Shown here: positions 1 to 64,000 of the stretch, piece after piece
Position numbering within the stretch: the first letter of the stretch is position 1
Layout: each line of letters begins with the position of its first letter
DNA from: Sclerodactyla briareus
Taxonomy: Eukaryota > Echinodermata > Holothuroidea > Dendrochirotida > Sclerodactylidae
Assembly: GCA_026419785.1 (NCBI GenBank)
Contig: JAODTK010003921.1
Coordinates: 1 to 64,000 of the forward strand
Direction of reading: 5' to 3'
DNA: 64,000 nucleotides
Translations under genes and position numbers: made by a program
The notes under the pieces: generated by a model
Told to the model about the DNA's origin: nothing
Seen by the model: only the letters and a program-made list of their open reading frames with translations
The model's database searches: none

Positions 1-480
1 GAACGGGATTTTGATGGAAATTAACGAGGCGGCTCTCACAAAACTTAACTGGGACGGACTTTTCAGTGAACTGTATAGAGTCATCGTCGGTTAAAAAAAT
101 TAACACACAGCAACAGCTACTATCGACCGAGTACAACCGAGTACGCCAACGACTGCGGCCAGATCCATTTCGCAATGACGAATATGGTACCGGCGGTTAG
201 TTGATTCTCTCATTAGTGATTTTAGTGTCGGTGGATATCTTTGCAGAAAGCGAAAAAAGTCACTGAACTGATCAACGATAGCGACTGAACAAAATGACGG
301 CAAATCGAAGGAGGATGCAATTGCAGAGGAGAGAAAAAAGATGGGGTTATCGCTTTCACGAGGATGTGAGATACAGAGACACAGTGTATGAGGCCTTGCT
401 CAGAAATCATCTGTTACGTATGACAAACAGTTACTCGGTTAAATCCGATAGGAAACAAAAAAATAAGTTCCATGTGTAAT
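1..480 (+). pseudogene. Alpha-type receptor remnant, copy 1: stalk, TM and one-unit tail
   Basis: This is the first of four alpha remnants. Around 205-275 the DNA reads, with small shifts, as a hydrophobic helix ending in YLCRKRKKSL, the same TM and basic anchor seen at 17,715 and 53,340. Downstream, 294-420 reads in pieces as DGKSKEDAIAE, then KKMGLSL and finally TVYEALLR, a diverged version of the tail unit of the neighbouring gamma receptors. Upstream, 20-90 resembles the Thr/Ser stalk of copy 3. No upstream Ig exon is visible because the window starts here. The frame is broken at several single bases. The role is inferred: a single-pass membrane protein with a short tyrosine-containing tail. 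Confidence 0.5.
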
Positions 481-540
481 TGAAGAGATACCAATTCAAT
501 TAATGGCTTCTAAATAAATCGGAAAGTGATCGGGAATTCA

Positions 541-1966
541 GTGGCGGATTTCAGAGGGGGGGGGGTGGTCCAAGGGGTCCGGACCCCCCCTTTTTGGTTC
601 AGAGATTCCGAAACTAATGTATTCTACCAATAACGTGGATCCAGTGAGTTCTGGGGAAGTCGGACCCACTTCCTTCCCCGCTATTGATGTCAATCGTGGC
701 TGATTGTACCCTATACCTTGATTATTTCGTGACCCTTCCAAGATGAACATGACCGCACTAGTGTTGACCTCTGTGGCACTGTTAGTGATGTCACTGTGTT
801 ACGATATGCAGGGTTCAGCAACCACAGAGAAGGGAGAGCAGACATTTGCTTCTTATGGAATTTTATACCCAGACTAAAATGATGTCTAAAGAAGTTTTAA
901 GACCACGTTATTCGTGTAGGGGGAGGGGCGAGGGTGTTACCACTATTCAGGGGATAAAGTGTAATGCGATACATCATCGTCGCATATAGGACAACTTCCG
1001 TGGAACCTCCGAAATATGGCGCACTCCGCTGTCGCGTTGCCGGCCTTTCTTAACCAGTTAACGAATGTACATCCACCTCATATTGCAAAGGTTCCACGAG
1101 CAAAGATGTGAGTATACAGGATCCATTCATCTGCTTATGGTTTAGCTACGGTATCTTCTTCACCTCAAACCTCACACATAGGCCTCTTATACATCTCAGA
1201 GATCCATGATGGAATTTCTCTCTGAGTTTTCTTTATTGAAAAGGCAGTATATCACCCTGAGAGCTTCCGTGAGAATCGTTGTATAGTAAACATATGCGAA
1301 AAAAAAATTCAAATGAACTGAATGAGGCTTATTGAGTGAGGAGAGTTTATTTCCCCACATCCGTATTGGACCGAATGCACTAGTTTCCCTCAACCAAATT
1401 CTTGATTATGATAGCCGTGCGTGCGCATGCACACGATCGGGAGGCATCCCCTCCCGTCCTGGAGCCTGGGTGGGCGGTACTATATGCGCAAAAATGACCC
1501 ATCTCGATGAACGACCACAGCCAGACGCGCATCTATATCAAAACCTTAATTAGCAACATGTTCCATACCAGAACTGAAAGACTTATTCCGCACTTCGGGC
1601 ACCATGTTAGGTCTACCCAACAACAAAAATTGAAGAGATATTGAATCCAATGAAGTTATATGAAAAATGCCAAGTTCTGATGAGGGTGGATGGGTTCGGA
1701 TATGTTCGATCGGTCACTCAGGTGCGCGGATCCATTTTTTTTTTTTTGGGGGGGGGGGAATGGGAAGACTTCGAGAGAAAATTGGAAAAAAGGGAATGTT
1801 GGGGAAGGGAAAATGACATTCGAAGAGAAGAAAAATTTTTAAAAATGAGTGAATGAAAAAAGGTATTTATGGACGTCATGGGGTAGGGTGAGGTGGTGAA
1901 AAAAATTGTAATTTTTCGCTGGAGCCAAGTTGGACCCCTCCTTTTGGAAAATTGGATCAGCCCGGA
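541..1966. mobile_element. ~1.4-kb DNA-transposon-like insertion with near-matching 7-bp flanks
   Basis: The paralogous copy near 53,776 runs straight from 'gggaattca' into 'accttaagttttg', whereas here those halves are separated by ~1.4 kb. The insert begins (CA)GTGGCGGATTTCAG followed by a poly-G run and a GGTCCGGACC palindrome. It ends near 'ttggatcagcccgg', a degenerate reverse complement of the start. Flanks are gaattca (534-540) and gaactca (1,967-1,973), a plausible target-site duplication with one mismatch. No transposase frame is recognisable, so this looks like a non-autonomous element. The CAGTGGCGG terminus would suit hAT-like non-autonomous elements, but that class is a guess. 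Confidence 0.6.
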
Positions 1967-2880
1967 GAACTCAACCTTAAGTTTTGTACTTGCAGTGTTT
2001 ATGATAGGCCCGGTATCAAGCAGCTAAGCCTATGTCATTTTCAAACATCGGTACGAGGAATGCTCAGATCGCCCCAATATAGAAATTTTGGATTTGAAAA
2101 TCTGGAAAGCCAACATTGCATGTGGCTACAAAAAAGAACAGACATTTTTCACAAGCTTCTTGTAACACGAATTTCGGGAAGCTGTTCTTTTATATGCAGA
2201 TTAGGGCAGACAATTTTAGAACAACTCCGATCGCGGTCATTTTTTGGTATTTTATCGGCGAGCATTCCACAGTGTACGCACCTGATAATTTCCGACATTG
2301 GACCCATCACCTGGCATGTAGTTCTTTTGCATATTATTTTAAAGAAACACTGTGAGAGGCACATGGCCAATATTGACAGGAACTCTCGTATTGGTTAAAT
2401 AAGCTTTGCACGCAGAAACCTTACCACTGAATTGTTGCTGATAAATAATTTTGTGCCGAACATTGATAGCATCAATGACAGTCGTATGCCCATGCCCCGG
2501 TATTTAATCCGTGGTCCAATCCTCAACCATAACAAAAGATAATAGCTACTGTATCCGATATACACTCTGACATCACATGATTTGTTCGTACTAAAACTGT
2601 AATGTCCGGACGTATGGGTCCGAGTACTAATCAATGTTTTATCTGTGCCTACTTGAAAGCGAAATTTAACAACAAAGACAAGCACAGTACGTAAGCCTAG
2701 TCGAACACGCCAGTTAAGTTGACGTTTACTCTTCTCCGCTCCCATTGTTTCTCGCTGGCTCTACTCACCTACTAACTCCAATGAACCCATAATACAATTA
2801 TTGTCATGATCGAGCACCACTAAGTCGGCCATTCAGTAAGAACTTTCACTTCTGCTCCCCTGCAATTGTCTGACCAAATT
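1967..2880. repeat. Intergenic spacer, paralogous to 53,783-54,690
   Basis: This stretch follows the alpha tail and aligns by eye with 53,783-54,690, for example 'ccttaagttttgtacttgcagtg' in both. Indels are frequent. The open frame at 1,952-2,398 is not preserved in the paralog, so no gene is called. The end (2,800-2,870) also matches 18,290-18,345 and 54,640-54,690. Confidence 0.6.
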
Positions 2881-2994
2881 GATGTGCCGCGGTTTTGACT
2901 GCAGCATCGCGGAATAGCGTGAAGGGAATTTTCTTTTCGTCTGTGTTGCTGCCATTGGACCCAACTGTTCATGTACCGCTCAAAATATTTCTCG

Positions 2995-4015
2995 TATTGG
3001 TGGGGGGGGGGCTATCAAATCGTTTGTCCCCACTTTTTCCGGACCGTAATAATAATAGGCACATGCCCTATTTTGATCACTCTAAACTGATTCAATTTCT
3101 TTTTAACCAAATCCAATTCCATGTGCGGACCCAGGTGTAGATCTGTACCCGACTAGCGCCGAAGTCGAAGGATTACCTACGCCATGTTTCAATACCGTGT
3201 TCTCGACTTTTAAATCGAATAGCTACAAGTGCATTATTTTTTAAGTGTTTTCTCGGCGCAATGGCGGTTTTTCTTCCTGGCGTTGTGGCTAAATATGCGA
3301 TGTAACTGCTTTCGACTCATTTTGTTCCCTCGCCATGAGTTCCAGAGCCGTGGAGGCAGACACGGCCCCCCCCCCCCCATTTTTCCGAAGATGAACCAAT
3401 TCGAAGCGAACATTCGTGGAAATTAGGGAAGGAAAAGGCGAGGTGGAAAAAATGGCCGATTTTTTGGAGACTTTTTCTATGAAATGTGCGGGAAACTTGC
3501 AAAAAATGTTTGCGCGCTTCGCACACTCGGATTTCCAATGACTAACTTTGAAAATTCGGGTACAAATTTTCTGCTCCAAATTGGAATTGTTTCCGTACGC
3601 CATGGCGTTTCCCATCGCTTCCCACCAGGAACCGTTCGGTAGACTCTGGATCCCACACAACAAAGCCGAGTAGAAAGGTAATAAAAAAAACATGGTGTGA
3701 ATGTTCGGTAAAACATCTTAATATGCACATGACATTTTTTTTGTCTGGTCTTTTTACTCAAATCCACCTATAAATTGGTGCTATTGAGCCTGGCAATTGC
3801 CGTTTCCTCCGTCGATCTGGAGGGTATGGAAATCTGAAATTTCCGTTTACGGACCTTCGCGCCAACTTATAGGAGGGGAGGGGGGTTTGGGTGTGTTTTT
3901 TTTAAGTTGGGGGGGGGGGGTTCGGGGGGGGGGGGGGGGGGGGGCGCCCCGCTTTGAGGGTCATTTGCATTCGCTGTGTCCCCCACTTTTCAACAACCGG
4001 ATTGACTCCCCTAAG
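2995..4015. mobile_element. Dispersed repeat rich in poly-G, second copy at 63,085-64,000
   Basis: The block beginning 'ggggctatcaaatcgtttg', then a CCCCACTTTTTCCGGACC segment, is repeated in the same orientation at 63,110 onward, with matching text through ~3,870. It contains long G runs (3,002-3,010, 3,909-3,945) and ends near 'tcccccacttttcaacaacc'. The C-rich ACTTTT ends recur as inverted versions at 63,092-63,120, suggesting a fold-back or MITE-like element. No coding function is evident. Confidence 0.55.
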
Positions 4016-4590
4016 CCATGAGCAATAGACACCCCTAACATTTCGGGAAAGTAAGGGATTAAGGCAGAAGGAATTATTTGCAAGTTAATGACCAAAGAAA
4101 GGGACGTGTTACTTGAATTCAACCTGACAGCATCAATCCGTTGTGTGTGTCTAAGTTAATTTTCCTGACTGCTTGGAGGAAAAATTTCAGATTGATGTGA
4201 TCTTGAAGTCCCTTTTGTGTTACAAAATAGGATATTTAGCAGTAATCACTACGCATAGTTAAGTTGCATTCTTGTTTTTTCGGTCAGAAAGGCACTCCCG
4301 TTGGCTTCGGTAGTTACAATCCTTGTGTTGTGGGAGTCGGCAGCATCTGTGAATACCTGGTAATATTAGCCGTTGGGATTTGGCTTCGCTGATGGATATA
4401 GTGGCCGCCTGGCCCGGTGTTCCTGTTGTAGTCTTTTGTTATATCCGTACAATACTGCACATCCCACTCAAGTTGCCAAATGGGTTATCTAATATCGTTC
4501 ACTCGGTGTAATGCGCTCCATTCATCCATTTTCTCGGATGTTATTAGTGATGAATATGGGATTAATCTGTAAAATTGTGGGCTGGTAGGA
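4016..4590. other. Intergenic, nothing recognised
   Basis: About 570 bases with no convincing frame, RNA gene or repeat. No counterpart was found in the other blocks. Confidence 0.4.
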
Positions 4591-5745
4591 TTTGTAGTTT
4601 TCGTCCGGGAGTTTCGAAAGATTGTTCAGACACTGTTCGGCAACGTCGACCAGCCGTTTGCCCTCATGACCTTTACACAATATCATTATCATTCTTTTAA
4701 CTGCAATCGTGAGGAAGCTTAGCCTAAAGCATCGCAGTAGCAGCCAATAGGAATGCAAGTTCACCAGCTACAGCTGATCCTTGTCTCTATGCATTGGAGA
4801 CTAGGCTTCATCGCCAGTGGGTGTGCAGGTCACGGAACCTATAAGAACACAACATTTTTCTACTTTCATACATGTATATAGGTGTTAATGGAGGGGGAGG
4901 GAAAATATGTCAATTCGCTCCTATATCTCGGACAACATGGGTCTTCGAAAGATAAATAATTGTGCTGCCTGTTATCTTGTAATAGGGCGTGTATTTTAGG
5001 CGCACCTCCACCTTGTGCAAGACATTTTGTTTGACAATCAAGTACACTCGACCTGTTCTCTGTGGTAGAAAATGTCGAGAGGCAACGAACCACGCCTTTA
5101 CCCGTAGTGCTGAGATCAGCGGCGTGACCCCATAAGGGTTGCATATCTCCAATGAAATGTTTCGCTAAGCCCGCACTTTTGGATAATTTTTTTATTTTTT
5201 TTTATTTTTTAATGGGAGAAGGACTCTAACGTAACCCCTGGGAACGAATTGAGTATCTGTCCAAGGAATCCTAGCTGAAAATTCTTCAATCTTATGTGAG
5301 TCAGGGAGGACATAGAAAAATCCACAGGAAAGGAATTAGGGCTAACTAGAAGTCTCTGTGCGCCCGGGCCACTACAGCTATCTGTAACCCTCTTCGACCC
5401 CTCGTTTGAGTTGAAGAATTGGTAAAAAATGCCGAAAAATGCTTTCAGCTTCAGCACTCAGCAGATCTCCCACTTCAAGTACACGAGACAGCTATGAAAC
5501 ATATGATATCCAGGCGTGTGCCATAGTTAAGTTTGCATACTGTATGGTACTGTCGAAGCTGGATATCCAGGAAAATAAAATTCATCCTGTGCCTTCAGTA
5601 TCGACATTACTCGGGTTAATGTTTTACAAGCACAACGAAATAGGGTGCAGTTTCACGCCGTGTTTTGTTAGTGTATTTTCCAAGCTTTCGCGTCGGGTAT
5701 ACTCACAGGTCATCTTCTGAGCGCTGGCTTATTGCACTATCTAAG
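4590..5745. repeat. Spacer module present three times
   Basis: 'gtttcgaaagattgt...' at 4,609 recurs at 19,545 and 55,850, followed in all three by 'catgacctttac.caat', the TTGTGCTTGCC-like segment and the 'gcggcgtga.cc' segment. The second half (5,215-5,720) matches 20,120-20,650 and 58,050-58,540. No frame is shared by all three copies, so it is treated as spacer DNA carried along with the segmental duplication. Confidence 0.65.
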
Positions 5746-5759
5746 ATCCTCATCATAGT

Positions 5760-6420
5760 TCGTTGAGAAGTTTGAGGTTGGCTTTGAAATCATATAGGAC
5801 ATCTTGGTCCTTCCAGAATTGTCAAGCTCCTTCAAATTACTTGACGGGTGGTAGAGGAAAGAAACAACCTGTCAGATGTTCCAATATGTGTGTAATATAC
5901 CTATGGTTATATGGGTGATTAGGAACAGTGTTTTACTATGACCGTGGTTCTAGAGTTATGAACATGCATAAGCGGAGTTAGTGAGTATCAAATTCCTGAA
6001 AGTAGCTGGTAGACTTCAATAATATCCCTCCCAGTCGCCGTTAAGTTAAGTAGGTAATTTCAAAGCTGCAGTCGTTCTTCGTAACTTTCGTCTTCCATGT
6101 CAGAATCAGCGTGTTGTGGTCCTGTAATTCTCAATATCATAACGAGTTTTAAGTAATTTCGAAACATATATATGCGTTGTGCATATACAACGATAGTCTG
6201 GCAATGAGCAATGACCGAACAAGATGTTATTTTCATCCAGTAGAGGAATGGTAGCGGATGCCCTTTTGTTTTTTAAATATTGTTCTCCAAAACCATAAAT
6301 CCCGGTAATAAGCACACCAAGTAGTAGGCCATAGGTATTGTGTGGTGTTTCCGTAGGGGAAGTCAAATTACCGTATATACCAGTTCGCCCAGGTCGGTCA
6401 CATTGTATTCAGTTTACACA
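5760..6420 (-). mobile_element. Decayed non-LTR retrotransposon: C-terminal RT region (CR1-like)
   Basis: On the minus strand 6,106-6,366 reads LGVLITGIYGFGEQ, KNKRASAT, then KTRYDIENYRTTTR. This is the family pattern LGV..KF..H..K..NKA..T followed by IE.IQRRATK that closes the RT (thumb/connection) of CR1-like elements. Further along (~5,850-5,770) the line continues with a phrase like FWKDQDVLYDF, a typical C-terminal end. Paralogs lie at 20,680-21,250 and 58,560-58,715. The catalytic core and endonuclease are absent and the frame is broken, so it is inactive. Confidence 0.7.
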
Positions 6421-6719
6421 CAATGTCCGCGAAACTCGATCACCAGGAATAAAAGTATACCACTGATAGTTATATGGCTAGCGCTAATGTGGAACGGGAG
6501 ATTCAGAAACCGGGCTTCCGCTTAGCTTCGCAAGAACACGGCCGGTTCCCCAATAGTTCTCACATTACCTATGTCAATAAAATCATCACATCCTCGATTT
6601 GGTCGCAGAGGACCGGCAATACGATAAGTTCCTTGTTACAAGTGAAAATGAAGAAGCTTGTGCAAGTAGACCCTGATGAAATGTGAAAGACAAGCACACA
6701 TATAGAAAGAGTAGAAATG
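6421..6719. repeat. Spacer shared with 21,330-21,600 and 44,790-44,880
   Basis: Segments such as 'aacacggccggttcccca' and 'gtgaaaatgaa' recur at 21,450-21,590. The end ('acaagcacacatat', 'tttatatgactgt') recurs at 44,840-44,890. No gene is seen. Confidence 0.5.
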
Positions 6720-7130
6720 GATTGTTTATATGACTGTTAGTGTGTTTGTGTTTTTTAGGCATGCTGTCAATGCGGACATTCCTGAATTACGAAAGATATC
6801 GCGTGTATCCATATACGAGCATCGACTTTCAATACATGACACGGAAGAGACTGTCACTAGGAATGAATTTCCGCCTGTGAAATTTAATAAACTGGATGGA
6901 GTTCGCCCATAAGCCGTGCATATGGAACCGCAATCCCCCTGGACAGTTATATCTGTCGACTGTTGTTTTTGAAGGGCTGCGGTTTTTGCACGGGCAGGCA
7001 CTCCTACTTTCACGCTGATCAGTCAGGAAGCACTAACGCATTGGCAGATATAATGGAACTAGCGAACCAACGGGCTGTAGCTCCAACCGCACAAATGTAA
7101 CAAATAGCCTTGTTTTTGCAGAGAGCATCA
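6720..7130 (+). repeat. Conserved beta-3' segment, copy 1
   Basis: A pyrimidine-rich run ending in AG ('tttttaggcatgc') precedes a segment with text like 'ccatatacgagcatcgac' and 'gaactggatgg'. It recurs at 44,880-45,250 and 59,830-60,170 and weakly at 23,270-23,400. In the other blocks it lies immediately 3' of a beta unit, so here it marks a beta unit whose 5' part is missing. The tract followed by AG could be a splice acceptor, but no frame is common to all copies and neither strand can be preferred. Confidence 0.4.
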
Positions 7131-9040
7131 TGAGGTAAAGGCCGATTAGCAATATCTAATAATTTTCACAGATTTCACAGTTGGAGGTACGACTAGTTGC
7201 AAAATTTCCACCGAATGGTCATTAGGCTTCCCTAATTCATCGACTCAGGCCCTAGGTCCCTCCACGGGCGTTGGTCTGAATCCCTGGGCCCCTGAAAGTA
7301 GGCTATAGACCAACATTATGACTGAACATCAGCATGGTGCAACAAATTTCGAAGGCGATATTTAAATATAATGGCCCCATGGACCAAACGGGGCCCTGGG
7401 CCGCAAATTCCGGAACACCCCCAATGGCCTCTACCCAGGGACCAATACATGTAACTTGAAGAAAATCAATGGACGCTTGTGGGAGGAGATGCATTCCAGA
7501 CATTGTCGAAATTTGATGAAATCAACAAAAACTCCACTGTGTTTGTGAATCTGTGAAGTGAAGATATCTCCCTATTAACCCGTTACCCCCACACCGCGCC
7601 ATGACATCTGGCAATAGCACAAAATGCCGGGTTGGCCACCCCTTCGTCATTCCTCATTTTTTCAGGCGGAGCGTCCTAGAATTGGGGACGAATGTCCACG
7701 AATCCGACAGAGGACGACGCCCGTGATGGCCCGTAAAGTGGGACGGTATGGCCTGTGATTGTCCATAGGAATTCATACTTCACAGATCCACAAACCAGTG
7801 AGTTTTTGTTGAATCTATTTCAGATATTCACTACCCCTATTTGGGCCCTGCCAGACTAGCACACCTGGTCCACTGGTGGTGGGTCCTTTGCGTCCAGGTG
7901 GTTAGTAGATGGTGGTGGGCGTAGGACAGCTCTCGTGAAGGCTCCTTCAGCCGAGACCGGTCCGGTGAGGGTAGCGTGAGACGAAGGTAGTCCGGCGTTG
8001 TCCATGCCGCGTTTCGCATATCTCCTGCCTCGGTATTCCACCCATCCATGAACCATCTCGAGACGTAGCATGTACGCGTCGTCGTGTGCCTCAAGGAGGC
8101 CCTCCCGCGGTGCGCCACCGTAGTTTTATTAGGTTTTTAAATCCAGCGAGACAAGTGTCCTAGAAGCATGTGAATGGTTGTTGGGGCAGCACGAGGCTGG
8201 TCATGATGTCGAACTGAACTAGTTCATTCCAGTACCAACGGAAACAGCCAGCCCGTACCGAGGGCATCATCTTTCATCTTGTCTCCGACAGAGCGTGTCG
8301 CTGTTGGTAGAAATATTGCCCAGCGGTGTGAAAGACGTTGACTGGATCTAGCTAGGAGGTAGGGTCCGGCAACAGCGAATTCCATCCATGTCTTTAAGCG
8401 ATGTAACAGTTTCCGTTTGTGAGGTCTTCCAGGCAGCCCGGCAGCGAGCCGACAACCGCCGCGACCAGCACATCGCCTTTGTGCCATTAAGAGTCGCCGG
8501 TGTATGGGCTCGTACAGTGACTCCGCTGAAAAGTAATGGAACGAGGACGTCGCGTGAGCAACCAAGACGGTGGTAAGCGTTTCAAGGGCGCTGCTGTGAT
8601 ATTTCCTTTGTAAAAGACGGATGATGTTCGAGGAGGCCGACAGAGAAGCCGTCCTCGAAGCCACAATGATTTCCGGATGCTGATCTGTAATTTTAAATCA
8701 CTGGAAGCCGTCTACCGTCGTCGAATAAGTGACCGGACGAAGCGACGTCCGTCTACTTGACGCTTCCCGAGATCACACCCGCTCCTGCGGCCCCAACCTC
8801 TCTATACTCATACCGCAATACGAGAGTCTCTGTGGCGTATGTTGAGTCACGCCTCGACGACGCTACGAGTTGCGCCGGACCGGTCGTGAAATGCCGCTCT
8901 CCCGGTCGCGACCACGACATCTTCCACGCAGAAAGATTGAGGCTTGGTTGTCCATGACAGCGATCTGACCGATTCCTGAGACAACCGAATGGGCGATTAT
9001 GAAGTCTCAATGGTAGGGATAGGTCCCAAAACGACGAAGA
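7131..9040. repeat. Long spacer, first part; paralogous to 45,270-46,990
   Basis: The block is collinear with 45,270-46,990: 'ccaacattatg' at 7,310 and 45,455, 'ggtggtgggtcc' at 7,875 and 45,830, 'ggtgtgaaagacgttgactggat' at 8,325 and 46,260. Minus-strand frames of 93-146 residues exist here (7,837-8,118 and 8,224-8,664). Only fragments such as ETLTTVLVAH or SSQRLSHRW are preserved in the paralog, and they shift frame. I do not recognise the encoded text; it may be part of an unidentified transposon. Confidence 0.5.
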
Positions 9041-9049
9041 AGAATCGGG

Positions 9050-9285
9050 GACCCACGGTCGAGACGATCAGCTGTGAGCCAGAGAGCCAAACCACGGCTC
9101 TTTTGAGCCACGGTTCTGGAGAGCAGGGGGAGCCGACCCGCGCTCGGGAGATCCGCCACTGGCCATGAGAGCCGACTTCAATGCTCTGGAGAGCCCCCCG
9201 GCTCGCGGAGAGGACCCAACACACGGCCCTGTGGAGCCGGGAGAGCCGACCTACTGCTCTGAAGAGCCGACCTGGCTTATTTTGT
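9050..9285. repeat. GC-rich minisatellite with 'gagccga' / 'ggctct' units
   Basis: Imperfect units of about 20-25 bases, roughly 'gagccgaccacggctctgga', repeat head to tail; each carries GAGCC and GGCTC half-sites and can fold on itself. A paralogous tract lies at 46,995-47,280. It is much more GC-rich than its surroundings. Confidence 0.7.
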
Positions 9286-9479
9286 CTGATTTTGGGTCGA
9301 AGAACCCGATATAAAATTCTGGAAAATGAGTGGGGGGGGGGGGTGTGGATGGAGACTCTGCGTGTTGGGCTTCCTGTGCTCCGTTCTCATTGCACCTCAG
9401 CGAATCCTGGCCCTTTGGAAAGGTTTATTTTGGTTATCCTGTCATGCTTCATGATAATTGTTTGTGCGGCTGCTAAATG

Positions 9480-11060
9480 TGCCAACATTACGCAAAATTA
9501 GTTTGGCAATGTGATTTCTCACTTAGTGTCCTCGGAAGTCTTGGTGTGCTTTTTGTGTATTGCCCGCAAACGAGGTGCAGATCGACCCCATTGCACGATG
9601 AAAGTAATGCGAATGAAAAAAAAGAAGAGAAAGGAGGGAAGATTAAGCCTGCTAAATTTCTGTCTTAAGCAGTGGAGATTGAAGACTAAGGGAACACACT
9701 TTTGAGGAAGATGAATTCCAGCAGGCGATGTGCGAGTGGAAAAAAGTGCGATTTCGCATAGGTTTTGGTGCTATTGGCGAACAGCCGCAAACCGGGAAAG
9801 AGATGCAGAAGTGGAACGAGTATCAGCGATAACTTCGGGCAGGGGGGGGGGGGGGGGGGGGGCAACAATCGCTTCCCGTTCATTTCTGATGGAGCACTAA
9901 CCATGAATGTAACACTAAAGTGACGGTGAGTGGGGAATACACACCTACTGTGGGGAAGAGGCTGAAAAAGTACAGTTCAGATGTCGCCTTGATGAGGCGA
10001 AAATTTGGATTTTGTGAAACAGAATTAAGACACTGATGAGAGGTAAAGTATTTCTAGCACCAAATAGGAAACCCAACTTCCATCTGGAATTCGTTGGGAT
10101 TAGACTTGATTAAGGTTCCAAGACAGTGGTGATTTCCATACAAGAATATTGAGTGGAGCAGGCTGTGGGAGGGCTTGATCAGCAATATAAGGAACTCTGT
10201 GTAGGAATCGCGCCGTCTAGGAATAAGCGGTTCTGGGTTTTAGTTTCATTGAAAGAAGCATATCAGAGTACCCCACACCAAATCACAATTCTAAGTAATT
10301 GATCAACTGACTGGCAACAAAGCAGCGATGATGAACAACTCATTCGTTTCTGGGGTCGATGAAAGCAGAGTGAATGAGGAATGGTGGAGTCATCAGCGAA
10401 TGATGGATACATATGTGGTAGATCGCAAAGGTCATTATTGAGATTAGAGAGAGAGTGGGAGAAAAACGCAGAGTAACATCTCATAGGGAAAAGTTTCCGA
10501 AAGGCCCGTCGAAAACCAGGATTTGAAGCTATTCCCGCCATACGTTGTCTAAAGGCTAATGGCATTCCCAGTATGACGGAAACCATACTGGCGGTCAATT
10601 GAACTATATGTATACATTAGCCTACGTGTATAATCTTGTAGATTTTGCCAAAGGCAAGCAAAAGTCAGGGAAGGGTCTTGCGTAGTCTCGTACCGACGAA
10701 CACGTGGACATATTCCACGAGGTGCCCAATAACGCCTTAAGAAAATACAAGTTGACGGTAAAAACAGTCGGGTCACAAGATCACGTCCGATTAGATCATG
10801 AGCAACCGAACAAATCCTCAGCTTTCCACAGGGCAGGATTCTGATACTTGCATGCAAAAAAAAACTATGCACTGAAGACACAGTATGGAAGAAAAAAAAT
10901 CCTTGCCATTGTGTAGCCATGAGGATTCGTCCAGTCAGCCAGTTATTGTTGGGTATATCATCCCCGTCACCCGGACTGCCTGTACTTGTAACGTGTAATC
11001 GCTTCAAAGTACTAGCTGAGAGAGCTATAACAGTCATAGGCTACAGTTTAATACTGATGC
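9480..11060 (-). mobile_element. Decayed non-LTR retrotransposon, RT with FADDST motif
   Basis: On the minus strand 10,400-10,381 encodes FADDSTI, the RT motif C box (F/Y-A-D-D), preceded by NNDLCDLPHMYPS as expected for the 'IND L' region. RQYGFRHTGNA sits upstream at ~10,560, matching the QYGFR box before motif A, but too close to motif C, which implies an internal deletion. Downstream, ~10,110-10,020 reads like KLGFLFGARN, the usual 'KLGFLFR.R' C-terminal region. Related copies are at 25,560-26,400 and 47,450-48,900. Frameshifts and the deletion make it inactive. Confidence 0.72.
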
Positions 11061-11925
11061 TTGGTTTTGAGCAGGCTTCAGTTTCACCGAATAACAAGCG
11101 CACAGTCTGATAGCTGCGGAAAGCAAAATTCCTGTGGCAAATACACTGCATGTTCTTCACCAATGTACCCTTGTATTGTTTTTTCCACATTTAATTGACC
11201 TCCACTGACCTCATAACCTGAAATGGCTTGGAACATGCCCAACACATGCTAAATATTCTTCAGTGCCCAGCACACGTCACTCAACTAAATATTCCTAGTC
11301 TAATATATTAGCTACATAACCCAAGCCGAACCCACATGTGAAACAACTCCCTTTCTGGTCACCAGCCAACAATTTAGGCGAGATGTGTGAGGGACAAATC
11401 ATTCCCTCCTGGACAATAGTTCTTCGTTCAAATAGGTGCAGAACTGGGACTTTCTGACCAGATGAGCTAAACAATGCTCTGCAGAGGGATGGAATAATGT
11501 AAACAAAACCTCTGTCACGAGATTGCAATGGAAGTGGAAATTGGGGGTAATTAATTGGATTTAATTAAAATCTAATCACACTATGCAACATAAAATGTAA
11601 TCAGCCTAGCCAGTGGCAGCTTCATACCACAAGTTCAACCTGGATTGCATGTACGATTCAGAATTACAAATGAAGACTTATTGGGGGTAAATAATGGTAA
11701 TTTATTAAATTTCATCACACTATGCCAACCAAACAAATGAAACTCAGCCTAGCCAGTGGCATGTGACATCCACCCACCAAGTTTCAACCTGCGCGCAATA
11801 ACGCTGTTCAGACGTTAGGAATGAAGTGACGAACAGAACGGACGAACGAACGAACTAACGGATGGAAACTACGAACGAAACGAACGGACGGAGAGATGAT
11901 GACTTGTAGAGCTGTCCCCGCAGCT
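11061..11925. repeat. Repeat with 'acgaacgaacgaac' end, paralogous to 48,990-49,690
   Basis: The unit contains a tandemly echoed phrase ('taatt.gattt.att.aattt.atcacactatg' at 11,550 and 11,695, then 'cagcctagccagtggca'). It ends in 'gacgaacgaacgaactaacgg' at 11,845. Such ends are common on invertebrate interspersed repeats. The same phrase is at 49,590-49,640. No gene is seen. Confidence 0.5.
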
Positions 11926-13732
11926 AACAAGTGGATCTTTGCTCAGACATAACAGATTCTTGACGAGTCGAGAACTGTTATGGGTAATAGACAATGATCC
12001 ACTTTTGACTGTGTCGAAAGCCTTGTTATCAGATGACGAGCGCAAACTGGGCCATGCTGTTACCACCTTCGGTCTCGCAATCAATTGAAGCTAGCGAGGT
12101 AAGCGCTGTATGAAATTCGTTGCCAGAGGAATGAAATGAGTTCGATACGGTTAGTTATCCAGGCGTGTGAATCTTTGACTACCACTACCCTGCCCAACCT
12201 GAGAGAAGAAGATGGGGGAATGGGTGAATTACCGAAGTCCCAGACATCTAAAGTTTGGATGTAGAAGAGAATGATTAAGCCACAAGTCAACTGAAACGAG
12301 ACTCGCTTATAACGTCAGCTTTCGCACATAACAACATCATCGATAACAGCTTCTCCTTTCTTGTAACTTCCCAAACCCAATAAATCTGACAATATGACAA
12401 TCTACGAACCCCGCCAAATGGCAGATTATAAATAACTTCGGATTTCTGACGATTGCTGAAATGTGGCATTATTCGAAGCGATAATCTTGGGTTTTCGATT
12501 CTCAACCAGGATATCGACAAGTTCCACCCCCCATCCCCAAGATTAAATATTCAATTCCACTCCAAATACTTCAACGATGAAACACGTTATACGTATTGAC
12601 AGCAATGATAACAGGGGGAGGGAAAATCGAAGTAGAATTACGCCTGAAGTCAATACCTTCTCCCCAGTATTCGAGGACTTTAAATGCAGATAATTGATTT
12701 TACCAGAACTCAACAAATGAATTGCAGTGGTTTGGAGGTATATCATGTCATCACATGCAGGAATTAGGTCAGCATAGCAGCGTCGTCGCCGATTCTGATG
12801 AGAGCCCCCCCCCCCTTCGATAGTGCCTTAACGACGTGGTATAGGGAAAAAGAAATGGGGCCATTAAAGTAACCCCGGAGGGCTCCTGTGTTGGAGATCA
12901 GAGGAATCAGAAAGACAAGTCAAAAAACTATCCTACAGGATCGTCATAATCCAATTGTCAAACCACTGGAAATACCAATCCTAAAGCGTCTTGAACATGA
13001 ATTGATGCTGGTGGATAATAAAGGACTGAGAAGATAAGACAATACGCTTGCAGAATTACCAGAATGCTAACGGGCAAGTACCGCGACCCGAATTCAAGAA
13101 TGGCATCCTCACAACTAAGACCGCAGCTCTACGCGAACTGCAGATGGACTGAAAAAAGGGCAACAGTAGGTTTAAAATTGCTCCAAGGGGAAAGGGCTCA
13201 TTTAATTTTTCGGGACTGACATGAGTGCACAACAAGGCGAAGCGAAGATCATTCATTAACGATATGCGTGGGATTTTAGAAACAGGTATAAGACACACTG
13301 TTTAACAATTGACGAAATTGTCCAAAGCTGGAAAAAGAGCGATGAAAATATGGTAATAAAAATCTTGGAAGCTCTCTCGCAAAATATCTCATACTCAATG
13401 AACTCTACAATGGATCCAACGAGTACCTTGGGTCATCCATAGTGCCACATTTAGTGAATTGAGATTTTGGTAATAAGGAAAAGACTCTGGAGGATGCTCC
13501 AGCAAGTTGACACTAGAGAAGCCTGTGACATATTCACATGCCGGGACCGGATTGCTTGGAAATATAATGGTCGCAATCAAGGAAGTCAGCATTAACAGTT
13601 TTGAGGAAGCAATGAACGTCGCATAAGATCGTGATAGGTGGAAGTGGTATAATCATTGAGCATCATCCGGATAGACGAGACCAATATACAAGGCAAACAG
13701 ATAGGTCTTCATACCGCGGCGCGTTCACTAAT
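11926..13732. repeat. Long spacer, second part; paralogous to 49,690-51,540
   Basis: It is collinear with 49,690-51,540, sharing 'attcattaacgatatgcgtgggattttagaaacaggt' in pieces at 13,250 and 51,085. On the minus strand, NKAFDTVKSG near 12,030 and EAFDTV in the paralog resemble RT motif A (KAFDTV). It may be the N-terminal part of the retroelement at 9,480-11,060, split by the repeat between them. This is a weak match, so no element is called. Confidence 0.4.
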
Positions 13733-14945
13733 TAGGGGATAAATCCGAGGGTGTCGGGGCGTTCGTTGCATTTAGACCGATGAGAGTTCAGCGGGAGGTT
13801 CATAAATAAACACGAGAGGTATAGAAAGTACTGAAAAATTGACTTTACGTCTTTCTTCTGTTGTTCAATAAACATTCTCCTAAATCGGGCCAGTGACATC
13901 ATAATAGCCAATCACATAGTCAGAGTAACATTAAAATGACTCAGAGGCTAGATAGAAAGAATGTTAGGCATAGTTACACAAAATACAGCGGAACCACTGC
14001 ATTTGCAGTTTCTACACTGTTTATGCTTGCGCTAAATTAGAGCTGAACATTACTCGACTTAGGAAGAAACTTACACCCGACGTGCAGCTTGATCACATTT
14101 AGAAGACACCGATCCATGTTACACCGAAGCGTTAGACAATCTCTCAGTGGGATATCCAAGACTAACCGGTAACTCTGCGGATAAAGGTGATGTATTTTTC
14201 ATGATCCGCCGTTATCATCTCGAAACTGACGAGTTGTGTAGCCTAGCTTTTTGTAACGTTGAGATGTGCGTGTATCGTCTAGTGCAGGTCGGTGACTTGC
14301 AAAACATTAGTCGTATTCGAAGGCGAAGTGATCCAATTTGAGAGATATTTGCCATGACGTATTGACTATGGGACCATGACATTTGTGGACATTGTCGGGT
14401 GATATTTTTTTGAGTAGCTGCGTAGTATTTGTGTTTTGGACCTGTAATTTTGAGAGATGAGCGTCGCCTTGCCTTGTATTTTGTAGTTGTAATTTCGTGA
14501 GCCAGACTTGCTGGCGCTGGGTTGTGTGCTTGCATTTCAAGCGCTCTATAGGCATATATGCAGCGGCACTGTACCGTACACAACAGTGTGGAGTATAGTA
14601 CTATGTAGCGGTGTTTTTGTTCACAGAACAGCTCTGTGTGTGCGCTGGCTATGTATGTAATTAAATGGAAATTTGTGTGTGACCACACAATGTGTCACCC
14701 CCAAAGCAGCTATTGCAAAAAACAAAGCTGAAGAGTTCATTTGTGAGCTGGCTGGTACATATAATTACAGTTCTATGGATGCTCCCAGCTAAACAATCAG
14801 ATTTCCACAATATTCATAAATTCTCCCAATTTTCTCTCTGCAAAAGAGAGAGGGTTCGAATGGCATTTCAAACATGGTTCTCGGAATAAAACTTTTTGAC
14901 CAATGAGAATGCAGGAAACCAATAAAGGGTATTTATGAAATGTGC
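13733..14945. mobile_element. ~1.2-kb block-specific insertion of unknown type
   Basis: Block III reads directly from 'cgcgttcacta' into 'aatgtataatttattttcgcgcttcctgaag' (51,540-51,575). Here the equivalents are at 13,722 and ~14,946, separated by ~1.2 kb. It holds a minus-strand frame of 157 codons (14,215-14,688) with no recognised domain and no paralog to test it. No clear terminal repeats were found by eye. It could equally be a deletion in Block III. Confidence 0.4.
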
Positions 14946-16900
14946 AATGTAATTTTGCGCTTCATGAAGGTTCATACAGATTTACTATTCACATATAAAC
15001 TATAAATGGTTTTGCCTATATACAGTTAGTTGTTCAAAGAGTGAAAGCTCTTCTCTCCTATTTCTAGCGCTTCTGAACTTCATACTGTAAAACAAGCAAA
15101 CGTCTGTTTTTACCCTGGATTAAGTTGTTCTGCACAATCTATGCCAACATGATATGCGGGACAGGGGCGGGGGGGGGGGAGGGGGGAGGGGGATAATTAT
15201 AACCTATAATAATAGCAGGACTTGTGTGAACACGTGTGATGAAAGTGTTACTGTAAGGTGGGATGTGAGCGCCGCCCCCGTTAGCTGCCCAGAGATGTGT
15301 ATGAGGTCGGAGCGAAAGTGAACCCGGGGTGTACAGGAAGAGTCTTCTACTGATGATCAGAGATGGAAAGTTTGCTAGTCGGTGAGTAGGCTCTCCCTTG
15401 ATACAATCAGACTATAAACCGATCTTCAGTTTAATATGTCATTACGTGGTCAAGTTCGAATTGACCAGTTCACAGTATTAGTAATGACACTATTAGGTAT
15501 ATATAGTCGGTTTGTATGTCAAACGTCACTGCCCTATAGACCCAGATCCGCTCAACGGGGACTGCCACACAACAGTTCTATCGAGGGTTTTCGAAACTAA
15601 ATTCTGATTCTACAGAAAATTCATGATAAATGTCATGCCCCAAGCCGCGCCCCGATAAGTGTTATGATCAAAGAATGAAGGCAAATCGATCCAGTTTTCA
15701 TGTGCTAATGGTTGAGTGAACCTGAAAAATTTGACGACTATGAGTGATGATTTAGTTTATACTCTCGGTTGATTTTTCACGATGGGACTGTGCATGTTCG
15801 AAAAAACAACTGCATGCTTGAATTCAAAAGAGATTATATTGTGGTGAATGGAAAACTTCTATATAGGTCCAAACCCCACATTACGGTGTCCCACGTTGGA
15901 AAATATTGACCAGCGAAGTCGAAGTTTGGGCAATTTGGCAGATAAATTCGAGTCCCTAAGTTGTGCAATGAACGCATACGTCGCATGACGTCACAGTTAA
16001 CAACAAACGATTAATTATGGTATGTATTTTATTGTTTCATCATGCAAATAACGCAACAATCAGCTGAACAGCACGGAACACTACCAGACCACACTACAAA
16101 ATCCCGTTCATAGGACGTATTACTTTGAAGTTTAAAATCAGTATAAGAAAATATTTGCTGGGTTGGGCAAGGAATACATATTCATTATTAAGGATGGGGT
16201 GCTTTTCAATCTCGCGCAATACACAGGCACAAATTATACCCGTAAGTCGTATAAACGTGGGGACTTTGGACTGAGCGCATTTAGTTGATTAGCCGCTTAT
16301 AATGTATCCCGTAGTGTCCTTTAGTTGTGAATGGTTCATTCACCTTTCGCTTTCATTGCCTGATATAAAGAACACTTTTTGTTTGTTATTGCCGAATGAA
16401 ATGAGCCTGCCTAGGAAAGGTCGTTTTTCAAGTTCGTTAACTATGTATAGAGGAATCAGCAGGGTAATAGCCCGCAGGCACGACAAGAAGTAATCGACCT
16501 GGCTGTTCACGGGCATGTAGTGAATAGACTACGTAGTCTATATCGATTGTAGTGCGCAATGTTGTCTGTTTCATTCTCGGAGTTAGTCAGAGACACCGGG
16601 AAAGGTTTGCTGGATATCTCCGCGATTTGTTTGAACATTTGGATTAGGCAGAGTGGCTATATATACGTCTGGCAATGGACAGGATGTTCGATTAGTTAAC
16701 ATTCTGTCCTGAAGAGACCCGAAGTGACACGGTAGCCAATTTGCATCTTCCAGTCTTGACCCGCTTAGATTATAAGCCTACCTCAACCCTTACAGAGGAT
16801 CGGCGACCACCATTAATGGGAGATTGGGGCTAGTGCACGATTCTGGTAGAAGAGAACAACGGTTTACTAAGAAGGAAGTTTTCCACGAACGGTATGGTTC
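14946..16900. repeat. Long spacer, third part; paralogous to 51,560-53,260
   Basis: It is collinear with 51,560-53,260, for example 'tttactattcac..ta.aactataaa' and 'ctctcctatttctag'. A G-rich run lies at 15,171-15,191. A 63-codon plus frame at 16,302-16,493 keeps only fragments in the paralog and is not called. Confidence 0.55.
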
Positions 16901-16939
16901 TCATATGAATCAGATAACGGAGTGTTACTACCACCTTAC

Positions 16940-17287
16940 GATTTGCCCAAATGTCCAGTGTTCTTGATGCCGGCTGATTTGGTCCAAATATCAATTACGA
17001 TTGTGGTATGTGAATGGTGGAGAGTTCGGGAGGATATGTAAACCTCACGGTGCGTTAACAGACACGTATCAACATATGTACCAACCCAATGAAGAGATGG
17101 GTTGTGTTCACTGGGCAAAATTTGGCCCTAAGTTGTCCAAGGAGACATGTTGAATATCACTGAGGGGTAGACGATTAGAAATCCCATTCGTGAAACTGTC
17201 GTAAAAACGCGAATATGTCCTCCAATCACCGAAGAAAATGGCCGTCACAATCGATTGAACCCCCCCCCCCACCCCCCCCCCCCCCCG

Positions 17288-17321
<34 letters not shown>

Positions 17322-17565
17322 ACCCAATAACAGTAGCTGCCTTCGTAGTTCTGACGATACAACAACCGACAATGATTTCTGTAGATTCCTTCCTAATTAT
17401 CATCCCCATGACTTTCTGCAAGACAGTATAAACACCTCGACTTGCAGTTATATCAGCCGGCGTGGAACCTTTCCTGATTGTAGTAGATATCAAAACGAAT
17501 TTATGACCTCATATACGTACATGGGACAGGATGCGGACTTCGGCATTCTGTCTTGTGTCTGATAC
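16940..17565 (+). pseudogene. Alpha-type receptor ectodomain (Ig-like, degenerate)
   Basis: Reading the plus strand, 17,440-17,552 gives CSYISRRGTFPDC and, further on, YMGQDADFGILSCV. The spacing of an early Cys and a later D-x-D-x-G-x-x-x-C is what the end of an Ig fold looks like. An earlier stretch (17,000-17,135) reads LWYVNGGEFGRICKPHGAL and may be another piece. The two are separated by a 60-base poly-C tract, so they may be different exons. The TM-encoding copy follows directly. The Ig assignment rests on weak motifs; an unrelated secreted domain is possible. Confidence 0.35.
17261..17322. repeat. Poly-C tract (~60 bases, nearly pure C)
   Basis: An almost uninterrupted C run with a few A/G interruptions. 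It creates artificial poly-Pro and poly-Gly frames. The opposite strand is G-only and could form G-quadruplexes. Length is probably uncertain in the assembly. Confidence 0.9.
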
Positions 17566-17790
17566 AAAAGATGGGACTTGGAAATAACGAGGCTGATTCA
17601 ACAAAAAAGTACAACGGCGACAGCTACTATCGAACGACTGGCAACCGAGTCCGCCAGCCATGCGGCCAAGTCATCCCAGCAATACGAATCGGGTCCCAGG
17701 CAGGTCGGTATTGATTCTCCTAATAGTGATTTTAGTGATCAGTGTATATTTCTGCAGAAAAGAAGCGGAGAAAAAGAAGTCACTTGACTT
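17566..17790 (+). pseudogene. Alpha-type receptor copy 2: Ser/Thr stalk and TM
   Basis: 17,578-17,700 encodes a Ser/Thr-rich stalk (STTATATIERLATES). After a one-base shift, 17,715-17,760 encodes the helix ILLIVILVISVYF followed by CRK and a basic, Ser-containing anchor. This is the best preserved alpha TM segment. The tail unit is missing because the next tandem copy starts at ~17,790. It belongs with the Ig-like end at 17,440-17,552. Confidence 0.5.
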
Positions 17791-18250
17791 GCAGGTTATA
17801 TCATTAGGCGGGAACCTTTCTCTGACTTGTTAAGGGATATCCAAACGCATTTATGACCTCATATACATGGAACATGATGCGGACTTCGGTAATTCTGTTC
17901 GTGAGTAGAGGATACACGACAGGGAGTTTGCTGGAAAATTCCGAGGCAGCTTCACAAACGTAACCGGAACGACTTTTTCCGTGAATTGTACAGTCGTCGT
18001 CGAGTTGAAAAATACAACTGCGGACCGCTGCTATTGACCGCGTACTCCAGCGACTGCCGTCATCCCTTCAGCAATACGACTCTGGATCCGCGGTCTGGTT
18101 TTGTGATTCTACTCGATCATAGTTGATTTCATTATCAGTGTATATCTTTTGCAGAAAGCGAAAAAGTCACTTGACCTACAACAGACTAGCGATGAACAAA
18201 TGGTTACTTAGAGCTTTGCTGCGAAATCTACCACTTAATGTTCGCTGATA
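17790..18250 (+). pseudogene. Alpha-type receptor copy 3: tandem duplicate of Ig end, stalk and TM
   Basis: 17,790-17,905 repeats the Ig-like end of 17,440-17,560 ('atttatgacctcatatac', 'gatgcggacttcgg'). It continues with NVTGTTFSVNCTVVVELKN (17,960-18,020), which looks like a beta-sandwich strand with an N-glycosylation site and a Cys. A hydrophobic segment with IISVYLLQKAKKSLDL follows (18,120-18,175). The last part corresponds to copy 1 downstream of its TM. Several frameshifts are present. Confidence 0.45.
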
Positions 18251-18289
18251 GCGATGTTCATCCAATGGGTTTGTGTACTAATATTATTT

Positions 18290-19540
18290 CGGACTATGAA
18301 CATGATCAATTAGTGTCGATGCCACTGATCGCCATACGTAAGAACTTACCACTTCTTACTGTGCCACTGCCTGTCATGTACACATTAAATAATACATCCG
18401 TATCTACATGTTTTTTATTTAGTTCATTTAACAGTTTGTATTTGGTACTTGTGACCATATACAATCAAACCAAAGCAAAACCTGTTTTGGCAACCTCTTA
18501 CAGTCGAAATGAAACTGAGATCCCTCATAAGTTTTGAAGAATATGGCAAAACATTTCGCCTTCTCTCTCTACCATCAGGTGGGCAAAATTATGGCCGATT
18601 TAGTTGAAGAGACTTCGAGTGGACATTGCACTGCTTCTAGTCGTGACCTACACTCAATGTATATACGTGTACATGCGTAAAATCTTCAATGTTTATCTTC
18701 CTCCCTCCCATTAATTTTTTCCACGTTTTTGCTTCAATATTCCCCATTAATGTTATATCTGTTTTTGAAAATGACAATTCGAGAAGATTGACCCCTTTAT
18801 GGCCCTTCTGCTTCACTTCTTCACAAAACGATGGACGAACTAATGTGTTATATTCCTGTTAACTGTCATCTATACCAGTATATAATATTAACTTACACAT
18901 GTGTATTTACGCCAGGAAAGGAAAATAACAATACCACGTACACACTACGCTCATCGCGACCCATAACGGTAAGAAGATCGTGTATGGTTGGCCAAAAGGC
19001 TCTTGTCATTGCAAACAGGCCCACGGCCATAACTATGCTCACCACGACCATTTCGATTGACGAGATCGTGGGCATAGCCCCTTCCACACCCACACTTCCT
19101 TGACCCCTACTGCCCTCATCACGACCATTACGATCAAACGGATCAACACAATCGTGGCATAAAGCCTAAGACCCCTTTAGAGGGGGGGGGAGGGTGGTAG
19201 GGCCCGGCTCTACTACTTTAGTTTTTATTCCTTCCGAGGCATTTTTTTTGCAGTCTTGTTTGTGCTTATGGGCGTGCGTGGCTGGATGTGTGTTTGTCAT
19301 GTTGTGTGTGACCTTCTTGTCAGCACTATATCTTAACGAACGCAAACAGGTTCAAATTAGGCATGTTGGGTTCTCAGTGGACGATGAACCCCTGTTATTT
19401 TCCGTGTCAGTTCCACAGTACTTCAAGGTCACGACAGTTCAAAAAAAACCTTGTCATCACTATATCTAACGCAGACAATTTTATTAAGTTTATATATTAC
19501 GTTATGTCGGTTCCACTGTAGATGTGAGTTTTTCGTCCAG
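18290..19540. repeat. Spacer paralogous to 54,640-55,845
   Basis: It starts with 'ccactgatcgccatac.' (18,325 and 54,661) and continues collinearly through 'cgccaggaa.ggaaaat', 'gtatggt.ggccaaaaggctcttg' and 'cataaagcctaagacccc'. Plus and minus frames of 90-100 codons here are not maintained in the paralog. Confidence 0.6.
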
Positions 19541-20650
19541 GTAAGTTTCGAAAGATTGTCTCAACGCGGTTCGTGCAACATCGACCGGCCGGTTTATCCT
19601 CATGACCTTTACACAATATCATTATCATACATTTGCCATCGTGCGAGGCTCATAGCAGTCGCATACAGCCATGGTAATACAAGGTACACGCTGTATTCGT
19701 GTTGTTTCTCTCTGTCATTTGAACTATGCTTCATCGCCAGTATCTGCACGGAATTTTAGGGACACAAAAATATTTCTACTTCATTACACGACCCAACTTT
19801 CTTAATTCTGATAAGTGTTTTGTATAAAGTCTTATGGAGGGAGGGAAATATGACAATTTTGTTTTATTCCTCGTCCACACGATCTTCGGAAGGTGAAAAA
19901 GTTGTGCTTGCCTTATCGGACGTGTAGTTTAACCTTCATCTTTGTGCCAGAAGTTTGTTCGTCATCAGTAGACACAAATTGTTCTTTGTGGGTACAAAAT
20001 GTTGAGGCACCAACCACGCTTTACTCGTAGTGTTGCGGTCAGCGGCGTGATCCCATATGCTGCATCTCCAAAGGAATTCTCCGACTATCACTTTGGGATA
20101 TTATCTAGGAAAAAACTCTATGAACCCCTAGCTGGTACCGAATTGAGGATCTGTCCAGGAATCCTAGGCTGAGCCTCCTCATGCTCAGTGAGTAGGAGGA
20201 CGTAGACATCTACAAGAAAGGAATTAGGCCTAAACGAGAAGTCCCAGTGCTCCCGGCCACGACAGATACATGTACCTATTCCGCTTCGACCCTCCGTTGA
20301 GTTGGAGAAGTTGGTAAAATGTCCAAAAATGCTTTCCAGCACTCCGCAGGATCTCCCACTTCATGTTCACACAAAGCAGCTATGAAACATACCGGTAATA
20401 TTAACGGCCTGTCCATGTTTACTACTTTGTATTGGCAGGGTCACTGCAGAAGCTGTATATCCAGAAATAAAGCACTATCATTGTGTCTTAATTATTCAAT
20501 CTCACTCGGTAATTCGTTTTACAAGCACAACGAAATAGGGTTGCAGCTTCACGCGTGTATTTTTACGCTTGTTTCAGGCTTTTTTTTCGGTTATTTTCCC
20601 ACAGCCTATCACCCTTCGTGTATACTTACGGTCCTCTTCTGGCGCTACCA
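19540..20650. repeat. Spacer module, copy 2
   Basis: This is the second copy of the 4,590-5,745 module. It is uninterrupted at 20,110-20,150, which is the reference used to see the insertion at 56,493-58,032. Confidence 0.65.
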
Positions 20651-20679
20651 TCTGCCCTATACTCAGATCCTCACCATAG

Positions 20680-21250
20680 TCCCTTCGTTGATAGTTGGCT
20701 CTGAACATAGTACATCTTGTCCTTTACGCATTTATCCATCTCTTTCAAATCACGGAAGCTGGTAGAGGTATAACCTGTCTGGTAGGCTGTTCCAATTATT
20801 GTGACTCTATCGTAGTTCTTACGATGTTTATTGCGCTATTTAGGAAGAGTTTCTTACTATGACCTCTGGTTCTAATAGTTATGAACATTCATAAGGGGGG
20901 TTTCGTGATGTATCAAAAACTTCTGAAAGTACTTATCGAATCATCCACGCCTCCTAGTCGCCTCTCAACGGTAGGTTAACGCAGATCTGCCGTTGGTTTC
21001 GTGGTAACTCCTCGTCTCCATGTCGAATCGCTTTCGTTGTTCTTCTCTGTATATTCTCAATAGCCGTAACAGTTTCAATTATAATCGAGAAATATGCGCT
21101 TTGCATACACGAGTAGGGCGGCGATTTGTAAACCAATGCATGCATTGGTTGCCTTATTGATTTTCTCAGTATAGGTTCTCACAAAACCTACGGTCAAAAT
21201 CACACCAATGTCTACTGGTCTAGGTATTGTGTATGTGTTTTAGGTTGATA
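20680..21250 (-). mobile_element. Decayed CR1-like RT C-terminal fragment, copy 2
   Basis: The minus strand reads IENIQRRTTKAIRHGDE (~21,075-21,025), then NNWNSLPD (~20,770). These are the 'IE.IQRRATK' and '..WN.LP' landmarks of non-LTR RT C-termini. It is paralogous to 5,760-6,420. No catalytic motif is present. Confidence 0.72.
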
Positions 21251-22740
21251 TCATAAATATTATGTTCCAGCTTAGACATCTCTGTACCGTATCGTCCGCC
21301 CCACGTCGGTTCATTGTGGGTTTTTTGGTTTAGGTTTTTCACACAATGTCACGCGAAGCTCACCATGGCAATGAATTACAAAACTGAATAGTTTTATGGC
21401 TAGCGGCTACTGTAGTATAGGATACGTGAGAAAATGCGGGCTTCCGCGCAGCATTCACAGTAACACGGGCGTTTCCCAAATCTCGATACATTACCTTACG
21501 CAAATGAAATAACATGCCTCAAATTTGTCGCAGTAACGGCCCTATGAGAAGCTCCTTCGACAATGTGAAAATGAAACTAAGTTGTTTTCTTGAAAGCCCT
21601 TCAACAAGTTGTGATTCAAGGAACTAGAAGATGACTAGAGTGGTAGTGTTCCCATACGTGGATGATGTGAATACCTAAGTGAGTGGACAGGCCGTGGCCA
21701 GGTAGGCTCGAAGTAAACTCACAACTATATTTGGCATTATATTAAGGAGCAGATGCTGCTTGTAGAGTTGCAGGCATTAAGAGTCAAATACTCAACGCTG
21801 TTGCACGGAAACTGGTGTGGTATTTTCCCGCAGCTACCAAACCTCCGTGGCAACGCTTGTCCTTATAATACCTATTGACCAACTTCTTCTCTTTTCCTTT
21901 CTACTTCAATAGGCGTAGATTAGGGTTAATATATTATTGTTTAAATGTTTTCTTGGTTATAGACATTACGTTGATTGATATTTTTTACTTCTGATCTTCA
22001 TATAACATTATCAGGCCAAATGTCCCACATCTATAGAGAAAAGTCATTGGTTTATATTGTTCTAGAATAACTGTCATTAGCTCGTAATTATCTAAGATTA
22101 TTTAAATATCCCATAAGATTATTAGATCATTAGTAGCCTATTGCATTTCACTAGAGGTTGAAAAGTTTGGAAGGTGGAAGGGGAACAAATCTTGGGTAAT
22201 AGATATTAGCCAATGGTCGGCAGTACGACACGATAACTCGAACAAAACATGAACGGATCAAGGCCCCATACTAAGTATATTGCTGTGCCCCATAATAAGA
22301 CAGGAACCCGAGGTTCAGTCAGAGAAAGAATACAAGTTCAAGAATATGGACACCTAACTATATATTTAAAAAAAAATTGATGTAAATGAGAGGTATGGTA
22401 CTCATTGGTATGAGTAAAACAAAAAAATGAGGATGTACTTCTGAGGTAACTTGGCAAGAAGAATGTTTTTTCAAGTGTGATTTTCACATCAAGGAGTAGG
22501 ATTTTGAGAAGCTATAGAAATAGTGCTCACGGGGGGGGAACGGGAGCTGCAAGAGAATATGCAACTTTGACTCATTAGTTAGCCTATGCATTTCAATAGT
22601 TTATGTGTCTTCAATTACTTCCGATTGCCAACTATCAGAATATTCCTATTGTGAATGCCCCCCCCCCCCACCCTTCCATAATCCATAACATCATACGGAA
22701 CGTTTAAACTGTTCCGGAGGAGAGAGGGCGGTCGACAAAA
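21251..22740. other. Intergenic spacer upstream of a beta unit
   Basis: No gene is recognised in 21,251-22,740. The part 22,140-22,740 matches 43,390-44,150 and 58,880-59,280, for example 'gatgtaaatgagaggt', 'gaggtaactt.ggcaagaagaat', 'cctattgtgaatg' and then a C run. 21,640-22,140 is AT-rich and unassigned. Confidence 0.5.
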
Positions 22741-22769
22741 ACGATGAAATCCCAACCTGGCGAGTTACT

Positions 22770-23270
22770 CCGTTGGCATGTAAGAGTAATTTCCAGTTTA
22801 AGGAACGTGAGGGTTTTGGGGTCACCTTGAATGACCTGAGGGTCAAAAACATCAAAGGCAGTCAAGAAATCTCTATGCTCTTCGGCCTTATGGTATTTCT
22901 TCCATTGGCGAAATGCCAGACCGAATTTTCGCTAACACGTTCAAGCGGATGGAGCACAATCAAACGAACCTGTATAATGGCAACATGTATTGGGACATGG
23001 AGGGGGACTACATCTGTCACTACAATGGAGAGGTACACCGCAAAGGTCCTCTAGTGATTTCGATCATTGTGAGGAGCTTGCTTGCCTTCTGTTGATATAT
23101 TCTCTTTGTAATTCATACCCACACTGTTATTGCGTTAGTGTTCGCCAAAACAAGATAACGGCTAATCTGCAGCAACGCATAACGAAAAGCAGAAACGGCG
23201 CAAGAATGGTAACTCGACTCTGTGTTCCTGCATTAGAGTTTTCTTCCGCTTGGCGTGAACTGCTATAAAA
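22770..23270 (+). pseudogene. Beta unit, copy 1: short secreted or membrane protein
   Basis: ATG at 22,875 opens a good signal peptide, MLFGLMVFLPLAKCQ. After one frameshift the 22,913 frame gives NQTNLYNGNMYWDMEGDYIC and then GPLVISIIV, the start of a hydrophobic stretch that is best preserved at 59,590. DMEGDYIC resembles the D-x-G-x-Y-x-C end of an Ig fold, but only ~35 residues separate it from the signal peptide, too few for a whole domain. A basic region (TANLQQRITKSRNGARM) follows. It lies directly upstream of gamma-B. The family is not recognised. Confidence 0.45.
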
Positions 23271-23760
23271 TTGAATTGTTCATAGTGCATGTGTCAACAG
23301 CTACTGATATTAATAACGATGAACCGGACATAATAAAAAAATAAATATGCTGTTATCCATATACTTACCTTTACCTGGAACCTACGATAAGTGGAAGACG
23401 CGTTAGTGTTAAAATTTCAGATTGTGCATTAACTGAACGCTTTAGACCAGTTCTATGTTTAGAACTTTCCAATAGTAGTAGTTTGATCACAGAGCATGCT
23501 TAGTCCGGCTATAATATTATTATCGTAACTCCGACAATTAGTATTTGAGTGAGACTTAGAGCACGATGAACTAGGTGCACTGACTCGAGAGATAAGTCGT
23601 GTATATAGGGGGAGCAGAGTAGAGCATTATTCCTCTGAAATAATCGGTATGAAAGGACTCGGGAAAGTGGATTTGACATGAAATCTAAAATTTGCTCCAT
23701 TGTCCCTCGCTTCTGAGTAGAGCGTTAAACTGTCTCTTCGATGCTTCACTCGAAAGGGGT
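23271..23760. repeat. Beta-gamma linker shared with 59,830-60,500
   Basis: 'attttgagtgagacttagag' and 'tcctctgaaataatcgg' recur at 60,294 and 60,372. This is presumably gamma promoter-proximal DNA. A minus frame of 63 codons (23,509-23,700) is not preserved. Confidence 0.55.
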
Positions 23761-23833
23761 GTTATATAGTTGCAACAACCAATCCTTAAACAGTTCGCCG
23801 GATAGTTTTAGACGGTAAATTGTTACTGTAACA
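23761..23833 (+). promoter_or_regulatory. Candidate gamma-B core promoter with TATATAG
   Basis: TATATAG at 23,763-23,769 lies ~70 bases before the candidate ATG (23,834). The stretch 'ccaatccttaaacagttcg' between them is identical at 60,520-60,538 upstream of gamma-E. Conservation between paralogs may simply reflect recent duplication. Confidence 0.35.
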
Positions 23834-25400
23834 ATGATCTACACGGATGATTTACGCCACGTATCTGCAGTGCCGTATTGGGACCGGCCAACTATAACTG
23901 CACTTTAACACAACAACATATGGAAACGAGCCAGCTACATTGCTGATGCTGGAGACGCTGTCCTCCTAACCTGTGAACCCCCGGATGGAAAAAACCGATG
24001 GGAATGTGAACATCAAGGAGATCCCGTGATTAACGGGGGAAGCGGTTTCAACACTGGTAGATGATGGTAGATTGGGAGAGACGTGAACAAAACATCCCAA
24101 CAAATACCATTTGAGATAGCTGTAATACCGATGAAGGCCTTTGGGTTGGTGATTTTAAAAAAAACTTATCGAGGTCGCGCGGAACCCGTTATTATTGTGA
24201 GTGTCAACTGTGGCGTTGGTACTTATTTTTCATCTGGAGGAATCTCAAAACGTACGTTGACCGTTATGTTTCTGCGCGAGGTAAAGTTATCGGCTTTGGT
24301 ACACTATCAGCTGGAGTGCAGAGAGGACTTTTCACTGATGGTGAAAAATTGAAAAAATTGATTTTTTAAACTGTCCTATCCCGAGATAGTGCAGGTGAAT
24401 TGACGAATGAGCAAAAAATGCAGGTAAGTGACAAGCAGTGAGCAAACCACGATCATTTGTGACGTTACGCGGTAAAAACCAACACCAACGGTCTGCGTTC
24501 AACAAAATGTGGATTACTGTGGACATTCGAAAGTATAACCAGTGTTTTACAGAGTCCTAGTAGTTTCATTAATGCCGTCGAAGGGAGTGATTAGAGGAAG
24601 GGGAAACCGCACCTACATGCACCTGGTAATCACAGTCGGCTTGACTCTGTTGAATGGAGTGGAGTGACAACTACTCTCCGAGGGAACGTATCATCGCTAT
24701 AGGGGAAACATCTCGAACGGAAGTGTGCTAGAAAAAGAAAAATCAGATTTGCGAATGACCGATGGGTATCTTATAAATTGCACTGCAACACTAGATTCGA
24801 AGGTGGAAGTGCGCAAGCTCGTGTGTGGACAAAATATAGAGTTCGCCATCGTCACGGCAACCGATCGGGTGAAGGGTGACAGATCACACACCGTGGCCGT
24901 AGTCTCTCGCTCCCACGTCCGCCGAGAATTGAATATGAGACGGGAGATAGATGGACCAGGCAGTTTTATCTGGTATCCGATTGGCTTCTGTTTTGTTGTA
25001 ATCGTGATTGGTCTGTTAATTTCCATGTTATATATCACTGGAACCGACGAAAGCTGAGACGCGTGGAACAAGGTAGCCGGTAGAACTGGGACTGGGAATT
25101 GTGACGTCACGGAAATGACGAAAATGGGGTTATCGCCGAGCGAGGCAGAAGTTACACGAACGAAATGTCCTAACCCATACATCCCGGATAACGAGGACAC
25201 CGAAGTGACGCGGATGGGTTTATCGCAGAACGATGCTGAGGTAGAAACGAACGATATGTACGAACCGTACGTCCCGATGAAGGAATACCGAAACGGCTCA
25301 ATCGCCATCGTGAAAAAAAAATCCCGGGAGGGTTGTGTATGAACTAGTGTCTTAATCGATTCCGAAGAAGCCGAGTACGAGTGCAGTTTCAAATGCCCCA
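23834..25400 (+). pseudogene. Gamma-B: Ig-Ig-TM receptor with tyrosine-motif tail, frameshifted
   Basis: A paralog of gamma-E, read in pieces. First Ig domain: GDAVLLTC near 23,950-23,973, 'STLVDDGRL' near 24,050, and a YYCECQLWR-like end near 24,190-24,215. The Cys-rich linker and second Ig start follow at 24,360-24,620. The second half of Ig2 is MLEKEKSDLRMTDG to INCTATLDSKVE (24,725-24,805). The TM helix is IGFCFVVIVIGLLISMLYI (24,975-25,035). Two tail units lie at 25,115-25,290 (MTKMGLSPSEAEV; MYEPYVP). The last bases read GRVVYELVS then stop, which fits ITIM spacing. No introns are needed. There are at least six single-base frame changes. Confidence 0.65.
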
Positions 25401-25559
25401 GTCTCTATACCGTAGGGATATGACTCCGAGTCACGAATCCGGACGCGACTACAGCATATGAACCATACGTGGTTCGAGTTAGGAGACTAGTTTACACAAC
25501 ACGAAAATAATATGACTGCAAAAGAGCAGATTTATCCCTAAACGTCGGTTTTTGTTATT
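25401..25559 (+). repeat. Gamma-B 3' region, conserved with 62,090-62,320
   Basis: 'tcgattccgaagaagccgag' and 'cgactacagc.tatgaa' recur after gamma-E. The text EEAEYEC and ATTAYEPYV is reminiscent of tail units but lies after the stop in both copies, so it may be an old extra tail unit now untranslated. Confidence 0.45.
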
Positions 25560-26400
25560 AGTTCTTTTTTTGTATTTAATAAAGGTTTTTTCAGTGACCA
25601 GAGGAGGGCGAACCCATAATTGCCTAAAAACAAAATTAGGCAACACCGACGCCCAGAAACTAAAAGAAATAAGAGGATCCAGCTTGTTTGATATCGACTC
25701 TTGAACAACCGCTGGAGGATCAAAGCAGGTAGAAATACATCCCGGGAAGCCTATTCCGGCACGCGAAGTGCGATGGAAAAAGTGCGAGCATAGGTTTCGG
25801 TGGGCGAAGACGTGGGAGAATGCAACCGAAACGGTTTGGCTGGAAGAAGAAGAGTGAGTATTGCGAGTAACCTCGATTGATGGAGGAACAGCATCCCCAG
25901 CTCAAGAAGAACATGACCATAAAAGTAGCGGTGAAGGGGACAGAGAGGTTATACAGATCTGCGATGGATGGAGGCTTAAGTGAGGAAGAAGATGATCAAT
26001 CGTTGATGAGACGCAATGACCTTTCTCTGAATACGATCAAGGTCACTGAGAGAGGATGGGGAAGCCCCGCCCCATATATGGCAACCATATTCCTTTAGGG
26101 ATCGAATTTGGGCTTTTTAAGCAGAAGTAGCTGTTTTGAGGTGAAGTATTTCCTTGCACGAACTGAGAAGCCCAACTTTCCTATAAGCATTGACATCGAT
26201 AGACTTGATATGAGAGTTCCAGGACAGTTGTTGCTGATTCCATACCAAGGATATTAAGAGAATTAGACTGAGGGATGATCTAGTCAGCCATAGAAAATCG
26301 GTGCGCAGGAACACGCCTACCGAACTCAGCAATTCTGAAGTTTTAGATTGGTTGCAGGTAACCAAATTAGCAGTGTCCCAGTTAAAAATAGAAGGTATGT
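25560..26400 (-). mobile_element. Retrotransposon fragment inserted 3' of gamma-B
   Basis: The minus frame 26,365-26,117 reads QQLSWNSHIKSIDVNAYRKV then GLLSSCKEIL, the conserved 'LSW..HI..I..KAYRKLGLL' C-terminal RT region. 25,800-25,730 gives the later 'PRTSR.WN.LP'-like end. It is the same family as 9,480-11,060 and 47,450-48,900. The equivalent position after gamma-E (~62,310) lacks it, so it inserted after duplication. A T-rich stretch at 25,560-25,590 may be the remnant 3' tail. Confidence 0.72.
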
Positions 26401-27100
26401 CAAAAATAGTATATTGAAGACATGGACTTGATGATCATTGGTGTACTCATTCACTTACTGCTGTCACCGAACAAGTTTATTGAGAATCGATATAGGATTA
26501 ATTGTGATATTTCTGGTTTTGAACCCAGCCCCACTCATTCATTCATATTCCATTAGCTCGGCCCTAAAGAAAATAGGGATAACTACTCCTGAGAGGCATA
26601 TGTTTTTTTCACGTATGGGAGAAATATTTTTCTCCGCCTCAAGCTGTCAACGGAACTTAAGTGAAGCCGCTTATAGAACTTAAGTCGTATGACAATTTAA
26701 AAGATTCTAATACTTTTACTATCTGGATATCCCCTATTATTTCTTTCACATTCATTCCATATTGACGACATGTCATATATCCGTGAGGTTATTATTATCG
26801 ATAGCTAGATGAGGGTAAGAGTAAAAGAAAATCCGTCATCAATCACAGTGTATAAATATTTCTTGAATGATCTATACGATGTATATACTTTTTTCACGTT
26901 TGATGATCAGCGGCCCATTTAGATGAACCATCATAGCCTATTGAAACTTCTACTCACTCCATAGTCATCAGTCGTGTTGGGGTTTGACTATTGTGATCCC
27001 CTCACATCATCGATATAATATATTATCAAGTTTGCCAATCGCAATGTATAGCGGAACCGTTGTCTTGTAGTTCGTTTTATGGGTATCTCCTGGTGAACCT
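26401..27100. repeat. Spacer paralogous to 62,330-63,070
   Basis: Collinear similarity ends in a perfect 60-base match, 27,031-27,090 with 63,006-63,065. No gene was found. AT-rich in the middle. Confidence 0.65.
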
Positions 27101-28380
27101 ACATTAATTTTTACTTTTTTCTTTATTCGTTAGAAACGGGTCCCTCTCAGCCCACGCACAGGGCGTAGTGGAAGGGTTGATGATTGAGGTGGGGGGGGGG
27201 GGTGTAGAGATTATTAATTGCCGCCGGTCTGGTAATGGTGAATGATATGGGGGGTTAAGGGATGGGTGTCTCCTCCCATGTGGAAACTTTTGAAATTGAA
27301 ACGTCCTCAGATGCAATCTGGTGCAATATTTTCAGTATTGGGCGTTCAGTATTACTCAACCCGTCACGCACGACGCGGGACCCTTTCTATTTGGACGCCC
27401 AAATTTCCTGCCCGGATGCTAAACAAGTGCCGATTTCGCTGCAGCTCGTTGAGTATATGAAGCAACCAGCATACACACTGCGCACTAGGCCGCAAAAATT
27501 TGACCTTCAATTGTTGCAATCGATCGCAAGATTCGGCCATTTAGTACTTCTTCTTTCCACCTATGCATTAGGGTATCTCTAATCAGATTTTAACTAATTC
27601 TGTGCCCAAAGTTGGGTCGTTTCCTGCCTGATTTTTTTATCCACAAAAAGAAAAAAAAAACAAAAACTGGGGGGTGCCCTCTCATCTCTCGCCTTGTACT
27701 CTTAGCTCTGCCGTTCGTATGATTTCCCGCCTAAAACCGACTTTTTCATGTTCCCATCTGAGAATTCTTTCTTAATGGTGTTTCAGCAAAATGGCTTGAA
27801 TTTTTCATGTATTCTCTGGGGTATAGAACCAGACAAAACCCTTCAATAACTATCATATCATGAAATAAAATGTCAAATGCTTGACGCCTTTTCCCCCTTT
27901 TGCCGAATGGCCGACAGCCTCGGTCACTCGTCCCAATTACACCGACGGCGACGTGCCATAAAATAATGTTTGGCCGGCGTGTCATTCTCTTGCCGACGCT
28001 GAATGGCCAATTGGCTAGATGAAGAGCCAAAAATCGAAATTGCCGATAATAAGTCTGGCTTCCGTCTTCCTTTCTAATCCTCTTTCCATCCCTGTCTTCC
28101 CCTTCACCCTTACTTCCCTTTGTCCTTTTCTCCCCGCTTTCTTCTTCCTACTCTCCTCTTTTCCTCTTCTTTTCCTCCTCTTCTCTCTCCTCTTTCTTTT
28201 CTTTCCTCTTTCTCCTTTTTGCCGACAGATATAAATTTGCCCGACGCATGAAATTATTGGGGGGGGGGGTGACACCCCCCGCTCGCTACGGCCCCGACAA
28301 CGCATGAACGATACAAGAGGAATTAGTACCAGTTTGGTAGTTGTTTTGCTCCCACCACCCAAGGCTGTTCAACTATAAGT
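27101..28380. other. Unique region between gamma-B and gamma-C with low-complexity DNA
   Basis: The region holds a G run (27,191-27,202), an A run, and a second G run facing a C run (28,259-28,280) that resembles a repeat-element end. Plus frames of 72 and 106 codons (27,242 and 27,262) overlap each other and have no recognised domain. No paralog was found in the window. Confidence 0.4.
28060..28225. repeat. Polypyrimidine tract (~165 bases)
   Basis: The plus strand is almost only C and T ('ttcctcttcttttcctcctc' style). It is purine-only on the other strand and may form triplex DNA. Confidence 0.85.
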
Positions 28381-29040
28381 CTGCATTAGTGATCCCAGAC
28401 AGACTACATAAACAACGAACTTCGTAATTCCCTGTTTGATAAGTTTCTGACTGTGAAACTAATGACATAACACTGATAACCCGGAAACATCGAAAGGACG
28501 AACTATTGTGACACTATCGTTGCGGGGAACATCATGGCATAGACCTCTAGGGGGTTAGGGGAAACTATAGAACCTGAGCAAGTCAGTTCGTTGCCTAACC
28601 GATCAGCAATTGCGATCGTATACATCGTATATTTCGAATGTTGAAGGTTTGAAATACATAATTATTGGATTCAGTTAGAACGAAATTGGTTTTTAGGATG
28701 TTCGACCAGCCTGCTCCTGAGGCTGTGGATTTGATATGTGGGAACTAGATGAAGATGCCCTGGTGGAGATGAGCGGTTATCACAGGAACACGTAGGAATG
28801 TCGAAAGATTTGCAGTAAATCAGGACAATTATTTGATGCACTCATTCAATGCTCTAGAGTCTAGCGCTTTGAAACTTGATTTAAAATTAATAACTTAAAG
28901 ACTCTCATTGATTTCCAGTTACTGGGTAGTAATTGCTATCCGCCCTACCCGGGACGATATTCCAGACAAATCGCGACAGTTTTCGCGATAGTATTAAACA
29001 TCTACTTGTTTATTCAATCTAACCATCAAACACGTCCCGG
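28381..29040. other. Gamma-C upstream region
   Basis: No frame or repeat is recognised in these 660 bases. It should contain the gamma-C promoter, but the TATATAG block of gamma-B and gamma-E was not found here. Confidence 0.4.
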
Positions 29041-29048
29041 TATCAACA

Positions 29049-31030
29049 ATGGTGTACATCGGATTCCTTTACGCCTCATTCTTACGCAGTGCCGGATTTG
29101 TGACAGGGCACGATATAAAGCTTTTCTTCAACGAGTCAAATCACCAAGTTCGCAGAGGTTTCCCGGCTGGAATTGACGGCGGGCGATCACCGTTGTTGGA
29201 ACCTGATGAACACCAAGTGCAACTACGAAATTTAACATTAGGAGAACGTTGACGACTTGAGAAATGGTGCCGGTGTTACATCAAGTGGACCAGAATTTTC
29301 AACGATATCGCTTGGAAAACCGAAATTAAAACGAATATAGATTGGTAATTTCAAACATGACTTCTGGATAGAATCGGTATTGGTGTGAGTGTGAAGGAGG
29401 CGCCGGTTGTATTTTTTGGAGAAGTAACACGGTGTAGTTGAGATGTATGTTCGGAACGAAATGAAGTGATGGACTATTGTATATTATCGAACGGAAGGAT
29501 GGATTGTTCTTCAGTGATGAAAAAGTGAACGTAGGATGTCCTAGTTTGGAAGGTTTCGAAATAAAAAGCCGGTAACCGCACGATATATAGCCAGTTGGAA
29601 GTAAACAGTGGACAGCACCAAACATATTACATGAATCCGTAAAACGTAATGCCTTGAACAACACGTAAACTGGGTTGCATTGATGAACAAAGTAGTATTG
29701 TAGATATTCCAAAGATAACAGTTTACAATTCTTTGTTACTTTCAGTGACGCGTTACGGACAGGTATCACAAGGAAGGTGCAAGCTCACTTTAGCATGCTC
29801 TGAACATCCACAGTCACCGATGACATTGTTTGACTGGAGCTGTTAGGAGGGTAAATTACTCTCTCGGTTGGAAAGATACGGAGATAAGAACAATGAATGG
29901 GAGGTTTCGATGCTAACAAAATCACCTTGCAAATGTAACTAGCAGCGCCATCCTCAGCTACTGTACTGGCAAAGCTAGGGTCGAAGTCAAATACCACAGG
30001 GGCTACAATAATACCAGACCATCAAACCACATCCAATCCCCCATTGGTGGCACCAATGAGACTGTGGGACGAATTCTCCAGTTTATCAGGAGCTGGCCCA
30101 CAACAAGTTCAATCACCCGAACTATGCCGCAGCTTTTCGACCCAGGGTTATCCGTCAGTAATGTAACCGGAATTGATTCAGGAAGCCATATCTGGATATT
30201 CACCGGACTTCGGATATCGTGGTTTCAGTCGTTCTATTATTATTCATCAGATGTACCGGAATCGGCAGAAGCTAAGGCGCACGGACAAAGTTGCAGAATC
30301 TTCAAGTGGGGTAGTCGGAGTGTTGGAAGATAGTGACGTCAGAAAAATGACAGATATGGGTTTATCGACGAAAGAAGCCGAGGTAGCAACGAACGAAATG
30401 TACGAGCCGTACATCCCGGAACGAGAAAAAAAAACAACGAAATGATGGGGACGTGGTTATCGTCCAGCGGAGCTGAAATAGCAACGAACGAAATGTACGA
30501 GCCGTACATCCCGGAACGAGAAAAAACAACGAAATGATGGGGACGTGGTTATCGTCCAGCGGAGCTGAAATAGCAACGAACGAAATGTACAAACCGTGCA
30601 TTCCGGAACAAGAGAACAACGAAATGATGGAGACGTGGTTATCGCCCAGCGGAGCTGACATACCTACAAACGAAATGTACGAACCGTACATCCCGGAACA
30701 AGAGAACAACGAAATGATGGAGACGTGGTTATCGCCCAGCGAAGCTGAGATAGCAACATACGAAATGTACGAACCGTACATGGGGTAAAGAGAAAACAAC
30801 GAAATGGTTGAGATAGTTTCCATCATCGAGCGAAGGTAGGGTTAGCACGAACGAATTACGACCCGACCTCCCTGCGGATGGAAGTCAGAAATGAACGGAA
30901 ATGGTTTACCACGGAATGATGCTACAATGTAGTAACGAATGAAATATACGAACCGACATTCCAGAGAATGAAACTATTGAAGGGACGCCAAACGCGCTGA
31001 ATCGCGGAGAAAGGCGTTTTGGACTATACC
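29049..31030 (+). pseudogene. Gamma-C: Ig-Ig-TM receptor with expanded repeat tail, frameshifted
   Basis: ATG at 29,049 opens the signal peptide MVYIGFLYASFLRSAGFV, equivalent to MMYHGLIHATVLCSALFV of gamma-E. The first Ig ends at 29,340-29,385 with RLVISNMTSG then NRYWCECE. The second Ig appears at 29,775-29,905 as KLTLACSEHPQSPMTLFDWS and RYGDKNNEWEVSM. A weak TM lies at ~30,190-30,250, then KLRRTDKVAESS (30,268-30,303), identical in type to gamma-E KLRRVDKVAESS. The tail has one unit at 30,339-30,430, then units of 90-92 bases to ~30,797 and two decayed ones to ~30,970. An in-frame stop at 30,786 sits in the fifth unit. No introns are needed. The relative with the closest layout is gamma-D. 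Confidence 0.65.
30339..30970 (+). repeat. Coding minisatellite: gamma-C tail units of 90-92 bases
   Basis: Unit starts are near 30,339, 30,436, 30,528, 30,618, 30,708, 30,798 and ~30,890. Each encodes (N)EMM.TWLS..GAEI.TNEMYEPYIPE. The middle units are nearly identical at DNA level, the outer ones diverged, as expected for unequal exchange. Every intact unit supplies a YEPY tyrosine pair. Confidence 0.85.
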
Positions 31031-32640
31031 TAGCTCCTTAATCCAATTCAAATTATGTATGATACGCAACAGAAGTACTGGTATTTGTATGAAGGTCTCG
31101 ATACGGTTTCAGTCGCAATAATTCTCGTTGTGACCAGTGAAACGCCTATCACAATCTATTATCTCTTCCCGCACGTATTTGGTTCTGGTTTTTCGCATTT
31201 CACTATTACCAATCTATACCTACTCGGCTTAGGCCATTTGCACTCTGAACGGTGTGAATGCTTTCTTGGTCTGTCACAGCAGAAGCATTTGGGCCGGGCT
31301 GGCGCTTTTGACGGTTATGATGCATTTAATTTGCACTGAATAGTGTGTCCTACTTCACGTCACTTTTCGTTAATTATTTCTAGCTATTTTAATAATAATA
31401 ATAAGAATAATAATAATAATATTAATACTAGTAATAGTACGCAAACTCCAACAAAAATGCGCTTCACGGATGCTGAAGTGCAGTGGGAACATTTGACTGT
31501 GAAAAAAGAGAATTTTTTCAGGGCGACGTCTAGATGAATAGAGTCAAGAGACCTCAAATCAACAGAATGGAGTTCCATAAGTGGGACACAGTTCAAAAGC
31601 TACGGTACCATATGCTTTTGTTCGAGACCTGGAACCTGAAGTTGATGTGAAGACGGGACGTGTTGACTCTGTGTGTGTAGCAATTATGTAAATATGCCTG
31701 GCTGGAGTACCACTTTTGATAGCGCACGAAATGCATGATGTGACTATAGTCGATAGGCTGAGGAATAGCAGCCCGGGTATCCTCCTCAGAATAGGGGTAA
31801 CATGTGTAATTTTCTTAACCCTGCCAACTACACCGGTGAGCTGTGTTTTGAACTCTTCTGTAGCAGACTGATAATCGGTTAGTAGAAGCCTCAAGCAGTA
31901 ATGAATTTCCTTAGTCGAGTCGACTCGAAATTACGGCATGGAAATAAGTTTCGCAGTTGCTGGCCTATCAAGATATATTAAGTTCCCCACACAACTTCCT
32001 AATATGGATACATCATTATACGTGGCATGCGTATGTGAATTAGTAATCCATAGTTTAGTGAGTTTCCCACTATAGACCACCATACATGATCGATGTTACA
32101 CATTTGGGCTGATGTAGCAAGTGGACACCTAGCCACCAGACACAACTCTATTCAGTGGAGTTGTTGAGGCTTCTCCCTTCTCCTTCAACCCTTAATTCAC
32201 TCCTTTTCCGCGTCATATTGACGTGATTCTATTTTGATAAGACAATTGACTTTTAAAATCTGTTGGGCTTGTGGGTGGTCATTTCCATGCTCCATGAAAG
32301 TGCCCTCCACGACTCACGGATCCAATACCATTATTTAGTGTGGCGCGCGAGCAATGGCTAGTTGGATCCACGTTATATGCGATGATTTTCAGACATGAGT
32401 TGTGGCAGTTGACTTCCTGCAGAAAAGTTATGGGATTGAAAAACTTATAAATAATATTTTTTGATTATAGCTCTAAACGTTGTCAGGTCATGTGTTCATT
32501 GTGTGTCATTTTCCTGCCATCGGGGCCGAGCCTTCCGTGATTATGGGGATAATCAAATTTTTTCATGAACGCTCGCCACAACCTATGGTTATCAATTTTA
32601 TGAACGTCCCCGGGTTGGCCTTTTTATTTTAGTGTACGTT
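31031..32640. other. Intergenic between gamma-C and a retroelement
   Basis: No supported gene in ~1.6 kb. Frames of 64-111 codons occur on both strands (31,343-31,537; 31,559-31,894) without recognisable features. A trinucleotide microsatellite is annotated separately. Confidence 0.45.
31389..31440. repeat. (AAT)n microsatellite
   Basis: 'aataataataataag' continues as imperfect AAT repeats for ~50 bases. Confidence 0.9.
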
Positions 32641-33260
32641 GGTGAAACGGTCAGGACGAAACGAAATCCTCATGGAATACCATGAAGCACAACAGGAGAA
32701 TAACTCGGATGCCTAAAGAATCCGTTCACAATTCTGTAAAATAAATCCAGAATTGCTCTTGAACGCTTCACACTCTTAGACAAAACAACATCTTCAGGCA
32801 GGCTATCACTCCGCTAATAACTCTCTGCGAGAAGAAATATCCCGAAATCAATCTACAAAGCGTCTGCAACGAAGCTCGATTCAATGACCCCTATTGGTAG
32901 TAGAACTGGAAAACTCAAAGAAATCGTGGAAACAAAGGACGGGCCATCCTTATCCATGAACGAAGAAAACCTGAATAAAATCACCTTGAATTCGTCTCTA
33001 TCTTTCGAGAATTGAGAGTCCATACTAGGGGCAGAGAACTCCAGGTGAGGTCTCATCAGTTGCTTAAACATCCTAACAACAGTATCTTGTTCAAGGCCCA
33101 TGGTATCATCCTCCGTATCTTAAGGTCTCACAAGAGAAGGTTGCCTTGCTTCACTCTGATCTATGGTTGGGTTCGGAAAAATCTACAGGAGATGCGATAG
33201 TCGAAGAGCATATGTGTGAACGTGGTCCATCCTCCATGAGTTATGTTGAAAATATGTTGG
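32640..33260 (-). mobile_element. Decayed non-LTR retrotransposon, RT C-terminal fragment
   Basis: The minus frame 33,101-32,853 contains FKQLMRPHLEFSAP followed by DSQFSKD, the '.LVRPHLEY.A.VW.....KD' landmark between RT palm and thumb. Later bases (~32,780) read SLPEDVVLSKSVK, the usual 'LP..VV...SV..FK' end. It shares no obvious identity with the other RT fragments here, so it is a third element type. Catalytic motifs are missing. Confidence 0.7.
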
Positions 33261-33940
33261 TAAGTACTACTACTTCCCCAAATCAAGTTTAAAAAAAAAC
33301 AAAAAATCATAGGTCAGCGTATTTCTTCGAAAGTTGGGGCTGTCGTTGCGTCCTTGTAGAGAACCACGTGGACCCAAACGTAAACTCCGGATGTGTGTAG
33401 GTCAACACCATAAACCTATCGTAAACCCAAAAGAAAACTAACAAAAATTAAACAGGAATATGCCTTCAACAAGGCATCAACCGTTGTCATAGGACTATTA
33501 ACATTCTTCCATTACTTCCACTTAAATTAGTCATCACGAACATTTTTATCTGAATCCAGCTTTATAGTGCTTGCTATGCGTTGGTACGCCCAACGAGACC
33601 TCCCCGCAAAAACGAATATTCGTCAGGGGGAAAAGAACAAAATGGTGTCTCGCCCGGTATTTGTTTGTACCACCAATGCTGGTCCTTTGTCGACAAAGAG
33701 CTCGTCTACGGGGAATTGTTCACAGTCATATATATGTATGTTTCATAGTAGGTATGAATGCGTGTGAAGTTACCACGATAACGGTGAACCCGAACTGAAC
33801 TGTGAATGTGAGGAAGTAAATATTGGGGTAATCCATATTCAGCATTTTGCAAATTGTTCGATACTATTCACTGTCGTCAGGAGAAAACATAGAGTCAAAC
33901 CAACCCGGAAGGCTTAGAGTGCATTTTTCTTCAATGCGGG
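33261..33940. other. Gamma-D upstream region
   Basis: An A-rich run (33,291-33,308) and otherwise unremarkable DNA. Two overlapping plus frames (33,567 and 33,571) are in conflict and neither shows a domain. Confidence 0.4.
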
Positions 33941-35310
33941 GAATTGTTCAATAACTTATTCTTCATGGAAACTACATTCGTTTCTTCGAATTCAGTAATG
34001 TGGCTAAGGTGTGTTTTACTAATATTATGTGTCGTCCGTAATATTTGTCCTGTACCGGGAGAGATAAGAAAAAAAACGAATATATACTGTCATCTTTCCG
34101 AGACCCATGGAATGTATTCAACACGTATGGTTTTTCTTATATAATCGTTCAGCATGAATACATACAACAAAAAAATCTTTTTGGAATCTTTTTCAATGGG
34201 CTGCATATGTGAGAGGGCATCTGTACTGTGAGCGGGCAATATAGCGCTATCAACAGTTATTCTGAACTACAGCGGCTTGCAACAATTATGCCTGAGTACC
34301 TGTGTATAGTTTGCTGGAAGCATTGGTTTTCGAGGATTCTGTGGGTTCGGCATTCCCGTCTTCCCACCTCAGGAACTGGCAGAGAGATATATACCCGGAC
34401 GAATTGCAAAACGTCGAATGTCGGGATATATCCAATCACCGTTAGTGTAATCCCGTGTTTTTCATCCAAGTTTTTTCATTGGCAGCAATAATGTATCTCA
34501 CACTCATTTCGTCAACCATTTTTCACAAACACAACTGTCCGTTCGTGACAGGAACGTTATAGCGTTGTTCTTTAAAACCATTCATTACACAACCAACGGG
34601 CAACTCTTACCATGCGAGGAAGGCGGTACGTCGTTTTAAAAAAAACCTCGTAGAAAAACGCAATGTACTAACACATTAATAAATCGTTGAATGTCAACAA
34701 ATGAACGCCCAGTCGTGGTGGAGGTGGTTTTTCCACAATAGTAGATAGTGGTAATTGGTACTTAGGAAGGAAGTGAAAAACACCAAGGATACAATCTGAG
34801 AAGGACGGTGATACTTTAGGTTGGTTAATTTGATATTATCTGCCTCCAGGTGAAACCGTTTACAACACCTTTGAGATGTCATTCGCGGGTTTGAAAGATT
34901 CCTAAAGTACGTTGATGCTCGCCTGTCCTCAGACGACAATGAAGATTTGTGTTGGGGACTTTTGTATTCTCTCGAATGGAGAAGATGGATTTTTTTTCGG
35001 GGATAAGTATATTCTAAATGTTCTGTAGGAGGAATCGTATTGAAAGTAGGTAACCAGTCAATTAGAAATGTGACAAGAAAAAGTGGCAACGAACACAAAT
35101 AATGCCTGTTGGGCAACGTTAATGTGGCAAACAACAGTAGATTGAACGGCATGAACAAAAGGTGAATTATTGCGACAACCTTCCTATTATAACAGTGTAC
35201 AACTCTCTGTTTCGGTAATGCCGAATGAGATGTCAGACAAGAAGGTGCGAATGGACTCTACATGTACGAGCTATCCGGTCAATGTTCTCAGTAGTGATAT
35301 GGGTGCGGGA

Positions 35311-36590
35311 CAGTGGCGGCGGAAGCCTACAAATTTAGGGGGGGGAAGCCAGCACAACATTTTGCTGAATTGAAGTGTGTTACTATCTAAGAGGAGCGCC
35401 ATTGGTTGGCGCGGTCGTACAAGAAAATGTTGGTTTTACAACTACCAGATGGCCGGAAACGACACTTCCTGAGCGTTTGGGGCTATATGTACCCAGTTAT
35501 AAAACTGGGTATGTCTGCAAAATGGTAGTTATAATAAAATGGAGGTATGAAGGATGATAATGCATATCAGATGGGTTTGGAGACAGCAAATCCCGCGGAG
35601 GGAGAGCCGGTAAAGGGATGTCACACACGATTTCATACACTACAGTGAACTTTTGCAGTGCAATGATCGAGAATGAGTAATTATTGGCTCACTCAGTTAG
35701 CCCCTTTCCCGCCCAGTTGGCCATTCCACAGGGTCAAGTGGTTAGCGATAGACTTGCAGTTGTTAAGGGTGTAGGTCGACTACCGTAGGTGGTTTCCTTT
35801 TTCCGCATTTTACAATAAGTGACCAACTAAGTGAAAAATTATTACGTAAGTTCAGAAGACACCAAAAGTGGTGTCTTGAAACGTACGTAAGACCTTTCTC
35901 ACTTGATGAAGTTTCGTAACAAACAGGGATCAAGGTGTAGACAATGTTATTGTTGTATCGTAACATATCTGTAAGCAATTCTACAGTATACAGTTCGATG
36001 CATAAAATCATGTGTTTTGAGTGTCTTTTTATTTGAAACGTACGTAACACATTAGCCAGACAAGCCATTTCGCAAGATAGTAATGCTAAATTCATCACAG
36101 GACATGTCAGTTGGGGTCTTTAGTCATGTTCAATCATAAAGCGGAACTAAAATTGCAAGCATCACTTTTCTGTGTTAATCTAAGGACTATTTTTTTTTTT
36201 TCAACTGTCCACTTTTGTGAGCTGAGTATTGTGGCCTTTGTACCGTGTGAACAGCGGTGATTATTGGCCATCTTGAATCTTTATTGTTACGAGGAGGTAA
36301 ATATTTCCCAATCGATTACAGATTTCGCTACCAGCTGCGAATATTGCAGACCAGGCGGTGGGCAACGGTCGGTCGGCAACTTGTGTGAACTTAGAAAGGA
36401 TAATAGTTTCACTTTATTAGGGCTCTGTATAATAGTATTGTCTATATTCCATCATTGTTCCGCAGAGGATAAGAGCACGACTTAATTGTCGTATGTTGGT
36501 GTTATTTTCAATTTCATTCTGGCAAAGTTTTAGGGAGGAAGGACCCCCCCCACTCTGAGTTTTTTGGAGGGGGGGTGTGTCGATAGTAAA
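35311..36590. mobile_element. Insertion inside the gamma-D Ig2 coding region
   Basis: Gamma-C reads continuously through this point, while gamma-D is split by ~1.3 kb. The insert starts CAGTGGCGGCGGAAGCC plus a G run. At 35,385-35,435 it has 'tatctaagaggagcgcc' and 'gttggcgcggtcgtacaaga', matching 56,547-56,590 of the insertion at 56,493, so both belong to one family. The right end is probably near the C run/G run pair at 36,544-36,577. A 60-codon frame at 35,375 is inside it and has no known domain. Confidence 0.55.
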
Positions 36591-37089
36591 CTAACATAAG
36601 CTTCCCAAATGCATATATTTAGCGGGATGTTATCTCGATAAACTGTACTGCAAAATTCTGAGGTCGAAAGTAAATGCCACAAGGGCTACAATTATGATAG
36701 GCCTACACCACGGACTATCCTCTCAAAGCCACCATCAACTGACGACCACGTGACAGAGTGTTTATTTCCCAGGAATTAGCTCACACAGTGTACCACCGAA
36801 CCACGTCGCAGCCTTTCTTCCAGAGTTAGCTGATGGTTATGCAACATAAAATGTCGCTATATCGGCCCTTATTGGTATATGATAGGGTTTCTAGCTATCG
36901 TGGTTGTTGTTTGGTCCGGTGAATATTCATCATTTCAGTCATTTTGCAACGAACCAGAGACTAGGACGACCTCTTCCCTTATGGCCACTTGGTGGAGAAT
37001 CTTCAGGTGAGCCAAGTCGGATAGCAGAGGTTTGGTGTATCGAGTCGCCCGCGTAAATGACCCTGGAAGAGGGGTTTACGCCCACGAAG

Positions 37090-37760
37090 CCGATCGCTTT
37101 TGTTGGCGTCCGCGATTACGACATTTACGAACCGTACATTCCAGACCAGGAAAACCTCGAAATGGTGGAGATGGGGCTATCACCGAGTGAAGCCGACTGG
37201 CAACAATGACGAAAGTACGAACCGTACCATCCCGGTACAAGACACAAAGGTATAGGTTCATAGTAACGGAAATGGGTTATCGTCGCGCGAGGCTGAGAAA
37301 ACAAGAACGAAATAACGAACCGTACAAACCGGAGCCAGAAGGAAAAGAAATGACGGCAGATGGGTAATTTTCGAGGAGAAGAAGATGAGTGGTAAACGAC
37401 ACGCGAAATGTTCGCGAGCCGTATCTCCCGGAGGGGAAAGGAGGCAACGAAATGACGGAGAGGGGTTTATCGTCGAGCGAGGAATGAGTTAGCAACGAAC
37501 GAATGTACGAACCGTACAACACCAAAACAGAAGAAAGAAATGTTGGGATAAGATGGGTTATTCGGAGAAGCTGAGGTAACTGAGTTTCGGTTGGTAACAA
37601 CAAGCGAAATGTGCGAAACCGTTACCTCCCGGAGGAAAGGAGCAATCGAAACGCTGTAGCATAGATTATCGTCGGGGGATGCCGATTTTACAACGAACGC
37701 AATATACGAACCCGACTGGGCTTCTTGCTAAACGATGCTGAAATTGCGAACAACGTCGTG
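37090..37760 (+). repeat. Coding minisatellite: gamma-D tail units
   Basis: YEPY-coding 'acgaaccgta'-like sites recur at ~37,124, 37,213, 37,316, 37,412, 37,505, 37,609 and 37,705. Units are more diverged from each other than in gamma-C and carry several frameshifts. Confidence 0.75.
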
Positions 37761-37770
37761 TATGGACCAT

Positions 37771-38850
37771 AGGCCACATTATTTCCACTTAGTATGAAAT
37801 ATACGTAACGAAATACGTTGTCTGTATATATTACTACGATAAGGCTTCGGTTTCCAATCAAATCTTATGTGACTGAGCATAGCGAGGCGGACGCTTGGGC
37901 GAACAACGACCGAGAGGGCCCTCCAGCACTGTGGAATGACCTCACCGTGGACCTGACGTCCACCACATCCACTCCCACCGATTCCAACTGGAGTGCACGA
38001 AAAACGGTGATTTTAGGGCCCCTTTGACTCTGCAGGGTAACCAAAGCGACGTATGGCAAATGCTCTCGAGACATAAGAGCTAATCACGATTGTCGAATAA
38101 AGATCGGATATATGATTACTAATATGAGGGCAGTGTGTGGACTCCGAGTGGGAAACGAATCGAGAGGGCACTCGGCAACACTCACGCGGCGGACTACCGT
38201 CCCTGCGCTACCCATGCTCGATCCGCTATGGGAGGGAAGCAAAAGCAAAATGCATTCGAGTCATTATTTTGCAACAATTCCTGCGCCTCGCGCCTGATAG
38301 AGGGCTAAGCTCTCCTTTGATAGAGAGTTGGGCAAAAACCATGCCACCTTTAATCAAGAGTACTCGAAAAACTTTTCCATTTTAAAATTTAAATGGATTT
38401 CGTTACCACGCCCTTAAACCCACGACTGTTGCGGTCCTTGTAAGGCCCTGTGATGGAATATTGGCTGAATATAGGAGTGTTCTTTGTGCAATGAATAGGG
38501 TAGTCCAACAGTGAGTGGCAACTTTGGTCCATTGTGTCAATCTTCCGCCACTTAAGGGATTTTTCACCACACTTATTTCGTTTTTTTTTTTTCGTTTCGT
38601 TTCGTTTATCCGTTTTTCCGCAGTAAAGTTTTAACAATAACAGACTGAGATAATTCGGAAGAATAAAAATGTGGGAGGAAGGCACTAGAAACCCCGACCG
38701 CCCTGTGTCTTAACAAGAAGCAGTACCTCCCAAAACGTAATAACCAGAACATGTTTCGTTTCAAAACAATAATTTCAACATGATTACATGTCCTACCCCG
38801 CCGCGTTAATACACCACGTATACTTATTCATGAGTTTTAAGTAGCAGCAT
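37771..38850. other. Intergenic, no supported gene
   Basis: Frames of 61-98 codons overlap on both strands with no domain. A T run and TTTCG repeats lie at 38,580-38,610. Confidence 0.45.
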
Positions 38851-38859
38851 TTTTAATAA

Positions 38860-40175
38860 ATTTGATATTTATTTTTGGAAATCTGTCGTTTACATTTGTA
38901 CAGAGCTTGGGATTTTGAGACAATTTATTCCATATACAGTAGAAAGACCTTTTTTGAGACGAAGTTGACAATATGAGATTATCGTGAAATGAGGGATGCA
39001 AGTCGTAGCTTTGTCTAGGGCTGTAGTTTGTTTATTTGAATGGATTTAACCTTTTAGGAAGGAGGCCATTCAAGCAGCGGTAGGTGAACGTTGCAATTTT
39101 TGAAGTGATCCTATCAATTCGATTTTAGAAGATCTAAAGAAGAGAACATCGGAGTAGTGTGTACGTGGCAAGGCTAAAGTAATATTCCGTATAGCTCGTT
39201 CTGAGAGTAACAATGGTTTCAAACGCCTGATCCTGGTACCTGGACCATATAGTTGAGCAATCCTCAAGATGAGGGTAACGTCCAGAAGAAGCTGAGGATA
39301 AAATAATCTCTTAGTATTCGACGTGGGTAAATGTATTTTTATATGGAGATTACCCCATCCCTTAGCCCACTTGTTTTCCTTTATTCTCCATGTCAATTTG
39401 AGTCAATGTTACAACCAAGATTTTTTTTTTTTTTTAGAACATCCACCGCAGAGGGCCTTACCATTTATCAATATATTGAATAGTGGGTTTTCTAGAATTA
39501 AATAAATTAATTCATGCCATGTAATTTGTTTTTTTCATATTAAGGAAAGTTTAATGTGGAACCACGCAGTAAAATTTTCTCAACTCCTCACAGACAAGAC
39601 TTTGCAAATGTGAGCAGTTGTTCTCCATTGAAAATAATGTTAGTTCGTCAACGCAAGAGGGAAAACATCGCACATTTATTTATGTTGATACCATTAGCGA
39701 TATCATTCACGTATAATATGACCATAGGGTCCCAGTATGGACCCTGTGGCACACCACCCTTTCATGGTGAGAGTGGTGGCAAACCACACATCATGGTGAG
39801 AGAGATGAGAAACTCCCCATTAGATAAATTACTGCTTCCTATTGATAGTAACCTGCAGTGCCACAGAGTTCATACTGGAACAATTTGGACAATAAAATGT
39901 CATGATCAATTGCATCAAAGGCTTTAGACAAAAATTACCAAACTCCCCATGGCCTGTTTTTACGATCCAAATGCATGACAACTGATCTACACATCGTTGA
40001 TGCGCCTGTCGAATATCCAGGCTGGAAAACATATAAGATTTAGAACTATTAACTGATTCTCCAACTCAATAGTTGTTGATAAATCAAGGAATTTATACAG
40101 ACGTTGAACATATCCGTACGCGATAACGTTTGAAAAACAAGCTAGGATTTGGCCGATATTTCTACAATATTTTTG
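38860..40175 (-). mobile_element. Non-LTR retrotransposon RT, most complete copy in the window
   Basis: Reading the minus strand in order: YVQRLYKFLDL (~40,110) is the 'KRLY.FL' box. LSKAFDAIDHD (39,930-39,901) is RT motif A with its catalytic Asp. GVPQG (39,755-39,741) is motif B, then YVNDIANG. The following motif C region (~39,655) is garbled around TNIIFNGEQLLTFAK. The tail includes KRAIRNIT-like text (~39,190) and YRCLNGLLP (~39,080). This is the normal order of a CR1/jockey-type RT. No endonuclease domain is recognised upstream. Frame changes are frequent, so it is inactive. Confidence 0.8.
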
Positions 40176-40824
40176 CAATCAACACTACCATTCTATTTCC
40201 CTTCCTACATACCTCCTACAATCCTACAAACATTCACAATCTCCCGTGTCCACTAAAACATTAGAAAAATAACTAAATTTAACAATACTATACCAAACTA
40301 CTTAAAAAAAAACTAAAATAACGGAAAATCACTACTATAAATAAATACTATACTAAAAACTAACTAATAAACAAAATAAATACTAAATGACTGGAACACT
40401 TTAAGACAAATAAAGCAATTTTGAGCTGATCTGGGGGAAACCCCAGATTGAATGATAAATTGAAAATAATGTCAGTGTTTTTTCAGATAACTGGAATAAT
40501 TCGTCTGATTATTCAGGTCAAAAAGTCAAAGCCCAGCAAGCACTTTCATATACACAATTTTCATTTGACTTTTCAGTGATTAAGATGACATTTTGGCCAC
40601 TTCCCCCCTTCATATTGACAGTAGGAAAAAACCATGTGGCAGGATTCATACAATCTATATGTGCATTACAGAGATCGTTGGTGTAAATCTTCTGGCTAGC
40701 GAGGGCCCATAGTTTCACAAATATTTGTTTGAACTCATTAGCTTTAAGTTGGTCATCATAAAAACCATGCGTCAACTGTGGACAATACTGTCAGGATTAT
40801 TTAGTGTTTGTTTTTTTTCTAGAA
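40176..40824. other. AT-rich low-complexity DNA upstream of the retroelement
   Basis: 40,200-40,400 is dominated by 'actaaa/aataa' words. The minus frame 40,518-40,775 (85 codons) could be an upstream part of the same retroelement but has no recognised motif. Confidence 0.45.
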
Positions 40825-41365
40825 TATTATTTATTACACTCCAAGTACTTTGACGTTTCCCTTAGTATCCATAAACAGTTCGTAATACTACTAATGTACT
40901 GCTTCGTTGGAGATAAGTAGAAGAGGGTTCAATTATTTCTATAACAGAATATTATTCTGGAATTGATGTGGATTTGAATCTTCTTATACAATTGATGATA
41001 GAATTGAAGAGGCCAGTTGTGACCCCTGAGTCTTTTATACTTACGTTTCATATTAATAATATATTCCAATGGAAACACTAATTGTATGGCAAAAAAAATT
41101 ATTATTTATACACTTCAAATACTTTGACATTTCCATTATTATCATTAATTAAACATTGCTAATAATTACTGCTTTATTTGAGAATCGTAGAAAATGTTCA
41201 ATGATTTCTATAACTAGAATATTATTGGAATTGATGGATTTTTTATATAATTTTGTACACCACTTATTTTGAGTCTTGAAGATTTCCAAGGGCCGTGGTG
41301 ACCCATTGTGATCTTTTGTACTTACGGTTCCTCTTAAGAAGATATTTCCAATGGGAAAAACTCAT
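40825..41365. repeat. Diverged tandem duplication, two units of ~265 bases
   Basis: Unit 1 (~40,825-41,092) and unit 2 (~41,095-41,365) share the order 'tattattta.acact.caa.tactttgac.tttcc', 'attatt.tggaattgatg', 'gtgacccctgag/gtgacccattgtg', 'tcttttatacttac' and 'ttccaatgg.aa'. They differ by many substitutions and small indels. Confidence 0.8.
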
Positions 41366-43369
41366 GGGCCAATAGTCAGTGTTTCACAAAATACAAATTT
41401 TATGCCATATCTGGTGTGTCTTTTCCTTCAGGGACCAGGTGCCAAAATTGTTCAATATTATTCCTAAAAAAATTTTGGCAATTTAGTTTGGTTGATTTCT
41501 CGGCCTACGGGAAATGGAATTTATCATTAGATGGATCGTTCTTAAAGACCTTTGAGCGAAGATTGGGAAATGGGCACTAAGATCTGTTAAGAATATCCAC
41601 AGAGCGATTTGCGTAAACAGGTGATAAGCGTTGTGTTAGTAGTATATTATCAATAAGTCTATTAATTATTAGAGATTCGAGTTGGCCTTGTAATATGATT
41701 GATGAAGAAAAAACCCACGGATGTCAACATTATTAATAAATTCAGGGGAATTTTCATTCAAGATGTTAATATTGAATGGAACTCTTTTTCGTCATTCCCA
41801 ATCAAAGCATTGTATTTTATTATATGATAATCGTTGGAATCAGACTGGGTGGTCGATAAACTTACCAACATTTTAATTTGTATCTTCACCAGGGATCACT
41901 AATTCAATGAAGAGGCTGCAACTAGTGCGATTACGATACCGTACGATAATGTTTTTATCGGATGGAGGTTTCACATAGTGCGATAAAAATGTCGACGATA
42001 ATTTTATCGGAACGTTGTCGGCGCCTGGTGATGAGAGTGAGTTTTCCCCTTTTGTCGCCTCAGATGGTGGTACAAGACGTTCCGCGAGTACATCATAAAA
42101 CCAGAAACGACCTATGCCCGAAGTTTGGGGTGTTAGATCGGGACTTTCACCTCGCCATGTCTTGCTTGAAGTTGTTGTGGTTGATCTTATGATGTCGTAT
42201 GTGCAATTCTTCATCATGAGGGACAAAGCCTCCCTTATTAGTTATGTTCGTTTTTTGCATTTTCTCTACCCATCGTAGCGGTATGAGATCAGCGACCATG
42301 AATAGACCACCACCGTGTTCGTCCTGTCAGCCTGTGATCGACTGCTTCGTCGTTTTTGCGTCTTCTCACGTTAATAATAATAGTGCTGGGAGACTGTATC
42401 ACGTATGGACTGGTATTAAAGCGCCAATATAGGACGGCACATTATTATGTTCGCAAACTGTATCCCTAAATTTCTCGATATTTTTCCTCTTTTGTAAACC
42501 AAACGTTCTGCCTCTTTGCATAGTCTCAGACAAAACATAACTACATAACGCATTAGAATGATTTCCTTAGATAGTGCGCGGCCACATGAATTCAGTGAAA
42601 ACTGAACTCCACCGTGTTTGTATTCTCGGTTTATGATTACTTTTTGTCTGGCAGCGTTAGCCTTCAGAAGTTGTTATTCACATGTTTGAATCCGATCCAA
42701 GCCGATTTGTGAGCTTCACTGACGTATCCACGACGACACCATTAAGTGTTATAATTACCAAAGAGATAGGCATACATAATATGGTTAGGAATTTTTATTC
42801 ACAAATCGCTGATTGACATATCATACTGACGATGACACTGGATCGCACTGGGGCGTTTTTCGTCGTGACGTCATGCAAACGACGCAGGCTTGTTGCCCAG
42901 TTCATACCCAGTCGACTTTTTTTACATCAATCGAAATGAATTCTCTCCTCATGAAGTACGAAGTAGGGAGAATGGGACAACAAAGAGACAAGAACTTCAA
43001 ATTTCTGATGAGTCTAAGTTGCGATCCTAGGCGAATGGGAAATAAATCTCATGCACAACTTCTCTATCTCTCTCTCTATTCTCTTTGATAACATAAAATT
43101 CAGATGATATCAAATACAAATTAAGAGGCGAAGAATGAATACCTTCGTTAAATGATGGGTCCGCAAGAGGTCCGACCACGCTGATGAAATTTTGTAGATA
43201 ACTTCATTTTGAGAAGCGCGAAACTCTGTGTGTGTTAGATGGATGTTATTTTTGGCAAGAGAAATGACAACTGTGAGGAATGGATATTGGCTAAACTGAT
43301 GACTGTGAATACGATAACCGACCTCTCGGCAAGGATCAAGCTCCCATTCTCGCATGTGAGTTTCTTATT
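41366..43369. other. Unique intergenic region
   Basis: No supported gene over 2 kb. The minus frame 41,873-42,226 (117 codons) contains SSPGADNVPIKL, loosely like the 'KSPGPDGIP' box before RT domains. It could be the N-terminal part of the element at 38,860-40,175, but the match is too short to call. A 91-codon plus frame at 42,813 has no domain. Confidence 0.4.
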
Positions 43370-44180
43370 AGGAAGATAAATCATAGGCCTATTGCCTTTG
43401 CAGTCAGGTCGAGGTCATATGAGGTGAAAAGGTCAGGTGGAAAGGAATCGTGGGTATAGATATTTGGCTAATGTCAGCCTATGAACACGATAACTCGACA
43501 CATTTCATGGAAGGATCAAGATCATACTAGGTATAGGTGTTCCCCATAATTCAGTCATGACCCTCGAGGTCAGTCAGAGAGAAGAAATGTAATTTTGGCT
43601 AATTTGTATGGTGACACGATTACTCATTAAAAGCTTAGTAGTCGTGTGCCCCATAATGAGTACCGTAAACACGGGTAACTTTGACATGACTTCAGCTTTC
43701 TTCGTCAAATAAACTGAATTTCAGTGGGGAGTAGTAGAAGGCTGGCAGTATCAAAACAAATGGACACTCAAACATTTATAAAAACACTCAAATTTGTATA
43801 AAATGAGAGGTCTTGTGGTACTCATGGTAGCGTCACCCCAGAAAAAGATTTTAATTTCGAGGTAACTTGGCAAAAAAGGAATGAAAAGTTATTCATTTTT
43901 GGCAAGTTTGATGTCACTCGAGGAGTATGTTGAAAGGTACAGAATAAAACCTCGGGGGAAGGGAAGGGGAACAGGAGTGCAAGATAAATATGCAAATATC
44001 TTCATAGTTATGAATTTCAATAGTTTTTTTTCTTAACCACTTCGAATTTGCTTATCTCATGAATATTCCTATTGTGAATGTCCCCCCCCCCCCATGACTA
44101 CCCCCAAACATCATACGGTTACGGACTTGAACTGTTTCGAATAATCGAGGCGGCCGACCAAATTCGATAAAATACCAACC
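43370..44180. repeat. Spacer upstream of beta copy 2, paralogous to 22,140-22,740 and 58,830-59,280
   Basis: 'gtcaaataaactgaattt' is shared with 58,837. 'aatgagaggt.tggtactcatgg' and 'cctattgtgaatg.ccccc' are shared with both. No gene is seen. Confidence 0.6.
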
Positions 44181-44665
44181 TGTCCTAGTCCCCGCGTGGC
44201 AGAGTACCCCAAGTTTACGGGACATGATTTGGGTCAGGCTCCAAGTTCATCGCGGGTCTAACAAACGTCGAGCCGTGGACAATCCCTAATTTCTCTGGCG
44301 TTTAGTTATTTCTCACATTGACAAAGTGCAAATCCAGCCGATTTTTAGCGAACACGTTCACGCAAATGGAACACAATCAAACGAATCTTATCATGGAACT
44401 CGCTTGTGACATTGAAGGGGAATACATCGTTCTAATACGTTGAGAGGCAACCACTGGCAGGTCCCCGTGGTTTCGATTATTGTGATGAACTGTGTTGTCA
44501 TTCGTGCTGGTATTTCCTTGTAATCGTACCCAATCTGTTTTGCGGTGTTTGCCAAGACAAGTTATAAGCTAACCTGCAGCAACGCATTTACGAACGCGGA
44601 AACGCTCAGAACTAAGATGCTATCCGCGACTCTGTTTTTCCTGTACTCATGTTTTTTCCTTTCGC
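44180..44665 (+). pseudogene. Beta unit, copy 2, degenerate
   Basis: It aligns with 22,770-23,270 and 59,290-59,800. The signal-peptide ATG is lost ('tctctggcg' where the others have 'tctctatg'). 44,395-44,430 retains DIEGEYI. The hydrophobic stretch begins VPVVSIIVMNCVVI (44,463-44,505), and KLTCSNAFTNAETL follows at 44,570. With start loss and frame changes it is probably non-functional. No gamma gene follows it, unlike the other two beta units. Confidence 0.45.
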
Positions 44666-44799
44666 TTATTGGCAGTTTGTCTTCGTAAACTGTTTTTATG
44701 TTAGTTTCAGTTCCAGTTTTCAGTTTATCTCTCCACAACCGACCAACGTAACACATCCTACAATATAATAATTACATGGAGCAGGTCTATAGAAAAGCA

Positions 44800-45250
44800 G
44801 AAGCTTGTGAAGTACCCCCCCGATGAACTGTGAACAATAAACAAGCACACATATGAACCCGTAGAAAATGGATTGGTTTATATGACTGTATCGCGTGTGG
44901 TATGTGGATTTTTCAGGCATGCGTGTCAATGCGGAAATTCTCCTGAATTACGAACGATAATCGCGTTATATCCATATACGAGCATCGACTCCAATACATG
45001 ACACGACGACTGTCCACTAGGAAGAATTTCCCCGCCTGTGAATGAATGAACTGGATGGCGTCGCACAATTGCCGTGAATACTGAAGAAAACCGCAACCCC
45101 CAGGACAGTTATATTCTTTCGACTGTCGCGCGATCATTCAGATGCAACTAACGAGTGGCCTGATAATAGTAACAAGAGCACAAATTGTGCTGTAGCGCAA
45201 ACCGCACAAATGTAAACAAAATGCTGTTTTTGCATAGAGCACATAAGTAA
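44800..45250. repeat. Conserved beta-3' segment, copy 2
   Basis: It matches 6,650-7,120 closely, including the pyrimidine run plus 'caggcatgcgtgtcaatgcgg' and 'ccatatacgagcatcgact'. It is the start of the long collinear duplication of Block I. Confidence 0.55.
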
Positions 45251-46990
45251 ATGCAGATTTGCAGATCTCTAATTATTTTACAGAATTGCCTGTCATGACC
45301 CTTAAATTCCTCGAACAGCTGGAGTTACGCCTAGTTGGCAAAATTTCCTCAGAATGGTCCCATTAGGCTCCTTAATTCACATCACTCTGGCACTAGGGCC
45401 CACACGGCGTTGGTTCTGATCCTGGCACCCTGGAAAGTATGGTTTTTATACCAACATTATGGAATTTTCTGAAATCAACCACTCCACTGGTTTGTGAATC
45501 TGTGAATATGATACTTACCTCCCTATTGATCCCCTCCCCCCCACCCGCCCCATTGACCTCTGGCAAGGCGCGAAAGCCCGGGTTGGCCGCCCTCATCGTT
45601 CTTTCCTTTTTCCAAGCGGAGGCGTCCTAGATCTGGACGAATGCCCCACGATCCGGACAAGTAGGACGCCCGTGGAATGGCCCGGAAAGTGGACGGTAGG
45701 CGCGGGAGTGTCCATATGTATTCATACTCCACAAATCCACAAACCAGTGGAGTTTTATGTTGAATCTATTTCCAGAATTCAACTACTCCAATCTTGGACC
45801 CTGTATCCAGACTGCACAGGCTCACTGGTGGTGGGTCCGTGCCGTCACGATGGTTAGTAGATGGTGGTGGGCGTAGGACGCTCTCGGAAGCCTCCTTCAC
45901 CGAGAACCGGTGTGTGAGGTAGCGTGAGACGAAGGTAGTCAGCGTTTTCCATTCCGCTGCTGGCATGATCGCTGCAGCAGTCTCCACTGAACCATGCTCT
46001 GAGAACGTAGCATGTACGCGTACTTCGTGTGCTCTAGGAGCCTCCTGCGGTGTGACCGTAGTTTGATAGGTTTTTTTTATCCAGCGAGAAAAGTGTCTCT
46101 AGAAGCTAATGTGAATGGTGTTGGGGGCAGCAAGAGAGCTGGTCATGCTGCGAACTGCAACGAGTTATTCCAGTACCAACGGTACAGCCCGGACCGGGCA
46201 CCATCTTTCATCTTGTCTCCGCCGGAGCGTTTTCGCTTGGTTGGTAGAAATATTTCCAGCGGTGTGAAAGACGTTGACTGGATCCCAGGTAGGAATGTAG
46301 GGTCCGGCAACAGGCGAATCCATCCATGTCCTTAGCGGATGTACGTACAACGGTTTCGGTTGTGAGTGCGTGCAGGCAAGCTTCGGCAGCGCGCCTACAC
46401 CCGCACGCCACCACAACACCGCCCTGGTGCATTAAGATTCGCACGGTGTATGGTTCGTACGGTGGTCCGCTCCAACAACGAGGGGACGTCAGTGAGCGAC
46501 CAAGACGGTGGTAAGCGTTCCAATGGCGGCGTTTCGTTGAACATTCCTTGTAAAAAGTCGGCGGAGATGTCGTAGGTGCCGACTGAGAAGCCTTCTTCGA
46601 AACCACAATGGACGGCTGAGTTGGCTGACCTGTAACTTAATCACTGAAAGCGCTAACCGTCGTCGAATAAGTGGAGGAGGAACAAAGCGCGTCATCTACT
46701 GACGCTTCCACGGATCAGCACCCGCTCCTGCGGCAAAAAACTTTGGTACTTGGCAATACGAGAGTCATAGGTGGCTGTATGTTGAGTCAGTCTTGAAGAC
46801 GCTGCGATTGCTCCGCCGGTCGTGACATGCTGCTCTCCCGGTCGCGACCCTTGACAGCTTCCCAAGCAGAAAGATGGAGGCTTTTTCAATGTGAGCGGAT
46901 CTGCCCGCTTTCAGAGACAACTGAGTTGCGATTATGGGAGAACGCATGGTAGTTCGACTAAAAGATGAAGAAGAATAGGGAACCACTGTC
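45251..46990. repeat. Long spacer, first part, Block III copy
   Basis: Collinear with 7,131-9,040. Overlapping frames on both strands (46,208-46,606 minus, 132 codons; 46,012-46,335 plus) are not conserved as proteins in the paralog. Confidence 0.5.
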
Positions 46991-46994
46991 GAAA

Positions 46995-47285
46995 CCAGCC
47001 CAGCTGGCGCCGAGAGCCGACCACGGCTCTTTAGAGCCACTTTTCTGGGAAGCAGGGGTGAGCCAACCCCGGCTCGGGAGAGCCGCCACTGGCCAGGAGA
47101 GCCGGCTCACGGCTCTGGCGAAACCGCCCTTGCTCCGGAGCACCAACCCGGCTCTGGGGTACCCGGGCAAGTCGACACGACGCTCTGGAGAGCCGCCCTG
47201 GCTCCGGAGAGGAACCAAAACCCATGACTCCTGGGGAGCCGGGATGCCGACTCACGGCTCTGGACTCGGACCCTGCTGATTTTGT
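46995..47285. repeat. GC-rich minisatellite, Block III copy
   Basis: About ten imperfect units with the core 'gagagccg.c..ggctc'. Paralogous to 9,050-9,285 but longer, so the unit number changed after duplication. Confidence 0.7.
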
Positions 47286-47449
47286 CTGATTTTGTTGAAG
47301 AACCCGAATAGATATTTTGGAAATGAGAAGGGGGAGGAATCTGCGTGTCGGCGCCTTGCTCAATCCCCTCCTCTCAGCGAATCCTGGGCCCCCTGTGAAG
47401 TGTGTGATCCTCCAGCTTCATTATAATTCTTTTTAGCGCTGCACAATGG

Positions 47450-48900
47450 TGGCCAACATTATGCAAAATTGATTTGCACTTGTAGATTCTCACTTTGCCA
47501 TTCCCCCCGCAAACGAGGACGATCGACCCGCTTGCGAATGGAATTAAATGCGAATGAAAATGAACAAAAATAAGAGAAAGAGGAAGATCCAGCCTACTTA
47601 CTCTCACTTAAAGCAGGTGGGAGCTTGAAAGACGACGAGGACACATCTTGAGGGAGAGAATTTCATGCATGCGCAGTGCGAGGAAAAAAAGCAAGCTCGC
47701 ATAGGGTTTGGTGCCTTGGCGAGATAACGGCAAACGAAAATAGGAGAAGTGGAACGAGTACGGCGAGTAACTCCGTGCGAAAGAGGGGAGGGGGGGGGGG
47801 GGTGTAACTTTTTCCCGAAGTTTAGAAGGGCATTAACCTGATATACACTACGTATACAGTGAGAGGGATCATTTCTACGGTGGGAAAGAGGTTGCAGAGT
47901 AGCAGGTGAGATGGTCGGCCCTTATGAGTCGAAAATTTGGGTTTTGTAAAGCAAAATTAAGTAACTGATGAAGGTGAAGTAGTTTCTAGCACGAAATGGG
48001 AAGCCTAAACTTTCTTCGTTGGGATAGACTTGATTAATGAAGTTCCAACGACAAGTGATTTCCCATACCCAGAATATTGAGTGGAGCAGACCTGTTGGGG
48101 GGCTTGATCGCAATATAAAGGAACTGTGCGTAGGAATCGCGCCGTCTAGAAATAAGCAGGTTCTGGTTTTATTCTTCTTGAAAGAGCATATAGAATACCC
48201 CCCCCAGCGACCAAAGGAATTCAGGTAATTGATCAACTGACTGGCAACAAAGCAGCGATTAAGAACAAACTCATTCGTTTCTGGAGTCGAGGAAAGCAGA
48301 GTGAATGATGAATGGTAGAGTGATCAGCGAAGGAATGGAACTATATGTGGTAGAGCTAGAAGGTCATTATTGAAGATGAAAAGAGAGTGGGAAAAAAAGC
48401 CCATGAGTAACAGCATCAATAGGGACGTTTTCAGAAAGCCCGTCGAAACAGGCCATTTAGCATTCCACGTCCACCATAGGGTGTCTAAGGCTAATGCAAG
48501 TCCCCAGTATGACGGAAACCATACTGGCGGTCATTGAACTTAGTGTATGACATCATCCTACGTTTATAATATTGTAGATGTTTGCCAAATGCAGCAAAAG
48601 GCAGGGAAGGGTCATTTGGCCGAGTTTCGTACCGACAGAACACTGGACAGGATTCCCCGGAGGTGCCCAATACGCCTTAAGAAATCAGTCGGGTCACAGA
48701 TGACGTACTTATTTTTTATATCATGACCCCACAAATCCGCACTTCCAAGGGCGGATTCTGATTTTGCATGCATTGCATGAAGACCATTATTGTGGAAGAA
48801 AAAATCCGTGCAATTGTGTAGCCATGAGTATTCGTCCAGTCCGCCAGTTATTGTTGGGTATTCATCCCCGTCACCCGGGCTGCCTACACTTGTAACGTGT
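47450..48900 (-). mobile_element. Decayed non-LTR retrotransposon, Block III copy
   Basis: Paralogous to 9,480-11,060. The minus strand near 48,325-48,300 reads FADHSTIHHS in pieces, a mutated motif C (one Asp of the pair replaced). FFSHSLFIFNNDLLALPH sits before it. It was copied with the block rather than by independent insertion, because both flanks are collinear too. Confidence 0.68.
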
Positions 48901-49690
48901 AATCGCTCGCTTCAAAAGTAATATCTGAGAAAGCTATCACAGTCCTAGGCTCGTTTAAATCTACTGATGCTGGTTGAGCAGGGCCTTTCGACACAATAAA
49001 ACAGCGCACAGTCGAAACGTCTTGATAGCTGCGGACAGCAAAATTCATGTGGCACATACCTGCACGCCATGTTCTCACCAATCCACATGTATTGTTTTTT
49101 CACATTTATTTTACCCTTACTGACACTCATAACCTTGAAACGGTTGGAACAATGTCCAACACATTGGCGGTTAATATTTGGCCTATCAGTGCCTAGCAAC
49201 AAGTACTCAACTAATAATCCTAGGCCTTATATTAGCTACATATACCAAAGCGAACCCCCCCAACATGTAAAACTCTCTTCTGGGTCACCAGCCAACAATT
49301 AGAGAGAGCTGTGTTGATGACAAATCATTCCCTCCGGACCAATGGGTTTCAGTGTCAACCTGGCTGCAGACTCTGGACTTTCTGACAGATGAGGTAAACC
49401 CTGCTCTGCATAGGTATTGGAGTAATGTAAACAAACCTCCAAACAGCGAGCTACTCATGGAAGTTGAAAATTGGGTTAATTATTTGTATTTATTAAATTT
49501 CATCACATTATGGAACAAAAATGTTACTCAGCCTAGCCAGTAGCATGCTTCACCCCCCCAAGTTTCAACCTGATCGCATCGGTTCAGAAGTTATGAATGA
49601 ACGTGACGAACATAACGGCGAACGAACTAACTACCGGCGAACTAATGAATGATGACTGTATAGCTGCTCCACCCGCAGGTACAAGTTGAT
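48901..49690. repeat. Repeat with 'gaacgaactaact' end, Block III copy
   Basis: Matches 11,061-11,925, including 'cagcctagccagtagcatg' and 'ggttcagaagttatgaatg'. Frames here (49,069; 49,352) are not supported by the paralog. Confidence 0.5.
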
Positions 49691-51545
49691 CTTTGCCTCA
49701 TGACAATAACAGTCTTGACAACGTTAGCTGACGGTGTAGGGAACATCGTCAAATCAGTGATATCAGCTGAAGTCGTCGTTGTCGAGATCTGTTATGTGTC
49801 ATTAGGCAATGATCCGTCTTACGGTGTCGAAAGCCTCGCTTATAACTGGGCTAGAGCGCAAATGGACATGCTGTTACCCCACACCTTCGGTCTCGGCATA
49901 TTGGCATGCTAGCGATTCAAGGGCGCTGTTATAAATTTTCGGTGGGCACCTAGAATAAATGAGTTTCGATACCGGTTAGTATCCAGACGTGGGAATCTTT
50001 TGACTACCAATACCCCTGCCAACCTGACTCGAGAAAGAAGATGGTGGAAGTGGGTACCGTCGTCCCAGACATATAACAGTTTGGACTGTAGAAGAGAATG
50101 AAAGCCAGTCAACTGAAAACCGAGACTCCGTTTACGTACCGCTCAGCTTTCGTACATATACCAACTCCTTTCTTGCTCAACATTCCATTCCCTACCCCAA
50201 AATAGGACCATATGACAATCTCCAAAACCCCACAATGCAGCATTATAACATACTCTAGGATTTCTGAACGATTGCTGAAATGTGACATATTCGAGGCGAT
50301 ATAACTTGGGTTTAAGCTTCTCACCAGATATCTACATAGTCCCCCCCCCTCCCAGATACTTGTCATCATTCAACTTCCACTCCCAAATACTGAACGATGA
50401 ACACGTTCTACGTCTTGACCATCAATGATACAGGGGGCGAAAATCAAGTAGACTTACGCCTGAAGTCAATTACCTTCTCCCCAGTCTTCGAGACATTTAA
50501 TGCGATAATTGAATTTTACAGAACTTGATACGATAACGAACGAATAATTGCAGTTGTTTGGAGGTAAAAGATCTGTCATCACATGCGTGAATTGGACCAC
50601 TATGCAGCGTTGTCAGCGATCTTTGGAATGAGCCCCCCCCCCCCCCCCCCCCCCCCTCCGCCAGTGACCTGTACTTAGACGTTATAAGGTAAAAGAAATT
50701 GGGGCCCATTAAGTACCTGAGGGCGCCTGTGTTGGGATAATAGAATCATCAGAACGACAAGTCAACAAACGTCCTACTGGTATGATACCATAATCCATTG
50801 ATCAAACACCTGGCAATCCCAATCCTCAGGAGTTTTGACATATTGATGTGGTTGGAATATACCGAATGGAGTATAGAATTCCTCTTGCAGAATACCAGAA
50901 TGTTTTACTGGGAGTACAGCGATCCCGAATTACAAGAATGGCATCTCACAACTACGACCGGAGCCTCTTTCGCGAAACTGCAATGGACTGAAAAGGAGCA
51001 CATTAGGTTTTAAATGGCTCGCCAGGAAACGGTCTCATTCTTTCCTTGACTGCCGTGAGTGCAACAAGGCGAAGCCGAAGATCATTCATTAACGATATGC
51101 GTGGGATTTTAGAAACAGGTTTAGGACACTCACTGTTTCACATTGACGAATTTGTCCAATCCTAAAGGATCGATTAAATATGGTAGCAAAAATCCTTGGA
51201 ACAAGCTTTCTGGCAAATATTCAATACCCAATGAAATCTGTAATGGATCCAACCTAGACCTGATCATTCCTAGTGGCACATATAGTGGATTTTTCGTTAA
51301 TTGGCATCCTCCTGAGAAGCTCGCAGCCATTGGCACTAAAGAAGCAGGTGAACATAACTGTCCCATGTCAGACCCTGCTATACCTGGCTGGAAATATACT
51401 ATTGCAATGCAAGCATTACCAGTTTTGAGGCGGCAATGAACGTCCGCATGAATCGCGATACGTGCGGTGGTATACTCACTGAGCAATGTCGGATAGACGA
51501 GACTCAATCTACAAGCGCTCAATAATGGTTCTCATACACGCGCGT
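49691..51545. repeat. Long spacer, second part, Block III copy
   Basis: Collinear with 11,926-13,732. It includes a C run (50,632-50,656) matching a shorter one at 12,806-12,815. Overlapping frames at 51,130-51,522 (minus) and 51,143-51,439 (plus) conflict and are broken in the other copy. Confidence 0.5.
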
Positions 51546-53265
51546 TCACTAAATGTATAATTTATTTTCGCGCTTCCTGAAGTTTAATACAAGTTTACTA
51601 TTCACCATTAACTATAAACTGGTTTGGCCTATATAGGTAGAATTTGTTCTAAACGAGTGAACGCTCTTCTTTCCTATTTCTAGGCGCTTTCTAACTCCTT
51701 TGAAATCTTAATTGATGAGGAACTCGTTTCCACACTGGATAGGGGTTTTTTCTGAACAGTCTAAGGGCACATGTTAATGCGAGTGGGCCTATATACCGTA
51801 TGGCAGCAGGCTTGAACACGTGTGATGTGGGAACCTGCGAGGTGGTGGGCCCTGCCCGTTTATCTGCCAGAGAGAATATATGTCGTGAGTGAAAGTGCAC
51901 CCAGTGGGTAGTACAGGAAGAGTCTCTATCTATCCGGCTCCATGTCAGGGGGTTAGGGGTGCTAGTGGCGTGAGGAGGCGCTGCCTAATTGTACATTAAC
52001 ATATGAACCCGAATCTTAGTCTCAATATCGATACTGTTCAAGTCGAATTGCCCACTCACCGTTTGTTAAATACATTAATAGGTTAACAATACATAATGTT
52101 TTGATGTCAAATTACACTGCCCTATAGGCGCAGATCCGCCCGAAGGGGACTGCACACAAAACAGTAATATCGAGGTTCCCGAAACTAATTGCAAATATAT
52201 GTCATCCCAATATACATTTGATCAAAGAATGAAGCAAATCGATCCCAAGCTTTCATGTTTGCTGATGGTTTAGTGAACTGCAACATTAACGCATGAACGA
52301 TTGATTATTTGATACTTCCCCCGTTTGATTTTCACGCTGAAGTGCATTTTACAGAAACACCTGCATGCTTGAATACAACAGAGTTATATTGTGGGTGAAT
52401 GGAAAACTATACATACAGGTCTAAACCCCACTTACGGTTTCCCATGTTGAGTTATTGACCTTCGAAGTGCCATTAGGCATATAAATTTGCGATTCTCTAT
52501 TGCGCAATAACGCTGACGTCACAGTTGAACAACACCGATAATATGGTATGTACATCATTGTTTCACCATGCCCAATAACTCACAATCAGCAGAAGGCTGT
52601 TGTCTCCTCTTACCAAAGTGACTATCAACACCTACCGACCCCCTACACAACCTCCCCCTCATAAACGATTATTTTCGAAAGTGAAATCAATGTGTAAATG
52701 AAGGAAGAGAAAAACAAAGATATGTGCATGGTTGTGCAAGTAAATACATCATTTAGTATTTTAGGATGGGGTGGGCGCAAACTTCATTTAATTTTAATGA
52801 TTTATCCTGTAGTTGCCTTTCATTTGGAACTGTTTCATTCCGTTCGCATCTTCATTTCCTGCACAGAATCAAACCAATATATCAATTTTTGACAATGAAA
52901 TTGGCCTACCTATAAGGTCGTTCTTTTTTATGTATAGAGGATCATTAGGTTAGCCGCGAGGCACGCACAAAAGTATCGACCTGCTGTTCACGCGCGGCAA
53001 TGAAGGGAATATCTACCTGGGTATATCACGATTGTAGTGCGCGACTGCTTTTCTGTTCATTCTCGAGACCCGGAATGTGTCCTGGATATCTGACGCGATT
53101 TGTATGAAACATTCGGGATTACGGCAAAGTGCTATATACGTCCCTGGGCTATCGCTGGTTTTCGATTAGCTAACTTCTGTACCCTGGAAGGGACCCGACG
53201 TGGACGTTAGCCAATAGTTATCTCCGGTAGAATCGCTTATATATAAGCCTAATTTCAACCCTACA
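51546..53265. repeat. Long spacer, third part, Block III copy
   Basis: Collinear with 14,946-16,800 and lacking the 1.2-kb insert of Block I. A plus frame at 52,698-52,892 has no partner in the paralog. Confidence 0.55.
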
Positions 53266-53269
53266 GAAT

Positions 53270-53524
53270 GGAATCGGAGACCCAGTACGGTGATCGATCT
53301 CAGCAATACGAATCTGAATCCCGGCTGTTAGTTTTATTCCTCATAGTGATTTTAGTGATCAGTGTATATCTTTGCAGAAAGCGAAAAAAAATCACTTGAC
53401 CTGATCAACAGACTATAGCGACTACACAAAGTGACGGCAAATCGAAGGAGGATGCAATTGCAGAGAGAATAAAGATGGGTTTATCGCTCAACGAAGCTGA
53501 GATAACGGAGAACGCAGTCCATGA
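53270..53524 (+). pseudogene. Alpha-type receptor copy 4: TM and one-unit tail, ectodomain deleted
   Basis: 53,340-53,400 encodes, with a shift, the helix followed by YLCRKRKK and SLDL. 53,431-53,524 is open as TDGKSKEDAIAERIKMGLSL, then NEAEITENAVHEPC and a stop. This is the cleanest alpha tail and shows its kinship to the gamma unit (MGLS..EAE.T.N..YEP), with Tyr replaced by His. The Ig-like exon present at 17,440 is absent: spacer matching 16,800 joins directly to sequence matching 17,685. Confidence 0.55.
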
Positions 53525-54690
53525 GCCTTGCTAAAAATGAGATAATAATTGGCATTATCTGTTTCAGATCCGCGAGAGCAATGTTTTCTTCGTGAGGAGA
53601 GATCTTATTTCAGGTCGGTAAGGTCTATGTAATTGGATGAGGTCTCGTCTCGAATCTGTTACGTTTACACGAGTACTCGGTAAATCGGACAGGAAACAAA
53701 TGAAATTAGGTTCCATGAAAATTGAGAGATACCAATTCCGATCTGTGGCTTCTAAATAAGTCGGAGAGTGATTGGGAATTCAACCTTAAGTTTTGTACTT
53801 GCAGTGTTTATGTAAGCAGCAACGACTCGGTATCCTGCAGCTAGGCCATGTTCATTTTCAAAAAAATCGAAAGAGAGGATCAGGTGTGAGAAATTTATGA
53901 GATCGGAAATCTGGGAAAGGCAGACATTTGAGACAAAACAAACCCGCATGTTTTCACAAGCTTCTTTTACAGTGAATTTCGGGAAGCTTGTTTTTCGTTT
54001 AGATTAGGGGAGCTAGAACCTTTTGGGAATTCATTCGCGTTCATTGTTCATATTTTAGCCGCGACCATTACACGTGTACGCACCTATCGTTTCGACATTT
54101 GACAATCAATATTACTGCAAGTTAGTTCTTTGCACAGTGTTTTAAAGGAAAATGATGACGGCCAATTGGGAAATGTGCCCTCTATATCCTCAAGTGAACT
54201 CGGCCTGACACAATTTCAAAGCATTTCATTACATTTCATAGCGCAGAGCGGTCATCCCCAAATCTGAAAACGAGTCCAGAAACGTCACAAGGTAGATAGG
54301 CACGTCTTGGAAGACTGGTTGGGTGCAAAATAACCATAATTCCTGATCCTAATCCCCAACCATAACAAAAGATAACAGCTACAATGCAATACCTTCCGAA
54401 GCAGTGCGCACTAGCTGACATCATATGGGTTGTGTACTGAATAATTATTTCAGGACGTATGGATCCTAAACTTATCAATGTTATTCCTGTATTTAAATGC
54501 GAAATTTAACGAACAAAGACAGCAAAGTACGTACCATAGTTTGAACGCAGTCAGTTAAATTGACGATTTCTCTTTCTCACTTCCATTATTTCTTGATGGC
54601 ATATATTGCTCATGTCACCGAATAAATCCATAATACATGATACAATTAGTGTCTGAGCGCCACTGATCGCCATACAGTAAAAACTTCCAA
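53525..54690. repeat. Spacer after alpha copy 4, uninterrupted
   Basis: Matches 480-540 plus 1,967-2,880 with no insert between. Contains the empty site used to define the element at 541-1,966. Confidence 0.6.
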
Positions 54691-55845
54691 ACCAGTTTCG
54701 ACAACCCTCTTACAGTCGAACTAAAACTGAGATCCCTCAAACAGTTTTGAAGAGATATGGCAAAACATGTTCATTCGTCTCTCTACTATCTAGGTGCAAA
54801 AAAAGATGGCCTAATTTAGTTGGAGAGACTTCGAGTGGACCTTGCACTCCTTCTCTATCTGTGACCTGCAAATTTGTGTAATTAAATGTATTATACGTGT
54901 ACATGGCGTTGAAATCTTCCAATTTTCTCTTCCTCCCTTCCTATATTTTTTGTCCTCTTTTTGTTAATATTCCCCAGTAATGTATATATTTTGTTTTGAA
55001 AATGACCAAATCGAGAAGAATTTACCCATTTCTGGCCCTTCTGCTCCCACTTATCACAAACATTACACACAACGATGGACGCAACAAATGTTTATGTTCT
55101 GTACCTTTCATTCTTTCTCATAATGTATATGACCTTCACACATTGTGTAGATACGCCAGGAAGGGAAAATGAACGTGGAAATGTAAATAACCGTTCTAAA
55201 AATATACCAGTACACAACTACGCTCATCGCCGACCATCCACGGTGAAGAAAGGTCGTGTATGGTGGCCAAAAGGCTCTTGTTGTCAAGTTTCAAAAAAAA
55301 ACACAGGGGGGCCCCCCAAACGCCCATACTATGCTCACCACGACCATTGCGATTAACGAGATCGTCGGCATAGCCCCTTCACACACGTCCTTGACCCTAC
55401 TGCGCTCATCACGGCCATTACGATCGAACGGATCAAACAAAATTGTGGGCATAAAGCCTAAGACCCCTCATAGAGTGGTAGGGCCACGGCTCTACTACTG
55501 TTTCTTATTCCTTTCCGAAGGCAAATAAATTATGCAGTCATGTTCGTGTGTATGGCGTGCGTGGGTGTATGTGTGTGTGTGTCAGTGTGTGTGTGTGTGA
55601 CACTTCTTGTCAGCACGATATCTAACGAACGCAAACAAGTATAAGGTTCAAATTAGGCATGTGGGTTGCTCATGTGGAGAGGATGAATCCCTTTATTTTC
55701 GTGTCCAGTTTCAAATTAATCAAGGTCACGCAGTTCAAAAACCCTGTCATCACGATATCTAATGAAGGCAAGTATTTATTACAAGTTTATATTATATACT
55801 AGTTAAGTGGGTTCCACATGTAAAGGATGTGTGCGTTTTTCGTCA
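54691..55845. repeat. Spacer paralogous to 18,470-19,540
   Basis: Collinear with Block II. No gene is conserved. Confidence 0.6.
55556..55602. repeat. (TG)n microsatellite
   Basis: 'gtgtgtgtgtgtgt' runs broken by TCAG; the paralog at ~19,285 is much shorter. Confidence 0.9.
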
Positions 55846-56492
55846 GGGTAGTTTTCGAAAGATTGTCTCAGACGCTGTTCGTGCAACGTCGAATGGCCGG
55901 TTTATCCTCGTGACCTTTACCACAATAGATTATCATACCATTAACTGCAATCGTGAAGAGGCTTATAGCAGTCGCAGTGGCAGCCAATGGGAATACAAGG
56001 ACAACACAGCTCATCGTTGTTGTTTATCTATGCATTTCGACTAGGCTTCATCGCCACTATCTGCATGGTCACGGAATATAGAGGACACACTCACAATATG
56101 TGCTACTTTCATTACATGACATCACTACTTCTTGATTCTGATGAGTGTTCTGTATATACGTCTCAATGGAGGGGAGGGAAAAGATGTCATTTTGTTTCTA
56201 TTCCTCGGTCACACGGAGTCTTCCAGAAAGGTGAAATAATTGTGCTTGCCTGTATAGGACATGTATTTTAGCCTTCATCTTTATGCCAGAAAGTTTGTTT
56301 GTCAATCAGTAGACACAAATTGTTCTTTGTGGGTACGAAATGTTGAGGCAACGAACCACGCCTTTACTCGTAGTGTTCTGTCAGCGGCGTGATCCTATTA
56401 GGGTTGCATACCTCTAAAGGAATTCTCCGACCATCACTTTGGGATATTATCTTAAATGGAAATACTCTACCGAAAACCCCTAGCTTGAATAA
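55846..56492. repeat. Spacer module, copy 3, first half
   Basis: Matches 4,590-5,160 and 19,540-20,130; interrupted at 56,493 by an insertion. Confidence 0.6.
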
Positions 56493-58032
56493 GGCGGCAA
56501 TTTGTGTTGACGGTTGGGGGGGATGGGGGCGGACCAGACGAACACTATCTAAGCGGAGCCGGCCACCACAGTTGGCGCGTAGCGTTACAAGAACATTTTT
56601 CGTTTGAAATTGAAGACTATCCCCCTGGATTGCAGACAATTTTTATTTCAGGAGAGGTTCTCAAACCCGTATCGACTTAGGGATCAATTTCAAGGTAGTT
56701 TGCGCGGGTGCTGTTACATTCTGAAATAACGATGGCAGTGAGGTTACGGTCATGAAAGGAGCCACGGAAATGTGCAATGGCAACAACCACTACGTTCGCG
56801 CGGAGCGCGAGATTTCGCAGGTCCAGTTTGACCACCGATCGACATTGCACTGACCCCTCTCTGACCTTCACTTAGATAGGAGGCCTGATAGATTATGGGC
56901 CCCATTTTTATTTTCTTTGTGGATCACAGCGCATGGGAAGGACACTTCTGATTGGGTCAGACTTGTGGCCAAATTGGCAACTGGAAAAAATAAGTCGAAA
57001 AATTTACACTTTTGAACATTCCGTCGAAAAGTCAGGCACTCTTTGGATATAAACTTAATCTTCACCTGAGATTGGAATCGTGTCTTTTGTGCCGCATACT
57101 GTATGTTTTAAATTTGTGCAAATACGACCATCCCCCCCCCCCCTCAAAAAAAAAACAAACAAAAAAACACAGGTCCCGCAAGGTGTTTCGACTTAACCCC
57201 GTCACCCCAATCTCAGTCCCTTCGAAGACAACAAAGTTTACACTTGGCAGTCTATCGAACATTTAGGCAATATTTGGACTTCACCCTCGTACAGCTTTTC
57301 TACTTGTATCTGTCGTTTGACAATGCCAAGTTGTGGTGCGTCCCTGGCTGCATTTCGATGCCGCACCGTGTGCCCTCATGCAGTCATAGTGATAATATGT
57401 GCACCGTGCATCAACGTTCAACACGTGTTGATCGTGCACCATAAATGAAAAAAAAAATGAAAAAAAAATCCACGCTATCCTCCCCCATGTGGTAGACCTA
57501 CCCCGTGGCCTCAACCCCCCTTCAGATCATCAATATAGCGATTTGTAATGTTAGTTTGTTTGTTTATTCAACTGGTCCCCTAGCAGAATGTCGACAACGT
57601 CCAATGAACACACCAAGCTGGTAAAGCCAGTCATATTTAATGAAACGTTAAAGGATCGAAGAAAACCCTTCTTTCATTGGATAATTATATAAGAAAAAAA
57701 TAAAAGAACACCCAGAGTTAATTTCAGAGACATTGTTTTTTTGTGAAGGAACATCATAATGTCTGCCCAAGGCAAATCATGTGTCTGAACACTTACCGAT
57801 ACATGAAATACCTGCGCGCGTAAGCCGCGCAAAAAATTCGAAAATGGAGAACCAGAATTCACTCAACTTGAGATCATTTAGGTCCTTATGCATTTGTTTA
57901 AACACGGTTGCTGCCGGATTTGTCGGAAACAGTGTCAACGGAATAGCCGTCGGGCTCAACTCTTGGGGGGGGGGGGGCAAAATATATTGCGTGCCCCCAC
58001 CAAAATATGGAGGGATCAAGATGATCGCCGCC
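56493..58032. mobile_element. ~1.54-kb insertion with short inverted ends (GGCGGC...GCCGCC)
   Basis: Starts GGCGGCAATTTGTGTTGA and ends with the approximate reverse complement (TCAAGATGATCGCCGCC), with a G run near each end. The Block I and II copies of the spacer lack it. It shares internal text with the insert in gamma-D. Frames on both strands up to 95 codons overlap and show no transposase motif, so it is probably non-autonomous. Confidence 0.6.
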
Positions 58033-58555
58033 CTTCCTGGAACGATTGAGGATGTCATGGACTCCTAGCTGCGAATTCCTCAATCGCATGTAAGTCAGGG
58101 AGGAACCGGGGGGTAGAATCTACAAGAAAGGAATTAGGGCCTAAACGAGAAGTCTCCGTGCGCCCGGGCCACGACAGCTACACGTAACCCTCTTCGACCC
58201 CTCCGTTGGAGTTGGAGAAGTGGAAAAAATGTCCAAAAATGCTTTCAGCACTCCGCAGTATCTCCACTTCAAGTTCACACAAAGCAACTAGAACATCAAA
58301 TTATGGCTGTTCCCTGGTTACTTAGTTTGTATTGTCAGTGTCACTGTCGAATCTGGAATATCCAGGAAACTAAGCATCTATCACTGTGTCTTAAGTATTC
58401 GATATTACTCGGGTAATTCGTTTTACAAGCACAAAACGAAATACTAATTTACGCTTGTTTCAGGCTGGTTGTTTTTTGGTGTATTTTCCCCACAAGCTTC
58501 ACGCGTCTGTATACTTACAAGGTACTGCCACTATACTCAGATCCTCACCATAGTC
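58033..58555. repeat. Spacer module, copy 3, second half
   Basis: Matches 5,215-5,740 and 20,130-20,650. Confidence 0.6.
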
Positions 58556-58715
58556 TTCGTTCAGAGGTTGGCTCTGAAATCATAGGACATCATGGTCCTT
58601 TCAGCATTTATCCAATCTCCTTTCAAATAATTGAAGGCTGATAGAGGTAATACCCGTCTTGTAGGCGTTCCAATTATTGGTGACTCTATTCGTATTCTTA
58701 CGATTGTTATCTCTC
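58556..58715 (-). mobile_element. CR1-like RT C-terminal fragment, copy 3, truncated
   Basis: Only the last ~160 bases of the element at 5,760 and 20,680 remain; similarity stops at ~58,715. Confidence 0.5.
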
Positions 58716-58795
58716 ATGGTCCCGAAGGGCCAGATGAGATAGTGTAGTCACTTTGCCGTTTCAACCTATATTTTTTTTGTTAAAACTGTTTGCTG

Positions 58796-58820
58796 GTTGC
58801 CATAGCAACGGTTGCTATGG
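58796..58820. promoter_or_regulatory. X-box-like palindrome (RFX-type)
   Basis: GTTGCCATAGCAAC (58,796-58,809) fits the RFX X-box pattern GTnRCC-N2-RGYAAC. CCATAGCAAC is followed after one G by its exact reverse complement GTTGCTATGG, giving a 10-bp stem. It lies at the junction where the RT remnant ends and the beta-upstream spacer begins. Function is unknown; such palindromes also occur in transposon ends. Confidence 0.45.
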
Positions 58821-58829
58821 TCAAATAAT

Positions 58830-59285
58830 GGTTTTTCGTCAAATAAACTGAATTTTCAATGAGGAGTAAACATGATTTAATTTTCAAGACAATATCGACA
58901 CTCTATTTAAAAAAAAAATCTAATTTGATGTAAATGAGAGGTCTGGTACTCATGGTATGAGTAAAACAAAAAATAGGATGTTAATTCCGAGGTAACTTTG
59001 GCAAGAAGAATATTTTTTTTCAAGTTTGATTTTCACAACAAGGACGTATGGATTTGAGAGCTACAGAAATAGTACTTACGGGGGAACGGGAGCTTGCAAG
59101 ATGAATGTGCAACTTAGCTCATTAGTTAGCCTATGCATTTCAATAGTTTATTTTTTCGCATTTACTTCAGATTGCATCTATCATAATATTCCTGTGCATG
59201 CCGGCCCCCCCCCCCCCCCCCTCTCTCCTTCATTAATCCCTCAACATCATACGGAACGTTTAAACTGTTCCGGAGGATAGAGGGC
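58830..59285. repeat. Spacer upstream of beta copy 3
   Basis: Matches 22,350-22,760 and 43,705-44,170; contains a C run at 59,204-59,221. No gene. Confidence 0.55.
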
Positions 59286-59289
59286 GGTC

Positions 59290-59805
59290 GACCAAAACGA
59301 TGAAATCCCAACCTGTCGGATTTACTCCGTGCACGTAAGAGTTTATTCCAGTTTACGGAACGTGGTTGTTTTGGGGTCGCCTGACTGACCTGAGGTCAAC
59401 AAACATCGAGGTAGTCAAGGACTCTCTATGTTCTTCGGCTTTCTGGTATTCTTTCCATGGCGAATTTTCAGACCGAATTTTAACGAACACGTTCTCCCTG
59501 ATGGGCTCAATCAAACGAACCTGCTATAATGCAACATGGCTTGGGATATGGAGGGGGAATACATCTGTCTAATACAATGGAGAGGGTGCACCTCGCAAAG
59601 GTCCTCTAGTGATTTCGATCATTGTGGAGAGCTGCTTTGTCCTTCTGTTGATATATTGTCTTGTAATCATACCCACACTGTTCTTGCGCTAGTGTTCGCC
59701 AAAACAAGATATGGGCATCTACGAAAACAGAAACGCGCAAGAATGATATACCTCCGACTCTGTGTTCCAGCATTATGTTTTCTTCCGCCGTTGGCGTGAA
59801 CTGCA
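59290..59805 (+). pseudogene. Beta unit, copy 3
   Basis: ATG at 59,428 gives MFFGFLVFFPWRIF, a signal-peptide-like start. 59,505-59,575 holds NQTNLL then AWDMEGEYICLIQW. 59,591-59,680 reads GPLVISIIVESCFVLLLIYC and then LVIIPTLFLR, the clearest TM helix of the three beta units. A basic, Arg/Lys-rich end follows (LRKQKRARM). At least two frameshifts. It sits ~770 bases upstream of gamma-E, as copy 1 does before gamma-B. It may be a small accessory membrane protein or a displaced 5' exon; the family is not recognised. Confidence 0.5.
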
Positions 59806-59829
59806 CTTATGAATTGAATTGTTCATATT

Positions 59830-60499
59830 GCATGTGGGTGTGCGTGCTTTCAAGGCATGCGTGTCAACGCTACTGATATAAGAACTTTGAACCCCTGACA
59901 TATACTTCTAAATTACGAAAGACATGCGTGTTATCCATATACTTACATACCTGGGACATACGATACCGGGAACTACTGTCCGCTATATACACTTCGCCGC
60001 GTGTGCATAATGAACTGGAAGAGTTCGCCATTCTGCCTGTGAATACTGAAGTTACCGCAATTCTGTTGTACAAGATATATCTGTCGCCTGTTGTTTATTG
60101 AAGGAGTTTTTGCACGAACAGTCACTCCACTTCCGCGCTGAACATTCGGACACAACTGACGTGTGGCCTGATATAACAGGAGAAACGTTTTGTCGCTAAA
60201 ACAGTAGTATGTTCGAACCTTCTAATCGCATTTTTGTTTTATACAGTCTTGCTATTCACGTATCATAATATTATCGTAATTCTGTACAATTAGCATTTTG
60301 AGTGAGACTTAGAGGATGTACTGACTTCGAGGGACGAAGTCGTTCATCTCAGGGGGACAGAAGCATTATCCTCTGAAATAATCGGTGATTTCTGGAAGAC
60401 TTGGTTACAGTGGATTTAGCTTGAAATCTGAAATTGTATCCATTGTTCTCGTTTCTGAGTAGAACGGTCTGAACGTCTCTTCGATGCTTCACCCGGAAG
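59830..60499. repeat. Beta-gamma linker, copy with full beta-3' segment
   Basis: 59,830-60,170 is the third copy of the segment at 6,720 and 44,880. 60,270-60,500 matches 23,500-23,760. Minus frames of 60-70 codons in it are not preserved. Confidence 0.5.
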
Positions 60500-60577
60500 G
60501 TGTTATATAGCTTGCAATACCAATCCTTAAACAGTTCGCCGGAGTGTTTTAGACGGTACACTCGTCAACGTCATCCA
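60500..60577 (+). promoter_or_regulatory. Candidate gamma-E core promoter with TATATAG
   Basis: TATATAG at 60,504-60,510 is ~70 bases before the tandem ATG pair (60,578 and 60,581). The block through 'cagttcgccgga' is shared with gamma-B at the same distance. Confidence 0.4.
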
Positions 60578-62088
60578 ATGATGTACCACGGATTGATTCA
60601 CGCCACCGTACTTTGCAGTGCCCTATTTGTTTGAAGGGCAAACTATACCTCTGCAATTTAACACAACAACATATGGAAACGAGCACAGCTACACAGCTGT
60701 TGTTGGAGACACTGTCCTTTTAACTTGTATCCCCCCGACTGGAACCATACGGAATGTGAATATCATTGAGGAAAGCCGTGATTACGGGGGAGTGGCTTCA
60801 ACACTGGTAGATGATGGTAGATTGGTAGAAGACATTAACAAAACATCCCAAAAATACCATTTAGAAAGCCGTTATGACGGTGAAGCCTATGAGTTGGTGA
60901 TTTCGAACTTATCGCGCGGAGCTCGTTATTATTGTGAGTGTCAACTGTGGCGTTGGTATCATTTTTTAGATTTTTTCATTTTTGGAGGGATCTCAGAACG
61001 TACGCTGACCTCTATGTTTCTGAGCGAGGTAAAGATATCGACTTTTGTACACTATCGAATAGAGGGGAGAGGGTACTTTTCACTGATGAAAAATTGATGT
61101 TAACTGTCCTATCGAGATAGATGCAGGTGAATGCGAAATTGCGCAAAATGCGATGAGTGCAATATGAGCAACACGACCATTTGTGAAGTTACTGCGGTAA
61201 ACAACACCAAGCCGGTCTGCGTTCAACAATGTGTGGATTACTGTAGGTACCTTCCGATTATAACAGTGTACAAGTCCTTAGTAGTTTCAGTAATGCCGTC
61301 GAAGGGATTGATAGAGGAAGGTGGAAACCTCATCCTCACATGCACCGGGTAACCACAGTCCGTTATGACTCTGTTTGAATGGCGTTGGAGTGACAACTAC
61401 TCTATCGGGGAGAACGTCTCTGCATGGGAAACATCGAACGGAAGTTGGCTAGAGTAGAAAATCAGCTTTGCGAATAGAACAGATGGTCACATCCTTATAA
61501 ATTGCACTGCAACACTAGGTTCGAAGGTGGAAAGTGTGCAAGCTCGTGTGGAAGAATATATTACGAGTTCGCCATCGTTACTTTCAACCGAAGATCGGGT
61601 GACAGAATCACAAACCGTGTCGCAGTCATAGCCTCACGCGTCAGCCGATGAATATGAAACGGGAGATGACCAGGTCAGTTATATCGGTATCTGCATGTGT
61701 GCTCTGTTTTGTTGTAATCGTGATTGGCCTGTTAATTTCCATCATATATCACTGGAACCGACGAAAGCTGAGACGCGTGGACAAGGTAGCCGAATCTTCA
61801 TGTGAGCGAATCGGAACTGGGACACATAATTGTGACGTCACAGAAATGACGAAAATGGGGTTATCGCCGAGCGAGGCAGAGGTTACAACGAACGAAATGT
61901 ACGAACCGCACATCCCGGAGAACGGAGACACCGAAGTGACGCGGATGGGTTTGTCGCAGAACGATGCTGAGGTAGAAACGAACGATATGTACGAACCGTA
62001 CATCTCGGAGGAGAGGGACACCGAAATTGGCTCATCGCCAATCGCGGGAAAAATTCCCGAAAGAGTTGTGTATGAACTAGTGTCGTAA
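60578..62088 (+). CDS. Gamma-E: Ig-Ig-TM receptor with two tail units and C-terminal ITIM-like motif
   Basis: The best preserved receptor, ~500 residues with no intron needed. The ATG pair gives signal peptide MMYHGLIHATVLCSALFV; one surplus T at ~60,629-60,632 shifts into the 60,618-61,097 frame. There the V-like Ig has GDTVLLTC and, 69 residues later, ISNLSRGARYYCEC, with N-glycosylation sites NTT, NKT and NLS. A Cys-rich linker (61,110-61,250; CAKCDEC, CVQQCVDYC) leads to Ig2 (GGNLILTC at ~61,323-61,346; INCTATLGSKVE near 61,505). 61,648-62,088 is open: TM (residues 11-34 of that frame), NRRKLRR anchor, units with MYEPHIPE and MYEPYISE, then VVYELVS stop. Likely a cell-surface receptor signalling through phosphotyrosine. 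Three to five frame changes remain, either assembly errors or decay. Confidence 0.72.
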
Positions 62089-63070
62089 TCGATTCCGAAG
62101 AAGCCGAGTACGAGTGCAGTTTCAAATCCCCAGTCTCTATACCGTAGGGATATGGACTCGGACTGAGTCCGTGTTAGGCAATCCGAGTCACGAGTCCGGA
62201 TGCGACTACAGCGTATGAATCAAACAGTGGTTCGAGTAAGGAGACTCGTTTACACTACAGCGAAAATAATATTTGACTGCAAAACAGCATGATTTTCCAT
62301 TGAAATTCGGTTTGGTTAATCTGGATCATTGATAGGATTATTGGTACTCATTCACTACACTAGTGTCACAAGTCGGATTCGTCTATGTATGACTATTGTG
62401 ATCGTGTGTAATCGAATATAAATGTTACAATGTTTGCCAAACAAGTGTAATGAGAACCAGTCAAGCGGATATAATATTGTTGCGATATTTTTGGTTTGGG
62501 CCCCATTTATTCATTAACAATTATTAGATCGGCTCAAAGGAAATAGGAACCCCCCTTCTCACTGTTTTAACATCTGTCATTCACGTAAGGGAGCAATATT
62601 TCTCTCCCCACTAAGTTCACGCTGTTAACGGGACTTTTCAAGTGAAGCCACTTATAGCCATGCAACTCGTCATGACATTTCATAAGATTCTAACTACTTA
62701 TACGTCATGTTAACCTCCTGACTATATCATTCACTTTCATTCCACATTGACGACATGTCAGATATCACGTGATGTTATTATTATCGATAGCTAGATGAGG
62801 GTTGAGATTTGAAAGAAACTCTGTCAGCAATCACATGTGTAGTAAATATTTTAATAAATAGATCTTAACTATGTACATCAATTTTCCACGTTGTGGATCC
62901 ATGCGGGCCTTGAAGGGATTTGGTTCAGATGAGTCATCATTCGAATTCGTCTATGTTTGACTATTGTGATACTCTTCTCATCATCGAATACAATATGTTA
63001 CAATGTTTGCCAATCGCAATGTATAGCGGAACCGTTGTCTTGTAGTTCGTTTTATGGGTATCTCCGGGTC
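62089..63070. repeat. Gamma-E 3' region with internal direct repeat
   Basis: Matches 25,370-25,550 and 26,420-27,090. 'gactattgtgat' followed by 'atgttacaatgtttgcca' occurs at 62,390-62,443 and again at 62,958-63,013, about 570 bases apart. No gene is seen. Confidence 0.6.
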
Positions 63071-63084
63071 ATAAGCTCAACAGT

Positions 63085-64000
63085 GGTGACATGTCCCCCC
63101 ACTTTCAAAAGTGGGGGGATATCAAATCGTTTGCCCCCCCACTTTTCCGGACCGTAATAAAAAAAATAATAGGCACATGCAAGATTTTGTATCACTCTAA
63201 ACTGATTCAATTTTTGTCTAACCAAGCAATAATCGCGTTGGAAATTGTCTTAGGTCCACTAATTCCAGGTGCGGACCCCAGGTGAAGATCTGGACCCGAC
63301 TAGGGCCGAAGTTGAAGGATCACCCATGTTTCATACCGAGTTCTCGAATTTTAAATTGAATTGCCAAAAATGCATAATTTTCCAAGTGTTTCGCGCAATG
63401 GCGTTTTTCTTCAGGCGTTGTAGGCTAAACATGCGATGTAATGCTTCACATTTTGTTCACTCGATTAATTTCAGAAGCCCCCCTCCCCAATTTTTCTGAG
63501 ATGAAGGAGTCGGGTCGGGCGAAAATTCGTGAAAATTTAGGGAGGAAAAAGGCAAAGTGAAAAACTGCCTGAATTTTTTGCAGACTTCTCCAATAAAATG
63601 CCCGGAGAACATGCAAAAAAAAAAAAAAAAAAAAATTCGCGCGCGCCGGTAGTTTCCAGTGGCTGACTTGTAAAATTTGGTTAAAAGTTTTTCTGCTCCC
63701 AAATTGGAGTGGTCCCGTACGCCTATGGCTTTTTTCCCTTCGATCCCACAGATACCGTTCGGTAGACCCCTGGATCCCACGCAAACAGAGCTAGAGTAGA
63801 AAATGTAATAAAAAAAATTACCATGTGTGATATTCGGTAAATCATCTTAGTATGTACAATGACAGCTTTTTTGTCTGTCTCTTACTCAAATCACACATGT
63901 AGATGGGTGCTATTGAATGTGGCAAGGGCCGTTTCCGTCGATCTGGAGGGTATGAAAATGTGAAATTTTCTTGGTACGCTTCGCGCCAACCGAGGGGCTC
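63085..64000. mobile_element. Second copy of the dispersed repeat at 2,995-4,015, cut by the window end
   Basis: The opening palindrome (C6-ACTTT...AAAGT-G6 at 63,092-63,120) and 'atcaaatcgtttgcccccc' start a block that follows 3,010-3,880 in order. A 23-base A run lies at 63,616-63,634. Its minus frames of 107-112 codons are overlapping and share only patches with those at 3,289-3,693, so they are not called. Confidence 0.6.

Follow-up and report, generated by a model that had tools for sequence, protein, structure and literature searches.

In this study, we propose that the analysed stretch of 64,000 nucleotides (the window; C2350:1-64000, on a contig of a 319-Mb eukaryotic assembly) belongs to a cluster of tandem, intronless genes for type I immunoglobulin superfamily (IgSF) receptors that evolves by birth and death, in an animal genome of invertebrate-like character. 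Most copies in the window would be decaying, better ones lie just outside, and the receptors would work in recognition and signalling; we consider this reading as a whole rather probable. The four gamma (A, C, D and B) and three alpha copies in the window belong to a single receptor family and are all encoded on the plus strand (Table 1). Past the window, the cluster extends as far as 110.8 kb, in about three megaunits with an offset of 34-42 kb, and the two better copies are found there, a gamma-2 copy at 64.86-66.84 kb and an alpha copy at 91.29-92.58 kb. In a search of the assembly all tail matches (10/10) and all ectodomain matches (22/22) fell on this contig, and at the sensitivity of the tools the rest of the assembly yielded no relative. 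The tandem plus-strand cluster described in the sequence-only reading is thus confirmed, with each gamma copy and the alpha pieces located and the matches confined to one contig. A COX1 search of the assembly returned 0 matches.

Table 1. Receptor copies and tail arrays in the window, with the interruptions counted in each copy.
Feature	Position	Strand	Content or basis	Frameshifts, in-frame stops (codons)
Alpha copy, truncated by window start	2..399	+	End of third Ig domain, TM (CRKRKK anchor), one tail unit	9, 2 (122)
Alpha copy	16837..17791	+	V part, D2, D3, TM	17, 3 (277)
Second partial alpha third-Ig-domain fragment, adjoining the preceding copy	17795..18019	+	Peptide matches C2350:92060-92285	
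Gamma-1 copy A	23898..25352	+	V, D2, D3, TM, 2 tail units	14, 5 (422) vs gamma-2 reference; 23, 1 (434) vs copy B
Gamma-2 copy C	29049..30996	+	Signal-peptide-like start through tail of ~7 units	24, 5 (620)
Copy C tail-unit array	30384..30813	+	90-bp YEPYIPE units; TRF, 4.7 copies	
Gamma-3 copy D	34488..37769	+	Split by ~1.4 kb that does not align (an insertion of 473 codons in the alignment); last tail unit ends 37769	29, 5 (573) vs 71k copy
Alpha copy, remnant	53300..53531	+	Nothing but TM (CRKRKK anchor) and one tail unit	3, 1 (74)
Gamma-1 copy B, best-preserved window copy	60578..62088	+	V 60621-60968, D2, D3 ~61209-61559, TM ~61690-61746, 2-unit tail, C-terminal VVYELVS	5, 3 (467; alignment to 62025)
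Copy B tail units	61855..62025	+	2 x 90 bp; TRF, 1.9 copies	

The entire region is a tandem segmental duplication whose repeats are 68-83% identical in DNA whether coding or not, and the similarity among copies of the same type is therefore partly due to duplication rather than to selection. Haplotype duplication was rejected, since the copies share one contig at this level of identity. The truncated alpha copy at the window start is 85% identical in DNA to C2350:92186-92585, and the next alpha copy contains a poly-C tract at 17260-17325. A repeat near 22.4-23.3, 43.6-44.6 and 58.9-59.8 kb was considered as a signal-peptide/Ig exon and dropped, as no frame was constrained in the two copies compared.

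The receptors follow one plan: signal peptide, V-type Ig domain, four-cysteine D2, C2-type Ig domain (D3), stalk, transmembrane (TM) helix and a tail of YEPY units. The stalk is rich in Ser, Thr and Pro, with an Asp-Cys-Gly in gamma-2 and alpha, and a basic juxtamembrane segment lies between the TM helix and the tail. In the two best models, the gamma-2 copy at 64.86 kb (663 residues from 1984 nt, seven 1-nt frame changes, no stop) and the alpha copy at 91.29 kb (432 residues from 1293 nt, six frame changes, no stop), introns were neither seen nor needed, and the genes are apparently intron-free. Hydropathy peaks of 2.5-3.2 in all three scanned models (these two and copy B) agree with the TM helix noticed earlier. 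The signal peptides claimed in the same reading hold for gamma-2 and alpha, whose models lie outside the window and reach the threshold of 1.6, but not for the N-terminus of copy B, which contains an internal frame change and scores below it. The N-terminus of copy C, which was not scanned, reads like that of gamma-2. Of the proposed TM-proximal anchors, NRRKLRR or NRQKLRR occurs in A, B and C and CRKRKK in the alpha copies at 0.2 and 53.3 kb, but neither is readable in D. We abandoned an earlier reading in which a single frame stays open between D3 and TM of copy C, because the aligner places the stalk of this copy in another frame.

Membership of the immunoglobulin superfamily is supported by profile matches and by conserved residues. 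Searched against the PDB, a profile of the V domain gave 1269 matches at E<=1 (best E 2.4e-5), and the best 60 of these 1269 are all antibody chains or fragments by name. The Pfam family 'ig' matches gamma-2 D3 with 22.9 bits, above its cut-off of 21.8, and V-set matches the alpha V domain with E 2.9e-5 and 24.7 bits, below its cut-off of 26. The window copies alone stay below the Pfam cut-offs for Ig, and in PDB searches with window pieces Ig proteins made up 5/7 and 20/21 rows, all weak. When one member of each of the four types is compared, C259, W272 and C314 of D3 are invariant, four cysteines are conserved in D2, and the cysteine pair of the V domain is present in the gamma types and absent from alpha. 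Both the Ig-type family and the V-like cysteine spacing of the first reading are hereby borne out. D2 of alpha, gamma-2 and gamma-3 gave neither a sushi nor an Ig match in Pfam. For a window V domain, a single weak AF2 model was obtained (pLDDT 56.8); its best 50 Foldseek matches are mostly antibodies, nanobodies, TCR and CTLA-4, with T4 gp9 at rank 18 and none at E<=0.001, and VIA-align of this weak model ranked T4 gp9 first.

The tail is composed of 30-residue units with the core GLSxxEAEVxTNEMYEPYIPE, of which alpha carries one, gamma-1 two, gamma-2 about seven and gamma-3 several. A tblastn search of the contig with the copy B tail recovered A (E 1.6e-31), C (3.4e-17) and D (4.5e-7), which together with the 90-bp TRF repeats corroborates the repeated tail unit. 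No Pfam family matched the tail above cut-off. Pfam matches to SoxE (E 0.004) and DUF7511 lay under the cut-off and were taken as chance. At the sensitivity of the tools, the tail and the alpha protein have no relative in a set of 5.8 billion proteins, and none was confirmed in GTDB and IMG/VR contigs. The description of the family as undescribed is provisional, as annotated animal protein databases lay outside the search; the original interpretation is partly upheld, with the Ig-type family and the tandem cluster supported. An ITIM has the form [ILVS]xYxx[ILV] in a cytoplasmic tail, and an ITAM consists of two YxxI/L, 6-12 residues apart. An ITIM-like VVYELV is found in gamma-1 B only; at the end of copy A the peptide VVYELVS is readable in a frame other than that of the tail units. 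VVYELV is not readable in the gamma-1 copy 103k, and the scanned gamma-2, gamma-3 and alpha readings contain no ITIM motif. Two YxxI/L/V/M were found in none of the readings scanned for an ITAM, their frames joined by the aligner (gamma-2 64.9k and C, gamma-3 71k and 109k, gamma-1 A, B and 103k, alpha 91.3k).

Between types, dN/dS is 0.33-0.56 (16 pairs, copy D left out). In five between-type pairs, the plus frame of ectodomain and TM gives dN/dS 0.35-0.55 with 0-3 stop-containing codon pairs, against 0.74-1.1 and 26-41 in the +1 and +2 frames. These values indicate that purifying selection acted on the family in the past. Repetition of the region irrespective of coding, and the long antisense ORFs that overlie the tails, would suit a region of chance ORFs or non-coding segmental repeats. 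The frame-specific dN/dS, which rules out chance or antisense coding, the avoidance of stops and the Ig profile matches contradict this, and the single antisense frame that looks constrained shares its wobble positions with the sense frame; as regards past coding this explanation is already refuted, and we give it practically no credence. Within types, dN/dS rises to 0.55-0.84.

Every copy is interrupted, with frameshifts throughout. A GH31 pair on the same contig, strongly constrained (pN 0.076, pS 0.515), has 4 and 8 frameshifts in 381 and 377 codons (1.0 and 2.1 per 100 codons), and in an HSP70 exon pair one copy has 3 in 88 codons and the other 0 in 92 (3.4 and 0). Since the constrained GH31 pair is frameshifted as well, the assembly is indel-rich, and decay as the sole cause of the frameshifts was rejected on the evidence of this pair and the one HSP70 exon copy. 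Such an assembly can easily make live genes look dead, which is relevant to any scan of immune clusters. Relative to the nearest reference, the frameshifts per 100 codons amount to 5.3 in A, 5.3 in 103k, 5.1 in D and 3.9 in C, above every control in these four of the eight long gamma copies, and to 2.9 in 71k, above GH31 but not above the HSP70 exon; the counts vary with the reference, a nearer one raising A from 14 to 23, 103k from 15 to 24 and 109k from 9 to 11. In addition, A and B have an in-frame TAA in D3 in common. Assembly error as the cause of all frameshifts was rejected because of this shared stop and of the four copies exceeding the controls. These two observations, combined with the within-type dN/dS, suggest that most window copies are probably decaying.

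The same evidence could be extended to the whole cluster, which would then be dead or nearly so: the family would have been functional when alpha and gamma-1, -2 and -3 diverged, would have decayed around and after the megaunit duplications, and no copy would make protein. The interruption of all copies, the four copies above every frameshift control and the A/B stop are what such a graveyard would leave, and the polarised N/S ratios (at least 0.8 in 14/22; 0.70, 0.86 and 2.14 for the good gamma-2 copy) point the same way. With 7 frameshifts in 655 codons and 6 in 426, respectively, and no in-frame stop in either, the gamma-2 copy at 64.86 kb and the alpha copy at 91.29 kb nevertheless fall within the control range, as judged by references read from the same copies, and unit 1 of the two gamma-2 copies has a dN/dS of 0.24, in just 30 codons. 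We regard complete decay as unlikely, yet as an explanation of some weight.

Ig receptors that are clustered and carry tyrosine tails are found again and again in unrelated animal self/non-self systems. From its plan, an immune, allorecognition or other self/non-self function is plausible for the partly decayed receptor cluster that we favour. The V domain would bind a surface ligand; on receptor clustering, a Src-type kinase may phosphorylate the YEPY tyrosines, which would then dock an SH2 adaptor, and VVYELV would recruit an SHP-type phosphatase. Because each YEPY phosphotyrosine would dock an adaptor, we propose that the number of units could set the gain of the signal. The more specific model, an undescribed complex of recognition receptors encoded by intronless tandem genes, in which the types share a ligand-binding plan, unit number (1, 2 or ~7) encodes signal strength and gamma-1 is inhibitory, is speculative and in this full form unlikely. 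If true, this intronless family, which lacks detectable relatives and whose tail tyrosine units can be counted, would add an independent case to such systems, and a simple one in which to study how signal strength depends on docking-site number.

A working family might also serve outside immunity, in cell adhesion or in neural or developmental recognition, with the tail units as docks for adhesion signalling. Adhesion molecules too combine an Ig ectodomain with a tyrosine tail, and the weak PDB matches of D3 include ICAM-1, DCC, contactin-2 and JAM. However, tandem expansion, copies that are in part dead and a rapidly changing ectodomain are more typical of immune and allorecognition families, and a non-immune role seems rather doubtful to us.

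Still less likely, in our judgement, is an allorecognition complex comparable to the Botryllus fester co-receptors (FcoR) or the Hydractinia Alr. The FcoRs of the Botryllus schlosseri fuhc locus are described, in the portion of the account available, as having a signal sequence, IgV, sushi, two C2 Ig domains, TM and a long tail with ITIM, hemITAM and core tyrosine motifs; they are clustered, fast-evolving and alternatively spliced, and Botryllus receptors are described as birth-and-death (PMC12065747). The present receptors resemble them in the signal sequence, the N-terminal IgV, a second module, a C2 Ig, the TM and the long tyrosine tail, in their clustering and fast evolution, and, in gamma-1 B, in the ITIM-like motif (PMC12065747). 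They differ by a single C2 domain, a four-cysteine D2 lacking a sushi match in Pfam and the absence of any intron seen, and by tandem 30-residue YEPY units, of which this portion makes no mention (PMC12065747). Moreover, Pfam identified no paired fester-like or HECT E3 gene among the 133 ORFs in the window that reach 82 aa or more. The Hydractinia symbiolongicarpus Alr complex, compared by description only, is likewise an IgSF cluster (41 genes, V-set plus I-set), with ITIM- or hemITAM-type motifs on candidates; the excerpts that describe it make no mention of YEPY units in tandem (PMC11999971, PMC12065747). Fish NITR and NILT, according to partial accounts, likewise form clusters or multigene families of V-type Ig receptors whose tails are of ITIM or ITAM type, but have one or two Ig domains (PMC2442602, PMC3022915). 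The receptors described here have three ectodomain modules and YEPY units, and gamma-1 B alone carries the ITIM-like motif in frame, A having it in a different frame.

The sequence-only reading had proposed a tandem cluster of Ig-type receptors with repeated tyrosine-unit tails, all on the plus strand, and both points are borne out. On contig C2350 (JAODTK010003921.1; 237,406 bases, of which the window is 1-64000, in an assembly of 319.5 Mb and 3171 contigs) every copy located is on the plus strand, and the four types of the family recur in the order alpha, gamma-1, gamma-2, gamma-3. Genome-wide matches are confined to this contig, both for the tail (10 of 10; 19 first-look candidates scored) and for the ectodomain (22 of 22; 26 scored). 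Tandem segmental duplication, at 68-83% identity in self-comparison, accounts for a large part of the window, and the contig holds about three megaunits offset by 34-42 kb. An element of ~0.8 kb occurs at five sites (window 22363-23293, 43.6-44.6 kb and 58904-59836; C2350 77.9-78.8 and 101.4-102.2 kb), three of them at most ~1 kb upstream of gamma-1 genes; two of its copies, when compared, lack coding constraint in every frame. A C-rich tract of 66 bp (window 17260-17325) lies within an alpha copy, and a G-rich tract at window 3906-3944.

Receptor copies (tblastn and frameshift-tolerant aligner) and control genes, with codons/frameshifts/stops
Copy	Position on C2350	Strand	Count	Count, nearer reference
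alpha 0k	0-0.4 kb	+	122/9/2	
alpha 16.8k	16.8-18.0 kb	+	277/17/3	
alpha 53k	53.3 kb	+	74/3/1	
alpha 91.3k	91.3-92.6 kb	+	426/6/0	
gamma-1 A	23.9 kb	+	422/14/5	434/23/1
gamma-1 B	60.6 kb	+	467/5/3	
gamma-1 103k	102.5 kb	+	439/15/7	450/24/3
gamma-2 C	29.0 kb	+	620/24/5	
gamma-2 64.9k	64.9 kb	+	655/7/0	
gamma-2 106k fragment	106.2 kb	+	96/5/0	
gamma-3 D	34.5-37.8 kb	+	328/14/8	573/29/5
gamma-3 71k	70.4 kb	+	580/17/5	
gamma-3 109k	109.2 kb	+	496/9/2	502/11/1
GH31 pair (YihQ/sulfoquinovosidase type, inverted, 82% DNA identity)	146183-147343, 165451-166617	+, -	381/4/1, 377/8/1	
HSP70 exon pair	another contig		92/0/0, 88/3/0	

The clearest models, gamma-2 at 64,857-66,840 (1984 nt, 663 residues) and alpha at 91,285-92,577 (1293 nt, 432 residues), both lie beyond the window and have the same module order: signal peptide (MVYIGFLYATILASAGFVTG in gamma-2), V-type Ig, four-cysteine module D2 (conserved cysteines 149, 169, 218 and 226, gamma-2 numbering), C2-type Ig D3 (C259, W272, C314), a Ser/Thr/Pro stalk containing Asp-Cys-Gly, one TM helix, basic anchor and tail. 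No intron is seen in these two models, since their pieces differ by small frame changes only, while alignment of the remaining copies needs codon insertions and deletions too. D is interrupted by ~1.4 kb of foreign sequence and 109k is without D2. The start context AACAATGG is common to C and 64.9k, and TCATCCAATGATGTAC to B and 103k, where a TATA-like site precedes it by 74 and 80 bp. The stretch spanning and following the stop codon is 99% identical over ungapped positions between A (window 25339-25422) and B (62072-62171), above the 65-91% of other 100-column blocks; this may reflect gene conversion, or else conservation of a 3' element.

The tail unit spans 30 residues (90 bp by TRF). Its consensus was drawn from 20 units hand-picked from read-throughs, one row being out of register (five of seven each from 64.9k and C, two each from A, B and 103k, two of ~6 from 71k and a single unit each from alpha 91.3k and 53k; D, 109k, alpha 0k and alpha 16.8k left out wholly), and its commonest residues are L 19, S 19, A 20, E 19, N 17, Y 16, E 16, P 19 and Y 15. 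YEPY is intact in five of the seven units of 64.9k. In B, two units are followed by a C-terminal VVYELV, which fits the ITIM consensus; in A this peptide and the units lie in different frames, and 103k gives no readable version of it. Paired YxxI/L/V/M motifs were absent from every reading scanned.

For the tail, Pfam gave zero families over cut-off. Against the protein set, the tail gave nine candidates, none at E<=1, and the alpha protein 7995 scored candidates, none at E<=10; pattern matches in GTDB (20) and IMG/VR (48) yielded zero confirmed. These missing relatives are weak evidence of novelty, because neither GTDB nor IMG/VR is built from animal genomes and the protein set may cover animals incompletely. 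Family membership is supported no further than the immunoglobulin superfamily.

Past constraint was estimated by Nei-Gojobori on 28 pairs (16 between types without D, seven within type, five of D versus another type). Between-type dN/dS is 0.33-0.56, a rough range as pS reaches 0.7; D gave 0.36 and 0.42 in two pairs and no value in three. In five between-type pairs the values were 0.74-1.1 for the +1/+2 frames and 0.68-1.34 for two of the antisense frames. The antisense frame whose wobble positions coincide with those of the sense frame gave 0.35-0.61, mirroring the sense value and accounting for the long antisense ORFs. Together, these values indicate that the type ancestors were proteins under purifying selection, the aligner's bias toward protein-like solutions being removed only in part by the frame control.

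As assembly-quality control we used the GH31 pair, located on C2350 like the receptors. Its differences fall mostly in third codon positions (43, 23, 127; pN 0.076, pS 0.515), i.e., constraint is strong, yet both copies are broken by 1-2 nt indels. With the HSP70 exons, this indicates that the assembly itself probably adds false frameshifts, on the order of 1-3 per 100 codons. 64.9k, B and alpha 91.3k lie inside the GH31 range (1.0-2.1 per 100 codons), 109k (1.8-2.2) at its edge and 71k (2.9) inside the HSP70 range only; the rates of A, C, D and 103k (3.9-5.3) are higher than in any control.

Some results speak against function. A and B have a TAA in D3 in common, at a position that is a sense codon in all five other readable copies, and on this ground gamma-1 was probably dead before the two split. 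Within-type dN/dS is 0.55-0.84, and polarised changes give 0.39-2.14 over 22 lineage estimates (18 at 0.65-1.1; 14 at least 0.8), the better-preserved gamma-2 copy, 64.9k, itself contributing 0.70, 0.86 and 2.14. These values fit decay as well as diversification of a live family; maintenance is not demonstrated.

Most likely, the cluster would represent germline recognition receptors under birth-and-death, with the repeated tyrosine units serving as putative docking sites; beyond domain anatomy, we infer every step, recognition and docking alike. The systems closest in plan are the Botryllus fester co-receptors (PMC12065747) and Hydractinia Alr (reviews PMC11999971, PMC12065747; Podocoryna preprint PMC13119343), and by analogy a similar working is plausible.

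The window is eukaryotic in look (43% G+C, CpG observed/expected 0.93, no tRNA found, zero Rfam matches at gathering score). Among first-look candidates scored, COX1 had zero matches in the assembly and HSP70 matched contigs C2424 and C11 only; given this outcome, the assembly may be incomplete. Further along the contig, C2350:221167-234119 carries tandem repeats of ~1.47 kb with 74-81% identity.
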